A DNA stretch of 64,000 nt from Cyclobacteriaceae bacterium. GTDB lineage: Bacteria > Bacteroidota > Bacteroidia > Cytophagales > Cyclobacteriaceae. Below the pieces are notes generated by a model, which made no database searches, had not been told where the DNA came from, and saw nothing but the letters and a program-made list of their open reading frames with translations. Location of the stretch: contig JAHCHY010000002.1 in assembly GCA_026129485.1 (NCBI GenBank), positions 1 to 64,000 on the forward strand, read 5' to 3'. Of this stretch, positions 1 to 64,000 are shown one piece after another. The translations under genes and the position numbers were made by a program. Every line of letters begins with the position of its first letter. Position 1 is the first letter of the stretch.

Positions 1-572
1 TCAATACGGCCCTGATCTGCTGCATGCGAACTCACTTCCACAAAGCAATGCGTACAGTTTTCTGCCAGCATCTGAACTAACAATTCGTTAATCTGTATCG
101 GATCGGGTGTGGTGTGCGTGGCCGGTATTTCTTTATCCACAATTTTATTCACAACTGTGGATAACATTCCGCATCGATAACCTAATGATAAAAATAACTT
201 AAACAATAAGGTTGCGACTGTTGTTTTTCCGTTCGTACCGGTTACACCCACCAATTTTATCTTGGAGGATGGATTGCCGTAGAAGTTAGCGGCAATCACA
301 CCCAACGCTTTTGAGCTGTCTTTAACCGTTACATAAGTAACCCGTTCAGAAATTGTGTCTGGTAATTTTTGGCAAACAACAGCAATGGCCCCGCTGGCTA
401 TGGCTTTCTCGATAAAACTATGTCCATCGGATTGTGTGCCTTTAACAGCAACAAATAAAAATCCGGCCTGCACTTTTCGCGAATCGAACGCAATGCCCTT
501 TACTTCTACATTCATGTTACCCGATGTAGCGGTAATGTGCACTTTATATAATATGTCTTTCAGCTCAACCAT
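1..572 (-). CDS. murE: UDP-N-acetylmuramyl-tripeptide synthetase MurE (N-terminal part)
   Basis: Ligase that adds the third amino acid (normally meso-diaminopimelate in this phylum) to UDP-MurNAc-L-Ala-D-Glu in cytoplasmic peptidoglycan synthesis. About 190 N-terminal residues are present and the gene runs off the left edge. Visible are the Mur N-terminal domain (IAFDSRKVQAGFLFVAVKG, with GT and DGH following) and the ATP-binding P-loop VTGTNGKTT near residue 110, then TTPDP and EVSSHA, which are typical of MurE. The ATG at 572 overlaps the end of ftsI by 8 nt, indicating translational coupling inside the dcw operon. Substrate specificity (DAP or Lys) cannot be judged because the C-terminal domain is missing. 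Confidence 0.95.
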   Translation of the reverse strand, partial: MVELKDILYKVHITATSGNMNVEVKGIAFDSRKVQAGFLFVAVKGTQSDGHSFIEKAIASGAIAVVCQKLPDTISERVTYVTVKDSSKALGVIAANFYGNPSSKIKLVGVTGTNGKTTVATLLFKLFLSLGYRCGMLSTVVNKIVDKEIPATHTTPDPIQINELLVQMLAENCTHCFVEVSSHAADQGRI

Positions 573-2658
573 TCAATCGCAGGTAAATTCTCGATCCTTT
601 CGAAATTTTTGTTCCCGGTAAAAGCGACTGTTCCGTAACACGTCCTTTTCCTTCAAACGAAACCTGCAGGCCCGATTTCTCAAGCAGGTAAACGGCATCC
701 CGGTAGGTCATCCCGATTACATCCGGCACCTGGTCTTTTACAACGGGATTTTTTTTCCAAACAACAGCATTACCATTTTTAGCGGTCTTAATCCACTCCT
801 CATCTGTGGCTGAATGATTTGAGATCCCCAGTTCATTACTCAGCCGGGTAAGCTCTTCCTGATTTCCGGCACGAATAACCGGGAACACACCCGGTTCCTG
901 CACTTGTCTTTTCTCCATAGCCAAATGCAGGTTGATGTCGCGCGCGAAAATGTTATCGGCAATATCTTTGAATACCGGGCCGGCTACGTTATTTCCATAT
1001 TGATAAAAGCCGCGCGGATTTTTGATCAATACAATAGCGGAATACTTGGGCGCATGTGCCGGGAAGTAACCTACAAAAGATGTGATGTAGCGCTTTTCAT
1101 ACTTGCCGTTGCGCAGTATCTGTGCCGTACCGGTTTTTCCGGCAATACGATAATGTGCATTCTTCAGGTTGGTGGCAGTTCCGTGATCCACCACGCCTTC
1201 CAGCAAAAGCCTAAGCTTATCTAATGTTTTGTTCGAGCAGATTTTTCCGGTTATCTGTTCGGTTTCAAAATCCTGCTTTACACGATCGGCTTTGCTTACC
1301 GCGGTAACAAAAACCGGCTTAATCATTTTACCATCATTAGCTATAGCGTTGTAAAGGGTGAGGGTATGCAGCGGAGTTATTTCAAGCCCGTAACCATGCG
1401 ACATCCACGGCAGTGTAATACCACTCCAGTCTTTTGAATTGGGTCTTGGAATTTTGGGGTAGGCTTCTCCTGAAACCTGAACACCCAATGGTTTTGATAA
1501 TTTCAGCTTATCCACATACTCCAGAAAGCGTGATGGTTTGGTGCCAAAATACTTATCAGTAAGCTTAGCCATAGCTACATTGGATGAAAGCTCGAACGAC
1601 TGCTGTACTGTAATTTTTCCGTAACCACCTTCGTGGTGATCTTTCACTTTGCGATTGTAGAATGTGTATTCTCCATTACCGGTATTGATCGTATCGGTAA
1701 GCTGGAGATTCGTTTCTTCCAGCAATGCAATCATGGTTACCAGCTTGAATGTTGAACCCGGTTCCAGCGAACCACCAACCGCATGATTGAATTTTTCATA
1801 GAAACCACCATTACCATCGCTGCTTAGGTTTGATATTGCCTTGATGTGCCCGGTCTTCACTTCCATCACCACCACGGTACCTTCATCGGCATTATGCTTT
1901 TCCATGGCACGGTAGAGCGAAGTTTCGGCAACATCCTGCAGGTTGATATCAATAGTTGTATGGATATCCAGGCCATCAACGGCTTTGGTATTGTTGCCAT
2001 CAAACACGGGCTTCCAGGTGCCACCTGCAATTTTCTGAAAGAGCGCTTCACCATCCTGGCCACCCAGCACATCATCAAAGCTATACTCAAGACCCGCACC
2101 TTTTCCATCTTCGTTTACAAAGCCTACGGTTCTGCGGCTCAGGTTTGAGAATGGCCTGTACCGCACATCAATTTTCTCGAAGATTACACCGCCCCTGTAT
2201 CTTCCTTCGCGGAATATAGGCCAGCTCATCATTTCTTTTTTTGCCTGGTAGTTGATCTGCCTGCGATTGATAATTACATATTGCCTGCCGGCTGCGCGTG
2301 CATCTTTTAATAACTGCTTGTACTCGGAAGCAGAATGATCTTTATAATATCGCGAAAGCAACAGGCTGAGCGAGTCTATGCCGGCACGAAAAACTTCCGG
2401 CTTTGCCAGCGTAGGATCAATGGCTACTTTATAAAAAGGCAGGCTGGTGGCCAGCAGGCTCCCGTTATCCGAATAGATGTTGCCGCGTGTCGCTTTCACT
2501 TTCCGGTAGTCAAAATGAATCTCTTCGCTCAGCTTTTCCCACTTCGCACCATCTACCACCTGGATATGACCAATTTTTGCGGCCACACAGATCGCAAAAA
2601 TCATCACACCCAAAAAGGCTACCCGCACACGGACTAATATGGACTTCTTAATATTCAC
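565..2658 (-). CDS. ftsI: Division-specific penicillin-binding protein (FtsI/PBP3) with PASTA domain
   Basis: Monofunctional transpeptidase that crosslinks septal peptidoglycan in the periplasm. The 697 residues contain one N-terminal membrane segment (about 8-28), a dimerisation domain with the RGNIYSDNG motif (58-66), and a transpeptidase domain with the three active-site motifs STFK (302-305, Ser302 nucleophile), SSN (358-360) and KTGTAQ (508-513). A C-terminal PASTA domain follows (VPDVIGMTYRDAVYLLEKSGL). It lies between ftsL and murE and overlaps both (11 and 8 nt), the usual dcw order. The single PASTA domain is common in Bacteroidota FtsI. Nothing essential is missing. Confidence 0.97.
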   Translation of the reverse strand: MNIKKSILVRVRVAFLGVMIFAICVAAKIGHIQVVDGAKWEKLSEEIHFDYRKVKATRGNIYSDNGSLLATSLPFYKVAIDPTLAKPEVFRAGIDSLSLLLSRYYKDHSASEYKQLLKDARAAGRQYVIINRRQINYQAKKEMMSWPIFREGRYRGGVIFEKIDVRYRPFSNLSRRTVGFVNEDGKGAGLEYSFDDVLGGQDGEALFQKIAGGTWKPVFDGNNTKAVDGLDIHTTIDINLQDVAETSLYRAMEKHNADEGTVVVMEVKTGHIKAISNLSSDGNGGFYEKFNHAVGGSLEPGSTFKLVTMIALLEETNLQLTDTINTGNGEYTFYNRKVKDHHEGGYGKITVQQSFELSSNVAMAKLTDKYFGTKPSRFLEYVDKLKLSKPLGVQVSGEAYPKIPRPNSKDWSGITLPWMSHGYGLEITPLHTLTLYNAIANDGKMIKPVFVTAVSKADRVKQDFETEQITGKICSNKTLDKLRLLLEGVVDHGTATNLKNAHYRIAGKTGTAQILRNGKYEKRYITSFVGYFPAHAPKYSAIVLIKNPRGFYQYGNNVAGPVFKDIADNIFARDINLHLAMEKRQVQEPGVFPVIRAGNQEELTRLSNELGISNHSATDEEWIKTAKNGNAVVWKKNPVVKDQVPDVIGMTYRDAVYLLEKSGLQVSFEGKGRVTEQSLLPGTKISKGSRIYLRLNG

Positions 2659-3058
2659 TTGCGTCTACAACAACTTTAAATGGGGGATTCAAGCTTTCTC
2701 TCAAACCCAATTCTTTTACCCTGCGGGCAACTTCGCTTTGCTTGCTGGCATACATAATGTCTGCCTTCAGCGTGGTATAATCGGCACGCAGGTCTTCTAC
2801 CTCGGTTTGCATACGATCAATCTTGCGAATGGTCTTTTCTGCATAGTGAGTATTGCCGATGTAGATTAAGCTCAACAGCACCACAAACAGAACTTTAGGC
2901 AGGTATTGAACCGGGAAGCCTTCTTCGAAATAAGCTTCCAGCTTCATCTTCTTTTCCAAACCGGAAAAAATGCTTGGTCCGGGAGCGGAGGTTTTTTCCT
3001 TCACCCTCGATTCGTTACCCTTGCCGGGTTCCATTATCCTGAATTTGTTCTCACTCAT
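2648..3058 (-). CDS. ftsL: FtsL-like cell division protein
   Basis: Small bitopic membrane protein of the divisome, expected to work with FtsB/FtsQ in activating septal synthesis. The 136 residues contain a hydrophilic cytoplasmic tail (1-50), one membrane segment (about 53-68), a coiled-coil-like stretch (about 74-105) and a short periplasmic tail. FtsL is poorly conserved in sequence, so the call rests on this topology and on the position between rsmH and ftsI, where Bacteroidota place ftsL. The 11-nt overlap with ftsI supports co-translation. Confidence 0.85.
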   Translation of the reverse strand: MSENKFRIMEPGKGNESRVKEKTSAPGPSIFSGLEKKMKLEAYFEEGFPVQYLPKVLFVVLLSLIYIGNTHYAEKTIRKIDRMQTEVEDLRADYTTLKADIMYASKQSEVARRVKELGLRESLNPPFKVVVDASEY

Positions 3059-3099
3059 AAGCTCGTCCTATCCTCTCCATAAAAAGAGGTTTGGTATTT

Positions 3100-4047
3100 T
3101 TAATTGTTATTTATTCGTTCAGCTATCCGCAGCTTGGCGCTGCGGGCACGCTTGTTTTCCTCTACTTCTTTTTCCGAAGCCTCTATGGGCTTTCGGCTTA
3201 TTGCCCGGAAAGGTTTGATCGGGTTGCCGTAAAAATCTTTTTCCAGCTCACCAAACACCTTTCCGGTATTGATATAATTTTTCACCATCCTGTCTTCCAG
3301 CGAATGGTAGCTCATAACCACCAGCCTGCCACCCGGCTTTAACACTTCGCCACATTGGTGCAAAAAGTCTTCAAGCGCTTTCATCTCTTCGTTTACTTCG
3401 ATGCGTAGCGCCTGAAACACCTGGGCGAAATATTTGTGCTCCTTGCCTCGCGGAGCGATGCTTTGTAAAGCATTTTTTAATTCGAGCGTGGTAGTAAGGG
3501 ATTGTTGCACGCGGGCTGTTATAATAGCTTTAGCTGCAGTGCGTGCATTTTTCAGCTCGCCATACATGCCTAAAATCCGATGCAGCTCTTCCTCGCTGTA
3601 TGCACTAAGTATAGTGGCCGCGGTTTGTTTAATCTTGCGATCCATGCGCATATCCAGCGGCCCTTCAAACCGGGTGGAGAAGCCTCTTTCCGGTGAATCG
3701 ATCTGGTGCGATGAAATGCCCAGATCAGCCAGTATCCCATCTACCTGAGTTACTCCATTCAACTTTAGGTACTGTTTCATGTACCGGAAGTTCGTCTGAC
3801 AGAATGTAAAAGAACGACTTTGAATATTTTCAGCCTGTCGCTTTGCGTCTTCATCCTGATCGAAAGCAATCAACCGGCCTTCCATCAGGTTTTCGAGAAT
3901 TTTTAAGCTGTGTCCGCCTCCGCCAAACGTGGCATCTACATATACTGCATCTGGTTTAAGATTCAGCGCTTCGATGCACTCGGTTAACATCACAGGCCTG
4001 TGATAGTTACTGGTTGCTGGCGGTGGGATGCTGGATGACTTACTCAT
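3100..4047 (-). CDS. rsmH: 16S rRNA (cytosine(1402)-N4)-methyltransferase RsmH
   Basis: S-adenosylmethionine-dependent enzyme that methylates N4 of C1402 in the decoding centre of 16S rRNA. The 315 residues match the family length. Near the N terminus YHRPVMLTECIEAL leads into the SAM-binding motif VDATFGGGGHS (about 37-47). Further on are DGILADLGISSHQID, the RGFSTRFEGPLDMRMD block and the C-terminal VVMSYHSLEDRMVK block, all diagnostic of RsmH/MraW. It is the second gene of the dcw operon, 35 nt after mraZ and 41 nt before ftsL. Confidence 0.97.
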   Translation of the reverse strand: MSKSSSIPPPATSNYHRPVMLTECIEALNLKPDAVYVDATFGGGGHSLKILENLMEGRLIAFDQDEDAKRQAENIQSRSFTFCQTNFRYMKQYLKLNGVTQVDGILADLGISSHQIDSPERGFSTRFEGPLDMRMDRKIKQTAATILSAYSEEELHRILGMYGELKNARTAAKAIITARVQQSLTTTLELKNALQSIAPRGKEHKYFAQVFQALRIEVNEEMKALEDFLHQCGEVLKPGGRLVVMSYHSLEDRMVKNYINTGKVFGELEKDFYGNPIKPFRAISRKPIEASEKEVEENKRARSAKLRIAERINNN

Positions 4048-4082
4048 ATTTTCCGTTCCAGTATCGTTTTTCCAGTGGCCAG

Positions 4083-4532
4083 TTACTCGTTCAGGTACTT
4101 CTCGGCCAGCTTCGACAATTCACTTGGGTCCTGGATCAGGTTCTTCTCATACACAGTCGGGTTCCAGACTTCAACTTTGCTACCTGTGCCTACCAGCATC
4201 GCTTCTTTCTCTACCTGGGCATAAGCCAGCATGCTTTTGGGGATCAGGAACCGGCCATTGCTGTCCAGCTCTACCGTTACTACCCCCGACAAAAAGCTGC
4301 GCTGCAAATCGCGATACTCTTTGTTGAACTCGCTGAGTCCGGAAATTTTTGAGAAGACCTTTTTGAACTCCACCATTGGGTACATGATGAGGCATGGCTC
4401 AAAGCCGCGCCTGATCACAAGCTCCTGCACCCCGCCTTCCGGCTCGGGCAACTGGGCTTTGATCCGCGCAGGCAGAACAATCCTGCCTTTGGCATCAAGC
4501 TTACACTCATATTCACTGGTGAAGAAAGTCAT
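4083..4532 (-). CDS. mraZ: Transcriptional regulator MraZ
   Basis: First gene of the dcw cluster. MraZ proteins form rings, bind direct repeats upstream of mraZ and repress or modulate the cluster (established in E. coli and mycoplasmas). The 149 residues contain two SpoVT/AbrB-like halves, each with its signature: DAKGRIVLPARIK near the N terminus and DSNGRFLIPKSML near residue 92. The start at 4532 lies about 28 nt downstream of the predicted transcription start. Four decamer repeats upstream are the likely binding sites, so autoregulation is expected. Confidence 0.97.
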   Translation of the reverse strand: MTFFTSEYECKLDAKGRIVLPARIKAQLPEPEGGVQELVIRRGFEPCLIMYPMVEFKKVFSKISGLSEFNKEYRDLQRSFLSGVVTVELDSNGRFLIPKSMLAYAQVEKEAMLVGTGSKVEVWNPTVYEKNLIQDPSELSKLAEKYLNE

Positions 4533-4563
4533 GACTTTGTAGTGGTTGTCTATTTCTCCTAAG

Positions 4564-4593
4564 CAAACTTAAGTAACTTTCAACCACTTTCAA
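4564..4593 (-). promoter_or_regulatory. mraZ/dcw promoter (TTG-N19-TAAGTTTG)
   Basis: On the minus strand TTG (4593-4591), a 19-nt spacer and TAAGTTTG (4571-4564) match the Bacteroidota primary sigma consensus TTG-N19-TAnnTTTG exactly. The predicted start lies near 4560, giving a leader of about 28 nt. The TTG falls inside the MraZ box array. Confidence 0.7.
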
Positions 4594-4610
4594 CCACTTT
4601 AACCCACTTT
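4571..4610 (-). promoter_or_regulatory. MraZ box array (four decamers)
   Basis: Four direct repeats with a 10-bp period, read on the minus strand: GTGGGTTAAA, GTGGTTGAAA, GTGGTTGAAA and a degenerate GTTACTTAAG. MraZ is known to bind tandem GTGGG/TGGG-type repeats with helical-turn spacing just upstream of its own gene. The array covers the -33 element and spacer of the mraZ promoter, which suggests repression by occlusion. Confidence 0.75.
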
Positions 4611-5068
4611 TTTACATTTTATCGCATCTCTCGCCCACAAAACGAGGCACGAAAACGCTTTTAATTGAATAACAGTCCGGGCCTAAATAAACCAAACCGA
4701 GCACCGGGCTAACCAAGACTGTTTGGTCAAAACATTGAATTTTGAGTAAAAAATGGGTATTCTTTGGGAGCTGGAGAGTTAGCAGAAGCACAGCAAGCGA
4801 TGTGTTGAGGATAAATTACCGGCAAAAAAATGCCTGTAAGCACTACAAGGCGGGCTTGAAAAAATTTTCCGGGGATTTTTCGAAATTTTCGATGAATGAC
4901 ATCATTCTTCCCGATTCCCCGGTAAGTCCGGGGGTGTTCCGGGCCTGTGCGGTTAAAGAAATACGAGAACTTTAGGTACTCCGTATTTCTGTTATAATTA
5001 ATGTGATAACCTTAAACCATTCTGTCTACCGCTGTCGCTAACCTTTAGAACCAGTGGTTCAGACAAAA
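4611..5068. other. Intergenic region without a supported gene
   Basis: No convincing coding sequence. A 77-codon open frame from 4742 starts with TTG and has no recognisable composition or ribosome site. A plus-strand promoter-like sequence (TTG at 4735-4737, 20 nt, then TATTCTTTG at 4758-4766) could start a transcript that ends at the 5069-5093 hairpin, but that hairpin has its good U-tract on the other strand. I see no tRNA, SRP RNA, tmRNA or RNase P signature here. Confidence 0.4.
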
Positions 5069-5093
5069 AAAGCCCCCACGTCCTGGGGGCTTT
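5069..5093 (-). terminator. Rho-independent terminator
   Basis: Perfect 9-bp stem AAAGCCCCC/GGGGGCTTT (5069-5077 with 5085-5093) and a 7-nt loop. Read on the minus strand it is followed by a run of T, a strong intrinsic terminator for the small RNA and for read-through from the 5422 gene. On the plus strand the T-tract is interrupted. Confidence 0.85.
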
Positions 5094-5167
5094 ATCCTTC
5101 TTCTTTTCTATTTAATTAACCAAAACTTATGAAGAATTTTCTACTAATTTCTTAGCAGGAAGGATAC
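5069..5167 (-). ncRNA. Predicted structured small RNA under a regulon promoter
   Basis: Unrecognised RNA candidate of about 100 nt. The minus-strand promoter is TTG (5198-5196), 18 nt, TACTTTTG (5177-5170), which puts the 5' end near 5167. ATCCTTC (5165-5159) can pair with GAAGGAT (5100-5094), closing a 7-bp stem. Inside it CTGCTAAGAAATTAGTAG (5158-5141) forms a 7-bp hairpin (one G-U pair) with a GAAA tetraloop, followed by about 40 nt of A/U-rich linker. The transcript ends in a 9-bp GC-rich terminator with seven Us. No reading frame of note lies on the same strand. The promoter carries a variant of the 19-bp operator found across the next 30 kb. Confidence 0.5.
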
Positions 5168-5169
5168 GA

Positions 5170-5217
5170 CAAAAGTATGCTCTTAATGAAAGCGACAAAT
5201 CACCCTTAAATGATGAA
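5170..5217 (-). promoter_or_regulatory. 19-bp operator variant plus promoter of the small RNA
   Basis: In promoter orientation the operator reads TTCATCATTTAAGGGTGAT (5217-5199). The proximal half GGGTGAT is perfect and the distal half is degenerate. Its proximal end is exactly 21 nt from the -7 box TACTTTTG (5177-5170), the same geometry as the other sites in this block. A TTG directly abuts the operator, so this promoter may be less dependent on an activator. Confidence 0.5.
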
Positions 5218-5421
5218 AGTTCCTTTAAAAACCATTTAAGGAAACAGAATACTACCCCGCTTACGGTATTGATCTCTATGCCAGAGTCCCCATGTGTTCA
5301 GCATCAGCATGCCTCACTTATTCTTATCTGAAACATGTAATTCAGTAAATGCCAGCACGCTTCCATACCGGGAAAAAAACCCAAGGCATAACAAAAGAAA
5401 TAACTGAAAAGACTTGCGTGC
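5218..5421. other. Intergenic, no gene seen
   Basis: Stretch between the small-RNA promoter and the 3' end of the lipoprotein gene at 5422. No open frame or motif was recognised. It may be the 3' untranslated part of the lipoprotein transcript, which would end at the 5069-5093 terminator. Confidence 0.4.
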
Positions 5422-5727
5422 CTATGGAATTAATGTAGCGAGCTTGTTGCCTTGCCGATCCACCTGATAGGCATACAGGATTGACTTACTATAACCAATC
5501 CATATCTCTGAATCATCCTGCAAAGGGTAAACATAAATATGGATGCCACTGCCAATATCCCGCGCGGGTTCGCCAAAAGTTTTGACCAACTGGCTGTACG
5601 TCATGTCCTGATGCAGCAATGACTTGAAGCTTTCAAATGTTGGTTCATGAATGCTTTTTTCTTCTGTGCAGGAATATAAAGAAATGAGCAGACAAAAAAG
5701 AAAGAATAGCTTCGCTGGATTTTTCAT
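5422..5727 (-). CDS. Small lipoprotein with BamE/SmpA-like fold
   Basis: 101 residues. A signal peptide ends in a lipobox (LYSC, Cys20), so the product should be an acylated envelope protein. The rest (LLHQDMTYSQLVKTFGEPARD, then YVYPLQDDSEIWIGY) resembles the BamE/SmpA/BLIP-like pattern of a helical 'GMTyaqVvkllGkP' segment followed by beta strands. The function is not known; such proteins often assist envelope assembly or bind other proteins. The -7 box TAATTTTG ends only 4 nt before the ATG at 5727, so the mRNA is predicted to be leaderless or nearly so. It belongs to the operator-controlled set. Confidence 0.75.
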   Translation of the reverse strand: MKNPAKLFFLFCLLISLYSCTEEKSIHEPTFESFKSLLHQDMTYSQLVKTFGEPARDIGSGIHIYVYPLQDDSEIWIGYSKSILYAYQVDRQGNKLATLIP

Positions 5728-5731
5728 GCAT

Positions 5732-5779
5732 CAAAATTATACGCGAAAGACATTACTTAAATCACTCATTACAGGTGAT
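5732..5779 (-). promoter_or_regulatory. 19-bp operator and -7 box, lipoprotein gene
   Basis: Operator ATCACCTGTAATGAGTGAT in promoter orientation (5779-5761), 21 nt, then a perfect TAATTTTG (5739-5732). It lies between divergent genes. In the plus direction toward 5866 only a weak CAATCTTG (5800-5807) is seen at 20 nt, so the main target is probably the lipoprotein gene, with a possible second effect on the 5866 gene. Confidence 0.6.
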
Positions 5780-5865
5780 GTATTTGAATATTCTAAAGTC
5801 AATCTTGTGAATCGGCTACGGCTATCATTATTTACATTGTTCGTTACATCTTTTGAATCTTAATT

Positions 5866-6717
5866 ATGAAAAGAATATTCATCCTTGGCTTTTCCGTTTA
5901 CGCCTTCCTGTGCAATGCCCAATCCAACAAAGCGATTACCGGACTGATAAATGCCGAAAAATCATTTGCGGCAACTTCGGCACAAAAAAGCACGAAAGTT
6001 GCTTTTTTAGAAAACCTTGCGGATGATGCCGTGCTTTTCAAACGGGGCATCGTGAACGGAAAAAAATTCTGGCAGGAAGTTCCCGAGAGTAATGACAAGC
6101 TCACCTGGGAGCCGCAGTTTGCCGACATTTCCATAGGGGGTGATTTTGGTTACACCACCGGCCCTTTTCAGCAGTTTCAAAACCGCACCGATGAGCAGCC
6201 GGTTGGTGGCGGGCATTACATATCCGTCTGGCAAAAGCTGAACGGAAAATGGAAAGTGCTGATTGATGCCGGTGTCGGCCATCCGCCTGCGGATCTGAGT
6301 ACATGGGAGACTGTTTCGCGTATCGGAACAACAAAATCAAAAACCGGTCATGAAAGACTCAAGGCAGAAATAGAAACGCTGGAATCGGCTTTCCGGGAAA
6401 CGTTTAAGCAGAAGGGAGCTACTGCATTTACCGATTACCTCTCCACGGAAGCCCGGATGTACCGCCCCATGCAAGCGCCTCACCGCGAAAATAATATTGC
6501 AGCGTTATTAGCGGAAACAGACAAAAAGTTTGCGTACAATACTCCTGTCGATACACGCATAGCCCCTGCCGGGGATATGGCGTTTACATACGGCAATGTT
6601 GATATTGAAATTATACGCGATGGAAACACACGCCAGCTAAAAGGCAACTACCTGCGCATCTGGAAAAAAGAGAAGGGAGAAACGTGGAAAATTGTGGCAG
6701 ATGTGATCTCGTTGTAG
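5866..6717 (+). CDS. Secreted protein with two NTF2-like (DUF4440/SnoaL-type) domains
   Basis: 283 residues with a cleavable signal peptide (CNAQ). Two related cone-shaped NTF2-like domains follow: about 22-145 (FAATSAQKSTKVAFLENLADDAVLF ... GGGHYISVWQKLNGKWKVLIDAGVG) and about 160-283 (FRETFKQKGATAFTDYLSTEARMYRP ... GNYLRIWKKEKGETWKIVADV). Such domains bind small ligands or act as isomerase-like enzymes, but most secreted DUF4440 proteins have no assigned function. The gene opens a plus-strand run with the amidohydrolase and propeller genes, and the shared intergenic operator lies 86 nt upstream. Confidence 0.8.
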   Translation: MKRIFILGFSVYAFLCNAQSNKAITGLINAEKSFAATSAQKSTKVAFLENLADDAVLFKRGIVNGKKFWQEVPESNDKLTWEPQFADISIGGDFGYTTGPFQQFQNRTDEQPVGGGHYISVWQKLNGKWKVLIDAGVGHPPADLSTWETVSRIGTTKSKTGHERLKAEIETLESAFRETFKQKGATAFTDYLSTEARMYRPMQAPHRENNIAALLAETDKKFAYNTPVDTRIAPAGDMAFTYGNVDIEIIRDGNTRQLKGNYLRIWKKEKGETWKIVADVISL

Positions 6718-6783
6718 AACAACAATCCTTTTGCCTGGTTAGGCATCATCCATAAGCAAATCAAAGGAACACGATATTCCCCC

Positions 6784-6830
6784 ATCGCCCGAAAAGGGTG
6801 ATTAAATATTTAAGCTCATTGCTTAGTTTG
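6784..6830 (+). promoter_or_regulatory. 19-bp operator and -7 box, amidohydrolase operon
   Basis: Operator ATCGCCCGAAAAGGGTGAT (6784-6802), one of the most symmetrical copies, followed after 20 nt by TTAGTTTG (6823-6830; at 21 nt the reading is TAGTTTG). The coding start is at 6854, giving a leader of about 20 nt. No TTG lies at the -33 position. Confidence 0.6.
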
Positions 6831-6853
6831 CTTTATTAACTACCTGTTACTAT

Positions 6854-8272
6854 ATGCGTACACATCATAATTTTTTCGCGCTTATCATTCTTATAGCCCT
6901 TTCGTCCGGTTCTGCTGCTGCACAGAACAGGTATGCCATCAAAAATGTATCGGTTATCCCGATGAACCGGGAAGTAGTTCTGAGCAATCAGACTGTACTG
7001 ATCGAAGACGGTATCATTAAGAACATCGGAAATTCCGGTAAGGTAAAAATCGGGAAAGATTACAAAGTCATTGACGGAACAGGCAAATACTTAATGCCCG
7101 GCCTGTTTGATATGCACACGCATTTTTTCTACGAGCATGGAAAACACGTTAACACCAATGAAACCGAGCTGAAGCTGATGCTGGCAAACGGTATCACTAT
7201 GGCACGTATCATGACCGGGCATCCCTCCTACCTCGAAGCGCGCGAAAATGTGAAGACCGGGAAATGGATCGGGCCTGAACTGAAAGTAGCCTGCCCGCAA
7301 TTAGTGGGGAGATGGCCGTGGTCGCCTGATTTTAAAAACTATGAGATTGTTGCGTCTGCTGAAAAGGCAACCAAAGCTGTAAAGGAGTTTAAAGAGCAGG
7401 GCTACGATGCCATCAAGATCACGTTCATGATGGCGAGCGAAATATTTGATGCCGTTGTAAAGGCGGCTGCCGAAGAAAATATTAAAGTTGTGGGCCATGT
7501 AGGGCCTATCGTAAAACTGCCCAAAGCGCTGGCGGCCAAACAACAGATTGAGCACATGGATATGTTTATCGAGATGTTGCTGCCTGATACAAGCTACAAT
7601 CACGGGCAAAGCGTATCGGATTTTAATATTTACAGCAAAGCGGCCTGGGCTACCGTGCCTCACTTAGATGAGTCAAAAATTCCTGCATTAGCGAAAAGCG
7701 TAAAAGACGCGGGCATTTATGTAACGCCTACCAATTACTTTTTCATTACTAATGCAGGCTTGCCATTTACCGATGAGGAAATAAAACAAAAACCAGACTA
7801 CAATTACCTGCCATCTGATTCAAAAGAAGAGAAATGGAAATACCGCAACAGCTATTTGAAAAATATGGCTCCATTAGAGAGTCGGGAAAAATATGTTCAC
7901 ATCAGGAAGAAGATGGTGTATGAGTTATGGAAGGCCGGAGTGCCGTTAATGGCGGGGTCAGACGCTCCTGAATTTTTTGTGGTCGCGGGATTCTCTATTC
8001 ACGATGAACTGAAAACAATGGTAGATGCCGGGCTTACACCCTTTGCTGCGTTGCAAACCGCAACAGTAAATCCTGCAACCTTCATGGAAATGAATACAAG
8101 AACGGGAACGATTGAAGCGGGCAAAGAAGCAGACTTCCTGTTGTTGGATAAAAATCCGTTGGAGGATATTCAAAACACCCGTGCAATACACGGTGTATTT
8201 ACGAATTCGGGCTGGTACGACAATGATGCCGTGAATAATTTATTACAGCAGGCATTGGTTCTTGGGCAATAG
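6854..8272 (+). CDS. Secreted amidohydrolase-family enzyme (imidazolonepropionase/prolidase-like)
   Basis: 472 residues with a signal peptide (to about residue 24), a short beta-sandwich (IKNVSVIPMNRE ... VLIEDGIIKNIG), then a metal-dependent TIM barrel: HTH metal motif in FDMHTHF (His88, His90), IKITF lysine region, GHVG and EHMD histidines, and MAGSDAPE carrying the catalytic Asp. The C terminus has the usual G.I..GKEADFLLLD.NPL.DI. All metal and catalytic positions appear present. Members cleave amide bonds in dipeptides, imidazolone rings or similar; the substrate cannot be read from sequence. It shares an operator-controlled promoter with the propeller gene 43 nt downstream. Confidence 0.88.
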   Translation: MRTHHNFFALIILIALSSGSAAAQNRYAIKNVSVIPMNREVVLSNQTVLIEDGIIKNIGNSGKVKIGKDYKVIDGTGKYLMPGLFDMHTHFFYEHGKHVNTNETELKLMLANGITMARIMTGHPSYLEARENVKTGKWIGPELKVACPQLVGRWPWSPDFKNYEIVASAEKATKAVKEFKEQGYDAIKITFMMASEIFDAVVKAAAEENIKVVGHVGPIVKLPKALAAKQQIEHMDMFIEMLLPDTSYNHGQSVSDFNIYSKAAWATVPHLDESKIPALAKSVKDAGIYVTPTNYFFITNAGLPFTDEEIKQKPDYNYLPSDSKEEKWKYRNSYLKNMAPLESREKYVHIRKKMVYELWKAGVPLMAGSDAPEFFVVAGFSIHDELKTMVDAGLTPFAALQTATVNPATFMEMNTRTGTIEAGKEADFLLLDKNPLEDIQNTRAIHGVFTNSGWYDNDAVNNLLQQALVLGQ

Positions 8273-8315
8273 CCGTACACACGAAAGGTAAGTCATGTAA
8301 CCAATATCCAATACT

Positions 8316-9326
8316 ATGAAAAAAATCATTTGCGCTGTTATCAGCTTATTGTCTGTTTTTCAGGCGGGCTTTGCACAAGGCACGCTGCTGGTGGCTAACA
8401 AAAACGAAAACAGTGTTTCCATTATCAGCATAAGCCAAGGCACGGAGCTGTTTAAACTGAATGTCGGGCAGGGGCCGCATGAGGTGGCCGTATCGCCCAG
8501 TGGAAAGCTGGTCGTTGTTGCCAACTATGGAAATAAACAGGTATTGGGTAACAGTCTTTCTGTAATTGATATTGCAAAAAAACAGGTCGTAAAAGAAATC
8601 TCTACCGGTGAATACGTGCGACCACACGGAATAGAGTTTATCAACGAAGATGATGTGCTCGTAACCAGTGAAGCAAAACAGGTGTTGATAAACGTAAACA
8701 TCGCAACGGACGTAGTAACGGAAGTTGCCAAAACAAACCAACTTGTCAGCCACATGGTAGCGTGGTCGCCTGCCGACAAGAAAGCCTACGTGGCAAACAT
8801 AGCATCCGGCACGGTAAGCATGATCGATGTAGCGGAGAAAATTCTTCTCCGGCAGCTTGAGTTTAAAAAGGGTATTGAAGGTGTGGCTGTATCACCCGAT
8901 GGCAAAGAGGTATGGGCAGCCAACCGCGAAGACAGCACCGTAACGGCCATGAGTACAGTTACTTTTGAAGTGTTAGGCACAATGCCCGCACACCAAATAG
9001 CCTACCGCATCAAGTTTCTACCGAATGGGAAACAGGTATTGGTCAGCAATGGTTTATCAGGCAATGTCAGTGTATACGATGCCAGACTGAAAAAGCATAT
9101 CAAAGACATTGACCTGACAGATAAAACTTTTTTCCCTCCTGCCGGGCATCCTAATATGCCCGTGCCTGTAGGTACGGCCGTAAGCACTGACAGCAAATAC
9201 GTGTTTGTATCATGTAGTGGGTATGACCGCGTAGCGGTTATCAGCACGGCCAACTGGAAAATTGTAAAAACAATCTCTGTTGGCGATGGCCCTGACGGGA
9301 TTTATTATTCCCCGGTGGAACCGTAA
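8316..9326 (+). CDS. Secreted YVTN-type beta-propeller protein
   Basis: 336 residues. The signal peptide is MKKIICAVISLLSVFQAGFA. The mature part is made of about seven repeats of the form 'VSIISISQGTELFKLNVGQGPHEVAVSPSGK ... VVVANYGN', the YVTN/cytochrome-D1-like propeller signature. Such proteins are binding or scaffold modules in the periplasm or on the surface, and no catalytic residues are evident. No separate operator or terminator lies between it and the amidohydrolase gene, so the two are probably co-transcribed. The gene converges on the next one (30 nt apart). Confidence 0.85.
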   Translation: MKKIICAVISLLSVFQAGFAQGTLLVANKNENSVSIISISQGTELFKLNVGQGPHEVAVSPSGKLVVVANYGNKQVLGNSLSVIDIAKKQVVKEISTGEYVRPHGIEFINEDDVLVTSEAKQVLINVNIATDVVTEVAKTNQLVSHMVAWSPADKKAYVANIASGTVSMIDVAEKILLRQLEFKKGIEGVAVSPDGKEVWAANREDSTVTAMSTVTFEVLGTMPAHQIAYRIKFLPNGKQVLVSNGLSGNVSVYDARLKKHIKDIDLTDKTFFPPAGHPNMPVPVGTAVSTDSKYVFVSCSGYDRVAVISTANWKIVKTISVGDGPDGIYYSPVEP

Positions 9327-9356
9327 TCCATTTTGTGTTCATTCTTTACAATACTC

Positions 9357-9779
9357 TCAATCTTCAAATTCCGTTATTGCCTTTTTGCTGAAAACTACCG
9401 TTACGAAGTCGCGGGGTTTTAACTCGTTCAGGAGCTTGGGGCCGCCCCGTGCGACTTCCCGGATAATGGGCATGAAGTTTTCCTCTTTTGCCTTGTACTG
9501 GATAGAGTCGCTGTATTCTGTTATCAGCACGATGTGAAAGTCCGCCAAAGAGTCGGCCTGCGTACGGAGCAGCTTAAATGATTTGATATATCCTTTTTCG
9601 AGCGCCCGTTGCCTGAAAACTTTCCAGTTGTTTTCATAGTAAAACATGGCTTCCGCTGTTTTACCGTTTTTTATCCTGACAAAATCAATATCGGAAACAG
9701 GTTTCGGCTGTTGCGCGATGGCATATTCTCCGCATGAAAAAATCAAAGTCAGTGCAAGCAGGGTAATTTTAGTTTTCAT
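9357..9779 (-). CDS. Small secreted or lipid-anchored protein of unknown function
   Basis: About 140 residues from the ATG at 9779. The frame is open further upstream, but this start yields a normal signal (KTKITLLALTLIFSCGEYAIAQ). Both a weak lipobox (FSC) and a signal-peptidase-I site (AIAQ) are possible. The mature part is mixed alpha/beta with no family I can name; a dimeric alpha/beta-barrel is possible but unproven. It lies about 90 nt downstream of the M61 peptidase gene on the same strand and is probably the second gene of that transcript. Confidence 0.65.
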   Translation of the reverse strand: MKTKITLLALTLIFSCGEYAIAQQPKPVSDIDFVRIKNGKTAEAMFYYENNWKVFRQRALEKGYIKSFKLLRTQADSLADFHIVLITEYSDSIQYKAKEENFMPIIREVARGGPKLLNELKPRDFVTVVFSKKAITEFED

Positions 9780-9872
9780 CTTATTAAGATTAAACTGGAA
9801 GCAAATTGCAAGAAGTAAAGATTGGTCAAGGTGGCAAGCAGGCAAAAAGTAATTAAAGGAAATTTTTTTCTA

Positions 9873-11777
9873 TTACTCAGCCGTCAGCCATGCCTTTCTT
9901 ACAAGCAATTTTTCGGGAGAAATGTCGTCATCAAAGCTTAATATGTGATGCTCTACTATATCAATGGTAATCACTTTTGCTTTCAATTCCAAAGGCTGTA
10001 GTGCTCCCGCACTATCCTTTCTTAATATTGAATACGAAAGAGTTTCCCCTTCGTGCAAGCCCTGCGCTGCTTTATCAAAAAACTCCCCTATGCCAGGGCC
10101 GAGGTCCGGTATGGCTTTACCGTTAATGCTTATCAGCACATCCCCCACTTTTAATCCAAGTAATTTTCCCTGTTCCGTCAGCCCATTGGTATTGCTGACC
10201 ATGAGTTTCTTCTTTCCGTCAACTTCCGTTACACCTATTGCAGCGGGGCCGAAACCTATGTTAAGTTCGTAGTTAGGTTTTTCGGCCTCATAGTTAACTC
10301 CAACTGCTTCAAAGACTTCGCTGAAGGGAAGTCTTTTTGTTCCGTCAATGTATGACCTGAGAAAATCCCCAATCTCCGGGTATGTCAGTTGTTCGATTTT
10401 TCCAAACAGCTCGTCATCATCAAATGCCTGATCTTTGCCGTATTCCTTAGCCAGATCAGCCATCAAATCCTGCAATCCGTATTTACCGTTTGAAAGGGTT
10501 CTCAATTTTATATCGAGGCACATGCCGATCAACGCGCCTTTTTGATACACATTATAATACTGGTCAGAATATTTATCGAGGGTATATTTGCTTATATCGG
10601 TGAAGGGCACATCGTCAAGGAACTGGTCGGCTACGAGCATTTTCTGTCTTATCATCCCTAAGTATTGATCGGGTGTAATCAATCCATACTTTACCTGCAC
10701 ATTTCCGGCAAAATATTCGGTTACGCCTTCATACATCCAGAGGTGCTTTGACATTTCCGGGTTATTAAACTCAAACCGGTGTATTTCCTTGGAGTGAATA
10801 TTCAAAGGGGTTACAATGTGAAAGAATTCATGCGCGGCAAAATCGCGTAGCTGCTGCTTCATGGCGTCAATCGTTCTTTCAGGCATATAATAAAAGGAAG
10901 AATACCAATGCTCCAGCGCACCATAGGCATTAATGGGCTTGTCGGTGAAATAAAATATAAAGGCATACTTGTCAACCGGCAGCTTCCCTCCCAGGTATTT
11001 GGATTGGGCCACCAGCACTTCCCGGATCGTGCCTGCAATTTCCTTTGCGTTGATCTTGCCGGTTGGCGAATAGGAACCTATCAAAACTTCTGTATTGGCA
11101 ACGCGGATAATGGCCGTATCGGGTTCCGCATACATCAATGGCGAATCAATAAGCCGGTCGTAGTTTTCAACATAGTAGCGGTCAATGCGCTTGTGTTCGT
11201 TTTGCGGTGCTATTTCTTTTTTCACTTTGGGAAGCTGCGCACCGGCTTCTGTGGGGATAAGCCCGGTTGAGCCGTAATGATCGCGCGAACGGATTACTTC
11301 GAGCTGTACCGGCAAATCTTTGTTGTTTTCAAAATACCCGAAAAAACCACTGGTGTTGATCACAAAGTTTTTGCCTTCCTCAATATTCGTGGCAGCCATC
11401 GGATAAATGTGCGGTCCTTCTGTTTCAGCATCGAGGATGTCTTCAACCCAATACGTGATCTTATTTAGCCTAGATGCATTTTTAATTTTCCAGCCGTTTG
11501 CATTTACCTTTTCTACTTCCAGTCTTCTCCCCTTTTGATCGAACGCTGCGAGGTCGTGAATAAACCGGCCATAGTCGGCTACCGCATAGGTGCCGGGGAT
11601 GATCTTGGGCAGGTAAAAGACTGTTTCATGTTCTGTAATTTTTGGCGCTTTTAATTCTACAAAAACCCTATCATCAACCACGCGGGTGAGGTCTATTGAG
11701 TAATGGTAACCCGGTTGAGCCTGTGATGCTGTGATGAGCAGCACCATAAAGGCTGCAATTAAAATTTCCCGTTTCAT
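9873..11777 (-). CDS. M61-family metallopeptidase (glycyl aminopeptidase type) with PDZ domain
   Basis: 634 residues, signal peptide to about 20. An N-terminal beta-rich domain precedes a thermolysin-like catalytic domain with the zinc motif HEFFH (316-320) and downstream Glu in WMYEGVTEYFAG (Glu350), as in M61 peptidases. A PDZ domain occupies about 505-610 (GFGPAAIGVTEVDGKKKLMVSNTNGLTEQGKLLGLKVGDVL region). M61 enzymes remove N-terminal residues, preferring glycine/alanine, from peptides in the periplasm. The zinc ligands are intact. Its promoter carries the 19-bp operator, placing a peptide-degrading enzyme in the regulon. Confidence 0.92.
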   Translation of the reverse strand: MKREILIAAFMVLLITASQAQPGYHYSIDLTRVVDDRVFVELKAPKITEHETVFYLPKIIPGTYAVADYGRFIHDLAAFDQKGRRLEVEKVNANGWKIKNASRLNKITYWVEDILDAETEGPHIYPMAATNIEEGKNFVINTSGFFGYFENNKDLPVQLEVIRSRDHYGSTGLIPTEAGAQLPKVKKEIAPQNEHKRIDRYYVENYDRLIDSPLMYAEPDTAIIRVANTEVLIGSYSPTGKINAKEIAGTIREVLVAQSKYLGGKLPVDKYAFIFYFTDKPINAYGALEHWYSSFYYMPERTIDAMKQQLRDFAAHEFFHIVTPLNIHSKEIHRFEFNNPEMSKHLWMYEGVTEYFAGNVQVKYGLITPDQYLGMIRQKMLVADQFLDDVPFTDISKYTLDKYSDQYYNVYQKGALIGMCLDIKLRTLSNGKYGLQDLMADLAKEYGKDQAFDDDELFGKIEQLTYPEIGDFLRSYIDGTKRLPFSEVFEAVGVNYEAEKPNYELNIGFGPAAIGVTEVDGKKKLMVSNTNGLTEQGKLLGLKVGDVLISINGKAIPDLGPGIGEFFDKAAQGLHEGETLSYSILRKDSAGALQPLELKAKVITIDIVEHHILSFDDDISPEKLLVRKAWLTAE

Positions 11778-11795
11778 AAAGAATTAATTAAAGCG

Positions 11796-11843
11796 GAAAA
11801 ATAGAAATGCAATAGATTACCGGAATCACCCGGAACAGGTGAT
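11796..11843 (-). promoter_or_regulatory. 19-bp operator and -7 box, M61 peptidase gene
   Basis: Operator ATCACCTGTTCCGGGTGAT in promoter orientation (11843-11825), exactly 21 nt, then TATTTTTC (11803-11796; the final G of TAnnTTTG is replaced by C). Start codon at 11777. The outer 6 bp on each side are perfectly symmetrical. Confidence 0.6.
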
Positions 11844-11884
11844 TAAATCAATTCATTGTCCGGATCAGATAAGTTTTTATCTCC

Positions 11885-12637
11885 TCAAGTATTGTTATAA
11901 TACTTAAACAACAGAATAATATCTTCTTCCTTATTTAATCGCAGTCCTTTATCCTTAACATAGGACTTTACCTCAGCGCCCTTATCCTGAAATAATCCGA
12001 GCATTTTCCTGCCGCGCGGAAGCTCACGAACCTGACCACCCGTTGCCCAATAGTATTCATGCTTATCGATGATCACGTCATCACGGCTCCCAACATCCAT
12101 CGCTATGTTGTAATTCGCTTTCTGAACATATTTTGTGGTTCTTTTAAATAGTGTGGTTTTCCCTTCTACCAGCACTTCAAACATACCCGGCAGGCCTGAT
12201 CCGTTAAAATCATAATCTTTTGCATTCACAAAATAGCGCGGTATGCTGGTGGAAGAATCAATCCAAACCATGCTTTTGATTTTCTCTATTTCAAGCGCTC
12301 TTGTCTCTTCCGTATTCTTAGCCCTGATCTCAAGCCGGGAATTTTTTATATCCCATCTTGCCGTGTATCCTTCAAGCAATATATCTTTTTGGTATAACAG
12401 GATAGAAATCCTGTTCCAGTTCTTGTCTAAGTAAAAATCACCGATGGTTTCTCCCTTGGGCATCGGGATACCATAGGTAATGTTTCCTGAGGTAACTCCG
12501 CCAGCTATGTCGCTCAGCGATCTTTCCAGCCCGCTTAACGTACTTTGAGCGCGAATGATTGCCGGCACAGATTCATGCTGGGCGCTGACCGAACCATATA
12601 AAAAGCAGAGAACATAAATGATTAAAATTTCTCTCAT
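11885..12637 (-). CDS. Secreted hypothetical protein
   Basis: 250 residues with a signal peptide (MREILIIYVLCFLYGSVSA). No family is recognised. The mature region is mixed alpha/beta with 'YGIPMPKGETIGDFYLDKNW' and a C-terminal lysine/glutamate-rich helix ending in FKYYNNT, and looks like a soluble periplasmic protein. It is separated from the SusCD-lipoprotein operon upstream by an intrinsic terminator, and no operator copy or clear promoter is visible in its 79-nt leader. It may be expressed by partial read-through. Confidence 0.6.
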   Translation of the reverse strand: MREILIIYVLCFLYGSVSAQHESVPAIIRAQSTLSGLERSLSDIAGGVTSGNITYGIPMPKGETIGDFYLDKNWNRISILLYQKDILLEGYTARWDIKNSRLEIRAKNTEETRALEIEKIKSMVWIDSSTSIPRYFVNAKDYDFNGSGLPGMFEVLVEGKTTLFKRTTKYVQKANYNIAMDVGSRDDVIIDKHEYYWATGGQVRELPRGRKMLGLFQDKGAEVKSYVKDKGLRLNKEEDIILLFKYYNNT

Positions 12638-12664
12638 ACTCTATAAAAAAATATCATTTATCAA

Positions 12665-12698
12665 AAAGAGCCCTGACACATTAAGGCCAGGGCTCTTT
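12665..12698 (-). terminator. Rho-independent terminator after the SusCD operon
   Basis: Perfect 11-bp stem AAAGAGCCCTG/CAGGGCTCTTT (12665-12675 with 12688-12698) with a 12-nt loop. On the minus strand it is followed by a T-rich run. It closes the susC-susD-lipoprotein transcript. Confidence 0.85.
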
Positions 12699-12716
12699 GT
12701 AATAAGAAGCTACATG

Positions 12717-13214
12717 CTATGGGGTTATTCTTATCCTGCATTGCACAGGTACAATGATCGAGTTGTCCTCCATGGTCAGCTTAAACATGAACGCCCTTTC
12801 AACGAGCGCTCCCGCTGCCGGGGCGGCTGTAACAGGCGAGCTTATGGCCCGTGAGTTGAACTCGGTGATGGATGTAGTCAGTGTGTAGGTTGTTCCGTTC
12901 ACAGCAGCAGCAGTTGTGAGGTATTGCTTCGCATCTCCCAAGCTGGCTGCGTTAATAGAAGTTGCACCTGCAACAATATTTGAAACTTCCTTTATCTTCA
13001 CCGGGGAGTTATCCGGGATTTTCAGCGTAATGGAAAAATTATTCCCCGCATAGGATACCGTGTAATAAGGGTTAAACCCATAAGTTGTTGTCCCTTCAAA
13101 CGTAACCGGGGTCGCGGGAATATTATCCCTTACTATCTCTCCTTCAAACTCATCATTGCACGACACAAGCAGGAGCATTGACAGACCGTAAAATATTTTT
13201 GATAAGTATTTCAT
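12717..13214 (-). CDS. SusCD-associated lipoprotein of unknown function
   Basis: About 165 residues from the ATG at 13214. An upstream ATG at 13247 would overlap susD and give a poor signal. The chosen start gives MKYLSKIFYGLSMLLLVSC with lipobox LVSC. The mature part is beta-rich with a DUF1735/Ig-like feel (YTVSYAGNNFSITLKIPDN) but has no firm family. Third genes of SusCD operons are often surface glycan- or peptide-binding lipoproteins, and that is the likely role here. It is followed at once by the operon terminator. Confidence 0.65.
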   Translation of the reverse strand: MKYLSKIFYGLSMLLLVSCNDEFEGEIVRDNIPATPVTFEGTTTYGFNPYYTVSYAGNNFSITLKIPDNSPVKIKEVSNIVAGATSINAASLGDAKQYLTTAAAVNGTTYTLTTSITEFNSRAISSPVTAAPAAGALVERAFMFKLTMEDNSIIVPVQCRIRITP

Positions 13215-13236
13215 ATTCAGTAAGTATTTAGATTTC

Positions 13237-14697
13237 TTAATCAACATCCCACCACACTCTTACATTCGGAAGAACAACCGGGCTAAAATTAGGGTTACGC
13301 TGCACTTCCTGGTCAATGTACTGTGCCCGCTTGGGTCTTGTTCCATCAATACCCACAGCGTTTAAATGCTCGGGGAAATCGGGATAACCTGTCCTCCTGT
13401 AATCATGCCATGCTTCCAGTCCATTGCCTGTTTGGGCGATATACTTTTGGGTAATGATCTGCTCTATTTGTTCTTCCGTAGTTCCGGTCAAGGCGTGGTC
13501 TGCAATATACGTGTCGATATCCCCTTCAGGCACTCCGGCCTCTGTCATGGAAGCGGTAATACCTTCCTCATAAAGATCCTGGGCTGTCTTCCCCGGAACC
13601 GTAACTCCCAGCGACAGCACCGCCTCGGCCAGCCAGAATGCACGTTGTGCATTTGTGATCAGCCGTACCGGGCCAACTCCCGATGCCCCGGTAATGACCG
13701 TACTCCATTTTGATCTGTTGGCAGCGGGAGCCAACGTACCGGCAAAACCGTTCGGATAGGTTACAAAACTTCCGGTGGGCTTGGTTACGAACAGATCCAG
13801 GCGGGGGTCATTTAATCCTTCCAGCAGGCTCACATAATTTGAGCTTACCATCATGTCGTTCTGGAAAGTGCTGATGTACGTCCATGTATAAATCGGGCTT
13901 TGACTGCCAACAGAAGATCCAAATTTTACCGATAAATTCTGACTGTTTTCAACGATGTAGTTATTAGCTGAAATTACTTCGTTGATTATGGTTACAGCCA
14001 GGGCCGGCTCTACATTGCTGATTTGCATCGCCAGCTTAAGCAACAGGGTATAACCTGCCCTTCTCCAGCTTGCAATTGTACCCCCGTAAACCACATCCTC
14101 AACTCCCGGGTTTATAGTCGAGGTAGTGTTCAGATCTGCCAGGCCCTCTCTCACCAGGTCAAACAGGCTTTGAATTTCCAACCCTGCATTTCCCTTGTAT
14201 ATATCCTCCTGCTTGTCTATTCGCGGCTGAGGGTACGTAGCACCCTGTAGCGCCTGGGAATATGGTATATCTCCCCAAACATCCGTTGTAAGACTAAAAA
14301 CATAGGCTTTCATAATTTTGGCAATCCCCGTATAGGACGTACCCCCAACCGGCTCGGCAGCCTCGATCAGCTTTTGGAAAGTGTTCAGTGCACCGCCATA
14401 AATTTCAAAGCGCCACTGGTTGTTAAAAGCAGCACCGTCTATATTATAAATATCATAGGCACCAGGGTTGTTTCCGGCCCCGTAAGTATAATCCATAACA
14501 GTAGAACCGAAACGATTAAGCTCATTGCCATTGGCAAATGCGGATGCAATTAATGCAGAGGGCAGCAAAACTGAAGGTGGAACCTGTTCCGGTAAATTCG
14601 GGCTCTGGTTAACATCTAAAAATTCATTACAGCTTCCCATAATTACAAGCAGGGGAAGTATGAATATTGATTTGTATAATAGTCTGATTTTTTTCAT
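13237..14697 (-). CDS. SusD/RagB-family outer-membrane lipoprotein
   Basis: 486 residues. Lipobox MGSC (Cys23) anchors it at the surface. Early motifs (NEFLDVNQSPNLPEQVPPSVLLPSALIASAFA) and the TPR-like region (AYVFSLTTDVWGDIPYSQAL) match the SusD-like group that lacks the starch-SusD N terminus (PF12771 type). The C-terminal part contains the AFWLAEAVL and GNGLEAWHDYRRTGYP blocks typical of this group. It should form the lid of the SusC transporter. Ligand preference is unknown; this subgroup is linked to non-starch substrates, including peptides in RagAB-like systems. It lies 18 nt downstream of susC. Confidence 0.92.
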   Translation of the reverse strand: MKKIRLLYKSIFILPLLVIMGSCNEFLDVNQSPNLPEQVPPSVLLPSALIASAFANGNELNRFGSTVMDYTYGAGNNPGAYDIYNIDGAAFNNQWRFEIYGGALNTFQKLIEAAEPVGGTSYTGIAKIMKAYVFSLTTDVWGDIPYSQALQGATYPQPRIDKQEDIYKGNAGLEIQSLFDLVREGLADLNTTSTINPGVEDVVYGGTIASWRRAGYTLLLKLAMQISNVEPALAVTIINEVISANNYIVENSQNLSVKFGSSVGSQSPIYTWTYISTFQNDMMVSSNYVSLLEGLNDPRLDLFVTKPTGSFVTYPNGFAGTLAPAANRSKWSTVITGASGVGPVRLITNAQRAFWLAEAVLSLGVTVPGKTAQDLYEEGITASMTEAGVPEGDIDTYIADHALTGTTEEQIEQIITQKYIAQTGNGLEAWHDYRRTGYPDFPEHLNAVGIDGTRPKRAQYIDQEVQRNPNFSPVVLPNVRVWWDVD

Positions 14698-14715
14698 CGC
14701 TGATAGCTTAATTAG

Positions 14716-17700
14716 TTACAATGTAATCCTGAGGTTGAAACCGTAATTCCGTGTGTTCGGGGCTCCGTTAAGATCCATTCCCTGTATGTTCCCGGCTCCT
14801 TGTGTGTTCAGCTCGGGATCTCCCGGGGCATGGGGTGAATAGAACCAAAGATTACGGCCGCTCACACCAATATTTACAGAACCAAATGGTGTTTTAGATA
14901 GCACGCTGGCCGGCAGGCTGTACGACAGGCTTAGCTCTCTTAACCGGTAGGTGGTAGCATTAAAAACACCTGCTTCCGTTGCCAGTCCACCCAGCCCCTG
15001 CCAGTAGCTCTGAGCGCTTACCTGAATATAGTTATCTGTAAAAGTTCCGTCCCCGTTATCAATCACGCCCGGTAAAACCCGGGGCATTTCCCTGTCTTTA
15101 GCTGTTATCTCCAGGCTACCGTTGCTTCGTAAATCAATCCACCCGAATGAATACAGGTCATGCCCGTATTTTACATCGACCAGGGCGGCCAGGGAAATAC
15201 CTTTGTAGGTGAATGTGTTGGTGAACCCTGAAATCCATTCGGGGTTCGGGTTGGCTATTACTGTATTGGCTACGCCCGGCATATATAACCCGGTGTTGGG
15301 GTTCACCAGGCGATCACCGTTTGCGTTTTTAGCATACCCGGTAGCGATAATAACCCCGTAAGGGTATCCCCTGGCAATGGATGGTGAAAGACCGCCAAAT
15401 GTATTTCCTATTATCGTTGAGCTTGTTATGCCTTCGGCTATATCTACGACTTTATTCCGAAGTCTGGTCCAGTTAAATGAAATATCCCAGCTAAAATCAG
15501 AAGTCCTGATCGGTGTGGCCGATAACTCAACTTCCCATCCCTTGTTGGTGATCATGCCGACATTCGTTGTTCGCGTGTCGAAACCTGAAGAATTGGAAAT
15601 CGCTACGTTAAAAATCTGGTTGCTGCTTTCTGTGTAGAAATAACCGACATCCACGCTGAGCTTGTTTTTGAAAAGCCCAACGTTAACTCCTCCTTCATAC
15701 GTGGTTGTAAACTCGGGGGTCAATGTATTGCTTCCTATACGCGAAGCCGCCTGGAACCCCGGTATGTTATCGCCCCCGATGTTCATCGGGAAGGTGATAC
15801 TGGCCAGGTTATTTCCCTGCGTGCTGGTTTCATAAAACGACTTTAACAGGTAAACATTGGCGTCTTTACCAACTTTGGCAATGCTTCCCCTGATCTTGGC
15901 ATACGAGAGGATTTTCGATTGAAAGTCAAAAGCATCCGTGGGAACAAAGCTGACCGATACACCCGGGTAAAAAAAGCTGTTGTTGCCTGCAGGAAGTGTA
16001 GAAGATTTATCTATGCGTCCCTGCAATTCAAGGAAAAGGTAATTATTATAGCTCAGGTTCAGCGAGCTGTAAAAGCCAACAAGCCTTCTTAATGATTTAT
16101 TATCCCCACTACCGGTATAAACTGTGCCATTGCTTACATTATCAAATCCCAGAATCGTTAATTCCTGGGCATCTGTATAAGTATTTTGAGTTGACCTTTC
16201 ATTTATATTCTGGCCGACCAGCAAGCTGGCATTGAGCCCATTCAGAAACAGGTTATTTTTTGAAGCGGTGATCATCAGATCGCCATTGTATTCAGCAGCA
16301 TAGAATATATCTTCCGTAATCTGGCCAAGCGGTGCGCGTGCTGCACCGATTGAACGTACAGACTTGCGCCTGTCTGTATAGACATCTCCTGTAGCGCGGT
16401 AAGAAACATTCAGCCAGGGCTTTATATCATACCCTAATGTTACATGCCCGAATATGCGGTCAACCGTGGATTTCAGGGTTTCATACTCCGTGTTCCAAAG
16501 CGGATGGTTTTGGGTCAGGTTGTAAAAAATACTTTTTCCATTGGCATCTTTATAGGGACGCCCCAGCAGATCATAGCTCCTGGGTATCCTGGTGATCTGC
16601 CCCAATGCACTTGCACCGTTTCCCTGGGGCATTCCGTCCTGCGTGCTCCGGACATAAGAAATCGAAGAGCCTATTTTTAAGCCGTTATTCAGTTTATTGT
16701 TTCCGCTTAGCTGGATGCTGTTTCGTGTATATCCTGTATTGGGAATTATACCGTCCTGGAATGTGCTTGAAATCGACAGGCCGGCATTTTTATCTTTATC
16801 ACCGGAAGCAATGTTAATTCCATTCTGGACTATACGCCCCCGGTTGAAGAATCCTTCTACATTGTTCGGGAATGCCTTGTATGGTACGGTTTCTCCCTGG
16901 ATAGTTGTTACTTCTGTAAGGCTTCCGCCAAAAGCAGGTCCCCACGAGTTGGTCGCAGTGTTATTAAAATCGTTGTTTAATCCCTGACCGTACCGGTTTT
17001 GGAGCTTCGCCAGACCATAAACATCTTGAAAATTAACGGAAGAAGTAAGGGTTACTTCGGTTTTACCGGAAGCTGTTCCTCCTTTCTTTGTTGTGATCAC
17101 GATAACACCACTCGCTGCCCTTGACCCGTACAGTACCGAGGCAGCAGGCCCTTTAAGCACGGTCAGGCTTTCTATGTTCTCCGGGCTAATGTCATTCAAC
17201 CGGTTAGTAGGCTGGTTTCCAAACAACGTATTTAATGTCTGGTTTACAGCATTATTAAATATGATCCCATCCACAACAATCAACGGCTGATTACTGCCGC
17301 TGAACGATGTAATGCCGCGAATGTTGATGTTCGTGCTCGCACCAGCGCCCCCGCTGGCCCCGGTTATATTTACGCCCGATAATTTGCCCTGTAAGGTATT
17401 CAGGAGATTGGTTTCTGATCGTTGGGCTACGTCAGACCCTTTAACAGTTTGCAGGGCATATCCCAGGCTTCTGTTATCTCTTTCAATGCCTTGAGCTGTT
17501 ACAATAACTTCAGAAAGTTGTGTAACATCCTGCATAAGAGAAACATCAATAAGGCTTCTTTCGCCAATTACAACCTCCTGGGTTTTTGACCCGATAAAGG
17601 AGAATACAAGCGAACCGCCCGAAGCAGGTACCGACAGCGAATATTTTCCATCGGCATCTGTTGACGTCCCGACACTCGTGCCTTTCAGCAAAACACTCAC

Positions 17701-17814
17701 ACCCGGCAATGCGCTTCCGTCTTCAGCAGAAGTAACTTTACCCGATACAATCCTTTGCTGTGCGTTTACAGCGAGGAAAGAACAACAAAAAATCAAGAGT
17801 AGAATTTTTCTCAT
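14716..17814 (-). CDS. SusC/RagA-family TonB-linked outer-membrane transporter
   Basis: About 1,030 residues from the ATG at 17814, which gives a clean signal peptide (RKILLLIFCCSFLAVNAQ). An ATG at 17838 in the same frame adds eight residues and is less likely. Domain order: carboxypeptidase-regulatory-like beta-sandwich (VSGKVTSAEDGSALPGVSVLLKG), the SusC signature region, TonB plug (QPLIVVDG, SLTVLKGPAASVLYGSRAASGVI), then a 22-strand barrel to the C terminus. With the SusD partner it forms a pedal-bin importer for oligomeric nutrients or peptides, powered by TonB. The operator-controlled promoter lies directly upstream. Confidence 0.95.
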   Translation of the reverse strand: MRKILLLIFCCSFLAVNAQQRIVSGKVTSAEDGSALPGVSVLLKGTSVGTSTDADGKYSLSVPASGGSLVFSFIGSKTQEVVIGERSLIDVSLMQDVTQLSEVIVTAQGIERDNRSLGYALQTVKGSDVAQRSETNLLNTLQGKLSGVNITGASGGAGASTNINIRGITSFSGSNQPLIVVDGIIFNNAVNQTLNTLFGNQPTNRLNDISPENIESLTVLKGPAASVLYGSRAASGVIVITTKKGGTASGKTEVTLTSSVNFQDVYGLAKLQNRYGQGLNNDFNNTATNSWGPAFGGSLTEVTTIQGETVPYKAFPNNVEGFFNRGRIVQNGINIASGDKDKNAGLSISSTFQDGIIPNTGYTRNSIQLSGNNKLNNGLKIGSSISYVRSTQDGMPQGNGASALGQITRIPRSYDLLGRPYKDANGKSIFYNLTQNHPLWNTEYETLKSTVDRIFGHVTLGYDIKPWLNVSYRATGDVYTDRRKSVRSIGAARAPLGQITEDIFYAAEYNGDLMITASKNNLFLNGLNASLLVGQNINERSTQNTYTDAQELTILGFDNVSNGTVYTGSGDNKSLRRLVGFYSSLNLSYNNYLFLELQGRIDKSSTLPAGNNSFFYPGVSVSFVPTDAFDFQSKILSYAKIRGSIAKVGKDANVYLLKSFYETSTQGNNLASITFPMNIGGDNIPGFQAASRIGSNTLTPEFTTTYEGGVNVGLFKNKLSVDVGYFYTESSNQIFNVAISNSSGFDTRTTNVGMITNKGWEVELSATPIRTSDFSWDISFNWTRLRNKVVDIAEGITSSTIIGNTFGGLSPSIARGYPYGVIIATGYAKNANGDRLVNPNTGLYMPGVANTVIANPNPEWISGFTNTFTYKGISLAALVDVKYGHDLYSFGWIDLRSNGSLEITAKDREMPRVLPGVIDNGDGTFTDNYIQVSAQSYWQGLGGLATEAGVFNATTYRLRELSLSYSLPASVLSKTPFGSVNIGVSGRNLWFYSPHAPGDPELNTQGAGNIQGMDLNGAPNTRNYGFNLRITL

Positions 17815-17849
17815 AGAGTCTAAAGTTTTATTGAACATAATTCAGTCTT

Positions 17850-17897
17850 CAAAAGTGAAGAGTGAATCATTAAAATGAATCAGCCGAAAAAGGTTAT
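17850..17897 (-). promoter_or_regulatory. 19-bp operator and -7 box, susCD operon
   Basis: Operator ATAACCTTTTTCGGCTGAT in promoter orientation (17897-17879), 21 nt, then CACTTTTG (17857-17850). The same -7 octamer at the same distance recurs before the 32730-35141 permease gene. Confidence 0.55.
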
Positions 17898-18010
17898 CAA
17901 ACAGGAGGATCCTGCGTGCACTTATAAGCTTATACCCCAATTTTCAGTATGAAGCATGAGAATGGCTACCTCGTAAAATTCAGAACTTTTACTGCGCTGT
18001 TGCCGCTTTG

Positions 18011-18652
18011 TTAACGGGATATTATTTTCTCGCTTATGGCTTTTGATATTGCCGCAGATTTTTTATTCACGTGCAGCTTCTTGTAGATGTTCTTGGTGTG
18101 CGTTTTTGCCGTTTCTTTCGAGATACCCATTTCTTTCGCTATCTGGATGTACGTTTTTCCATGCGAAATATGATGAAGCACTTCTTTTTCGCGGTTGCTT
18201 AACGGGCTATGCAGGCTGGTGTGAAAATCATCCACCACCATACGCGCAATTTTAGAGCTCATGGGCGCCCCGCCCTTGCAGATTTCATCAAGGGCATTTA
18301 ACAATTCGAGGTAATTCGAGCTTTTTGAAATATAACCCGATGCCCCGTTTTTAAGGGATTCAAATACCAGCTCCGTATCCTCGTACACGCTCATGATCAC
18401 AATCTCCACATACGGAAGGATTTTTTTAATGGCGGCTGTTCCCTGAACACCATTCATACCGGGAAGCCCTATATCCATTAAAATAATATGGGGCAATATT
18501 TTCCTGATCTCTGCGATGCAATCTTCGCACGACTCGTATGCTCCCACAACATCGTATTGGCTTGAGCTGTTAATGATCAGCTTGTATGAATCCCGGATGT
18601 CAGGGTCATCTTCAACAACAACAATTCTCTTTTTCGTGATGGGCCTTGTCAT
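18011..18652 (-). CDS. NarL/FixJ-family response regulator (RR1)
   Basis: 213 residues: a receiver domain (1-125) with acidic pocket EDD (14-16), phospho-acceptor Asp60 (ILMDIGLPGMNG), the conserved Ser in IVIMSVYED and the Lys region GYISKSS. A LuxR-type HTH follows (about 148-213: LSNREKEVLHHISHGKTYIQIAKEMGISKETAKTH). It should act as a dimeric DNA-binding activator. Its own promoter has the 19-bp operator, so it may autoregulate and is the leading candidate to bind all copies. A second regulator and a sensor kinase lie directly upstream on the same strand. Confidence 0.93.
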   Translation of the reverse strand: MTRPITKKRIVVVEDDPDIRDSYKLIINSSSQYDVVGAYESCEDCIAEIRKILPHIILMDIGLPGMNGVQGTAAIKKILPYVEIVIMSVYEDTELVFESLKNGASGYISKSSNYLELLNALDEICKGGAPMSSKIARMVVDDFHTSLHSPLSNREKEVLHHISHGKTYIQIAKEMGISKETAKTHTKNIYKKLHVNKKSAAISKAISEKIISR

Positions 18653-18662
18653 ACTTTTTTTA

Positions 18663-18710
18663 CAAACGTACTCAGCCCTGTACGGCCATGCATCACTACA
18701 AAGGGGTGAT
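18663..18710 (-). promoter_or_regulatory. 19-bp operator and -7 box, response regulator RR1
   Basis: Operator ATCACCCCTTTGTAGTGAT in promoter orientation (18710-18692), exactly 21 nt, then a perfect TACGTTTG (18670-18663). Only 10 nt separate the -7 box from the start codon, so the leader is very short. No TTG stands at -33. Confidence 0.65.
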
Positions 18711-18716
18711 GCGCTT

Positions 18717-19355
18717 TTACACTAAATTATCTTTTCGCGCTTTTATCAACGCCTCGGATTTATTGGTTACGTGCAGCTTCTCGTAGATATGCCTGATGTG
18801 AGTTTTCACCGTATCCTTACTTATCGAGAGGTCTTTGGCAATATAATCGTACGTTACACCACGGGCGAGGCTTTTTAAAACATCTGTTTCCCGTTCCGTT
18901 AAAGGCGACTTCGGGTTTCTGTGAAAAGAATTGATGATCATGCTGGCAATCTTGGGGCTCATGGGCGCACCCCCGGTAAACACTTCATTAATGGCCGCAA
19001 TCAATTGATTGTGGTTGGCATCTTTGGTGATGTACCCCATGGCGCCCGCGCAAAAAGCATTGAACACATTTTCCGAATCATCATGCACGGTGAGCACGAT
19101 AATTTTTACAGCGCTCATTTTTCTTTTGATGTACGAAATGCCTTCCATACCGCTTATGCCGGGCAATGACAGATCCATAAGAACAAGATCAGGATTGTCT
19201 TTGGAAAGCCGTTTAATGGCTTCTTCGCACGAAGCATACGCGCCCACAACAATATAATCGGCAAGGCCGCGTATAATAATGTCGTAGGCCGAACGTAATT
19301 CATCATTGTCCTCTATAATAACTATTCTTCTCAAAGTTTCGTTGTAGTGCTTCAT
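18717..19355 (-). CDS. NarL/FixJ-family response regulator (RR2)
   Basis: 212 residues. The receiver domain has an acidic pocket (IIEDND, 14-18), Asp61 as phospho-acceptor (LVLMDLSLPGISG) and a conserved Lys (GYITKDA). The LuxR HTH is C-terminal (LTERETDVLKSLARGVTYDYIAKDLSISKDTVKTH). It is paralogous to RR1, though the recognition helices differ. The gene follows the kinase gene after 4 nt, so the two are translationally linked. It probably receives phosphate from that kinase. Whether RR1 or RR2 binds the operator cannot be decided from sequence. Confidence 0.93.
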   Translation of the reverse strand: MKHYNETLRRIVIIEDNDELRSAYDIIIRGLADYIVVGAYASCEEAIKRLSKDNPDLVLMDLSLPGISGMEGISYIKRKMSAVKIIVLTVHDDSENVFNAFCAGAMGYITKDANHNQLIAAINEVFTGGAPMSPKIASMIINSFHRNPKSPLTERETDVLKSLARGVTYDYIAKDLSISKDTVKTHIRHIYEKLHVTNKSEALIKARKDNLV

Positions 19356-19359
19356 GCCT

Positions 19360-22269
19360 TCAAAGTTTTATAACAAGCTGTATCATCGTTCCCCCGCCCG
19401 GCCTGTCCAGCATTTCTACTTTGCCCCCGATCTTGGCCGCCCGTACACGCATGTTGCGCATCCCGTTTCCCGGTTGTGCCTGATGAATGCCAATTCCGTC
19501 ATCTTCAAAAGTCAATACAAAACCATCCTGGATTTTAGAAACATTAAAATACACATTGCCTGCCCGTGCGTGCTTTAATGAATTGGTCATAGCCTCTTTA
19601 AATATTAATATCAGATGCCGGTTGTGCCCTTCATTCATGGCAATATCAAAATCTAACGACAGTATTTCTGATGACACATGAAAATTAATCCCATTCTTTT
19701 CAAAGTAGTTAGCGCCAAAATCCCGCAAATACGAAATAGCCTCTTTCAGGTTATTGGATTTCACATCAATTGACCAGATAAAATCTTTTGTGCCGTGAAA
19801 AATAGCATGGGCCGTGCGTTCAAAAAAATCGAAGACTGCATAAAACTCACCGGAAGGATGCTTGTTTTTCAGCAAGCTGGCCTGGGTAAGCATGCTGGCC
19901 AGCCTGTTCCCCATTTCGTCATGAAAATCCATGGCCATTTGTTTCTTTAAACGCATCGACTCGGCCATGCGCACCTGTTCTTTTAGTCTTAATTTTCGAA
20001 TACGCATAACCGTTGCAACATAAAACGCAGCGATGATCAGCACAACAACGAGAAGCGACATCGCAATAAAAAAAGCAGTAGTCTGCCAGAAAGCCGGGGC
20101 AATGGTAAACGAATAGGTTGTCATGCTGCCCCATACTTTGTTTTCGCTCACGGCCTGCACCATAAATGTATAGCTTCCCGGGGGGAGGTTGGAATATATA
20201 ACTTCCTGCGGGGTCCCCACACCCGACCAGCCTGTTTCCAATCCTTCCAGCTTATGATGAAAAGAAATATTATAAGGATTTGAAAGGTTTGAAGCGGAAA
20301 ATGAAAACGCAATGCTGTTCTCGTTATGCTTCAGCATGAGATTAACCGGCAGTCTGAAATACCCTTCCACATTATCACTATCTGTTATTTCTTTTGTTCT
20401 TACCTGCACGCCTGTTAAATAGGCGACAGGCGAAGAAACATCCTGGTGTTCGGCAGCAGGATTATACCGGTAAGCCCCGTTCACCGTTCCGATAATAATT
20501 TCCCCGTTGCTTCTCTTTATAACTGCATTAACATAAAGCTCCTCGCCTCCGTACCCATCCACTTTTTCATATTTCTTTACCGACTTCAATACTTTATTTT
20601 CAATATGAAGCTGGTAAAGTCCGTCATTAGATCCCACCAGCCACTTCTCAGGAGTGATCCACTCCACCAGCAAAATATTTGAAAGGACAGAAGACAGGTC
20701 AAGACTTGCAGTCTGCCGGAAGGCTTCATCAAAAAACAGGATATGCGGGAACTCTCCAAAAACAATATACCCGTTGCCGGGGTATTGCTTAATGCCATAT
20801 ACGGTTGAGGTTTTCAGAAAATCCGGTCCTACCTGTACAACACTATCCCCTGCCAGCTTCATAATCCCGCCCGCTGCTCCTGCTGTTCTGAAATAAACGG
20901 TATCGTTTATAACAACCGGGTTGCTGACACCCGGCATTCTTACCAACTGACGTGTGTGTAAATTCCCGGCTCCTTTATCTTTCAAAAGGTATAGCCCGTT
21001 AGGCGCTCCTGCCAGGATTGAGTTGCCCCATACACCTACCCCGTGAACAGAAAGTGCAGTGCCTGCATCCGGGAAAATGCGCTGCGGCCTGCCGTCTGTG
21101 ATCCTGAACAATCCTTCTTTTAATGTGCCCACAAAAATCTCATGCTTACTACGCGCCAACAGGGAAGTAACAGGCTTGCCAACCAATAACGGCTTTCCGT
21201 ATCCCAAAATGCCGCCATTAAAAGTTCCATATAAAACAGAGCCGTCTGCGGGGTTTTGCAGTATTGCTGTTATGTCGTTGTTTACTGTTTCGGGTATTAA
21301 TCGCCAGGGTTGTTTCCTGAACTTGCTGATGCCTTTTACATCAATGGAAAACCAGACGCCTTTTTCCGTATCGTTGAACAGGCATAGCGCATCATTGCTG
21401 AACAGCTCGTAATCATCCGAAATCCATTGCCGTTTTTTATGGTTGTCTATAACGAAAACTTTTCCGGCCGACAGTACCCATACCTGGCCGTCAGGGTCGA
21501 TGGCCATCTGGTTAATTTTCGTGGGCTTTTCTTCGATAAGTAACGTATCCAGCTTTTTCGTATGAAGATCATATCCGTAAATAGCGGATAGACCTGCTAT
21601 CAAATAGTATGATCTGCCTGCATTTGTTACAAGCTGTATCTTGTCAGGATTGTTCCAGCCGGTTTCTTCTTTGCTGATTGTTCCGTCAGCACTTACCGAA
21701 ACAACCGAATTGGTATGTGAATACACGCAAAGCGATTGCTGTTCATTGAAAAAGAAACCCGCAGACTTTGAACCTAACGCAGTATGAATATCTTCACGGA
21801 TAGTCAGCGTGTCGTTTGTTAATGTAAATACATCTCCTTTCGCATCCAGTACCCACGGAGTGTTGTTTTTATCTAAGACAAGCTTAGTATTGATGCCTAA
21901 GCGCAAATCGCCTTTACCAGGGATTACCCTGGAGTCTTCCCCGTTAAAATATACCAGCCCCACGTTGGTGAGCACCCAAATGTTATTGCCTACGTCAGGC
22001 TGAACCTTGAACGTAAAAAGCGATCCTGCAAAACCGGGGATAGTTATTTTATACTCAAAAAACTGCCGGCCGTCAAACCGGTAGATGGAGCGTGTTGCTG
22101 TTCCCAGCCATAAATTTGCGTTCCTGTCCTGTGCAATATCCAAAACCTGCGAATGCCGCAATCCTTCGTTCTGACCAAAGCGGATAAATGAAAAATCCTG
22201 GGCCTTACCCGGAAACCAGGATAAGAGCAAAACTGCAAGCATTACCGCTAACGTGTACCTGGACTTCAT
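19360..22269 (-). CDS. Propeller/Y_Y_Y sensor histidine kinase
   Basis: 969 residues. A signal peptide (to about 23) leads to a large periplasmic sensor of beta-propeller repeats (NANLWLGTATRSIYRFDG-type) ending in a Y_Y_Y Ig-like domain (about 640-725: NPYNISFHHKLEGLETGW). One membrane helix lies at about 733-756. The cytoplasmic part is a HisKA_3 dimerisation helix with phospho-acceptor His783 (DFHDEMGNRLASML) and a HATPase_c domain (N-box KEAMTNSLKHA, G-box DDGIG). There is no receiver or AraC domain, so it is a classical kinase for the adjacent NarL-type regulators. The large sensor implies a periplasmic ligand, perhaps one imported by SusCD. Confidence 0.93.
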   Translation of the reverse strand: MKSRYTLAVMLAVLLLSWFPGKAQDFSFIRFGQNEGLRHSQVLDIAQDRNANLWLGTATRSIYRFDGRQFFEYKITIPGFAGSLFTFKVQPDVGNNIWVLTNVGLVYFNGEDSRVIPGKGDLRLGINTKLVLDKNNTPWVLDAKGDVFTLTNDTLTIREDIHTALGSKSAGFFFNEQQSLCVYSHTNSVVSVSADGTISKEETGWNNPDKIQLVTNAGRSYYLIAGLSAIYGYDLHTKKLDTLLIEEKPTKINQMAIDPDGQVWVLSAGKVFVIDNHKKRQWISDDYELFSNDALCLFNDTEKGVWFSIDVKGISKFRKQPWRLIPETVNNDITAILQNPADGSVLYGTFNGGILGYGKPLLVGKPVTSLLARSKHEIFVGTLKEGLFRITDGRPQRIFPDAGTALSVHGVGVWGNSILAGAPNGLYLLKDKGAGNLHTRQLVRMPGVSNPVVINDTVYFRTAGAAGGIMKLAGDSVVQVGPDFLKTSTVYGIKQYPGNGYIVFGEFPHILFFDEAFRQTASLDLSSVLSNILLVEWITPEKWLVGSNDGLYQLHIENKVLKSVKKYEKVDGYGGEELYVNAVIKRSNGEIIIGTVNGAYRYNPAAEHQDVSSPVAYLTGVQVRTKEITDSDNVEGYFRLPVNLMLKHNENSIAFSFSASNLSNPYNISFHHKLEGLETGWSGVGTPQEVIYSNLPPGSYTFMVQAVSENKVWGSMTTYSFTIAPAFWQTTAFFIAMSLLVVVLIIAAFYVATVMRIRKLRLKEQVRMAESMRLKKQMAMDFHDEMGNRLASMLTQASLLKNKHPSGEFYAVFDFFERTAHAIFHGTKDFIWSIDVKSNNLKEAISYLRDFGANYFEKNGINFHVSSEILSLDFDIAMNEGHNRHLILIFKEAMTNSLKHARAGNVYFNVSKIQDGFVLTFEDDGIGIHQAQPGNGMRNMRVRAAKIGGKVEMLDRPGGGTMIQLVIKL

Positions 22270-22301
22270 AAGAACCCGAAAATAGCAATCTTTATATGTA
22301 T

Positions 22302-24758
22302 TTATTCACTGCGCAATGTATCGGCAGGATTTACCTTTGCAGTTTGATAGGTTTGCCACGCTGTTGTCAGAAAGACTACCACCGTCATTAGCATAAACGA
22401 TATAAGGAACGGCATAGCGTCTAAGGAAATACGAAAGGCAAAGCTTGCCAGCCAATGATTGGAAAGCCAATACCCCAGGGGCATAGCCACGACAACCGAT
22501 ATTACAATTAACAGGATAAATTCTTTTGACTGTGCATAGAAAACTTCGGCCGTGCTGGCGCCCAACACTTTTCGTATCCCGGCTTCTTTTTGTTTCTGAT
22601 GCCCGATGTATGCCGCAAGCCCAAAAAGACCCAATGACGAAATGAATACAGCCAGTGCAGAAAAGAAGTTAATGAGTTTGCCGAATTGCTGCTCACGCTC
22701 ATAGCTCTGCTGCAACCAGGTATCCAAAAACTCGTACTCGAATACTTTTTCAGGGAAAACAGTGTCCCATACTTTTTTAACCGTTTCGATGGATTGCGGG
22801 ATGTTCTTCCCGTTAAGGCGTATGGAAAAAGTAGTGAACTTGCTCACGTTCACTTCCAGCAACAGCGGACGAAAGGCCTGCCTCAATCCTTCAAAGTTGT
22901 AGTTTTTAATCACCCCGATGATGAACGCCTTCTTCCCCAATACTTCAACGGTTTTGCCGAGGGCATCTGCCGGATTTTGAAATCCCAGCAACCTCACGGC
23001 TTCTTCGTTTGCAATCAATGCCTCTAAGTGGTCAGTGCCGGCTGCACGGTCAAAGCTGCGCCCGGCTAACAACTGCATGTTATACGTTTCGAGAAAATCG
23101 TAATCAACGCTCACAACCGGCACAAACACATTGTCTTCACCGCTTATTTCATCTGTTTGTATCAGTGCGGGAACAGCGCCCTGCCCGGGAAGAACGGAAG
23201 AAACCGTTACCGCTTCTATGGAAGGATTGGTCAGCAATTCGTTTTCAAATGCGTTCATCCTTCCGCGCAGGGTTGGCTCCACACCACCGCCCAGCACGGA
23301 GTTGATGCTGTAACTGAAAAGCGGCAGGGTCAGCATGAACTCTTTCTGAAAACCCAAAGGCTGCTCCCTCACAAACTTCATTTGTTGAAAAATGACCAGC
23401 GTTGTAATAATCAATACTACAGAAGCTGAAAACTGAACCGTTACCAAAATTCTGCGCAACAGCAGGCTGCGGTTTGATGATGTGTTTTTCAGTCCTTTCA
23501 GCGAAGCCACGGGGTTAAAACGGGCGATGTAAAAAGCAGGGTAAAGTCCGGCTGCAATACCGGTAATGATAAAGAGCAGAAATATAAGTGCTGCTATTTC
23601 AGGGCTGGCCAGTGTGACCACAGAAAAATTTTTACCACTGACAGCATTAATGTGCGGCAACATAACAAACACCAGTGTGCAAGCCATAAACATGGCGAAG
23701 AAAACGAGCAATAACGACTCTGTTAAAAACTGATTAGTTATGGTATGCTTAGTAGCGCCCATTACTTTGCGGATGCCGATCTCTTTGGAACGTTTCAGCG
23801 AATGCACGGTTGCAAGGTTGACAAAATTAATGCAGGCGATCATCAATATTAAAACTCCAACGGCCATGAACACATAAATATTCCGTATGGCATCGCGGCT
23901 GCCGGAAAAGCTGATGTCTGAATACAAATGAATGCGCTCTAAAGGCTGAACTTCATACGAAACACTTTTTTGCACGCGGTCATCAGCATACCGGGCATTG
24001 AGTTCCTGTATTTTTTTCTGAACGTTCCCGGGTGAAACGTTATCCCTTAATAAGATCAGGCATGTAACCGGGTTATACATCCAGTCGCGTTTCAAAAAAT
24101 TCCGCACGCCTTCCGGCTCAATGGTGAAGTAATTTTCAAAATGAGCCAGCATTTCTATCGGAAATGATGATTGATCCGGGAGGTCTTCAAAAACCGCAGC
24201 TACCGCTAAGGGTATGGAATCTTCAAACAATACCTGCTTTCCCAAAGCGGTTTCTGCCGATCCAAAATATTTCTCGGCAATGGTGCGGCAGATTACCAAC
24301 TGATTCGGGTTGACCAACGCGGATGCTTTGTTTCCGTTTATGAAAGAGAAAGAAAGAATACGCAAAACCTCCGGGTCGGCAAAGTAGAAGTTATTTTCCA
24401 GGTACTTTTTATCACGCACAGCTATACTGTCCTCATCTGTTAACCGGATAGTAGCCTGCCTGTTAAAAATCCGTGCGACTTCTTCTACGTCAGCAATATC
24501 CGAGCGGATCGCTTCAGCCAGCGGAGTGGACGTGGTAGCATAACGTGTTTGCTGTCCGCCAAAGTCGGTGATCGCATTTACGCGGTAAATCCTGGCCGCG
24601 TTCTCGTGAAATTTGTCGTACTGAAATTCATCGCGCACGTAAAGCACAATGGCCAGCAGGCACGCCATGCCAAGCGAAAGACCTGCCAGGTTCAATATCG
24701 AAAAGAACCGGTATTTTGAATAATTCCTCCAGGCGGTCAGTATCCAGGTCTTCCACAT
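22302..24758 (-). CDS. Large FtsX/MacB-type ABC permease (duplicated form)
   Basis: 818 residues. Topology: membrane helix 17-42, a MacB-type periplasmic domain (about 45-280), three or four helices (about 285-430) with the coupling motif SKEIGIRKVMGA, a linking helix and second periplasmic domain, and three C-terminal helices with a second coupling motif QKEAGIRKVLGAS. This is the Bacteroidota double-FtsX permease related to MacB and to peptide-antibiotic exporters. No ATPase gene is adjacent. It starts 9 nt after the zinc metalloprotease gene, so the two form an operon that may continue into the kinase (32-nt gap). Confidence 0.9.
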   Translation of the reverse strand: MWKTWILTAWRNYSKYRFFSILNLAGLSLGMACLLAIVLYVRDEFQYDKFHENAARIYRVNAITDFGGQQTRYATTSTPLAEAIRSDIADVEEVARIFNRQATIRLTDEDSIAVRDKKYLENNFYFADPEVLRILSFSFINGNKASALVNPNQLVICRTIAEKYFGSAETALGKQVLFEDSIPLAVAAVFEDLPDQSSFPIEMLAHFENYFTIEPEGVRNFLKRDWMYNPVTCLILLRDNVSPGNVQKKIQELNARYADDRVQKSVSYEVQPLERIHLYSDISFSGSRDAIRNIYVFMAVGVLILMIACINFVNLATVHSLKRSKEIGIRKVMGATKHTITNQFLTESLLLVFFAMFMACTLVFVMLPHINAVSGKNFSVVTLASPEIAALIFLLFIITGIAAGLYPAFYIARFNPVASLKGLKNTSSNRSLLLRRILVTVQFSASVVLIITTLVIFQQMKFVREQPLGFQKEFMLTLPLFSYSINSVLGGGVEPTLRGRMNAFENELLTNPSIEAVTVSSVLPGQGAVPALIQTDEISGEDNVFVPVVSVDYDFLETYNMQLLAGRSFDRAAGTDHLEALIANEEAVRLLGFQNPADALGKTVEVLGKKAFIIGVIKNYNFEGLRQAFRPLLLEVNVSKFTTFSIRLNGKNIPQSIETVKKVWDTVFPEKVFEYEFLDTWLQQSYEREQQFGKLINFFSALAVFISSLGLFGLAAYIGHQKQKEAGIRKVLGASTAEVFYAQSKEFILLIVISVVVAMPLGYWLSNHWLASFAFRISLDAMPFLISFMLMTVVVFLTTAWQTYQTAKVNPADTLRSE

Positions 24759-24767
24759 AACTACAAA

Positions 24768-27287
24768 TTATTTTGGATCTAATATCTGGTCAATCCGTAC
24801 GATTGATTCTTCTATGTGATAACGGGTAGCCGTGTCTTTCGTAAGCGCAAGAGCCTGCTTTAAGCTGTTCCGGATGATCTTTAATTCACCCCGAATGAAT
24901 GGCCGGATGTCGGAATGATTTACATTGACCGGTGTAAATCCTAATGCGCTCCGAGCGGCAGGTACTACATTTACCTGGTCGTTTTTCATCAACTGCCCGT
25001 ATTTATCAATCAGTGCCCGTTGCAAATTCCTGCGGTATATATCAATTTCTTTCCCGGTCTTCAATTCGGCCCACAGGCCGTTGCGCAAATCCGTCAGCAT
25101 ATCGTTAACGGTATACACCTGTTGTCCCTGCAGTGATTCTGCATCCAGCAAAACAGCAAACCGGCTGGGGTCTAACAGCAGGTTCAGGTTGTTTACCTGT
25201 ATCTGCCGGATGCGCTCAACATTACCGGCATGCTCAAGCCTTCTTAAAATATTTTCATCCACTAAATAGGCGGGTTTTTGAAATGCCTGTTGGTTAAGGA
25301 ATTTCATAGCTTCCTGCTGCTTCTTTTTAGGAACGTATTCATAGACCGGTCCATTTTGATCGGATGTTTTATAGGTTTCATACACACCGCCTATGTTATG
25401 CACAACATGACCAATGTACCGGCTCCACTGGTTAACCGCATCGCTGTACGATTCCTGCAACGTTTCATAATTCTTTCCCGGCTCGGACGTCCAACTCATT
25501 AATTGAGGAACAATGCGTTTTAAATTTTCTATGCCATAAGTTCCGGCCTTAACGGCATCATTGCCCAAATCTTCGGTTTGCGACCTCGGGTCAACATGGC
25601 GAAGAAAGGTTTGCCGACCGAATTTATAAACCGGGTTGCCGGCACGCTCGGTAATCCACTGATTCAATGTCTTCGTTTCTTCTTCGGGTGTTGTTGCACC
25701 GGGTATGGGCTTATAGCCCCACATAATGGCATAGTCATCATACGGGCCTATCTTATTATTAAAGAGATGAACGCCTTCATCGCCCGGCTGCGCCACATAG
25801 TTTGCCCGGGCGTAGTCCATAATGCTGGGTGTAATGCCCCATTTTTTTGTAAAGGTTGCCGACCGCAAAGAGTCAACAGGGTAGGCATAGCTTGCGCCCA
25901 TGTTGTGCGGAAAGCCAAGCGTGTGCCCTACTTCGTGCGCGCACACATAACGGATCATTAATCCCATATCTTCATCGGACAGCTTAGGCTTACGGGCATT
26001 CGGATTTACAACGCCTGTTTGTGTAAGCGTAAGCGCACGCAGCCATTTGGTTACGTTGTGATACCAGAGAATATCGCTCTCGATGATCTCGCCCGAGCGG
26101 GGATCGTGTGTATGCGGGCCTTGTGCGTTTATAATGGTTGTGGCAATGTAGCGGATCACCGAATAGCGAATGTCTTCCGGGCTCCAGTCAGGGTCTTCTT
26201 CCGGTGTGGGGGCATCCTTTGCCACGATGGCATTTTTGAAACCTATTTTTTCAAATGCCTGCTGCCAGTCTTCAACACCCTGCTTCAAATATTTTCGCCA
26301 CTGAACCGGAGTGGCAGGGTCGATGTAATAGACAATCGGCTTTACCGGTTCCACCAACTCTCCCCGGTTGTAAGCATCCCAGTCTTTAGGCTCCAGCCGC
26401 CAGCGGGTGATGAACTGTTTTTTAACGGTCTTATGCTCAGGCGATCCGTAGTCATTCACTTGAACAGAAAAAAATCCGACACGCGGATCGTACAGCCGGG
26501 GCATCATGGGCTTTTCGGGAAGCAACACAAACGACTGGTTCATTTCAACAGACAGCGAACTGGTTTCTTTGTTGGAAGGTATTTGCGTTCCTGCATATGT
26601 GAGAATATGGCGGACTTCAACATTCTGCGGAAAACTTTTTACAGATGTGATCAGCGACCGGTTTCGGTCAAGATTCCTGATCTGGAAATCCTTGCGTTGC
26701 TCATTGGATAAAGGCCCCAGGAAATCAACATCCGTAGTAAACAGTTCATCTACGCTGATAACATAGCTTAACGAATCTTTACCGATGGCTTGTATATCGA
26801 ATGAATACAATACCGGCTCAAAGTTGTTGTACTTCACCGATTTATAGATCGGCAATTCTTCGCTGGCAATATTGTTGTACGATACAACCCTGAGTAAAAT
26901 CTTATTATCAACCTTATCCCACCGGACAACCTGCTCGCTCTTGGGCGCCATCCCTGCCCCACCGAAATCGAGATTTTCTACAAACCCGGAAGTCTTGGAG
27001 CTCAACAGAAATTCGCGTTTGGATAAAAGTGAATCCGGTATTTCAAAATAATGTTTACTCTCTACTTTATGCACGGTGAATACACCGGGATCGGAAACAG
27101 CTTTTTTGGTGATAACCTCGGAGTAAGGTTTAAAAGGCCCTTTGTCTTTCTTAGGCTCCTCGGCAGGTTTAGCTTGCGGTTGGGGTGTCTTTTTACCTTT
27201 TGATTTTTGTGCATGGCTTCGCGGGGTAAAGCATACAAGCATGATCAGTACCAGTATCAGGTATCTTGTTCGGAATATTCGTTGCAT
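24768..27287 (-). CDS. Secreted zinc-dependent metalloprotease (DUF5117/DUF4953 type)
   Basis: 839 residues with a signal peptide (to about 27) and a lysine/proline-rich linker. Two beta-rich N-terminal domains correspond to the DUF5118/DUF5117 region. A metzincin-like catalytic core carries the full motif HEVGHTLGFPH (451-461) and a Met-turn (SIMDYARANY). A C-terminal helical domain (DUF4953-type) follows. The three histidines and Glu452 are intact, so an active zinc endopeptidase in the periplasm or outside is expected. The 19-bp operator lies 104 nt upstream. The first gene of a minus-strand run: protease, permease, kinase, RR2. Confidence 0.88.
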   Translation of the reverse strand: MQRIFRTRYLILVLIMLVCFTPRSHAQKSKGKKTPQPQAKPAEEPKKDKGPFKPYSEVITKKAVSDPGVFTVHKVESKHYFEIPDSLLSKREFLLSSKTSGFVENLDFGGAGMAPKSEQVVRWDKVDNKILLRVVSYNNIASEELPIYKSVKYNNFEPVLYSFDIQAIGKDSLSYVISVDELFTTDVDFLGPLSNEQRKDFQIRNLDRNRSLITSVKSFPQNVEVRHILTYAGTQIPSNKETSSLSVEMNQSFVLLPEKPMMPRLYDPRVGFFSVQVNDYGSPEHKTVKKQFITRWRLEPKDWDAYNRGELVEPVKPIVYYIDPATPVQWRKYLKQGVEDWQQAFEKIGFKNAIVAKDAPTPEEDPDWSPEDIRYSVIRYIATTIINAQGPHTHDPRSGEIIESDILWYHNVTKWLRALTLTQTGVVNPNARKPKLSDEDMGLMIRYVCAHEVGHTLGFPHNMGASYAYPVDSLRSATFTKKWGITPSIMDYARANYVAQPGDEGVHLFNNKIGPYDDYAIMWGYKPIPGATTPEEETKTLNQWITERAGNPVYKFGRQTFLRHVDPRSQTEDLGNDAVKAGTYGIENLKRIVPQLMSWTSEPGKNYETLQESYSDAVNQWSRYIGHVVHNIGGVYETYKTSDQNGPVYEYVPKKKQQEAMKFLNQQAFQKPAYLVDENILRRLEHAGNVERIRQIQVNNLNLLLDPSRFAVLLDAESLQGQQVYTVNDMLTDLRNGLWAELKTGKEIDIYRRNLQRALIDKYGQLMKNDQVNVVPAARSALGFTPVNVNHSDIRPFIRGELKIIRNSLKQALALTKDTATRYHIEESIVRIDQILDPK

Positions 27288-27391
27288 AGATTATTGAGTT
27301 TGTCCTAAAGCAACGAACAACACGTTTAAAAGGTCGTAGAATTTACATAAACAGCAATTTTTCCTTAACACTGAATTATCTCTGTGGTTTC

Positions 27392-27410
27392 ATAACCCTT
27401 TTCGGGTGAT
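27392..27410. promoter_or_regulatory. 19-bp operator between divergent protease and ABC-exporter genes
   Basis: Plus strand ATAACCCTTTTCGGGTGAT; minus strand ATCACCCGAAAAGGGTTAT. It is one of the closest copies to the consensus. Unlike the other copies, no TAnnTTTG box is found at 20-21 nt on either side. It is 74 nt from the ABC ATPase start (27485) and 104 nt from the protease start (27287), so it could serve either or both. Confidence 0.5.
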
Positions 27411-27484
27411 ATGACTTTCAAAAACTGTGTAACAAATTTTATCTGAGATTGTCTTACAGAAGTATCAGCGCATAATTTATTAGC

Positions 27485-28402
27485 ATGGAAAACATCATCT
27501 CAATCCAAAATCTCAATTTTGCTTATTCGTCAAAAAAGATACTCGACAATTTGTCAATACACGTGCCACGCAATTCCATTTATGGGTTTCTGGGCCCAAA
27601 TGGTTCAGGGAAAACTACTACAATTCGGCTTATGCTCGGTCTGATCCCCCATAGAAGTGATAACATCAATCTTTTTAACAAATCACTGAAGCGTTATCGT
27701 ACAGCAATTTTACAAAATATTGGATCTCTTGTTGAAGCTCCTTCCTTGTACCCTCACCTCTCAGGGTATGAGAATCTTGAATTGACACGTAAGCTGATTG
27801 GCAATATAACAAAAACGAAAATTGATGAAGTGCTTGAAATTGTAAAATTGAATCATGACGCTCATGTTCCAACCAAAAAGTATTCATTAGGCATGAAGCA
27901 ACGGCTGGGGCTGGCCATTGCCTTATTAAATAATCCGGACGTTCTGATCCTGGACGAGCCTACTAATGGACTTGACCCTACCGGCATTAAGGAAATGCGC
28001 GAGTTCATCGTTGATCTTCACCGGCATCATAATAAAACTATATTCCTATCCAGCCATCTGTTAGGTGAAATTGAAAAGATGGCCACTCATGTAGGGATTC
28101 TAAAAACAGGTAAATGCGTTTTTGAGGGCGCGCTCAATGAACTTGAAGCTTTGCTACACAAGAATATCATTCGATTTAAAGTTGACAACGCTGCGGTGGC
28201 GGAGCAAATTATTAACAACCGTATGCCCTCTATTAAAACTTCGATAGAGGCAAGTTGGCTTACACTCCATGTTGATGATGATCTTATTATTTCTTCTGCC
28301 AACAAACTTCTGATTAATCAGGGCATTTCGGTATCCCGTATAGAGCATAAAGCAAGTAATCTTGAATCACTATTTATAGAATTAACTGAGCAAGCACTAT
28401 GA
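27485..28402 (+). CDS. ABC transporter ATP-binding protein (BcrA/LanF-like)
   Basis: 305 residues: one ABC ATPase domain with Walker A GPNGSGKTTT (about 36-45), Q-loop region, signature YSLGMKQRLGLA, Walker B VLILDEPTNGLDP and switch His (FLSSH). The extra C-terminal domain of about 90 residues resembles the bacitracin/lantibiotic-immunity ATPases (BcrA, LanF, EcsA). It should energise the membrane protein encoded by the next gene (4-nt ATGA overlap). Drug or peptide efflux or immunity is the likely role, inferred from family resemblance. Confidence 0.92.
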   Translation: MENIISIQNLNFAYSSKKILDNLSIHVPRNSIYGFLGPNGSGKTTTIRLMLGLIPHRSDNINLFNKSLKRYRTAILQNIGSLVEAPSLYPHLSGYENLELTRKLIGNITKTKIDEVLEIVKLNHDAHVPTKKYSLGMKQRLGLAIALLNNPDVLILDEPTNGLDPTGIKEMREFIVDLHRHHNKTIFLSSHLLGEIEKMATHVGILKTGKCVFEGALNELEALLHKNIIRFKVDNAAVAEQIINNRMPSIKTSIEASWLTLHVDDDLIISSANKLLINQGISVSRIEHKASNLESLFIELTEQAL

Positions 28403-29181
28403 ATAACTCATTTCTCATACGTTCATTGGGTTCAGAGTTTAGCAAGGCTAAAGGAACTTTCATACCCTGGTTAACGATAGGTGCACCTATCATTTATAGT
28501 GTACTTATTTATTTAACGCTATATCATGTAGGTGATAGAATCATCAAACATGATTCTGATGCATGGCAGGCAGTCGCCAATCAATCCTTTGAAGGCCTGT
28601 ACACCCTGCTTTTACCGCTTGCTATATGCCTGTTAACGGCACTAATCTACCAAACCGATCATCAAGCAAATATGTGGAAGCATCTCTACGCACTGCCCAT
28701 TCCAAGGTGGGGTATTTTTTTTGCTAAGAGTTTATTCGTTTATCTGTTGATTGGACTGAGTTTAATCTTGTATGCAATGTTTATTGTTGTTGTGGGTTTC
28801 ATACTGAGCAAAAAATATCCTGCATGGGAACTTACAAATTATTGGGAGGCATTGTGGGGTATCCTGCTACCCACTGCCATCAAAGGTTGGATAGCAAGTT
28901 TAGGTATCTGGTCGATTCAGAATTGGCTAAGTTACCGGTTTCGAAATTTTGCTATTCCGCTTTCTCTGGGTCTTGGTGCCGCACTTGTAGGGGCAATCAG
29001 CATTCAGAGCTGGAAGTATGCTTTTTATTTCCCGTATTCATTCCCAATGCTTTCTCTTGTTGAGAGTAAGGCAGATTTCAACCATTCCATATTACTAACC
29101 AGTTTATGTATGGGTGGAGTTATATTTATTCTTTCAGTTCTTGATGCTCATTGGCTGTATAGGGGTAAAGGGAAAGGATAA
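28399..29181 (+). CDS. ABC-2-type permease (lantibiotic-immunity-like)
   Basis: 260 residues with six predicted membrane helices. The N terminus (FLIRSLGSEFSKAKGTFIPWLTIGAPIIYS) and the second segment (YTLLLPLAICLLTALIYQTDHQANMWKHLYALPIPRWGIFFAKSL) follow the pattern of LanE/LanG, BcrB and related ABC-2 permeases: an exposed Gln/His-Asn-Trp-Lys turn and a 'lpi.r..ifeaKsl' segment. Overlapping the ATPase gene by 4 nt, it completes an exporter of the bacitracin/lantibiotic type. No third subunit is seen. Confidence 0.88.
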   Translation: MNNSFLIRSLGSEFSKAKGTFIPWLTIGAPIIYSVLIYLTLYHVGDRIIKHDSDAWQAVANQSFEGLYTLLLPLAICLLTALIYQTDHQANMWKHLYALPIPRWGIFFAKSLFVYLLIGLSLILYAMFIVVVGFILSKKYPAWELTNYWEALWGILLPTAIKGWIASLGIWSIQNWLSYRFRNFAIPLSLGLGAALVGAISIQSWKYAFYFPYSFPMLSLVESKADFNHSILLTSLCMGGVIFILSVLDAHWLYRGKGKG

Positions 29182-29340
29182 TATGATCGCACTACATATT
29201 TGGTATGCTCTGCGTTGTTTGAATTTTGCATGAAGGCTCACCAACAACAATTTTGGATTGCAGAGAGCAACATATTACCACCATCAGGTGTATGGTCAAA
29301 CCATATCATTACCGGGTGATTCGGGTATCCATTAAGGATA

Positions 29341-29362
29341 GCTCTCAGTCTGTTCTGAGAGC
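29341..29362. terminator. Weak hairpin between convergent genes
   Basis: Perfect 8-bp stem GCTCTCAG/CTGAGAGC with a 6-nt loop, overlapping the last codons of the serine hydrolase gene. No T-tract follows on either strand. It could be a weak terminator or 3'-end stabiliser for the two transcripts that converge here. Confidence 0.35.
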
Positions 29363-30730
29363 CACATATTCTTTTCCAAACGATATATAGACGAGGCGGT
29401 CAACTTCGCCTTTATCGTTTTTTTCAAACCGCAGCATTGACCAAAAGGTTTTATCAAGAAATGAATTGGCGGACTGCGGTATCAGAATAGATTCTCTTCC
29501 CCCGCTTAATTTCCATAAGATAGTCAGGTAGTTTTCTTTCCTGATCACTTCGAGCTTTGCGTTAGGCATTACAAAATCCTGCCCTCCTGAATAACTTCCC
29601 GTGAACGAATCCAACTGGATACTGTCAAGCGATACCGGGGCGCCAATCTGAATATCCCGGTATTCGCCACGGATAAATATGCTTGCTGCCTTGTTCATGA
29701 TTCTAAGCACAGGAGCCGAGTAGTTGTTGGAAAGAACAGCGATAAAGACCTTATCCTGCTGATCATAGTACCGCAGCTCAGAAGCAAAACCGGGTGATCT
29801 TCCGTTGAAGCCGTAAATATCACCGGGTGAAACAAATAGTCCATAACCATAAGTGCCTACCGAACTTTTGGCAAACGGTGTGCACATCTTTTTTACAGAA
29901 GCATCGTTCAGCAGCTTACGGGTAAAAACGGCATTATAAAATTTAAACATATCGCCTGTTGTGGAGTAAACGGAGGCCTGGCCAATTTTATTAGACCAGT
30001 CCATTTTGAATGATCGTGTTAAGCCTGTTAATCCTTCGGGGAAATATCCCACGGCCAGCCGATTGATCTTTAAACCCGTACCGTCATGGCCTGAACCTGT
30101 CATGCCGCAGGGCTTAAAGATTTCATCTGCTATAAAGCTACCATACGATTTGCCGGATACTTTCTCGATGATGTAGGCCAGCATCCTGTAATTATTATTG
30201 CTGTAAATCACCTTGGCACCAGGCTCTGCCGCAGGCGTCAATTCCTTTACCATCTGCACCTGCTCTTCAAGGCTTCTCGGTGTCGCCCAAATTTCCTGGT
30301 TGGCTCCTTCATCCCTGAACAAGGGAAGCTCGTAAGCAATGCCCGATGTGTGCGTAAGAAGCTGGTGAATGGTTATTTTGTCGCCTGCCGGAAAATCATC
30401 AACATATCGCCCGATCAAGTCTTCTGTTTTAAGAAGTCCTCTTTCTTCAAGTATCAGGATTGCCGTGGCGGTAAAAATTTTTGAGTTTGACCCGAGGTAG
30501 AACCTTGTTTCGGGAGTATTGGGTATTGATCTTTCATAATCGGCCATGCCGTAGCCCTTGTTCAGAAGAATCCGGCCGTTCTTTACAATAAGAACACTGC
30601 CGCTAAAAGAGCCTATTGATTCATAGCCTTTTATATACTGAGCAAACTGGTCTTCTTTTGATACGTCCTGCGACAGCATCAACACAGGATGAAGAAAGGC
30701 TAACGTAAAAATAATGTAAACAGGCTTCAT
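29345..30730 (-). CDS. Secreted serine hydrolase of the beta-lactamase/S12 family
   Basis: About 461 residues from the ATG at 30730, which gives a proper signal (KPVYIIFTLAFLHPVLMLSQ). A GTG/ATG-type extension upstream would overlap the preceding gene. The catalytic domain has SxxK as SNSK (81-84), YxN as YSNNN and a late HxG-like region (SPGDIYGFNGRSPG). A short beta-rich C-terminal domain follows. S12 proteins are D-aminopeptidases, esterases or PBP-like enzymes; resistance to beta-lactams is not implied. It starts 4 nt after a paralogous hydrolase gene. Confidence 0.88.
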   Translation of the reverse strand: MKPVYIIFTLAFLHPVLMLSQDVSKEDQFAQYIKGYESIGSFSGSVLIVKNGRILLNKGYGMADYERSIPNTPETRFYLGSNSKIFTATAILILEERGLLKTEDLIGRYVDDFPAGDKITIHQLLTHTSGIAYELPLFRDEGANQEIWATPRSLEEQVQMVKELTPAAEPGAKVIYSNNNYRMLAYIIEKVSGKSYGSFIADEIFKPCGMTGSGHDGTGLKINRLAVGYFPEGLTGLTRSFKMDWSNKIGQASVYSTTGDMFKFYNAVFTRKLLNDASVKKMCTPFAKSSVGTYGYGLFVSPGDIYGFNGRSPGFASELRYYDQQDKVFIAVLSNNYSAPVLRIMNKAASIFIRGEYRDIQIGAPVSLDSIQLDSFTGSYSGGQDFVMPNAKLEVIRKENYLTILWKLSGGRESILIPQSANSFLDKTFWSMLRFEKNDKGEVDRLVYISFGKEYVALRTD

Positions 30731-30734
30731 GCTT

Positions 30735-32507
30735 TTATTTTTTGTAAAAGATTTCCTGACCGTCATTACACCTGATGGAAGTCTTGCCATCTGAAGATTT
30801 CATAAAGTCAAGGGTTGTGGCTTTATCTGAAAAAAAATTGTAGGAAGTAAAGCTGTCAACGCCTGTTCGGGCAAACCGCAAATTAATTCTTGATTCGAGA
30901 TCGGCTGTGGCAAAATCAAGTGTAATATTATCGTCAGCATTCAGCAGCCACATGGAGAAATAGCTTACCGTCCTTTTTTCATACTCCAGCCGCGCAGCGC
31001 AAATCCAGAAATTCGGGTCGCGGGCATCCGGAAACGTACCCTGAATGTGATAGTTTCTTAATTGTCCGAATTTTTCGGTCAGCATAGCACGCTCTTCGAT
31101 AAAGTCGCTGCGTCCGCGTTCGCTTAAAAACTCTTCCAGTCCGTGGGCAGTACCATTTTTATAATCATCCAGAATTTTTGACAACGACTTTTGGATTATG
31201 CTTATCTTATTTTTCTGCTCTTCCGTAAATCCGTACAAAAGGTTTACGGCATCTTCCCCGTCAGCTTCTATGACCAGGTTATTGCCCAGTATGGAAACCT
31301 CCAGCTTTGAATCATTATAATAATAAGCGCCTGCATACTTTTGAAGCTCATCCCGGCTGGTTTTCATAACAGCAGGCGGCATTGTTACCGGCTGTCCGTA
31401 AACCAGATTACGGATATTGCGATCCATAAACCAACGATCCCACGTACCGCCCGGCTGCTGGGCGTTGGAAACAAAGATATAGGTAAGGTTAATGTCCCTG
31501 AACATTCTGAACGTTGCATTAAACCCGCGTTCCGTGTCGCCTCCGTGGTCAATGACCGTATTGTTATCTGCGGGATTCTTATAATTAAAGAGTCCGTACC
31601 CATAATATGTATAGCCGTCATTTCCTGCCGGTATATGTTGGGCGAACATCAGCACAAGCTCTTTGCCCGGAAGTACCTTGCCTGCATGTAAAGCCCGCTC
31701 CCACATATACAAATCTGAAACTGTTGAACAAACAGATCCGCCACCCCACGTGCGCGGATTAAAATGCTGAGCTTTCGCGTTCCCGTTGTTTTTATTGCCC
31801 TGGTAGGCTGTTGCAACAGGTTTACCGAGGAGAAACGGGGTATTATTAACACCGGAGCTTGCCATTTTCAACGGCTTAAAAAAAGTATCGGTCAGGTATT
31901 GATCGTAAGTCTTGCCGGATTGTTTTTCAATGATGGCGGCTAGCAGGTTATAGCCTGCATTCGAGTAAATCCATTTAGCGCCCGGAGCTGTCCGTAACGG
32001 AGAAACCAAAATCCTCGACACCAAATCCGGCTTTGATATGTTTTCAAAATCAGCAGCCAGGTCGCCACCGCGTATGCCGGATGAATGTGTCAATAGCTGG
32101 TGAATGGTGATGGTATTTTTGTCGGGCGGTACGTTCTCAAAAAAATCTGAAATTTTATCGCTCACGCTGAGCTTTCCTTCCGACTGAAGCTTCAGGATAG
32201 CCGCAGCCGTAAACATTTTTGATACGGAGGCTATTTCAAAAATAGTATTCGGCTGTACCGGCTCCTGCGCTTCGCGGTTCGCATAGCCGTAGCTTAAATT
32301 AACCATCACTTCACTGTGCCGGGCTACCAATACTTGTCCTGCATTTCCATAAGCAGCTACAGACGCGATATATTTTTCTATGCTGTTGCGTACCTTCTTT
32401 ATATTAATCTCTCCTTGCGCCTGAAGGGGCTGGGATAACATAAGCAATAAACACGTTTGTGCGAAAATCTTTACACAAGGCACCGGGTGATTCAGATAAT
32501 GTTTCAT
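30735..32507 (-). CDS. Secreted serine hydrolase of the beta-lactamase/S12 family, with C-terminal lipocalin-like extension
   Basis: 590 residues. The signal peptide ends near residue 30 (LQAQ). The catalytic domain carries SVSK (94-97, Ser94 nucleophile), YSNAGYN and HGGDTERGF, so all three S12 motifs are present. About 190 residues of mostly beta structure follow (from about 390) and may bind substrate. With its downstream paralogue it forms a two-gene operon under a 19-bp operator. D-amino-acid peptide hydrolysis would fit the proteolytic theme of the neighbouring genes, but the substrate is unknown. Confidence 0.88.
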   Translation of the reverse strand: MKHYLNHPVPCVKIFAQTCLLLMLSQPLQAQGEINIKKVRNSIEKYIASVAAYGNAGQVLVARHSEVMVNLSYGYANREAQEPVQPNTIFEIASVSKMFTAAAILKLQSEGKLSVSDKISDFFENVPPDKNTITIHQLLTHSSGIRGGDLAADFENISKPDLVSRILVSPLRTAPGAKWIYSNAGYNLLAAIIEKQSGKTYDQYLTDTFFKPLKMASSGVNNTPFLLGKPVATAYQGNKNNGNAKAQHFNPRTWGGGSVCSTVSDLYMWERALHAGKVLPGKELVLMFAQHIPAGNDGYTYYGYGLFNYKNPADNNTVIDHGGDTERGFNATFRMFRDINLTYIFVSNAQQPGGTWDRWFMDRNIRNLVYGQPVTMPPAVMKTSRDELQKYAGAYYYNDSKLEVSILGNNLVIEADGEDAVNLLYGFTEEQKNKISIIQKSLSKILDDYKNGTAHGLEEFLSERGRSDFIEERAMLTEKFGQLRNYHIQGTFPDARDPNFWICAARLEYEKRTVSYFSMWLLNADDNITLDFATADLESRINLRFARTGVDSFTSYNFFSDKATTLDFMKSSDGKTSIRCNDGQEIFYKK

Positions 32508-32553
32508 ATATACGAAAGACTATTCAGCCAGGTGAATAGTTTTAATCATCACG

Positions 32554-32601
32554 CATAATTGAAAATTCAGAAGCAAATATTTATCAACCCTTTCAGGTGA
32601 T
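32554..32601 (-). promoter_or_regulatory. 19-bp operator and weak -7 box, serine hydrolase operon
   Basis: Operator ATCACCTGAAAGGGTTGAT in promoter orientation (32601-32583), 21 nt, then CAATTATG (32561-32554), which keeps four of the six defined bases of TAnnTTTG. Start codon at 32507. Confidence 0.5.
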
Positions 32602-32729
32602 TATATAACGGTGAAAAGCAACTGGCAAAAGAAAGTTACCAAAAGTCGGTGAGACTAAACCCCGGCAATGAAGGAGCAAAAAAGGCATTGAAGGCTATTG
32701 ATGGGTAAACTGTACTTGATAGTATTTCG

Positions 32730-35141
32730 TCATTCATTCTTTAATACAACAGCCGGATTCATCATACCTGCTTTTAATGTTTGGTACAGCACGGTAATGG
32801 CTGCAATAGCCGACACACATCCAAGCGCCACGAGAAACACCCAAAACTCTATTGCCACACGGTAAGCAAATTTCTCAAGCCAGTTATTGAATACAAAAAA
32901 CGCTATCGGTGAGGCCAACAAAAATGCTCCGGCTATCAGAAGCATAAATTCTTTGTAGATTAGAAGTGTGATGCCCGAAGCTGTTGAGCCAAGCACCTTG
33001 CGCACGGCAATTTCTTTCTTTCGTTTTTCTACCGTGTAGGATGCCAGCGCAAAAAGGCCAAGACAAGCAATGAAGATTGCCAACCCGCAAAACAGCGAAT
33101 ATATCTTTGCGAGTTTATCCTCTTCCGCATACGCCTTGTCAATGCCTTGATCTAAAAAATAATAGTTAAAGGAGGCTTCCGGGTAAACTTCTTTCCAGAT
33201 GCGTTCAATTTCTTCTACCTGGCTCGAATGATCCCCGTCTTTCAGCTTGATCGCCAGACTGGCAAAAAAGCCACCGAACTTAATCACCAGCGGACTTACC
33301 TCGCTTTGGAGCGGGTTAAAATTAAAATCTTCAATCACCCCGATCACCCGGTGGTTCGGGTTGGGATTCGCCCCGAACGTGAGCGCTTTATTTTCGGCAT
33401 CGTCCCATCCAAAGCTTTTGGCTGCCGATTCATTAATTATAAATGATAGTGCGCTGTCGCCTCTTGCATGAATATCAAAAAAACGTCCCTGCTTCATTTT
33501 TATGTTAAATGTTTCCAAAAAATCGAAACCTGTAAACAGTATAGGGAGCATAACTTCTTCATCTTTGCCTTCGCGTTTTACAGGATAAAAAGGTAAATTC
33601 TTTTGCCCCAGGTCGTGCGAAAGGCTGGTTACATTTTGTATGAAAGAGGCAGCCAGCAATTTATCTTTCAGCACAGGAAAGCGCGATACAGTGGGAATGC
33701 CGGGGTCGCTAATAACCAGGACTTGCTCCTTGTCAAAACCCATATCCTTGTTTCTCAGGTAGTGAAGCTGGCTCATCACAATGAATGTGCCCATGATGAG
33801 CACCAGCGAAACCGTGAACTGCAATACGACCAGCCACTTACGCAGGTTGAATTTGGATGCTGGCGCCTGAACGCTTCCTTTCAGCACCAAAGCAGGCTTC
33901 ATCCCCGAAAGCACAACAGCGGGATAAAACCCGGAAATAGTTCCCACTAATACGAACAACACAAAAATCCTGGTTATACCTGTCAGAGAAAATACTTCAG
34001 CAAGCGTAAGGCTGGCATTTGCCAGCGAATTGAAAGACGGCAAAAGCACAATCACCAGGATAACAGAAACAAACCCAGCCAAAAAAGTAATTACGGTTGC
34101 TTCGCTGATGAACTGGCCAATGAGTTGTTTTCTCTCCGCCCCGATTGCCTTGCGGATACCTACTTCCTTTGATCTCGACAAATACCGTGAAGTGGCCAGG
34201 TTAATAAAATTGAAGCAGGCCACTCCCAGCACACATATACCCACTATGCCGAGCACATACACATAAGCAATGTTTCCTGGTGCGGAAATATCGCCAGCTA
34301 TCATATCGGTTGATTTCAAATGAATGTCACCTATTGCCTGCAACTCCAACCTTCCGTTGTTATCCTTATAGCGTTGCGTATAATGCCTGTTGGAAAAATC
34401 CTTCAGCTTTGCCTGAAGCCCTGCCGCATCCTTTCCATCGCGCAACCGGATATACCCGTAATGCCACATGAGCACATAGGCATTCTCCAAATCAATATCG
34501 GGCGGGATAGACAGACGGATAATGTTACGGGCGTTGGTTAAAAAATCAAATTGCAGGTGTGTGTTAAATGTCGGTTTCTTAAGCACACCGGTTACGGTAA
34601 GACTGATTGTGTCGTTATATAAAAGAGATTTACCTGTCGGGTCAGCATCACCAAAATAACGTATGGCAGTTTCTTCTGTCAAAACCACTGAATAAGGATC
34701 AGATAAAGCAGTTTCGATGCTTCCGTATTTGAACTCGTAAGGAAAAAATTCAAAAAAAGTTGAGTCGGTAACAAAGAACCTGTTCTCTGAAAATACAATT
34801 TCATCCTTTTTTATTTTTGGCGGATTGGCGCCAAAAATTGTGGGGGTGAACAGGCGAAGGCATTTCTCCACTTCGGGGTATTCCACCAGCATACCGGCCG
34901 GTGCCGGAAAATGCGTGAGCGGGTAATGATTGGGCGCACCATTCACATCCAAGTACGTGGTGATCCTGAAGATGCGGTCTGCATCGGGGAAACTTTTTTC
35001 ATAGCTCAACTCTTTCTGGTTGAAGGAAATGACGATGATAAAACACCCCAGCCCGATAGCGAGACCGAGGATGTTGATTACAGTATATGCTGCATTTCTG
35101 GTAAGACTCCTTACGGCTACCTTAAAGTAATTTTTAATCAT
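32730..35141 (-). CDS. Large FtsX/MacB-type ABC permease (duplicated form)
   Basis: 803 residues, paralogous to the 22302-24758 product. It has a helix at about 18-42, a MacB-type periplasmic domain, a helix cluster with coupling motif SKEVGIRKAIGAERK, a second periplasmic domain, and a C-terminal cluster with KKEIAVRKVLGS. No ATPase gene is adjacent, so it must borrow one or act as a mechanotransmission-type membrane protein. Single-gene transcript under its own 19-bp operator. Related pairs in Bacteroidota are often next to NarL-type regulators and peptidases; a role in peptide or antibiotic export is inferred. Confidence 0.88.
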   Translation of the reverse strand: MIKNYFKVAVRSLTRNAAYTVINILGLAIGLGCFIIVISFNQKELSYEKSFPDADRIFRITTYLDVNGAPNHYPLTHFPAPAGMLVEYPEVEKCLRLFTPTIFGANPPKIKKDEIVFSENRFFVTDSTFFEFFPYEFKYGSIETALSDPYSVVLTEETAIRYFGDADPTGKSLLYNDTISLTVTGVLKKPTFNTHLQFDFLTNARNIIRLSIPPDIDLENAYVLMWHYGYIRLRDGKDAAGLQAKLKDFSNRHYTQRYKDNNGRLELQAIGDIHLKSTDMIAGDISAPGNIAYVYVLGIVGICVLGVACFNFINLATSRYLSRSKEVGIRKAIGAERKQLIGQFISEATVITFLAGFVSVILVIVLLPSFNSLANASLTLAEVFSLTGITRIFVLFVLVGTISGFYPAVVLSGMKPALVLKGSVQAPASKFNLRKWLVVLQFTVSLVLIMGTFIVMSQLHYLRNKDMGFDKEQVLVISDPGIPTVSRFPVLKDKLLAASFIQNVTSLSHDLGQKNLPFYPVKREGKDEEVMLPILFTGFDFLETFNIKMKQGRFFDIHARGDSALSFIINESAAKSFGWDDAENKALTFGANPNPNHRVIGVIEDFNFNPLQSEVSPLVIKFGGFFASLAIKLKDGDHSSQVEEIERIWKEVYPEASFNYYFLDQGIDKAYAEEDKLAKIYSLFCGLAIFIACLGLFALASYTVEKRKKEIAVRKVLGSTASGITLLIYKEFMLLIAGAFLLASPIAFFVFNNWLEKFAYRVAIEFWVFLVALGCVSAIAAITVLYQTLKAGMMNPAVVLKNE

Positions 35142-35171
35142 ACAGAAAAAGGGCTGCTAAAAACAAGCAGT

Positions 35172-35219
35172 CAAAAGTGATGTCATTTCCAGCCAAATGA
35201 ATCGCCCGGAAGGGGTGAT
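35172..35219 (-). promoter_or_regulatory. 19-bp operator and -7 box, permease gene
   Basis: Operator ATCACCCCTTCCGGGCGAT in promoter orientation (35219-35201), exactly 21 nt, then CACTTTTG (35179-35172), identical in sequence and spacing to the susCD site. This is the rightmost copy found. Confidence 0.6.
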
Positions 35220-35377
35220 ATTTAAAATATCAGCCGGGAAAAGATAAGGGCTATAACCCCTTCCAAATATGCTACGATGCTGCCCAAAGTGTACACCTTA
35301 TATATAGCAGCTTTATTAAACACTACTCTCTATATTATTGCGTCAATTCAAACCTATACTGCATTATGAATATTTGA

Positions 35378-37387
35378 TCAGGGCCTGGCCTTTTTTACAA
35401 CCCTCCTCAAAAGCACAACGTTCCTTCCGCGTTGACCTTTCAATAAATATAACCCGGGTGAAAAGCCTTCGATGGTAAGTGTAACCGTATCCTGCTGAGT
35501 TCTCCATTCCTTCACCACAACTCCGCGGGCATCAACCAGGTATATTTTTTCAGCCACGTTATTTTTTATAGTGATCTCACTGCCGGCAGGGTTCGGAAAC
35601 ACGATTGCGCTTTCCGCACCATGTGGTTCAACAGCCGTAACCTGGTCCAGCACGGTTATCGTGTGTGAAGCCGTTGCCGCTTCATAGCCTGTTGCAGCTT
35701 CCTGTGAAGCGGTTATCTCAACCGTGCCGGGGCTTTCAAGCCTGAGCAGTGAGGGCGATAAAAAAGTAGCGGTGCCTGTGCCGCCTGTTATTTCAAACGT
35801 GATTTCTGCGGGTGAATCAGATGTTGCCGCGATTGTTATTTCTTCTCCTGCCAGGCCTTCGGTGGGCACGGAAGTAAAGATGATAACCGGTGTAACAGTG
35901 TTCGATGTACTTTCTCCGGTCAGCTCAATCGTATAGATTGTTTTCCCTGTATCGTTCGATGCAATAAAAACCGTTGCCTCTTTTGTACCGGGCGATGACG
36001 GCAAAAAGGTTACGAAAAAGGAAGTCTCGCTGCCGCCTGCAATCTCCTGTGCCGTCATGGATTGATCGATAACAAAATCATCAGCATTTGCACCTGCAAG
36101 AATAATTTTCGGCTTGCCCAGCAAATTCAGCTTATGGAAAAATCCCGTGTTATAAATTTTAAATTCAACTGCACCGGAAGATTGACCGTTTACCACGTCA
36201 CCAAAATCAAACACACCCGGGCTTGAAATTACATTTCCGGATTGCCGGATTTCAATGGCAGGGTTAAGAACAGGGTTGTTGTTATATTCCATGCTTCCGA
36301 TCTCGGCATTACCGAGGCGGTAATTCCCGGCCTGGTCTGCGGGAGTAGTAAATTGTGGAAGGCCACCGTTATTAAACGCAAGGCTCTGATCGGATTGAAT
36401 GGTCATGGTTAGCGTAAGGCCACCGTTGTCTGCCAGTGTATTCAGCAAAGGATCAACCGGAGAAGCTGATGTTCCCACATAATCTAAATACCCATTCGGC
36501 AGTCCCACCGGCAGCCAGACCTGTGCATTCGGATCGTTGTTAGCCCCGACAATGTTCCTTAACATGGATAGGATCACACCATACACATCGTTTTGTGTTC
36601 CATCGTTAGTAGTATTTAATGCTACGATGCTGTTCTTCAAAAATACCCTCCTGTTGGGATCATCCAAGGTCAGTGCATTATAAAGTGCCGCGCCATTTGC
36701 GCTTGTGATGGGATTCCCAACGATCGTACACTGGGTAATGGATGCGCTGCTGCTGAAGAAATAAATGGCGCTGCCGTACGGGGCTGAGTTTCCGGTAATG
36801 GTACAGTTGACCAACTCCGTAGGTGAGCTGACACTGATGTAAAGCGCCCCGCCCATGAAGCTGCCAGTGTTGTTTACAAAGGTGGAGTTGTAAACAGCAA
36901 GCACTCCGTAGTTTGAAATACCTCCTCCGTAGTTTCCGGAAACCAGGCCGTCCAGGTAACCATTGCGGATCACCAGGTCGTGCAGTACAAGACTCCCGGT
37001 ACCTACCGTCCATATACGAAAGGGCGGTGCGGTTGGGTCGCGTTCCAGTGCAGAGCCATTTCCATAAACAACAATACTGTTGGACAATGACTGATCGAGT
37101 ATCACACTCGGCAGAGCCGAATAGCCATCAAATATTGCCGCAATGGGATTAACGAACACATACCTGCCTTTGAGCGCGAGGTAAATAGTATCCGGTTCAT
37201 TATTTTGATTCGCCTGCTCAATGGCTGAGATCAGACCTGCCACATCACCATCGGCAATAACAAAATTTTCCGCTCTTGCATGAAATGAGAGAAAAGGTAA
37301 TAGGCAATAGCAATAGGCAAATAGTGTAACAATGAATTTGCCTATTGCTCCTTGCCTACTGCCTACTATTTTGCCTGAGCAGGTCAT
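35378..37387 (-). CDS. T9SS-exported surface protein with beta-helix domain
   Basis: 669 residues. The signal sequence is unusual and is encoded by an inverted repeat. Residues about 40-330 form a parallel beta-helix of the 'choice-of-anchor Q' kind (LVIRNGYLDGLVSGNYGGGISNYG, STFVNNTGSFMGGALYIS). Then come an ASH/HYDIN-like domain (FDFGDVVNGQSSGAVEFKIYNTG), an MBG-like domain (IAATSDSPAEITFEITGGTG) and a C-terminal type-A T9SS sorting domain (VFPNPAGSEITI ... GLYLLKGQ). It should be exported and anchored on the cell surface. The ATG overlaps the upstream stop by 4 nt (ATGA), which supports this start. Substrate or adhesion role unknown. Confidence 0.88.
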   Translation of the reverse strand: MTCSGKIVGSRQGAIGKFIVTLFAYCYCLLPFLSFHARAENFVIADGDVAGLISAIEQANQNNEPDTIYLALKGRYVFVNPIAAIFDGYSALPSVILDQSLSNSIVVYGNGSALERDPTAPPFRIWTVGTGSLVLHDLVIRNGYLDGLVSGNYGGGISNYGVLAVYNSTFVNNTGSFMGGALYISVSSPTELVNCTITGNSAPYGSAIYFFSSSASITQCTIVGNPITSANGAALYNALTLDDPNRRVFLKNSIVALNTTNDGTQNDVYGVILSMLRNIVGANNDPNAQVWLPVGLPNGYLDYVGTSASPVDPLLNTLADNGGLTLTMTIQSDQSLAFNNGGLPQFTTPADQAGNYRLGNAEIGSMEYNNNPVLNPAIEIRQSGNVISSPGVFDFGDVVNGQSSGAVEFKIYNTGFFHKLNLLGKPKIILAGANADDFVIDQSMTAQEIAGGSETSFFVTFLPSSPGTKEATVFIASNDTGKTIYTIELTGESTSNTVTPVIIFTSVPTEGLAGEEITIAATSDSPAEITFEITGGTGTATFLSPSLLRLESPGTVEITASQEAATGYEAATASHTITVLDQVTAVEPHGAESAIVFPNPAGSEITIKNNVAEKIYLVDARGVVVKEWRTQQDTVTLTIEGFSPGLYLLKGQRGRNVVLLRRVVKKARP
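37299..37360. repeat. Imperfect inverted repeat inside a signal-peptide coding region
   Basis: Arms of about 23 bp, 37299-37321 and 37337-37360, built from the words GGCAATAG and GCCTATTGC with a 16-nt loop. TTTGCCTATTGCT is perfect in both arms. It lies within codons 10-30 of the T9SS protein gene. The word composition resembles dispersed intergenic repeats rather than ordinary coding DNA. Confidence 0.7.
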
Positions 37388-37851
37388 TGTTTGCTAAACT
37401 TAAATTCCCATTCGCCCGTAATGCCGGAAGTGCGGCCATTGTTGATGTAACCTTCTTCGGAGAAATCAAATGATATTGTCAGTGTCGTATTAGTTACTTC
37501 GTATGTAATCACTACATCATCATCGCGGTGAAGCACGCGCTGCGGATCGGCATCATCAAATAAAAGCGTTCCAGACTCCGGCCACGGACTTACAAAGGGC
37601 CTGCCTTCGGGAGTATATTCGAGGAACTTGTTTCCTGCATCACCGGAAAAAGTCAATACAAAATCATCGTATTCATCCTGTAAAATATCATCTGCTTTTA
37701 CTTCCGTGGCCTTCCACGAGCCGTTCAGCTTTTCAATTTGCTGATCCGTTATCGGCTTTACGGGATCATCTTTCTTACAGCCGGAATACAGCAAAGGGAT
37801 CATGCCCAGCATGAGCAGTGAAAAAAATCGGGGAATGGTTCGCATAACCAA
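37384..37851 (-). CDS. Lipocalin-like lipoprotein
   Basis: 155 residues. The signal ends in lipobox YSGC (Cys25) followed by KKDD. The mature part (KLNGSWKATEVKADD ... FVLTFSGDAGNKFLEY ... ITGEWEFKFSKQ) is the short lipocalin-like beta-barrel pattern with the early GxW and late strand, seen in many Bacteroidota surface lipoproteins. It sits between two T9SS protein genes, 18 nt after the first and overlapping the second by 4 nt, so all three are one operon. Ligand unknown. Confidence 0.8.
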   Translation of the reverse strand: MVMRTIPRFFSLLMLGMIPLLYSGCKKDDPVKPITDQQIEKLNGSWKATEVKADDILQDEYDDFVLTFSGDAGNKFLEYTPEGRPFVSPWPESGTLLFDDADPQRVLHRDDDVVITYEVTNTTLTISFDFSEEGYINNGRTSGITGEWEFKFSKQ

Positions 37852-37869
37852 TACGTTAGTTGTTGATGA

Positions 37870-40800
37870 TTATTTTTTTACAATTCGTTTCAGGAACACG
37901 ATGTTATTTCCGCGCTGCCCCTTCAGTAAATACAATGCCGGTGAAATCTCCGTTATGTCAATCGTGATTTCACCCGCGTGAATTTCCCATTCCCTGATCG
38001 TGATACCGCGGGCATCAACCAGGTACAGTCTGTCTGCATCGCTGCTGCGGATCGTTACTTCGCTGCCGGCAGGATTCGGAAACACCAGTACACCTTCTCT
38101 TTCAGGATCTTCGGCAGCAGTAACCATATCAAGCACGGTGATGATCTGCGAAGCTGTTGCTGCATCATAATCTGCTGTGGACACCTGCGATGCCGTTATT
38201 TCGATGGTGCCCGGGCTTTCCAGCCGGAGCAGACCCGGTGATAAGAAAGAACCTGTGCCCGTTCCGCCTGTGATCTCAAAAATAATTTCAGCAGGCGATG
38301 AGGATGAGGCCGAGATCGTGAGCTTCTCTCCTATTTTACCTTCAACCAGTAACGATGTAAAGGTGATGGTTGGCACAGCCTTGTTAACAATAAGCGTGGC
38401 GTTACCGGAGGTTGTGTTTCCGCAGGCAGATGTTACTACGCAATTATAATCACCCGCATCGGCCAGTGTCAGGTTTGAAATGGTGAGTGTTGAAGTTGTT
38501 GTTCCGGAAAATTTGCTGTCGTTTGATAGTGCCGAAGTTCCTTTCCGCCACTGATACGTCAGGCTGGTGCCGGTAGCCGTTAATGTAAAGCTTACGGATT
38601 CTCCGGAGGTTTTGGTTGCACCTGCAGGTTGTGCAGTGATGACCGGGGAATTGCTGATCGCCAATGCTGCAATGGAAGAGGTGGCTGGTAATCCACACGT
38701 ACCACTGACTACACAGTTATAGTTCCCTGCATCACCTGCCGTAAGATTGGAAAGCGTCAGCGTAGCTGATGTGGCGCCTGATACATTTCCTCCGTTCACC
38801 AGGCTGGTGGTACCTTTTCGCCACTGATAGGTAAGTCCCACCCCTGTTGCTGTTACGGAAAAAGAAGCCGATCCGCCTGCACATTGCGTATCGTTGAAAG
38901 GCTGGTTTGTAATAGCGGCAGGGGCATTCACGGTGAGCGATGCATTGCCGGATGTTACGGCCGGTGAACATACTCCGCTCACCACGCAGTTATAATCTCC
39001 TGCATCGCTTGCTGAAAGATTGGAAAGCATCAGCGTAGCGGACGTAGCGCCTGAAATATCTCCCCCGCTCACTAAGTTGGTTGTTCCCTTCCTCCATTGA
39101 TACGAAAGCCCCGTGCCAGTGGCTGTTACGGTAAATGCAGCAGAGGCTCCGACACATTTTGTGTCGCCTGAAGGTTGACTTGTAATAGCAGGTGAAATGT
39201 TAACCGTAAGCACTGCATTATTTGAAGTAACGGCTGGCGAGCAGGTTCCGCTCACTACACAATTATAATTTCCGGCATCACCTGTTACAAGATTAGATAG
39301 CGTTAACGTGGCCGATGTAGCTCCCGATATATTTCCGCCATTGGAAAGATTGGTTGTGCCCTTTCGCCATTGATAGGTAAGTCCGGTTCCGGTAGCCGAT
39401 ACACTGAACGAGGAAGAACCTCCCGCGCATTTGGTGTCATTAGCAGGCTGACTTGTAATAGCAGGTGAAATGTTAACCGTTAGCACTCCGTTGTTTGAAG
39501 TTACAGACGGGGAACAGGTTCCGCTCACCACACAATTATAATTTCCGGCATCACCAGCCACAAGATTGGATAGCGTTAATGTGGCCGATGTTGCGCCCGA
39601 AATGTTTCCACCATTCGCAAGATTCGTTGTTCCATTGCGCCATTGATAGGTAAGTCCGGTGCCGGTAGCTGTTACACTAAACGTGGAAGAAGCACCTGCG
39701 CATTTCGTATCATTTGAAGGATGGCTTGTAATGGCAGGGAGAGTATTAACCGTCAGTACTCCGTTGTTTGAAGTAACGGCAGGTGAACACGTTCCGCTCA
39801 CTACACAATTATAATTTCCTGCATCACCCGCTACAAGATTGGATAGCGTTAATGTGGCCGATGTAGCTCCCGAAATATTTCCACCGTTGGAAAGATTGGT
39901 CGTGCCCTTTCGCCACTGATAAGTAAGGCCGGTTCCTGTGGCTGTTACGCTGAACGTGGAAGAAGCCCCGACACATTTTGTATCATTGCTCGGCTGGCCT
40001 GTAACAGCAGGTGAAATGTTAACGGTAAGCGCTGCATTGTTTGACGTTACAGAAGGCGAGCACGTTCCGCTTACTACACAATTATAATTGCCCGCATCGC
40101 CAGCCACAAGATTAGATAACGTTAACGTGGCCGATGTTGCACCAGAAATATTTCCGCCATTGGAAAGATTGGTTGTGCCTTTTCTCCATTGATAGATAAG
40201 TCCCGTGCCCGTAGCCGTTACCGTGAATGTTGCAGAGGTACCAACACACTTCGTATCATCGGAAGGCTGTGCCGTAATAGCAGGCGATGTGTTTACAGTA
40301 AGCACGCCATTGTTTGAAGTTACGGGCGATCCGCACGAAGCAGTAACAATACAGTTATAGTTCCCTGCATCGGCTGTTGTGATATTGGTCAGCGAAAGCG
40401 TTGCCGAAGTTGCGCCTGAAATATTTCCGCCATTGGAAAGATTAGTCGTGCCCTTTCGCCATTGATAGGTAAGTCCGGTGCCGTTCGCTGTTACAGTGAA
40501 TGTTGATGAAGCGCCCACGCATTTTGCATCGTTGTTCGGGTGGGACGTAATGGTTGCTCCCGTGCTGATCGTCAGCGCTCCGTTGTTGGATGTAACGGAA
40601 GGCGAGCATGTTCCGCTCACCACACAATTATAATTTCCTGCATCACCAGCCACAAGATTGGATAATGTTAATGTAGCCGATGTGGCCCCCGAAATATTCC
40701 CGCCATTTGAAAGATTGGTCGTACCCTTGCGCCACTGGTAAATTAATCCGGTGCCGGTGGCCGTAACCGAAAAGGTTGATGAAGCACCGGCACATTGCGT

Positions 40801-43800
40801 ATCGTTTGCCGGGTGGGCGGTAATGGCAGGCGCAGTGTTCACCGTAAGCACGCCATTATTTGATGTTACAGCATTGCATCCCACGCTGCTGCTGATCACA
40901 CAATTATAATTTCCGGCATCCGTTGTGGCAATGTTGGTCAATGTCAGCGTAGCCGATGTCGCTCCTGAAATATTCCCGCCATTGTTCAGGTTCGTTGTGC
41001 CTTTCCGCCACTGGTATGAAATGCTAGTACCCGTGGCCGTTACGCTGAAGGTTGCCGTTTGCCCCGCGCATTTTGTATCGTTGGCCGGTTGCGCGGTAAT
41101 GGTCGGGGAAGCATTAACCGTTAATACCGCATTGTTTGATGTTACCGAAGGACACGCACCGCTTACTACACAATTATAATTGCCCGCATCGCCAGCCACA
41201 AGATTGGATAGCGAAAGGGTTGCACTTGTCGCGCCTGAAATATTTCCGCCATTTGAAAGATTGGTTGTGCCTTTCCGCCATTGATAGGTAAGGCTCGTGC
41301 CGATAGCGGTTACAGAAAATGAAACACCCTGCCCCGTGCATCCATTTTGATTAGACGGCTGCGCTGTAATCGTTACGGGAACATTCAGTATGATGTCTAC
41401 CGTATTGGTCAGGTCAGCGCTACCGCATCCTAATTTCGTTGCCGTTACTTTAATGATATTGCTTCCGGCAGTAAGGTTTGCAGAGGGAACGGTAAGCGTT
41501 ATATCGCCTCCTCCGTTTACAACGCTGCTCACTGCCGTTGATCCCTTAAATGCCTGGTATGTTGCCGTAGCTTCACTAGACAGAACGGTAACTGTTGCAT
41601 TACCGGAACAGAGTGAACCGCTTCCGTTAACGGTGAGCCCGGTTGAGATCGGTGTATCGATAATAGCATTGAGTTGCGTTCTCGGACTTTCACAACCGCT
41701 AACCATGTGCGATACCCAGTACGGAGTTGTAACACTTAAACTTGGTGTTGTATAAGTACTATTTGTCTGACCACCAATCGGTGATCCGCCCGAAGCTACC
41801 GTGTACCAGCGATAATTTCCATTTGCGCCTCCCGTGGCCGTAAGCGTTACCGTGCCGTTGCTGCATCGCCCGTTATCGCTTCCGCCCGGTGCTGCCGGTG
41901 CAGCATTCACGGCAATAACAGTTCGCTGGGGAACGGAAGCACAACCGTTCTTCGTAACGGTGAGCGAATAGATACCACTGAGTGAAGCCGTTGCATTGGT
42001 AAAGGTCGGGGGATTCTGAGCGGATGATGTAAAACCATTCGGGCCTGTCCAACTGAACGAAGGAGAGCCGCTCACATTCAGCGCGCCCAGGCTTACGGTG
42101 CCATCTTCGCACACGGGGCCATTGTTCGAGGCGATACCATTATTATAGAGTACCTGCACTTCTGCCGCAGAAAGCACGCGGTTGTAAACGCGCAGTTCAT
42201 CCATATCACCGGGGAAACGCTGGCTCCCTCCGTCTTTCCCGATCTGGAACGGCCCGAAGCTATCCGTCAGTGTAACTCCCGCACTGCTGGAACCGATCAG
42301 CACATTGTCTTTATAAATCCGCCACTGGCCACTGGTAACCGTAGCTACAATATGGCTCCATTGATTTGCCGTGAGAGCCTGTGCCGTTCCGATTACACTT
42401 ACATTATTCGCATCAATAACCACCTGGCCGGAAGTATTGATCCTCAGCTTGTAGGATTCATTGTTGAAATACTTCGTAACAATCGTATAATTATTTCCGA
42501 GGCTTGCCGGCTTGATCCATACGGAAATCGAAAAGGAACTATACATGCGCAAGGCCGGATAATCGCCCACGTCAATGCCACTGTTAGAGCCATTGAAGTT
42601 CATCGCTGAACTTCCGGTTCCGTAATGATCGGTTGTGGCCGTTACTCCGCCAACAATACTTCCGTTGAAACTGTTTGGCCCCGCATCAATGGCGTTTCCG
42701 TCAAACGGATAATACGCAACCAATCCGGAAAGAATGTTTGTATAGCCTGCGGCATCAATGGGATTGGTGATCGTAATATTCGATCCGTTATCAAGTCCTG
42801 TCCGCGCAGGATTGGAAGATACCACGCGAATACGGTATTGCGTTCCGGGCGCGATGTATTGTGAAAGTGTAACCGGAATCGTTCCGGTTGCCGAAGTACC
42901 GGTAATGCTCCCGATATTGACGGGCGATGCAAAGCTGCCCGAAGCATTGCTCAACTGCACGGTAAAAGTATTTCCTGCATTGAATGTTATACCGTCCGCG
43001 TCATAAGTAATATTGATGGTTGCGCCTGCACATTGCGGGGAAGAAACAGAGCCTGTTGTAAGAATGCTGCCTTTCACCAAAATACATTGCCCGGGATTAG
43101 TAAGGGTTATGTTGTTGAACGTGGCATAATCATTTGCTGCATCCACGCTTGAAGCCACTCCGAGCAATGTCCACGCTCCTGCCGAATTCATGGCGCGCGC
43201 GTATAGCTGAACTTTAGACGGAGCGGCAGCTTCCGCACCGGTCAGGTCTTCCGAAGTCTTGAACCGGAAGTTCGCGTTGTAGGCAGAACCGCCAAACCGG
43301 TTTACGACCCAATACTGGTTCCCATAAATCGATGAAATATCCGGATGTGAAGGAAGTGTATTGGGTTGCGCGGCATTGATGACCGATGCCGTTATCGAAG
43401 CGGAACCGGACGTGCTGTATATGCCTGTAAAATCTGTTCCTGTAAAATTAACTGTGCCGATGCTCTCCGTCATGGTAGCGGAAGCGCCACCGCCTACCGG
43501 AAATGTTGACGCCACGCGCGAAGGACTATTCGTGAGTGTGCCGTGATTCGTGCCCTGCGCATCGTTTGCCGTAGTGCCCGATGTTTCGTTGAACTGGTAA
43601 TAGGAAACCAAACCGGTTTCGCTTCCGGTAAGTGTCAGGTGCATGGATTCCTGTATCTGCTGGGCGGTACGCGCCACATTCCAGAGCCTAACTTCATCAA
43701 TATCTCCCCTGAAAAAATCGTTAACGCCTGACCCCGTAGATGTTCCGATCTTCATCGAAATACCAATGGCATTGCTCATGGTGCCGTTCGTTGAACCGAC

Positions 43801-44214
43801 CTGCACTCCGTTCACATAAATCGTGATGGTTGTTCCGTTCATAACGGCAGCCACATGGTACAGCGTGTTGGCGGTAAACGAATAGCTGAAAAAATAACCT
43901 GACACTCCGTTCCATATCCCGATCTGGTTCAGGCCGTTGTTGATGTGGAATGACCAGCGCGTGTTTGCTGCCGTGGAAGGGCTTGTCGCAATCCCGACAA
44001 TGCAGGGCGTTCCGCTGGGCGGGCTTGTCCATGTGGGCTTTACCCAGGCTTCTACCGTACCAACTGTAAAATCAAGCGATGTATGGGCCGGAACAAGAAT
44101 GTAATTGGAGCCGGTAAAGTTGATGGCATTGCCGGGTTGTGTTTCCGGTTGGGCATGGAGAAGTTGAACGGTTAACTGAAGAATACAAATGCAAAAAAGA
44201 TAAATTTTCTTCAT
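37870..44214 (-). CDS. Giant T9SS-exported surface protein with LamG and Ig-like repeats
   Basis: About 2,114 residues from the ATG at 44214, which gives the signal KKIYLFCICILQLTVQLLHAQ. Domain order: a LamG/concanavalin-like domain (about 25-235), a beta-rich linker region, a second LamG domain (about 500-690), PKD/Ig-like domains, 11 tandem Ig-like repeats of about 91 residues (about 940-1940), an MBG-like domain and a type-A T9SS sorting domain (VFPNPAGSEVTI, ALYLLKGQ). It is expected to be a long surface filament with sugar-binding tips, acting in adhesion or biofilm matrix. First gene of a three-gene operon. Confidence 0.9.
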   Translation of the reverse strand: MKKIYLFCICILQLTVQLLHAQPETQPGNAINFTGSNYILVPAHTSLDFTVGTVEAWVKPTWTSPPSGTPCIVGIATSPSTAANTRWSFHINNGLNQIGIWNGVSGYFFSYSFTANTLYHVAAVMNGTTITIYVNGVQVGSTNGTMSNAIGISMKIGTSTGSGVNDFFRGDIDEVRLWNVARTAQQIQESMHLTLTGSETGLVSYYQFNETSGTTANDAQGTNHGTLTNSPSRVASTFPVGGGASATMTESIGTVNFTGTDFTGIYSTSGSASITASVINAAQPNTLPSHPDISSIYGNQYWVVNRFGGSAYNANFRFKTSEDLTGAEAAAPSKVQLYARAMNSAGAWTLLGVASSVDAANDYATFNNITLTNPGQCILVKGSILTTGSVSSPQCAGATINITYDADGITFNAGNTFTVQLSNASGSFASPVNIGSITGTSATGTIPVTLSQYIAPGTQYRIRVVSSNPARTGLDNGSNITITNPIDAAGYTNILSGLVAYYPFDGNAIDAGPNSFNGSIVGGVTATTDHYGTGSSAMNFNGSNSGIDVGDYPALRMYSSFSISVWIKPASLGNNYTIVTKYFNNESYKLRINTSGQVVIDANNVSVIGTAQALTANQWSHIVATVTSGQWRIYKDNVLIGSSSAGVTLTDSFGPFQIGKDGGSQRFPGDMDELRVYNRVLSAAEVQVLYNNGIASNNGPVCEDGTVSLGALNVSGSPSFSWTGPNGFTSSAQNPPTFTNATASLSGIYSLTVTKNGCASVPQRTVIAVNAAPAAPGGSDNGRCSNGTVTLTATGGANGNYRWYTVASGGSPIGGQTNSTYTTPSLSVTTPYWVSHMVSGCESPRTQLNAIIDTPISTGLTVNGSGSLCSGNATVTVLSSEATATYQAFKGSTAVSSVVNGGGDITLTVPSANLTAGSNIIKVTATKLGCGSADLTNTVDIILNVPVTITAQPSNQNGCTGQGVSFSVTAIGTSLTYQWRKGTTNLSNGGNISGATSATLSLSNLVAGDAGNYNCVVSGACPSVTSNNAVLTVNASPTITAQPANDTKCAGQTATFSVTATGTSISYQWRKGTTNLNNGGNISGATSATLTLTNIATTDAGNYNCVISSSVGCNAVTSNNGVLTVNTAPAITAHPANDTQCAGASSTFSVTATGTGLIYQWRKGTTNLSNGGNISGATSATLTLSNLVAGDAGNYNCVVSGTCSPSVTSNNGALTISTGATITSHPNNDAKCVGASSTFTVTANGTGLTYQWRKGTTNLSNGGNISGATSATLSLTNITTADAGNYNCIVTASCGSPVTSNNGVLTVNTSPAITAQPSDDTKCVGTSATFTVTATGTGLIYQWRKGTTNLSNGGNISGATSATLTLSNLVAGDAGNYNCVVSGTCSPSVTSNNAALTVNISPAVTGQPSNDTKCVGASSTFSVTATGTGLTYQWRKGTTNLSNGGNISGATSATLTLSNLVAGDAGNYNCVVSGTCSPAVTSNNGVLTVNTLPAITSHPSNDTKCAGASSTFSVTATGTGLTYQWRNGTTNLANGGNISGATSATLTLSNLVAGDAGNYNCVVSGTCSPSVTSNNGVLTVNISPAITSQPANDTKCAGGSSSFSVSATGTGLTYQWRKGTTNLSNGGNISGATSATLTLSNLVTGDAGNYNCVVSGTCSPAVTSNNAVLTVNISPAITSQPSGDTKCVGASAAFTVTATGTGLSYQWRKGTTNLVSGGDISGATSATLMLSNLSASDAGDYNCVVSGVCSPAVTSGNASLTVNAPAAITNQPFNDTQCAGGSASFSVTATGVGLTYQWRKGTTSLVNGGNVSGATSATLTLSNLTAGDAGNYNCVVSGTCGLPATSSIAALAISNSPVITAQPAGATKTSGESVSFTLTATGTSLTYQWRKGTSALSNDSKFSGTTTSTLTISNLTLADAGDYNCVVTSACGNTTSGNATLIVNKAVPTITFTSLLVEGKIGEKLTISASSSSPAEIIFEITGGTGTGSFLSPGLLRLESPGTIEITASQVSTADYDAATASQIITVLDMVTAAEDPEREGVLVFPNPAGSEVTIRSSDADRLYLVDARGITIREWEIHAGEITIDITEISPALYLLKGQRGNNIVFLKRIVKK
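38400..41390 (-). repeat. Eleven tandem ~273-bp coding repeats (Ig-like)
   Basis: Each unit encodes an Ig-like domain marked by YQWRKGTTNLSNGGNISG, ATSATLTLSNL and AGNYNCVVSG. The TYQWR codons recur near 38549, 38820, 39094, 39367, 39637, 39910, 40183, 40456, 40729, 41005 and 41278. The central units are nearly identical at the protein level and very similar in DNA, while the first and last are more diverged. Confidence 0.92.
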
Positions 44215-44320
44215 GTGAGGGTCGCGATGTTGTTCAGCCAAATTTCAGGCTAAAGACAGCGCGTGTCCACTACATAAGCATGTGAGGGGTTAATGGGAAT
44301 AGTTGGGAAGCAGAGCAGGA

Positions 44321-44350
44321 ACGCAAAAGAAAAACCGCCAGTTAGCGGTT
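44321..44350 (-). terminator. Rho-independent terminator after the S41 peptidase gene
   Basis: Minus strand: AACCGC, 6-nt loop TAACTG, GCGGTT, then a T-rich tract (TTTCTTTT; 44332-44321). It ends transcripts from the accessory block before the surface-protein operon. Confidence 0.65.
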
Positions 44351-44461
44351 CGTTGCTTTTAGTTTGCGGGTTCATAGTAAAGTATTACTGCACCTACACT
44401 AAAAGTTTTAGTCTTCGAGAGTTTAAGAACAATTCTGTCGGTTATGTTTTTAAACGGTTTG

Positions 44462-44577
44462 CAGCTTTGCGTTGTGGGGGATTAGATGCACTAAACTGTC
44501 TAAATGCACTGTGTTAATTAATTGCACTACTGTTCATGTTCACACTTTCCCCGCCATAACGCAAAGGTGCTGTTAGT
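44462..44577. repeat. Long imperfect inverted repeat
   Basis: Arms of about 20-24 bp: left CAGCTTTGCGTTGTGGGGGA, right (reverse complement) with the same core TTTGCGTT followed by ATGGCGGGGA, separated by about 70 nt of AT-rich DNA. It starts 5 nt beyond the S41 peptidase stop codon. A similar arrangement follows the next gene (45990-46158). The general form is like integron attC sites, but no canonical core site is present. Confidence 0.5.
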
Positions 44578-44582
44578 GGCTG

Positions 44583-45941
44583 TTATTCCTTCTCTGTCAA
44601 TTTGAGTGTATATTCCAGTTGAACGTCTTTGTTTGAAAGTATATCATTTATACTGGGAATTACTTCATAATCAGGAATAACCCCTCTGTCTTTAAATTTT
44701 TGTTGCCTAACTGCTAACACATATTTTCTTCTGGGAATTACAACTGTAATTTTCGTGATAGGCAATGTTACCTTTTCCAATTCTCCTCCTGTATTTCCAT
44801 AGTAACCACCTCCTGTTTCCTCACCAATAAATTTTCCTCTTGCGTTACTTTTTGCAATTGCACAGAATTCCGAAGTTGTTGAGAAACTTTTGCCATTTAT
44901 TAAAAAATAACACTTGCCCATGAAGTTATTTTTTTGGGGCTGCTGAATTTTCAAATTAGGATGTGCATCTTCTGGGAATTTTGACGATACTGTCCCTAAT
45001 GATGAGTAGTAGGCAAACGGTTTATTAGTTAAAAAAGAGTAGAGTAAAGAACCGTTTGAATCTTCGCCACCTCCGTTGTTTCTCACATCAATTATTAACT
45101 TCTTAATTTTTTTGGCATTAATTTCCATAAATACAGAGTCAAGAAAATTTTTAAAATATATATCTTCTTGATTTAGCCTATTCATATCAAATGTCTTAAT
45201 AGTGAGTATGGCTGTACTATTTGCTTTGATTTCTAATGATAAAAAATTTTCTATTGATTTTTTATCATTAAAGCAGCTATTCCCTTTTAAGATTGAGGCA
45301 TTTAATACAGCAGTTTCAGTCAAACCATCTTTACCTTTATAAGATATACTGAATTGAGGTTTGTTGCCATAAAGCCAATAGTAGAGAAACTGAAAATTAG
45401 GCTCACTTCCATTAAAGCTCCAATATTTAGAGGATTCAATGCTGCCATCTGAAAGCATGTAGTTAAATAATACTTTTCTAATTTCATTTACTGGTTTCTC
45501 ATCTATTGCGGTAATTTCTGTTCCTTGCTTAAATCTTTTCTCGAAATCGCAAAAAACAAAAGTTTGATCTTTGGTAAAATAGAGTCGCAAAGGGAATACT
45601 TTTGAGTTCTGAAATTGCTCCACAATTAGTTCTCTTGGTAAGTTGCAGGCAGTATGTCCATCGCCAATAGCTCTTGTCAAAAACCGTAGGGTCATGAAAA
45701 AATGCACTGTTGTCATACCTTCATTTATTGACAAATAACAACTATCAAGCAATTTATTCATTTCATTTTTGCTGCTGTATCTGTATAAGGCTGGATGCAC
45801 TTTTTCTAATGAATCCCTGAAAATCATGAAGTCTTTAAGCAAATCTTCTGTTTTAACCGCAGTTTCGTAATTTTCATTAACCTGTCCAGAAGTTGCTGTT
45901 ATGAATAATGTCAGGAAAAGAATTATTGAATATCTTGTCAT
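44583..45941 (-). CDS. S41-family serine peptidase (C-terminal-processing type)
   Basis: 452 residues with a signal peptide (MTRYSIILFLTLFITATS). The S41 catalytic core is visible: IIDVRNNGGGEDS, then NGKSFSTTSEF with the nucleophilic Ser, and GEETGGGYYG. A poorly conserved PDZ-like segment (QGTEITAIDEKPV) precedes it. It is a periplasmic or secreted protease, related to tricorn/CPP types. The gene is clearly more AT-rich than its neighbours and begins a block of accessory-looking genes, which suggests acquisition by transfer. Confidence 0.88.
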   Translation of the reverse strand: MTRYSIILFLTLFITATSGQVNENYETAVKTEDLLKDFMIFRDSLEKVHPALYRYSSKNEMNKLLDSCYLSINEGMTTVHFFMTLRFLTRAIGDGHTACNLPRELIVEQFQNSKVFPLRLYFTKDQTFVFCDFEKRFKQGTEITAIDEKPVNEIRKVLFNYMLSDGSIESSKYWSFNGSEPNFQFLYYWLYGNKPQFSISYKGKDGLTETAVLNASILKGNSCFNDKKSIENFLSLEIKANSTAILTIKTFDMNRLNQEDIYFKNFLDSVFMEINAKKIKKLIIDVRNNGGGEDSNGSLLYSFLTNKPFAYYSSLGTVSSKFPEDAHPNLKIQQPQKNNFMGKCYFLINGKSFSTTSEFCAIAKSNARGKFIGEETGGGYYGNTGGELEKVTLPITKITVVIPRRKYVLAVRQQKFKDRGVIPDYEVIPSINDILSNKDVQLEYTLKLTEKE

Positions 45942-45989
45942 TTTGAATATTGTTTTAGTATTCGTTATAATAGTGCTAATGTTGAAGTG

Positions 45990-46158
45990 TTGGCGATGTG
46001 GCGGTATCCTATGTTCGTTCTGCCGTACAACTGCCGAATAAAGAAATAAAAGCTTATTGTTTTATTCTCTTCTCTGACTTTATTCATTGATAGAACTAAA
46101 GCTGATTAGCGAACAAAAAATCAGGAATATATTTCGTTGCCGTGCCATATTGCCAATG
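45990..46158. repeat. Long imperfect inverted repeat between accessory genes
   Basis: TTGGCGATGTGGCGG (from 45991) is matched on the opposite strand by TTGGCAATATGGCACGG (from about 46157 leftward), with about 130 nt between the arms. It occupies most of the gap between the S41 peptidase and the small lipoprotein genes. Confidence 0.45.
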
Positions 46159-46177
46159 TAATGTTGGCAGACTTTCC

Positions 46178-46585
46178 TTACCTTAAAGACTTTGTGAGCT
46201 TAGTCAATTGCCAGCATTGCTGTGTTTTTTCAAAATAAGCGTTCCATCTCTTACCATACACTTTATCATCAATTCGCCCCTCGTCAATGACCGTTACGTC
46301 ACAGGACGCTTCGCTCGAGCAGTCAACTCGAATGGAATAGTTCTTATTACCTTCAAGATGCAGCTCTGCAGGAAACAGGTGCTTACTAATTGATGCTGGG
46401 CTTTGTGCCCATGCTTCGGCCTTTGAAGTTGCGGCTTGTATGCTGTCGTTCAGCTTGTCAAAACCTATAGTCTGCTCTGAGTTATAATTAGAGCAGGAGC
46501 AGCATAGCACAATTAGTACAAAGTGCATCAAGTTTAGCGAAAGTTTAAGTGAAAGCGACAACGAATTGTTTTTTAACGTAGGCAT
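46178..46585 (-). CDS. Small lipoprotein of unknown function
   Basis: 135 residues from the ATG at 46585; a second ATG (46528) would give a compact lipoprotein signal, MHFVLIVLCCSC, and may be the true start. The intervening Ser/Leu-rich stretch is encoded by a low-complexity AGCGAAAGTTTAAG-like repeat. The mature part has two cysteine pairs (DCSSEASC and QQCW) and a polar C terminus. No family is recognised. Same strand and AT-rich composition as its neighbours. Confidence 0.55.
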   Translation of the reverse strand: MPTLKNNSLSLSLKLSLNLMHFVLIVLCCSCSNYNSEQTIGFDKLNDSIQAATSKAEAWAQSPASISKHLFPAELHLEGNKNYSIRVDCSSEASCDVTVIDEGRIDDKVYGKRWNAYFEKTQQCWQLTKLTKSLR

Positions 46586-46687
46586 GGGGAATCATTTTTG
46601 TTGTCCCAAAAAAAGATAAAATCTTTGGGACATAGGCTGTTCCAAGGCCGCCAAACAGGCGACAATTGCCGCCATTTAGCATACGGC

Positions 46688-47227
46688 TTAGAAAAAGCAA
46701 AAACCTACCCGAATCCGCAACGCGTTGTGTTTCTCAATTTCTGCTGCATTTCGAAGGACGATGTACAAATTAATGGCGAGCCACACCATCGGTACCAGCA
46801 TCATATACTTACTCCTGATTCCCCACCAATCATTTAGGATGATGACGGTTAGAAATAGACCCCCAGCTATCAGCGACCAGAGAATCTGAATGGTTACAAG
46901 CTCCCGGGTAAGGGGTGTGAACTGTTTTTTAGCGAACATAAGCAACAACGGCACGGCAACATTCAAGGGTGGCAAAAACATAAATGGCAAGGCTGAAAGA
47001 TTGATCAGCTTGATCCACTTCATATCAGTGGGAACAACTGTTTCCGTGTTATCCACTAACTCGGCTTCGGATATACCCAAGCCTTTCGCCAGTGCTTTCA
47101 GCGTGTAGCCTTTAGGAGGGGTGCCGGCCTCTATGCGCTGTATTGTGCGCACCGAAATGCCGGATTTTTCATATAGTTCTTCCTGGGTTAAATTTAATTT
47201 CAGTCTAAGGAATAGTAATCTTGACAT
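46688..47227 (-). CDS. XRE-type helix-turn-helix regulator with membrane C terminus
   Basis: 179 residues. An N-terminal HTH_3 domain (LRLKLNLTQEELYEKSGISVRTIQRIEAGTPPKGYTLKALAKGLGI, about 8-53) is followed by four predicted membrane helices (about 70-165). This membrane-anchored XRE design is frequent in Bacteroidota and thought to respond to membrane or envelope conditions. Likely targets are unknown. A hairpin (GTCCCAAA with TTTGGGAC, 46602-46632) lies just downstream on the minus strand. Confidence 0.85.
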   Translation of the reverse strand: MSRLLFLRLKLNLTQEELYEKSGISVRTIQRIEAGTPPKGYTLKALAKGLGISEAELVDNTETVVPTDMKWIKLINLSALPFMFLPPLNVAVPLLLMFAKKQFTPLTRELVTIQILWSLIAGGLFLTVIILNDWWGIRSKYMMLVPMVWLAINLYIVLRNAAEIEKHNALRIRVGFCFF

Positions 47228-47437
47228 AAGTATAGACGATTATCTATAAAATGGCCGCTAACTTGTTTATGTATGCAACAAAATTACGCAAATATCTCAA
47301 GGGTATGTTTGATTGGTGTGATTGTGTCATTTACTATTTAAGTCGTTGAAGCCAACCGGGTATTTGTTTACAGGCTCAATCAAAAGCGCTTCAATTCGCC
47401 TGGCGCAAAAAACTACTGTTAGCAGCATACCTTTTTG

Positions 47438-47732
47438 TCAGCTCTTTGTCAGTATATATTTCTGAGGCGTTGTCTTGGGAATTCTCATGATAATTTGCTG
47501 TGCTTCAAGGTCGAGCTTTACCCATTCCAGGTGCCAATTCAGTGATCCGTCAAAGGTTATTTTCTTCTCCTTAAAATCCCGGGCAACAGCTTTTACTACG
47601 TCTGAAAAAGTTCCGGCAGGGTTTTCCGTGAGGTATTTTATAATTTCTGCTCTCAACAGCTCATACTTGTCCTTGCTTATGCTGACCGCTTTTTTTCCCT
47701 GCGGGTGCTTGAGTTGAATTTTTCTGTTCCAT
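47438..47732 (-). CDS. Small DUF6958-like protein, apparent frameshift at an A7 run
   Basis: About 97 codons if the frame is repaired. The ATG at 47732 starts EQKNSTQAPAGKK and then meets seven A residues (47696-47690). One base later the frame continues as AVSISKDKYELLRAEIIKYL and into FSDVVKAVARDFKEKK ... HLEWVKLDLEAQQIIMR ... QKYIL, a pattern I associate with DUF6958. Without the shift the first frame stops within about 25 codons, and the main frame has only a TTG (47656) to start from. It may be a real mutation, a sequencing slip or slippage-dependent expression. Function unknown. Confidence 0.55.
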
Positions 47733-47757
47733 CTCTAAAATGTCTAATACCGCGTTG

Positions 47758-48153
47758 TCATTTAGTTAATTTATACCCCAGGAAACTGCCCAGAAATTTT
47801 GCTGCATTGGCAAGAGTAAAAATTAAAATAAAATCTAACCATCGAACACCGGCTACGGTAATGATAATAATATCCAACAAAACATAAATGACCGGAAAAA
47901 GAATTACTAACCTGAATACATTATGATAGTCTTTTTTCTTCCAGTGTCTTGCGATGAGAAAGAAAATAATAAACCCGAAAATACCTGAAATATAAGGCGC
48001 GGAAGAATTAGCGTGTGCTTCATAAACACTTACTTCATGTCCGGGATTTATGAAATAAGAATACACGGCAACCTCAAGGAATGAAATGATAACCAGGGTT
48101 ATCATAGTCAGTACAGCCAATCCGGTTAATTTTAAAAAAGTATATTTTTTCAC
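47758..48153 (-). CDS. Small integral membrane protein of unknown function
   Basis: 131 residues with four membrane helices (FLKLTGLAVLTMITLVIISFLEVA..., YISGIFGFIIFFLIA, LVILFPVIYVLLDIIIITV, ILIFTLANAAKFLGSFL). I chose the GTG at 48153 because it overlaps the stop of the upstream gene as GTGA, a standard coupling arrangement. An ATG at 48198 in the same frame would require a 49-nt overlap. The N terminus is then KKYTFLKL after the initiator. No family recognised. Confidence 0.65.
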   Translation of the reverse strand: MKKYTFLKLTGLAVLTMITLVIISFLEVAVYSYFINPGHEVSVYEAHANSSAPYISGIFGFIIFFLIARHWKKKDYHNVFRLVILFPVIYVLLDIIIITVAGVRWLDFILIFTLANAAKFLGSFLGYKLTK

Positions 48154-48575
48154 CTGATTTCGTGTTTTTCGTTTAAATATCTGATTGTCGTATTGCAAAG
48201 TTTTTCCAAAGTGTCAAAGTTAAGGTCATCCAACTTTTTGAAATAAATGCAGGCTTTGGCCATTTTGTATTTTCCTAACTGGTCAAGGAAATTTTTATTG
48301 TCATTGCCCGGGCAGGTAACATAAAGAGAGAACTCAGCTTTTCGAGGCGAAAAACCAATAAGCGGTGCATCTCCTTCGTGCCCGCTGGCATATTTATAAT
48401 GATAACTCCCAAAGCCTATAATTGTGGGCCCCCACATTTTGGGTTCAAATCCCGACCATTTTCGCATTAGTTCAATGAGCCGAAAGCTGTCTTGTTTCTT
48501 TTGTTCTTTGTCAACGAATGAGTTTATAAAATCAACCACGCTGAAGTTTGTTTCTGCTGTCTTGTTTTTTGCCAT
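48150..48575 (-). CDS. DUF1801-family protein
   Basis: 141 residues. VVDFINSFVDKEQKKQDSFRLIELMRKWSGFEPKMWGPTIIGFGSYHYKYASGHEGDAPLIGFSPRKAEFSLYV and the ending LGKYKMAKACIYFKKLDDLNFDTLEKL are characteristic of DUF1801 (YdhG-like, frataxin-like fold). The family's role is unsettled. Such genes are common passengers of gene cassettes and accessory islands. It is the first gene of a two-gene unit with the membrane protein that follows. Confidence 0.88.
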   Translation of the reverse strand: MAKNKTAETNFSVVDFINSFVDKEQKKQDSFRLIELMRKWSGFEPKMWGPTIIGFGSYHYKYASGHEGDAPLIGFSPRKAEFSLYVTCPGNDNKNFLDQLGKYKMAKACIYFKKLDDLNFDTLEKLCNTTIRYLNEKHEIR

Positions 48576-48642
48576 AGGCGAATTTATAAAAAAGAAGTAT
48601 AGGTTGGCATAAAATCAATCTATAACTGACCGGCATTCCTGG

Positions 48643-48672
48643 TTGACAATTTATCAGCTACTCGTATCTTTC
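48643..48672 (+). promoter_or_regulatory. Promoter of the second sensor kinase
   Basis: TTG (48643-48645), a 19-nt spacer and TATCTTTC (48665-48672), one base from TAnnTTTG. The start codon follows at 48686, so the leader is under 15 nt. No copy of the 19-bp operator is present. Confidence 0.5.
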
Positions 48673-48685
48673 ATAAAAAAACTGC

Positions 48686-51649
48686 ATGTCCGGCCGGGTT
48701 CTTTCCATACTGATCGTGGTGTTCATTTCCATCGCGCGAAACGCTGATGCCCAGAACGGATACATCAGTATGCAGGACGGCCTCTCTAACCGCTTTGTTA
48801 CGTGTATCCTGCAGGATCACAACGGGCTTATCTGGGCAGGAACCGGCAACGGGCTGAATGTGTATGACGGCTATACGTTCAAAAGCTACTATACCTATTC
48901 GCGCGACCTTAAGCTATCCAGCTCGCGCATTAACTGCATGATTGAAGATGCTGCCGGAAATCTCTGGATCGGAACAGCCAAAGGGCTGAACCGTATCAAT
49001 GCCGCACGCACGTCCAACACCATTGTTCCCGAACTGGCCGGCAAGCACATCTGTTCGCTTACCGTAAAAGACGATATTGTTTTTCTCGGCACAACAGACG
49101 GGTTCATTTATCAAACCGACACCGCAGGCACAACGAAGTTGTTGTATAATGAGCATCGCGATGTTGCCATTAACGGCATCACGAAAGATGATGCAGGTAA
49201 CACGTGGTTCTTTACAAACTCCGAACGAAAGCTGTTCAGGCTCACGCCCGGATATGAGCGCGACCCGAATTTTCATTTCAATGAAACCGTTCCCAGCAAT
49301 TTTATATTGAAAGGCGATCAGCTTATCACCGCCAGCCATCAGCAAAACGGGCTAGCTATTTTTAATGCAACAGACGGGAGCCATATAAAAACGCCCTTCC
49401 TTGATTCGCTTAACAAACAATACAACAAACCTGTCTTTATCTATCCATCGCGCGACAACACATTATGGGTTGCCTGCGTCAACGGTGTGCTTATACGCAT
49501 TGACCTGGTTAAGAAAACCGTTGATGAATTCAGTCAGCAGTTCAGGCGCGGTTATTTTGGCAGCGTAATCAACACCTGCACGGAGGATAACAACGGGTTG
49601 CTGTGGGCGGGAACAGACGGAGGCATTGTAAAAGTCAGCTCATCTTCGCATGCGTTTAAAGCTTATTACCGGAACCCCGATCAGGGCAGGCCGGACGAAT
49701 TTGTGAGCACACGCGGCATGATAGAAGACCCGCAAGGCAATATTTATATCGGGTCTTATAAAGGCTTGCTGCAACTAACGCATTCCGGAAAAACGACCGC
49801 ACCGGTTACAGATTTTTCATTCAACCCGCCAACCGGTGATAAAAGTCAGACCGTTATTCCGTTTGCCATGCTGTGGGAAGACAATAAAATCCTGCTCACC
49901 TCTATGCTGCACGGACTTTTTTATTACATCCCGTCAACTAAAAAATTTGAGCGGGCCGCAACTCCTTCTCCCGGCCGCGTTGATCTTGAGCTGTACGGAC
50001 TTCTCAAAGACAGCAAGGGCGCTACATGGGTAGGCACAAATAAAGGAATGCGCCTGTTCGACCGCGCAACAAAAAAATTAGTGATGCCGCCCGGCTGGAG
50101 TGAAAACGACATACTGAAAATGGGTTTGGTATGGACAATCGTTGAGCATCCGGAAACTGTTTTGTGGGCAGGAACCAATAAGGGGCTGTTCCGGGTGAAT
50201 ACAAGCAATGGCAGCATCACACACTATCATCTTAATTCAGTTCCTTCTCTCAGCAATGAAGAAATCCTGTGCATGGCTCCCGATGATGATGCGATATGGC
50301 TGGGCAGTCGTGGTGGCGGACTGATGAAGTTAGACACGCGCACCGACAGCATCAGCTATTTTAATACTTCCGAAGGATTGACCAGCGATATTGTCTATGG
50401 GATTGTTCGCGATGAAAAATATCTATGGCTGAGTACCGAAAGCGGGATCAGCCGTTTTAACATCGCTACCCGTCAAACAAAAGGGTATTATGAGAAAGAC
50501 GGCATTAACAACAATGAGTTCAACACGGCTGCCTATTTAAAAGCATCGGATGGAAGGATTTACTTTGGCGGCATTGACGGCATCACGGCTTTTTATCCGG
50601 AAGAGCTGGAAGAAAAAAGTTTTGAAGGAAAGATCATCCTCACCTCGTTGAAGCGCGGTAACGAAGAGCTGCTCCCTTCTGCCGCACAATCCGGTCTTTT
50701 CCATGTTGATCTTGCGTACGATAATCGCAATCTTACTATACAGGCTGCGCTTACCGATTACTATAATCCCGGCAGCAACAGGTTTTATTACAAAATAAAC
50801 GGAAAGGATGATCACTGGATAAGCCTGGGGAACCAGCATGCTTTACACATCAGCCAATTAGAGGCAGGCGATTATGAAATTGAGATGTACGCCAAAAACA
50901 TGAACGACCGGCAAAGCATTAATACGCTGACAATACGTGTTCATGTAGCACAGGTATTCTATAAGCAAGCCTGGTTCATTACCGCAATGTGTGTGGTTAT
51001 CCTGATGGTTATTTATCTTTTCTTTCGCCAACGGGAAAAGGAATTGCTGCGTGTACAGAAACTCAGAACAAAAATCGCCAGCGATCTTCACGATGATGTA
51101 GGGAGCATGCTTACCCGTGTTTCCATTTTAACAGAAGTGCTCAAGCGCAAAAATAATTCCGGTAGCTACCGGGGTCAGCAGGAGATCGAGCAGATTGCGC
51201 AGGCCAGCAGACAGGCAACCTCTACCATGAGCGACATACTCTGGAGCGTGGACGCACGAAACGATAAAGCAGAGAATTTAGTTGACAGGATGCGCGAACA
51301 TGCCGACACATTATTACAGCCACTCCATATTAATGTTCACTTTAATTCACACACGAGCCATCATCGGATAATTGATATGCAGACACGCCAGGGTGCATTG
51401 CTCATTTTCAAGGAAGCTGTAAACAATATTGCCAAGCACTCGAACGCTACGGATGTAACGATACAGGTACGCGTGGAGAAAAATGAATTTGCCATGAGCA
51501 TAAGCGATAATGGCACGGAAATATCAGCCAAGAGCGGCACGGGCCAGGGAATTAAAAACATGCACATGCGTGCCCGAGAGATGGAGGCCGAGCTGGTGGT
51601 GCAAAATGGTAGCGGGTATCACGTTAGTCTTGTTAAGAAATTGAGTTAA
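48686..51649 (+). CDS. Propeller/Y_Y_Y sensor histidine kinase
   Basis: 987 residues. Signal peptide (to about 22), then a periplasmic two-propeller sensor made of repeats such as HNGLIWAGTGNGLNVYDG and AGNLWIGTAKGLNRI, a Y_Y_Y domain (about 660-745), and one membrane helix (about 757-777). The HisKA_3 domain holds phospho-acceptor His802 (DLHDDVGSMLTRVSILTEVL) and the HATPase_c domain has the N-box KEAVNNIAKHS and DNG motif. It is a second kinase of the same type as the one at 19360-22269, with its own regulator gene downstream, and a distinct signal is likely. Confidence 0.93.
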   Translation: MSGRVLSILIVVFISIARNADAQNGYISMQDGLSNRFVTCILQDHNGLIWAGTGNGLNVYDGYTFKSYYTYSRDLKLSSSRINCMIEDAAGNLWIGTAKGLNRINAARTSNTIVPELAGKHICSLTVKDDIVFLGTTDGFIYQTDTAGTTKLLYNEHRDVAINGITKDDAGNTWFFTNSERKLFRLTPGYERDPNFHFNETVPSNFILKGDQLITASHQQNGLAIFNATDGSHIKTPFLDSLNKQYNKPVFIYPSRDNTLWVACVNGVLIRIDLVKKTVDEFSQQFRRGYFGSVINTCTEDNNGLLWAGTDGGIVKVSSSSHAFKAYYRNPDQGRPDEFVSTRGMIEDPQGNIYIGSYKGLLQLTHSGKTTAPVTDFSFNPPTGDKSQTVIPFAMLWEDNKILLTSMLHGLFYYIPSTKKFERAATPSPGRVDLELYGLLKDSKGATWVGTNKGMRLFDRATKKLVMPPGWSENDILKMGLVWTIVEHPETVLWAGTNKGLFRVNTSNGSITHYHLNSVPSLSNEEILCMAPDDDAIWLGSRGGGLMKLDTRTDSISYFNTSEGLTSDIVYGIVRDEKYLWLSTESGISRFNIATRQTKGYYEKDGINNNEFNTAAYLKASDGRIYFGGIDGITAFYPEELEEKSFEGKIILTSLKRGNEELLPSAAQSGLFHVDLAYDNRNLTIQAALTDYYNPGSNRFYYKINGKDDHWISLGNQHALHISQLEAGDYEIEMYAKNMNDRQSINTLTIRVHVAQVFYKQAWFITAMCVVILMVIYLFFRQREKELLRVQKLRTKIASDLHDDVGSMLTRVSILTEVLKRKNNSGSYRGQQEIEQIAQASRQATSTMSDILWSVDARNDKAENLVDRMREHADTLLQPLHINVHFNSHTSHHRIIDMQTRQGALLIFKEAVNNIAKHSNATDVTIQVRVEKNEFAMSISDNGTEISAKSGTGQGIKNMHMRAREMEAELVVQNGSGYHVSLVKKLS

Positions 51650-51677
51650 TGATAATGAACTATAATTGACAATAAAG

Positions 51678-51721
51678 CAATTGACAGTTGACAACACACG
51701 TACTTTGTCAACTGTCAATTG
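51678..51721. repeat. Perfect 17-bp inverted repeat between kinase and regulator genes
   Basis: CAATTGACAGTTGACAA (51678-51694) and its exact reverse complement (51705-51721) with a 10-nt loop. In RNA it would form a strong hairpin between the two cistrons. No T-tract follows, so it is not a typical terminator. Confidence 0.8.
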
Positions 51722-51790
51722 GCGACTGTTAAATGTACCGCATCATTATGTAGTTTGCCGGAATAAAAAGATAAACCTATTTGCCTGGAA

Positions 51791-52414
51791 ATGGACACTC
51801 TCCGTATTGCTGTTATTGAAGATGACCCTGTTATCCGCACGGGGTTGCTGGAGTATTTTCAGCATGAAGAGTTTTGCCATGATGCATGGGCAACACCTTC
51901 TATGGAATCCTTTTTTGAAGCAATCAAGTCCGGGAAACATGCTGATGTAGTGCTGACGGACATTGGCCTCCCCGGTATGTCGGGTACAGACGGCATACGG
52001 CTTATCCGCGAACAACTGCCGCAAGCCGATGTTATCATGCTGACAGTATTCAAGGACGAGAACCGCATATTCAAATCACTTTGCGCAGGTGCAACAGGGT
52101 ATTTGCTGAAAGACACGCCTTTCCCGCAAATTAAAGAAGCTATCCGGGTCATTCGTAATGGCGGAAGCTTTATGTCTCCGGCCATAGCCCGTAAGGTGGT
52201 GCAGTACTTTAATCCGCAGCCGCAGGAAAACGAAAACAACCTCACGGTGCGCGAACGCCAGATCATCCAGGGATTGGTTGACGGATTGAGTTATAAGCTC
52301 ATTGCTGACCGGCTGAGCATTTCGATTGATACGATCCGATATCACATCAAAAAAATCTACAACAAAATGCATGTAAACAGCCGGACGGAACTGATCCGCA
52401 AGTCGATGAGGTGA
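51791..52414 (+). CDS. NarL/FixJ-family response regulator
   Basis: 207 residues: receiver domain with acidic pocket (IEDDP, 9-12), Asp57 (VVLTDIGLPGMSG), Thr in MLTVFKD and Lys in GYLLKDT. The LuxR HTH lies at about 140-207 (LTVRERQIIQGLVDGLSYKLIADRLSISIDTIRYHIKKIYNKMHV). It follows the kinase gene by 141 nt and is its obvious partner. Its recognition helix (SIDTIRYHI) differs from those of RR1 and RR2, consistent with a different target set. Confidence 0.93.
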   Translation: MDTLRIAVIEDDPVIRTGLLEYFQHEEFCHDAWATPSMESFFEAIKSGKHADVVLTDIGLPGMSGTDGIRLIREQLPQADVIMLTVFKDENRIFKSLCAGATGYLLKDTPFPQIKEAIRVIRNGGSFMSPAIARKVVQYFNPQPQENENNLTVRERQIIQGLVDGLSYKLIADRLSISIDTIRYHIKKIYNKMHVNSRTELIRKSMR

Positions 52415-52564
52415 ACCCCAATAAGGATTTAATAACTAATAAGACTGAAAACCCTAACGGAACAGGCAAACCGGCCTGAAGAGTTGATGAAAGTCATGTG
52501 CACAGCTAATATAAATCATGGCTTTTGGGCAGATGACAAGCCTATCTTCATACCATAATGAAAA

Positions 52565-52571
52565 AAGGAGG
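52565..52571 (+). promoter_or_regulatory. Strong Shine-Dalgarno of the Hsp20 gene
   Basis: AAGGAGG with a 4-nt gap to the ATG at 52576. Such a sequence is rare in Bacteroidota. It decides the start against the ATG at 52558 upstream in the same frame. Confidence 0.7.
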
Positions 52572-52575
52572 ATAT

Positions 52576-53007
52576 ATGAAACTTATGAAATCAAGTTTGC
52601 CTTCATTGGTTAATGATGGCTTCTTATCCGGATTACTGGACGATCGTTTCTTCGATTCCGATTGGATGAAGAGAATGCAGGATGTGCCTGCTGTTAACGT
52701 GGTTGAAACCGAAAAAGAATTTGAGATTGAGATGGCTGCTCCCGGTCTCGATAAAAAAGATTTCAACATTACGGTTGAAAATGGTGTGCTGACCATTTCC
52801 TATGAAAAAGAAAACGAAGCACAGGAAGACAAAAAGAATTACATGCGAAGGGAGTATAACTACTCCGGCTTCTGTCGCTCATTTACCCTTCCTGAAAACA
52901 TTAAAACCGACAAGGTAGATGCCCGCTACGAAAACGGGGTATTGAAGCTGATGCTTCCCAAAACCGTAGAGGCAAAAGTAAAACCAAAAGCAATTGAAGT
53001 GCATTAA
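52576..53007 (+). CDS. Hsp20/alpha-crystallin small heat-shock protein
   Basis: 143 residues. ATP-independent chaperone that forms oligomers and holds unfolded proteins in the cytoplasm. The alpha-crystallin domain spans about 35-135: VPAVNVVETEKEFEIEMAAPGLDKKDFNITVENGVLTISYEKE, then YSGFCRSFTLPENI and the conserved ENGVLKLMLPK. The I-x-I-type tail is short (PKAIEVH). It has a strong ribosome site and a strong terminator, so it looks like an independent, highly expressed gene. Confidence 0.95.
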   Translation: MKLMKSSLPSLVNDGFLSGLLDDRFFDSDWMKRMQDVPAVNVVETEKEFEIEMAAPGLDKKDFNITVENGVLTISYEKENEAQEDKKNYMRREYNYSGFCRSFTLPENIKTDKVDARYENGVLKLMLPKTVEAKVKPKAIEVH

Positions 53008-53116
53008 GCGAACAGACAGGTAAACCGACCTGAATGTTTTGCGTGGACTTGATGGCTCTATCAGAACCTTGCAGCACAAACAGGCACGATTTAAAACAAA
53101 GCGGGTTGGTTAACTG

Positions 53117-53146
53117 AAAAAGGCCGGGTTTAATCCGGCCTTTTTT
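53117..53146. terminator. Bidirectional Rho-independent terminator
   Basis: AAAAGGCCGG, loop GTTTAAT, CCGGCC plus six T (53117-53146). It works for hsp20 on the plus strand. The A-run on the other side provides a T-tract for the minus-strand M28 peptidase gene. Confidence 0.9.
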
Positions 53147-53173
53147 ATTGTTGTCGTGAGTCAAAGCTTTAAT

Positions 53174-54754
53174 TTAATCCAATCCACCCTTACGGGTTGG
53201 CTTTCTGATCTCCGGCCACTGACCGGGCTCACCCGTGCGGGGGTTGATTGGTAACACGCTCTTTTCGCGCGATGTTTTTTGTGGGTCTTCACATGCCTGG
53301 TAAACTAAAATTGCTGTAAGAATAGCGTTGTTACGCACATCGTCAAACACGATCTTGTCGTAAGTATCTAAGTTGGTATGCCACGTAAAGGTTCCGTAAT
53401 CCCAGCTTAGCGAGCTCAATGAAAAACCCGGTGCACCGGCTGCTACAAACGAAGCAAAATCAGAGCCACCCCCACCCGGGCTGCCCGGAAAACGGGTTTC
53501 CAAACCTTCCTTGTATTCATTCGGAACCTTAGTCAACCAACGGGTAATATATTCGTACGCATGCAGGAAACCCTGTCCTGAGATGTTGGTAACACGACCG
53601 GTTCCGTTATCCTGATTAAATAATGCCTGCAGGTTGGCTACTATCTCCGGGTGATCTTCTACAAAGGCACGAGAACCATTCAAGCCCTGCTCTTCGCTAC
53701 CCCAGTGGCCGACTAAAATGGTTCGCTTGGGATTAGGGTAAACTTTTTTGAGAATGCGCATAGCTTCCAGCATTACCAATGTGCCGGTACCATTATCGGT
53801 AGCGCCTGTACCGCCATCCCATGAATCGAAGTGAGCCGAAAGCATAACATACTCGTTGGGTTTCTCTGTGCCTTTGATTTCTGCAACGGTATTAAATGTA
53901 GGCACCACACCGGTTTCTTTTGAATCGGCACGCACGCTGATCCTGGGAGCGCTGCCTGATTCAGCGAGGCGATACAGCAAGCCATAATCTTCCAGCATTA
54001 AATCGATGGTTGGGACTTTTTTAGTACGCGCACCAAAAATCTTGTTTGAACCCGACCAGCGCGACCAGTAGCTCATTACGATACCGGCTGCTCCGGCATT
54101 CTCCAAAACAACAGGAAGGGTTGCTGTGGTCTTACCGGTTTTCCTGATGCGATCATTCCAGGCATTGGTTAAATCGGTACGTTCCTTCTTCATCTTCTCA
54201 ATAGATTCCTTCTTACCGAACTTATCCCAGTTGTCATCTGCCCTGCCGGTAGGCTGGTTCATGGAGATCAATACAAATTTACCTTTTACGCTGGGCAACC
54301 ACTTTTGAAATGCGATGGAGTCCGCAAAGTCGGGAAGGATCACTACATCACCGGTAACGGTTTTACCTTTTGTGCCGGGGCTCCATGCTAATTGCTGACC
54401 GGAAAGCGATTTTACCCAGGGAGCCACCATATCGATGTGTGTAATGCCGCGCTCCCAGCCTCTCCACTCGCCCCACTTTTCGTTACGGGCAGGTATGCCC
54501 CATTCGGTATATTTTTTCACAGCCCAGTCGTGCGCCTGTTGCATTTTGGGCGAACCCACCAGGCGAGGGCCGATACCGTCCATCAGCTCATGCCCCAGCT
54601 TTTCGAGCTGCGAATTTTCAGTAGCTTCTTTAATAATGGCATCTACAATCGGGTCTTTAGGCGCCTGCGGAGGCGGGCCGTAAGGAGGTTGTGCATAAGC
54701 AATGCTTACCAGCAAAAGCATGAATGCGCAAAGAGCAGGTATTATTCTTTTCAT
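53174..54754 (-). CDS. M28-family zinc peptidase (carboxypeptidase Q-like)
   Basis: 526 residues, signal peptide to about 21. An N-terminal part with an inserted PA-like domain (about 120-270: VKGKFVLISMNQPTG, ENAGAAGIVM) precedes the M28 catalytic domain. Zinc ligands are visible in SAHFDSW (His), GATDNGTG (bridging Asp), WGSEEQGLNGS (Glu pair), FNQDNGTG (Asp) and WHTNLDTYD (His). It is a di-zinc exopeptidase of the periplasm or outside, probably releasing free amino acids from peptides. Monocistronic, ending at the shared terminator. Confidence 0.93.
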   Translation of the reverse strand: MKRIIPALCAFMLLLVSIAYAQPPYGPPPQAPKDPIVDAIIKEATENSQLEKLGHELMDGIGPRLVGSPKMQQAHDWAVKKYTEWGIPARNEKWGEWRGWERGITHIDMVAPWVKSLSGQQLAWSPGTKGKTVTGDVVILPDFADSIAFQKWLPSVKGKFVLISMNQPTGRADDNWDKFGKKESIEKMKKERTDLTNAWNDRIRKTGKTTATLPVVLENAGAAGIVMSYWSRWSGSNKIFGARTKKVPTIDLMLEDYGLLYRLAESGSAPRISVRADSKETGVVPTFNTVAEIKGTEKPNEYVMLSAHFDSWDGGTGATDNGTGTLVMLEAMRILKKVYPNPKRTILVGHWGSEEQGLNGSRAFVEDHPEIVANLQALFNQDNGTGRVTNISGQGFLHAYEYITRWLTKVPNEYKEGLETRFPGSPGGGGSDFASFVAAGAPGFSLSSLSWDYGTFTWHTNLDTYDKIVFDDVRNNAILTAILVYQACEDPQKTSREKSVLPINPRTGEPGQWPEIRKPTRKGGLD

Positions 54755-54855
54755 GTTAGTTAAATTAAGATTTGCAATGGGTGGTAAAATACCGGATTTA
54801 TTGCAATTACCATTGAAAGAATGATAACGGGGGTTAAATAGTTTTTTGAGAGGTG

Positions 54856-55968
54856 TCAGAAGCCTAAACTCTTCAACACTTCATCGGTATGCTCCCCAAA
54901 ATGAGGCGGTGGTAAAAGTGATAACGGCTGATGTGTTCCTACAAAATTCCGCACGCCACGAAAGCCGTTAGCTTCTAATAAAATTCTCCGGGCTTCTTCC
55001 ATTTCAAAAACCTTATCGATGGATTGAATTATTCCGGCCGGGATTTTTTTGCGATGAATCTCCTGCATCAAATAATCAGCCTCAAAACTTGATATGGAAG
55101 CTGTTAGCAATTCATTCAACTCCTTACGATGAATTACCCGGCTCTGATTCGTTACAAAACGAACATCTTCTGAAATATTCAAAGCCAATATCACCAGTAA
55201 ATCCAGAAACTGCCGGTCTGACCCGATGGCCAGCAATATACGTTTGTCATCGCGTGTAAGAAAAGATTCTCCGTACGGAGCAATGTTGGGATGTGCCGAA
55301 CCCTGTCGTTTCGGCAGCTTATGCGCCACTAACCAGTTACTGGCCTGGTTCGCGAGCGAAGAAATTGCAGCCTGTATTAATGATACTTCAACACAGCTTC
55401 CATTGCCGGTCTTCTCTCTTTTTAGCAACGCCAGCAACAACCCTTCTTTTAAATGATGAGCCGCCAGCACATCAACCAGCGCTACCGGCATTTTGGTAGG
55501 CGGGCCTTCAGGCAACCCATTCAAATCCATGAAACCGCTCTCGGCCTGTATCACGGCATCATACCCTACACGATCATTATCCGAACCATAACCGGTTATT
55601 TGTCCGTAGATGAGTTGTGGGTTGATAGCTGTTAGTTGCTGGTACGATACGCCTAACTTTTCAGCATCTCCGGGTTTGTAACTGGCAATAACCATATCAC
55701 TTTTTGCGGCCAGCTTTTGCACAGCTTTTAACCCGGCAGCAGTACTCAGGTCAATGGCAACCGATTTCTTGCCCCAGTTTACCGAGCAGAAGTAAGCAGA
55801 ACGGTCATCGGTTTGCTCATCGCGTCCTTTCCAGGTGCGGGTAACATCGCCACCGGTTTTCAGGTTTTCTACCTTAATTACCTCAGCGCCCAGCTCGGCA
55901 AAAAACTGCCCCACGCTGGGGCCGGCCAGCACCGAGGCCAGCTCTATTACTTTAAGATCGGATAACAT
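54856..55968 (-). CDS. CoA-transferase family III (CaiB/BaiF) protein
   Basis: 370 residues from the ATG at 55968 (an upstream ATG at 55992 adds eight atypical residues). The N terminus LKVIELASVLAGPSVGQFFAELGAEVIKVE is the family hallmark. Catalytic Asp166 lies in PVALVDVLAAHHLKEGLLLALL, where class III enzymes form the acyl anhydride. The protein is a little shorter than the usual 390-430 residues, with a compressed C terminus. It moves CoA between organic acids. The substrate cannot be named from sequence, and alpha-methylacyl-CoA racemase is an alternative of the same family. Confidence 0.9.
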   Translation of the reverse strand: MLSDLKVIELASVLAGPSVGQFFAELGAEVIKVENLKTGGDVTRTWKGRDEQTDDRSAYFCSVNWGKKSVAIDLSTAAGLKAVQKLAAKSDMVIASYKPGDAEKLGVSYQQLTAINPQLIYGQITGYGSDNDRVGYDAVIQAESGFMDLNGLPEGPPTKMPVALVDVLAAHHLKEGLLLALLKREKTGNGSCVEVSLIQAAISSLANQASNWLVAHKLPKRQGSAHPNIAPYGESFLTRDDKRILLAIGSDRQFLDLLVILALNISEDVRFVTNQSRVIHRKELNELLTASISSFEADYLMQEIHRKKIPAGIIQSIDKVFEMEEARRILLEANGFRGVRNFVGTHQPLSLLPPPHFGEHTDEVLKSLGF

Positions 55969-55996
55969 CGTGATTCGGTAATGGTTAAACATTAAT

Positions 55997-56038
55997 AGTT
56001 ATCAGCACCTTGTCAAGCATAACAATTAACTGATAACT
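55997..56038. repeat. Short inverted repeat in a divergent promoter region
   Basis: AGTTATCAG (55997-56005) and CTGATAACT (56030-56038) form a perfect 9-bp stem with a 24-nt loop, between the divergent CoA-transferase and TlpA-like genes. It could be an operator or a member of the simple-word repeats seen at 51678 and 37299. Confidence 0.4.
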
Positions 56039-56095
56039 GCCCACAAAATAGAATCATTTGTCGCATTTTTGTGTTTTGGTTCAACACAGAAATTC

Positions 56096-57316
56096 ATGCA
56101 AAAACCGGTTTATTTCGTTGTTTTCCTGGTCGCGATTTCATGCACTACAAAACCTTCCGCCCTTAAAACGGGCTTGTGGCGAGGCGTATTGGAAATACAG
56201 GGCGAGCAGCTCCCGTTTAATTTTGAAGTAAAAGACGATGCCACCGGGGGGCAGGATGTAGTAATTTACAATGCCGGTGAGCGATTGCTGTTGGATGAAA
56301 TTTTCTTTACAGGAGATTCCGTGAACATGGTGCTGCATGTGTTTGATGCCTACCTGCGCGCGGCTGTGAAAGGCGATAGCCTGTCCGGTGTTTTCAACCT
56401 CAATTACGACCCGGCCTACAAGGTTCCGTTCAAGGCAAAGTTTGGGCAGGACTTCCGGTTTATTGTGCCGGCACAAAACAACATTTCAAAAAGTTTTACC
56501 GGCAAGTATAAAGTGCAGTTCTTTAACGAAAAAGATACCTCGCGTGCTATTGCCCTGATTCAGCAAACAGGCACAACCGCTACAGGATCGTTTCTTACAT
56601 CTACCGGGGATTACCGTTACCTCGAAGGCTCTGTGATTAACGATACATTATACCTCAGCACGTTCGATGGCAACCATGCTTACCTGTTTGAAATAACGCA
56701 ACCGACTGATTCCACTTTAGATGGCAGCCATTGGTCAGGCAAAGCGCGTTTCAGGAAATGGGCCGGCAAGAAAAATGAAAATGCCAGATTACCCGATGCG
56801 GAATCACTTACTTACCTGAAAGAGGGTTACGATAAAATTGAATTCAGTTTTCCTGACCTGGATGGGAATAAAGTAGGCCTCAATGATGAGCGTTTTAAAA
56901 ACAAAGTGGTGATCCTTCAGCTTTCCGGCACGTGGTGCCCCAACTGCATGGACGAAACCAGGTTCCTGGCTCCGTGGTACGATGCCAATAAAAATCGTGG
57001 TGTGGAAATTATCGGTTTGGCTTACGAGCGTAAAGATGATTTTGCCTATGCCAGCGAGCGAGTTAAAAAGATGAAAGAAAAATTTGGTGTTAACTACGAA
57101 TACCTGATTGCCGGTGTGAACGATAATGCTAAAGCGGCTGAAACATTACCCATGCTGAATAAAGTGGTCGCGTTCCCAACAACCATTTTCATTGGCAAAG
57201 ACGGAAAGGTGAAGCACATTCATACCGGGTTTGACGGGCCGGGCACGGGCATTTATTACGAGCAGTTCAAGGAACGGTTTAATGCGATTGTAAATGAGCT
57301 TCTAAACGAAAAATGA
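56096..57316 (+). CDS. TlpA-like thioredoxin-fold lipoprotein
   Basis: 406 residues from the ATG at 56096; in-frame codons before it lack an ATG and would spoil the signal. The lipobox is AISC (Cys16). A beta-rich DUF4369-like N-terminal region (about 25-230) is followed by a TlpA/AhpC-type thioredoxin domain (about 250-400) with the redox motif CPNC (281-284) and a cis-Pro region (VVAFPTTIFIG). It should act as a periplasmic disulfide reductase, for example for cytochrome c maturation or secreted proteins. It lies 69 nt upstream of mnmA. Confidence 0.9.
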   Translation: MQKPVYFVVFLVAISCTTKPSALKTGLWRGVLEIQGEQLPFNFEVKDDATGGQDVVIYNAGERLLLDEIFFTGDSVNMVLHVFDAYLRAAVKGDSLSGVFNLNYDPAYKVPFKAKFGQDFRFIVPAQNNISKSFTGKYKVQFFNEKDTSRAIALIQQTGTTATGSFLTSTGDYRYLEGSVINDTLYLSTFDGNHAYLFEITQPTDSTLDGSHWSGKARFRKWAGKKNENARLPDAESLTYLKEGYDKIEFSFPDLDGNKVGLNDERFKNKVVILQLSGTWCPNCMDETRFLAPWYDANKNRGVEIIGLAYERKDDFAYASERVKKMKEKFGVNYEYLIAGVNDNAKAAETLPMLNKVVAFPTTIFIGKDGKVKHIHTGFDGPGTGIYYEQFKERFNAIVNELLNEK

Positions 57317-57385
57317 ATAGATTTAAAACTCGGAATTACGTTAACCCTGAATCTTGAATTCGGAATTTTAAATTTTAAATGAGCT

Positions 57386-58558
57386 ATGAAACGGGTTGTG
57401 GTTGGTCTTTCGGGAGGCGTTGATTCGAGCGTAACTGCATATCTTTTAAAAGAACAAGGCTACGAGGTAATCGGCATGTTTATGAAAAACTGGCATGACG
57501 ATTCCGTTACCATCAGCAACGAGTGTCCCTGGTTGGACGACAGCAACGATGCCATGATTGTGGCGCAGTATCTCGGCATTCCTTTCCAGGCCATTGACCT
57601 AAGCAGGGAATACAAGGAGCGTATTGTGGATTATATGTTTGCCGAATATCAACGCGGCCGCACACCCAACCCGGATGTGCTGTGCAATCGCGAAATTAAA
57701 TTCGATGTATTTTTGAATGCAGCATTAAAATTGGGCGCTGATTATGTAGCTACCGGACACTACTGCCGCAGGGGCGAAGTTCAGAAAAACGATGAAACCT
57801 ACTACCAGTTATTAGCCGGCAAAGACCCCAACAAAGATCAAAGCTATTTTCTTTGCCAGCTTACACAGGAGCAATTATCCAAAGCCTTATTTCCCATAGG
57901 AGAATTGCTAAAGCCGGAAGTACGGGCTATCGCTAAAAAGGCAGGATTGGCTACAGCCGATAAAAAAGATTCGCAAGGGCTGTGCTTTGTGGGTAAAGTG
58001 CACTTACCTGATTTCTTACAGCAACGGCTTGAACCTAAAAAAGGTAAAGTGATTGAAGTGCCGTTCGATTCGACTGTGTTTAAAAACGGGTTTGGCCTGA
58101 ACGATCTGAAGAATATTACCAAACCTTACACACTAAACCCCGAACTGGGCGAAGTGGTAGGCGAGCACAACGGGGCGCATTTTTATACTATCGGCCAGCG
58201 CAGAGGCTTAAACATTGGCGGCTATGAAAAACCGTTGTTTGTAATCGGCACCGATACCGATAAGAACATTATCTATACCGGCAGTGGCGATGATCACCCC
58301 GGCTTGTATCGTAAAGGATTATTCGTGCCCAATGCGGATGAACATTGGATCCGGGAAGATTTAAAGCTGAACGTAGGCGAATCAAAAAGTTATATGGCAC
58401 GCATCCGCTATCGCCAGCCATTGGAACCGTGCACCCTTCACAAAAAAGAAGACGGGCTGTATATTATTTTCGACCGGCCACAACGCGGGGTTACACCCGG
58501 CCAGTTTGCTGCCTGGTATGAAAATGATGAGCTGATTGGTTCGGGTGTGATTAATTGA
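57386..58558 (+). CDS. mnmA: tRNA-specific 2-thiouridylase MnmA
   Basis: Cytoplasmic enzyme that activates U34 of tRNA-Lys, -Glu and -Gln with ATP and installs sulfur at C2. The 390 residues match the family. The PP-loop is [10 protein letters not shown] (7-16). The two catalytic cysteines are Cys100 ([11 protein letters not shown]) and Cys200 ([11 protein letters not shown]). The DQSYFL and [12 protein letters not shown] motifs and the C-terminal beta-barrel ([12 protein letters not shown]) are present. It ends before a strong hairpin, converging on the DUF502 gene. Confidence 0.97.
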
Positions 58559-58567
58559 TTCGTACAT

Positions 58568-58600
58568 AGGCGTCTGACACTTAAAAGTGTCTTGACGCCT
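58568..58600. repeat. Long near-perfect hairpin between convergent genes
   Basis: Left arm 58568-58582 (AGGCGTCTGACACTT) pairs with right arm 58585-58600 with a single bulge and a 2-nt loop. No T-tract follows. The words GACACTT and AAGTGTC are of the sort found in dispersed Bacteroidota repeats, and it may also act as a bidirectional terminator. Confidence 0.75.
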
Positions 58601-58603
58601 GAA

Positions 58604-59167
58604 TCACTGCTCTTTAAAGCCGGAGATTCCGCCCGACACGATAAACTTCATGGCTACAGGCCCCGAGATATTCAAAGGCTTAATGCTCTCTTTTGGAACC
58701 AGAAAATGATTACCCGAAAAAGCATACGAGTGCGGAAAGTAAACGGCTACCATGTCTTTTAATCCAAGCTCCGAAAGCTCTTCCTGTGTAACAAATCCGA
58801 TCTGGTGCAAGGTATTTTCTTTATTGATGGTAACCAGCACGGGCTTATCAAACTTCCGCTTATCGCCAACAAAGGCCCCGATCAAATCCTTGATGGACGA
58901 ATAGATAAGCTTAACAAACGGGATCCGGTTAATCACCTGATCGAGCCAATCGGTGAACGTATCCAGCGCAAAAGTTGATGTGAAGTACCCGAACAACGTA
59001 ATAGCGCCAAAAATGATGAGGAACCCCAAACCCGGATAGGGCAATGCCAGTAAGCCATCCAGCTGGGCAAATGCCCAGAATACAAAATAGCCGGTGGCCA
59101 GCAAGGGCACTATAAACAGCATACCGCTAAAAAAGTAGCGGGCGATTTTTCTAAGGGTGTTCTTCAT
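58604..59167 (-). CDS. DUF502-family membrane protein
   Basis: 187 residues from the ATG at 59167; a GTG two codons upstream is possible. Two membrane helices (about 10-35 and 47-75) are followed by a conserved soluble part with IPFVKLIYSSIKDLIGAFVGDKRKFDKPVLV, characteristic of DUF502. The role is unknown, although the family is widespread in bacteria and plants. It is separated from nqrE by an intrinsic terminator, so it has its own promoter or relies on read-through. Confidence 0.9.
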   Translation of the reverse strand: MKNTLRKIARYFFSGMLFIVPLLATGYFVFWAFAQLDGLLALPYPGLGFLIIFGAITLFGYFTSTFALDTFTDWLDQVINRIPFVKLIYSSIKDLIGAFVGDKRKFDKPVLVTINKENTLHQIGFVTQEELSELGLKDMVAVYFPHSYAFSGNHFLVPKESIKPLNISGPVAMKFIVSGGISGFKEQ

Positions 59168-59175
59168 ACCCACAA

Positions 59176-59207
59176 AAGTAAAAAGGCCCCCGATTGGTTC
59201 GGAGGCC
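59176..59207 (-). terminator. Rho-independent terminator after nqrE
   Basis: Minus strand: GGCCTCCG, loop AACCAAT, CGGGGGCC (8-bp stem, one G-U pair), then TTTTTACTTTT. It closes the nqrABCDE operon directly after nqrE. Confidence 0.85.
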
Positions 59208-59237
59208 CTGCAATTTTCTTTTTTGTTAACTCCGCGG

Positions 59238-59855
59238 TTACAGGGAGAAGCCCAAGAAGCTCAGGAAGCCTAAAGACATCAGCCCTACCAGAATAAACGT
59301 AATACCTAATCCCCTGAGCGGAGCCGGAACATTAGAATATTTCATTTTTTCACGAACTCCGGCCAAAGCTACAATAGCCAGCATCCAACCTATACCAGAA
59401 CCGACTCCGTACACTACTGATTGAGCAAAATTGAACGGAGGATTTTTGCCCACCATAAATAACGCTCCGCCAAGAATAGCACAGTTTACCGCAATCAACG
59501 GAAGGAAGATACCCAGCGAGCCATACAGTGCGGGTGAGAATTTTTCCACCGCCATTTCGGTTAACTGAACCACCGCAGCAATTACCGAGATGAATACAAT
59601 GAACTGCAAAAAGCCCAGGTCAATTTCAGCAAAATCACCACTGATCCACGTTAAGGCACCCGCGTTAAGCACATACTCCTGAATAAGCCAGTTTAGCGGA
59701 ACCGTTACCCCCAGCACAAACACTACGGCCATGCCCAGGCCAAATGCTGTTTTTACTTTTTTGGAAATCGCCAGGAATGAACACATGCCTAAGAAGTAGG
59801 CAAAGATCATATTGTCGATAAATATTGATCGTATTCCGAGATTTACTAAGTCCAT
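59238..59855 (-). CDS. nqrE: Na+-translocating NADH:quinone reductase subunit E
   Basis: Integral membrane subunit of the sodium-pumping NADH:ubiquinone/menaquinone oxidoreductase. The 205 residues have six helices. The N-terminal [17 protein letters not shown] holds the cysteine (Cys25) matching the one that, with a second ([12 protein letters not shown]) and the NqrD pair, ligates the intramembrane [2Fe-2S] cluster. It is the last gene of the operon, 12 nt after nqrD, and is followed by a terminator instead of nqrF. Confidence 0.97.
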
Positions 59856-59867
59856 ATCTGAAATATC

Positions 59868-60530
59868 TTAATGTGATTCGCGATAACCGTTAATAGAGCG
59901 TTGCACCCAAATTACTACTCCAACAATTACACAAGCTCCGGCCGGCAGCAACATTAAGCCATTACCCGTATAGTTCAGTCCCATTGCTTCAAAAACTTTG
60001 AATCCGAAGATTGAACCCCCGCCCAGCAGCTCGCGGAAAAAAGCCACGATCAGCAGAATCAATCCATAACCAAATCCGTTGCCCAAACCGTCCAGCAGAG
60101 ATGGCCCCGGCTTATTACCCATGGCATAAGCTTCCAAACGTCCCATTACTATGCAGTTGGTAATAATCAACCCGATGAACACCGATAATTGCTTCCATAC
60201 ATCGTACACATATGCCTTCAGCAGCTGATCTACCATGATAACCCATAACGAAACCACCGCCAGCTGCACGATAATGCGGATACGGCCGGGAATTGAGTTA
60301 CGCATGATCGAGATTATGAAGTTTGAGCTGGCTGTTACCACCGTAAGTGCAATAGCCATAACAAATGCGGGCTTCATCTGTGTGGTTACGGCTAATGCCG
60401 AGCAAATACCCAATACCTGTACCGTTACCGGGTTGTCAATATCCAATGGGTTGGTAATAAGCTTCCGGTTCTTTTTTGAAAAGAGCGGTTCTGATTTTTT
60501 TTCAACAACTTCTGCTACTTCTGTACTCAT
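59868..60530 (-). CDS. nqrD: Na+-translocating NADH:quinone reductase subunit D
   Basis: 220 residues with six membrane helices, paralogous to NqrE in inverted topology. Cluster-ligating cysteines are visible at Cys43 (QVLGICSALAVTTQMK) and in LIITNCIVMGR. The extra N-terminal cytoplasmic stretch of about 25 residues (rich in Glu/Lys) is longer than in Vibrio. It overlaps nqrC by 4 nt (ATGA). Confidence 0.97.
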   Translation of the reverse strand: MSTEVAEVVEKKSEPLFSKKNRKLITNPLDIDNPVTVQVLGICSALAVTTQMKPAFVMAIALTVVTASSNFIISIMRNSIPGRIRIIVQLAVVSLWVIMVDQLLKAYVYDVWKQLSVFIGLIITNCIVMGRLEAYAMGNKPGPSLLDGLGNGFGYGLILLIVAFFRELLGGGSIFGFKVFEAMGLNYTGNGLMLLPAGACVIVGVVIWVQRSINGYRESH

Positions 60531-61255
60531 AAGCTTGCCTGTTGGTTTGATGTTCTGTTCTTTTTGATATAGTTCTCATAGCACCGGAAGTATTCTCTCA
60601 GCATGTTGTTAACACCTTTGGCTGTAAGCGTTGCTCCGGACATTCCATCCACTTTATGTGCATCCTTGCTGTAATCCATTCCTTCACCCTTCTGCATATC
60701 AACAGACACAATGTTATCGCCCTCAAAAATCTGCTTGCCTTTGTATCTGTCCTGAATTTCTGAAGAAACTATCCTGGCTCCCAACCCGGGGGTTTCGCCT
60801 ACGTGTGAATAATTAACTCCTTTTATCGTATTGAAGTCTGATTCCAGCGCTACATTACCGGCAATCGTATTCCACAGCCCAAAACCGAAGACGGGCAATA
60901 CTGCATTCTCAATTTTATCCGGATCAGATGCGCTGCGTACTTCAAACACGGGTAAAAGCCTGTCTTTGGGGTCTTTCTTGTATTCAAATCCCAGGTTAAT
61001 GTCAGTAGGCTTTTTATCTACTACATTTCCATTAAAATCAATTACAATTTCACGAATACGCTCATTGTATATTTTCTCAATATCAGCACCTTCTTCCAAA
61101 GTTATTACCGTTGAAAGAATATTGGCCTTCCGTTCCAGCTCCACGTTGGCATCCTGCCTCGGCTTCAGGGCCTGGGAAGCAAAAGCAAGCAAACCGGCAC
61201 AAACCACAGTAAGGCCAATTGCATATAATATGATGTAAAGATTAGACTGTCGCAC
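60527..61255 (-). CDS. nqrC: Na+-translocating NADH:quinone reductase subunit C
   Basis: 242 residues from the GTG at 61255, chosen because GGAG lies 8 nt upstream; another in-frame GTG at 61282 has no ribosome site. One N-terminal membrane helix anchors a periplasmic FMN-binding domain. The motif VDGMSGATLTAKGV near residue 205 carries the threonine to which FMN is bound covalently by ApbE. It overlaps the 3' end of nqrB by 14 nt. Confidence 0.93.
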   Translation of the reverse strand: MRQSNLYIILYAIGLTVVCAGLLAFASQALKPRQDANVELERKANILSTVITLEEGADIEKIYNERIREIVIDFNGNVVDKKPTDINLGFEYKKDPKDRLLPVFEVRSASDPDKIENAVLPVFGFGLWNTIAGNVALESDFNTIKGVNYSHVGETPGLGARIVSSEIQDRYKGKQIFEGDNIVSVDMQKGEGMDYSKDAHKVDGMSGATLTAKGVNNMLREYFRCYENYIKKNRTSNQQASL

Positions 61256-62444
61256 GTTGTAATCTCCGTTTTTTGTTTGCACTTACTACAAAATAATCAA
61301 TCAGCGGGGCGAATACGTTCATGAACAGAATCGCCAGCATAATACCTTCGGGATAAGCCGGATTAAACACCCGGATTAACACCGTAAGCACACCAATCAA
61401 AATTCCATACACCCATTTCCCGGTTTCGGTTTGTGCAGCCGTTACCGGGTCGGTTGCCATGAACACAGCGCCAAATGCAAGTCCTCCAAACACCAAATGG
61501 TAATAGGCAGGCATTTGTGTGTACACATTACTGCCGACCAGGTTTAGCAACAACCCCATAACATAAGCGCCACCAAATACACTAACCATAATTTTCCAGC
61601 TTCCGGTTCCGGTTACGATAAGAATAAATGCACCGACCAGGCACATCAGGGTTGATGTTTCACCGATTGAGCCGGGGCGCAGGCCTAAAAAAAGATTCTG
61701 AAGCGTGAATACGCCTTCATTCCAACCGGCACCAAACGTGTTGAGCGATGCTACTACGTTCTCGCCAGTCGATATGGCATCTCCGGCCACCGATAATGGC
61801 GTTGCTCCCGAGAATCCTGCCACTGCCTGGGCATCGCCCAGGTATGTCCACACATCACCCGAAATATCGGTTGGATAGGCGAAGTAAAGAAAGGCCCGTG
61901 CGGTTAACGCTACGTTTACCACATTCATGCCGGTGCCGCCAAATGCTTCTTTGCCTATAATCACAGCAAAGGCCGTGGCTACACCAACCTGCCAAAGCGG
62001 AATATCCGGGGGCATGACCAACGGAATAAGCATACCCGTTACCAAAAAGCCTTCGTTTACCGGGTGCTTGCGCAGGATGGAAAATACAAACTCAATTCCA
62101 AGACCTACACCGTACGATACCACCACAACGGGCAATACCTGCCATAATCCAATTACTATTTTATCACCGAATGCTGCACCGGGTTGGCCGATTGCCAGGA
62201 AGTGCTGATGACCCACATTATAAATACCGAACAATAAGCAGGGAACCATGGCGATGATAACTGTCATCATCAAACGCTTCAGGTCAACAGCATCGCGAAT
62301 CTGCGCGCCTTTCACATCGTTAGTCGTATTGGGGGCAAACAAAAACGTATCAATAGCCTCGTACGCATAAAAATACTTCTCCAGCTTACCGCCTTTTTCA
62401 AAGCTGTGCTTTACCTTATCAAGCTGATTTCTCAAAAACTTCAT
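61242..62444 (-). CDS. nqrB: Na+-translocating NADH:quinone reductase subunit B
   Basis: 400 residues, about ten membrane helices. It is the main sodium-channel and quinone-site subunit, with riboflavin and covalent FMN. The FMN-attachment motif is seen in VAGFSGATPLSV. The conserved EAFGGTGMNVVNVALTARAFLYFAYP and GAVFMATDPVTA stretches are diagnostic. Length is typical. It lies 10 nt after nqrA. Confidence 0.97.
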   Translation of the reverse strand: MKFLRNQLDKVKHSFEKGGKLEKYFYAYEAIDTFLFAPNTTNDVKGAQIRDAVDLKRLMMTVIIAMVPCLLFGIYNVGHQHFLAIGQPGAAFGDKIVIGLWQVLPVVVVSYGVGLGIEFVFSILRKHPVNEGFLVTGMLIPLVMPPDIPLWQVGVATAFAVIIGKEAFGGTGMNVVNVALTARAFLYFAYPTDISGDVWTYLGDAQAVAGFSGATPLSVAGDAISTGENVVASLNTFGAGWNEGVFTLQNLFLGLRPGSIGETSTLMCLVGAFILIVTGTGSWKIMVSVFGGAYVMGLLLNLVGSNVYTQMPAYYHLVFGGLAFGAVFMATDPVTAAQTETGKWVYGILIGVLTVLIRVFNPAYPEGIMLAILFMNVFAPLIDYFVVSANKKRRLQRATV

Positions 62445-62454
62445 TACAACCGAA

Positions 62455-63819
62455 TTAACTGTTTTGTACTAATTCAAGTCCTTCTCTTACTATCTCCTGC
62501 ACCTTGTGCTTGGATACATCCACAAATTCACACAAGGCAAGATCTTCTTCTATCACTTCGTAAATGCCCAGCGCCTCCATCTCGTCAATGTCTTCGGCTA
62601 AAATGCTTTTAAGCAAGTGAGTGGGCAAAACATCCATAGGAATTACCTGCTCAAACACCCCGGTTTGCACAAATGCACGAGGCTCACCATGTGTGTTGGT
62701 ATCGGCCACTCTTTCTTTACCGGGCGACAAGAACGAAAGCAATCCAATGGCACGATGGAAGCTGATCTTCTTTGCGCTTGGAGCAATCCAACCCAAAAAC
62801 TCGTATTGATCGCCTTCCGGCAGAACACTCACCTGATGATCGTAAAAACCAAGGTGTCCGTCTTTCCCGATTGATGTTCCGGTTAACGGATTTCCTGAAA
62901 TTACACGAACATGATTCTGAACTAAGTTACTGTCGATAAATTTCTTTACCGATGCTCCTGTGTACGTTTTATAGTATTGAGGATTCTTAACTTCTGATCC
63001 CACCAACGCGACAATACGCGAAGTATCGTACACGCCATTTAAAAAGAGCTTACCAATTTGAATTACACCAAACGGGTTGATCGTCCAAACTACATCGCCT
63101 TTGTTAATCGGGTCGATGTGGTGAATCTGAACACCTACACAACCTGCCGGGTGCGGGCCGGAGAACTTGTTAACCTCGGCTCCTTTAACCTGCGAGAATA
63201 CGGTTGAAATTTCGCTGGTAGCATGTGTGTTAATATGAACTGACCCGGAGGTAAGTTTCTTTAGAATATCCACGCCTGCCTGAAAGTATTGATCCTGCCC
63301 TTTGAACAGGATGCCGTAATCCGGGGCCAGCGGGTGAGAATCAAAGGCGGAAATATGAATGGCTTTAGGCGTTACGGCCGGGTCGGCTACTACACCAAAC
63401 GGACGCTGAACAAGCGAAGTCCACACACCCGACTTCAAAAGCTGGTCTTTAATGTCAGCCGCATTCAGGTTGTTGATGTCCGATACGGAGTACTTTCTGA
63501 AGTTCTCGTATTCAATTTTTTTGTCAGCCAGGATTTTTATCTCCAGCAGTTTTCTTTTTTCTCCACGCTTTACTTCAACTATTTCACCGCTTACCGGTGC
63601 TGTAAATACAATGTTCTCATGCTTCTTATCGTGAAACAGGGGCGAGCCTGCCCTTACGGTATCGCCCACATTAACTACCGGCTTGGGCATGTAAATGCCA
63701 AAGAAATCGGTCGGCTTGATAACAAACGTTTCGGGTTGGTCGGTTTCAACAACTTTAGGAGCTGCTTTGCCCTTCAGATTGATGGTGAAACCTTTCTTTA
63801 GTCGGATAAATTTGCCCAT
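62455..63819 (-). CDS. nqrA: Na+-translocating NADH:quinone reductase subunit A
   Basis: 454 residues, the usual length. A peripheral cytoplasmic subunit that contributes to quinone binding. The biotinyl-lipoyl-like N-terminal region (KPTDFFGIYMPKPVVNVGDTVRAGSPLFHDK), the PFGVVADPAVTPKAIHISAFDSHPLAPDY block and the HPAGCVGVQIHHIDPINKGDVVW block are characteristic. First gene of the nqr operon with a good promoter upstream. Confidence 0.97.
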   Translation of the reverse strand: MGKFIRLKKGFTINLKGKAAPKVVETDQPETFVIKPTDFFGIYMPKPVVNVGDTVRAGSPLFHDKKHENIVFTAPVSGEIVEVKRGEKRKLLEIKILADKKIEYENFRKYSVSDINNLNAADIKDQLLKSGVWTSLVQRPFGVVADPAVTPKAIHISAFDSHPLAPDYGILFKGQDQYFQAGVDILKKLTSGSVHINTHATSEISTVFSQVKGAEVNKFSGPHPAGCVGVQIHHIDPINKGDVVWTINPFGVIQIGKLFLNGVYDTSRIVALVGSEVKNPQYYKTYTGASVKKFIDSNLVQNHVRVISGNPLTGTSIGKDGHLGFYDHQVSVLPEGDQYEFLGWIAPSAKKISFHRAIGLLSFLSPGKERVADTNTHGEPRAFVQTGVFEQVIPMDVLPTHLLKSILAEDIDEMEALGIYEVIEEDLALCEFVDVSKHKVQEIVREGLELVQNS

Positions 63820-63853
63820 GAGTAAATGGCAGCAATTTTAGTTTAGATCGGGG

Positions 63854-63882
63854 CAAAATTAGCAATTAAATGCTACCCGCAA
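63854..63882 (-). promoter_or_regulatory. nqr operon promoter
   Basis: Minus strand TTG (63882-63880), 18-nt spacer, perfect TAATTTTG (63861-63854). The start codon of nqrA is at 63819, giving a leader of about 31 nt. Confidence 0.6.
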
Positions 63883-63934
63883 AGGCTACCGGAAACAAAG
63901 AATTTATTAGAAAAAACCAGTTTTTGCCGCTCGT

Positions 63935-64000
63935 CTAAACCTGCTTCCCGGGTTGCAAAATCATGCGGGCAACGGCCAGCCGGATCACCTCATCAACCTG
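63935..64000 (-). CDS. C-terminal end of an unidentified protein
   Basis: Only 21 codons and the stop are inside the window: QVDEVIRLAVARMILQPGKQV. The stretch resembles the AVAR segment of some radical-SAM enzymes, but it is too short to assign. It is on the same strand as nqrA and ends 115 nt before it. Confidence 0.5.
   Translation of the reverse strand, partial: QVDEVIRLAVARMILQPGKQV

Follow-up and report, generated by a model that had tools for sequence, protein, structure and literature searches.

A clustered 19-bp inverted repeat at fixed distance from the −7 box, with a candidate small RNA, beside LuxR-type response regulators in a Cyclobacteriaceae genome

Inverted repeats, −7 boxes and genes of the island

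We analysed a 64-kb stretch of DNA (the window) in which a 30-kb island carries a SusCD pair, peptidases, a permease and two-component genes, with inverted repeats before many of them. The features are as follows.

5062..5164, minus strand: candidate small RNA (sRNA) of about 100 nt, with an intrinsic terminator at its end and a core antisense to susC starts
5170..5217, minus strand: putative operator (5199-5217), N21 and box TACTTTTG (5170-5177), leading to the small RNA
5732..5779, minus strand: putative operator, N21 and box TAATTTTG, before a small lipoprotein-like gene (5422-5727) whose ATG lies 4 nt past the box
6784..6830, plus strand: putative operator, N20 and box TTAGTTTG, before an amidohydrolase gene (6854-8272)
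11796..11843, minus strand: putative operator, N21 and box TATTTTTC, before an M61 peptidase gene (9873-11777)
17850..17897, minus strand: putative operator, N21 and box CACTTTTG, before the genes for SusC (14716-17838; the start may be 17814) and SusD (13237-14697)
18011..18652, minus strand: response regulator RR2, receiver and GerE/LuxR HTH
18663..18710, minus strand: putative operator, N21 and box TACGTTTG, before RR2
18717..19355, minus strand: RR1, a LuxR-type response regulator (receiver and GerE) and paralogue of RR2
19360..22269, minus strand: sensor kinase with Reg_prop, Y_Y_Y and HATPase_c domains
27392..27410, no strand: dyad without box, between a zincin gene (24768-27287, minus) and an ABC gene (27485-28402, plus)
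32554..32601, minus strand: putative operator, N21 and box CAATTATG, before a PF00144 serine hydrolase gene (30735-32507)
35172..35219, minus strand: putative operator, N21 and box CACTTTTG, before a MacB/FtsX-type permease gene (32730-35141)

An earlier, sequence-only reading had placed nine dyads resembling ATCACCC-N5-GGGTGAT at left ends 5199, 5761, 6784, 11825, 17879, 18692, 27392, 32583 and 35201, and we recovered all nine; sites 5199 and 17879 each differ from the dyad at 3 positions. The gap of 21 nt that it described, toward the downstream gene, between the dyad and a TAnnTTTG-like −7 box was found at seven of them (5199, 5761, 11825, 17879, 18692, 32583 and 35201), and the single 20-nt case was again site 6784. 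The box was thereby found at eight of the nine sites, five of them with 1-2 box mismatches. Site 27392, which has no −7 box at 20-22 nt in either direction, is a strong dyad outside the promoter rule.

The earlier argument that such constant spacing would hardly arise by chance also held up. The box score summed over the nine sites reached 43 at gap 21 and 29 at the next-best gap; the highest sum at any of 45 gaps was 35, both among 20,000 shuffles and among 20,000 rotations. Confinement of the intergenic copies to the 30-kb stretch was borne out when the window was scanned with spacer 5 and up to 3 mismatches, which returned the same nine sites and one extra dyad at 36452, with 3 mismatches and inside a gene. 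Spacers of 2-4 and 6-9 gave 3-6 matches each in the window, none of them at 0-1 mismatch.

Distribution of the code in this genome and its relatives

Across the 4,075,102-base genome, all four dyads with at most 1 mismatch lay in the window, as did 7 of the 13 with at most 2. The 3-mismatch level was largely noise, since 143 matches were found against 64 for a reversed-pattern control. When dyad, N21 and TAnnTTTG were combined, with up to 3 mismatches allowed, all six matches in the genome fell in the window and the control gave none. None of the six out-of-window dyads with 2 mismatches had TAnnTTTG at 21 nt on either side. A looser pattern, ATCnC-N9-GTGAT-N21-TAnnTTTG with 1 mismatch, had two further matches elsewhere in the genome (C34 and C36), about the background rate; these count against strict exclusivity.

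The same arrangement recurred in other genomes when we examined stretches around 40 loci with regulators of the same subfamily; several of these loci come from the same genus and are not independent. The dyad was about 7 times denser around these loci than in control DNA. In an untrained spacing test, 20 boxes lay at 21 nt and 8 at 22 nt, and the other gaps had a mean of 1.2 and a maximum of 5. A weight matrix gave 27 matches scoring at least 18 in 21 of the 40 stretches, while 791 kb of control DNA gave none, and matches came from five of the eight families sampled. No match of that score was present in the other 19 stretches, which include every one of the 10 stretches sampled in families f16, f19 and f20. 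For 17 of the 27 matches, the first gene behind encodes a protein related to one of the island (SusC in 8 cases, kinase in 6, regulator in 2 and the 250-aa protein in 1). The regulator subfamily occurs in 53 of 390 genomes of the order at E 1e-55.

Exact matches to ATCnC-N9-GTGAT-N21-TAnnTTTG numbered seven in 62 genomes of the genus: two in the window, and five that follow an RR2 orthologue at a distance of no more than about 0.5 kb. In the 390 genomes of the order there were five, against two for the reversed-pattern control. Besides the two in the window, three of these belong to a different family, each preceding a susC gene with 39% identity to that of the window; a response regulator stands just upstream in two of the three, and the contig of the third begins too close to show one. 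Variant operators in the genus came to light through the shared ATCnC/GTGAT form and were not among the 25 best matches of a matrix built from the window only. The top three matches of that matrix were loci already known by pattern, the next two (G028 and G033) were new, and the fifth score was reached in 2 of 20 Markov sets. When spacing was profiled with a strict weight matrix, the signal was sparse, 68 operators giving 5 boxes at 21 nt and 3 at 22, yet 4 at 12; the untrained test gave a clear result. The strict dyad with 1 mismatch had scattered matches in 24 other genomes of the genus, at most 3 in each and not inspected singly. Together, these comparisons indicate that the predicted promoter code is common to other families of the order and not private to this genome. 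In the literature searched, mostly open-access papers, we found no account of this operator.

A candidate small RNA behind site 5199

What follows site 5199 is a conserved candidate RNA (5164-5062, minus strand) and not a protein gene, a point absent from the sequence-only reading. Homologues were found in two further genomes, G138 (3 copies) and G361. The core is kept in five copies, paired bases of the terminator have changed on both sides across copies, and the operator at N21 is absent from one copy of the five. Searched as DNA against the genus, the sRNA matched itself and three short segments (E 3e-4 to 4e-4). Nothing in the window reached the gathering score of an Rfam family. The best sub-threshold match of the sRNA was to Phe_leader (38.2 bits, threshold 55, E 5e-5), which we read as terminator likeness, since no gene follows. 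Membership of the FopS family was ruled out by a score of 16.2 bits for model RF04319 (threshold 56, E 4.5). Elsewhere, other short RNAs lie behind the same operator: R1 in 9 genomes of the genus, whose model does not detect the window sRNA, a type at L243, L244 and L258, and a type at L188 and L260. These three further types are mutually unlike, which suggests that such RNAs have been recruited repeatedly.

The antisense strand of the sRNA reads like a susC start. We tested pairing with 319 candidate starts of this genome, a sample fetched largely for susC genes (52 SusC-type), and found that the 11 best-pairing starts were all SusC-type. For the susC start on C23 the predicted pairing is −27.3 kcal/mol. 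Of 200 shuffled sRNA cores, none matched. The genome has 21 SusC matches over the family cut-off and one fragment joined to a neighbour. Allowing up to 3 mismatches, the antisense 21-mer had three matches in its own genome besides itself: a susC start, the start of another long ORF, and a place with no ORF. These results indicate that the predicted complementarity of the core to susC starts in this genome is non-random. Target tests in two other genomes lent little support. In G138, three distinct starts gave −21.2, −16.3 and −15.3, and in G425 the single susC-like start seen paired poorly (−9.2). Pairing energy alone is no proof, because equally low energies, down to −25.6 (G138) and −27.2 (G425), occur away from start codons in the roughly 430 and 420 kb scanned.

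Enterobacterial MicA, RybB and OmrA/B are regulated sRNAs that repress outer-membrane proteins. The window sRNA is predicted to be likewise a regulated RNA that lowers outer-membrane transporters, but the RNAs, regulators and transporter class are all unrelated. FopS sRNAs of Bacteroides thetaiotaomicron, according to the available text of PMC11697453, end in a terminator, pair near the susC start codon and repress susC translation. By analogy, the window sRNA, which also ends in a terminator and, in this genome, is predicted to pair near susC starts, may repress SusC-type mRNAs. Unlike FopS as described in that text, it has a different sequence, and the one copy found here lies behind a response-regulator operator. 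The same text gives FopS genes canonical promoters and mentions only possible enhancement by a regulator not yet identified; our reading would propose a regulator type for SusC-repressing sRNAs.

A less probable reading, though one that deserves weight, is that the sRNA is a functionless remnant, made up of an inverted and decayed susC-start copy and a terminator, and that its complementarity reflects origin and not function. The resemblance of its antisense strand to a susC start, the meagre outcome of the target tests outside this genome and the copy lacking an operator at N21 would all fit. The conserved core, the two-sided changes in terminator pairs and the other short RNAs behind the same operator argue against it.

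Regulators and the proposed circuit

Both RR1 and RR2 scored over the Pfam cut-offs for Response_reg and GerE, and among the 25 NCBIfam families listed for each regulator none reached its cut-off. Their closest full-length relatives of solved structure are VraR and NarL. A scan of the genome contigs with RR2 gave relatives of at most 38% identity over most of the protein. LuxR/NarL-family response regulators include the solved VraR, NarL, DesR and DevR, and some are class II activators. RR1 and RR2 share their receiver and GerE domains, whereas the operator here is a 7-5-7 ATCACCC/GGGTGAT lying 21 nt from a Bacteroidota −7 box. If that box spans −12 to −5, as the available text of PMC9723704 has it, a gap of N21 puts the dyad centre at about −43, within the class II range (−41 to −44). 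The site is thus best read as probably a class-II-type operator for these regulators. RR2 is the best candidate for the binding protein, with RR1 indistinguishable from it on present evidence, and RR2 probably regulates itself through its own operator (18663..18710).

The sequence-only reading had the dyad in place of the −33 TTG. In agreement, TTG near −33, an element of Bacteroidota primary-sigma promoters, is absent from seven of the eight window promoters and present in one; elsewhere it is present in 4 of 24 promoters, which were picked by score. Fixed spacing, near-exclusivity, the rarity of TTG near −33 and recurrence beside the same regulator subfamily together support the proposal of a locus-specific, clustered regulon with activator-type promoters.

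The best explanation, which we hold with good confidence, is that RR2, possibly with RR1, acts at this operator in class-II-type activation of the island and of the susC-antisense sRNA. The dimeric regulator, phosphorylated by the adjoining Reg_prop/Y_Y_Y kinase, would bind the dyad centred near −43. It would recruit RNA polymerase to the −7 box 21 nt off, because the promoter-side half, GTGAT, occupies the spot where polymerase would read the −33 TTG. The 30-kb island (SusCD, peptidases, permease and RR2) and the sRNA would be switched on, and the sRNA, which mirrors a susC translation start in antisense, would probably block other SusC-type transporter mRNAs while the island transporter is induced. 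That these promoters are activated and not repressed is inferred, as are the identity of the binding regulator, the signal it answers and the silencing of SusC-type mRNAs by the sRNA. More tentatively, a two-component circuit found across several families of the order could tie the induction of a single SusCD/peptidase locus to the silencing of those SusC transporters that compete with it. Bacteroidota cells have many SusC-type transporters. For a large response-regulator subfamily, a 19-bp site, 21 nt and a −7 box would form a readable promoter code, and regulons would therefore be predictable from sequence.

LuxR-type regulators can also repress, and the dyad overlaps the −33 region, so that the same regulators might, when bound near −43, exclude polymerase until a signal relieves them. 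We regard this as improbable: TTG near −33 is missing from most window promoters and from 20 of the 24 score-chosen ones elsewhere, and a fixed gap of 21-22 nt is expected of polymerase contact and needless for simple occlusion. Quite improbable, too, is that another DNA-binding protein reads the dyad and that the RR1 and RR2 genes are mere targets or neighbours. The window does encode an HTH_3 protein (46688-47227) and an RR2-like regulator (51800-52408), but the matrix matches at regulator loci and their lack in control DNA, together with the similar recognition helices, favour RR2 or RR1. Inverted repeats with 5-nt spacers could also be RNA hairpins (terminators or leaders), a reading we reject because the dyads stand upstream of the boxes at fixed distance and thus outside the predicted transcripts.

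A further comparison is with the hybrid two-component systems (HTCS) of Bacteroides. The sensor domains of HTCS and of the window kinase are alike; here kinase and regulator are separate ORFs with the GerE domain in the regulator, and not a fusion with an AraC-type regulator. In the available text of PMC3878776, HTCS of Bacteroides control SusCD loci, with the kinase fused to an AraC-type regulator and direct-repeat motifs. Two-component control of SusCD loci, predicted here, is thus a shared feature, whereas the window system differs from that description in its separate proteins, LuxR-type HTH and inverted repeat.

Spacing and geometry of the dyads

All nine inverted repeats of the form ATCACCC-N5-GGGTGAT claimed in the sequence-only reading are present, with left ends at 5199, 5761, 6784, 11825, 17879, 18692, 27392, 32583 and 35201. 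The fixed spacing attributed to them also held, a TAnnTTTG-like -7 box lying at exactly 21 nt (N21) in seven sites and at 20 nt in one. No box was found at 20-22 nt in either direction from the 27392 dyad. This dyad (27392-27410) is among the best and is positioned between divergent zincin and ABC genes. The spacing had been judged unlikely by chance; the summed box score of the nine sites was 43 at gap 21, compared with a best randomised score of 35 in each of two controls (20,000 shuffles and 20,000 rotations, best score over any gap). A spacer-5 scan of the window returned the nine sites and one intragenic copy (36452, three mismatches) only.

In the whole genome (4,075,102 bases), the window holds all four dyads with at most one mismatch and seven of the 13 with at most two; the six two-mismatch dyads outside it lack a box at 21 nt. 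Background prevails once three mismatches are allowed (143 dyads genome-wide versus 64 in the control). The composite of dyad, N21 and TAnnTTTG with up to three mismatches was found six times genome-wide, always in the window (control 0), and a looser composite with one mismatch gave three matches in the window and two elsewhere in the genome.

The Bacteroidota -7 box is reported to span -12 to -5 (PMC9723704), which places the dyad centre near -43. As had been proposed, the repeat stands in place of the -33 TTG: a TTG near -33 is absent from seven of eight window promoters, and from 20 of 24 promoters outside the window. The dyad-to-box geometry is that of a class-II-type activator, from which we infer activation. 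LuxR-type activators and Bacteroidota -7 boxes are already known. Our literature search found no account of the operator or of its tie to the subfamily of the island regulators RR1 and RR2.

The operator code in the genus and the order

RR1 and RR2 are receiver+GerE proteins that adjoin a Reg_prop/Y_Y_Y/HATPase_c kinase, and the best relatives of solved structure for RR2 are VraR and NarL. RR2 orthologues in genus genomes are 57-62% identical, often with kinase, zincin and permease genes adjacent. The exact composite ATCnC-N9-GTGAT-N21-TAnnTTTG occurred seven times in 62 genus genomes, twice in the window and five times within ~0.5 kb behind an RR2 orthologue. Allowing one mismatch added 49 matches (56 total; reversed-pattern control 14), and these 49 are mostly background. 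Nine of the 62 genomes carry a variant operator, ATCCC-N9-GTGAT (once ATACC), ahead of an RNA that we call R1; the gap to a TAnnTTTG or TAnnTTTA box, counted by eye, is 21 nt in seven and 22 nt in two.

In 390 order genomes, the exact composite was found five times (control 2), two in the window and three in family f5. Each f5 match lies ahead of a susC 39% identical to the window SusC gene; two come directly after genes for a kinase and for a regulator that shares 44% identity with RR2. The third is 415 bases from its contig start. RR1-type regulators (E at most 1e-55) are present in 53 of the 390. We scanned stretches of 3-20 kb (730 kb total) around 40 of the 66 listed RR1-type matches with a weight matrix trained on 17 sites from the window and genus. 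This gave 27 matches at a score of at least 18, 18 at 20 and 12 at 22, versus 2, 2 and 0 in 2.92 Mb of Markov sequence and none in 40 control stretches of real DNA (791 kb, two of the same genomes). A match was present in 21 of the 40 stretches, distributed by family as follows.

Stretches with a matrix match, by family
f1: 8 of 13
f5: 3 of 5
f9: 1 of 1
f10: 1 of 1
f11: 8 of 10
f16: 0 of 1
f19: 0 of 5
f20: 0 of 4 (one site scored 17.1)

A further test used no training. Dyads of the form ATCnCCC-N5-GGGnGAT with at most two mismatches numbered 124 oriented copies in the regulator stretches versus 18 in controls, near-palindromes possibly counting twice. Behind them, 20 boxes lie at 21 nt and eight at 22 nt, while counts at the 33 remaining gaps average 1.2 and never exceed 5; control DNA, with few dyads, had none at either distance. 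The first ORF behind the 27 matrix matches was a relative of the window's SusC (8), kinase (6), regulators (2) or 250-aa island protein (1); eight ORFs were unlike island proteins, and two sites had no ORF within 300 nt. Recognition helices could be extracted from 38 of the 40 regulators, all with H-x-(K/R)-(N/H)-I-Y. By the family counts above, the operator code is common to at least five families, though not necessarily to the whole order.

RNAs behind the operator

Several candidate RNAs lie behind copies of the operator, or are homologues of one that does:

5164-5062 (-): small RNA behind site 5199
L127-L135 (nine genus genomes): R1, conserved, ~75 nt, terminator-ended, between RR2 and zincin genes
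L239: small-RNA homologue whose N21 operator scores 17.2 and directly follows its regulator gene
L246:9483 and L245: homologues with a degenerate operator at N21, read by eye, both facing their regulator gene
L246:19397: homologue without operator
L243:13429, L244:6562, L258:6048: short hairpin RNA
L188:9700-9900 and L260:11280-11420 (two genera): longer structured RNA, middle part highly conserved

No ATG ORF of at least 60 aa starts within 420 nt behind site 5199, and a strong terminator lies ~100 nt behind it. The predicted fold of the small RNA beats 200 of 200 shuffles (z -3.6). Homologues were found in two further genomes, three copies in G138 and one in G361; the core GUAGAA..UCUUCAU..AAGUUUnGGUUAAU is invariant across all five copies, and terminator base pairs have changed on both sides. 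The model built from these, R2, matched its five training copies and nothing else below E 0.1 (86 sources). R1 has an invariant loop, TCATGGGTGG, and three base pairs changed on both sides; an extra gene intrudes in its region in two genomes (G006 and G014). Its model recovered its nine loci at E <1e-17 plus three weak matches (E 0.02-0.07), and Rfam gave no match at the RNA in four loci tested.

The small-RNA core is antisense to susC starts, with a predicted -27.3 kcal/mol for the susC on contig C23 and a weaker -17.0 for the island SusC. None of 200 shuffled cores reached its mean or best energy over 28 receptor starts. In own-genome DNA, a sample drawn largely for susC genes, the best 11 of 319 candidate ATG starts (52 in SusC/TonB-receptor ORFs) were all SusC/TonB receptors. 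They represent nine genes, of which one (L294) scores under the cut-off of the SusC family. An unrestricted 265-kb scan had susC starts, in one register, as its four best non-self sites. Outside the own genome little was gained: in G138 and G425 the best non-self sites lie away from susC starts, and four distinct susC-like starts gave -21.2, -16.3, -15.3 and -9.2. FopS sRNAs are reported to repress susC (PMC11697453); judged by the FopS model, the small RNA is not a FopS member. Our literature search found no account of an RNA that combines such an operator with a core antisense to susC.

L243, L244 and L258, from three genomes, have an identical hairpin loop, AAAGUAGAAUCUUCUUCAAAA (core AGTAGAATCTTCTTCAAAA). 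The loop reads antisense to UGAAGAAGAUUCUACUUU, a start of the MKKILL type. These hairpins and the L188/L260 RNAs are leads, short of proof.

Genes behind the sites

The sites precede genes for a small lipoprotein-like protein, an amidohydrolase, an M61 peptidase, a SusC/SusD pair, RR2, a serine hydrolase (PF00144) and a MacB/FtsX-type permease. Judged from this gene content, the island may function in peptide handling, perhaps of antimicrobial peptides.

A leaderless mRNA is predicted for the lipoprotein-like gene, with its ATG 4 nt past the box end (5727-5739). The island SusC probably starts at 17814 (MRKILLLIF) rather than 17838. A 2123-aa ORF (37870-44241) lies near a Por_Secre_tail protein (35378-37387), and 51800-52408, outside the regulon, encodes another regulator that shares 34% identity with RR2.
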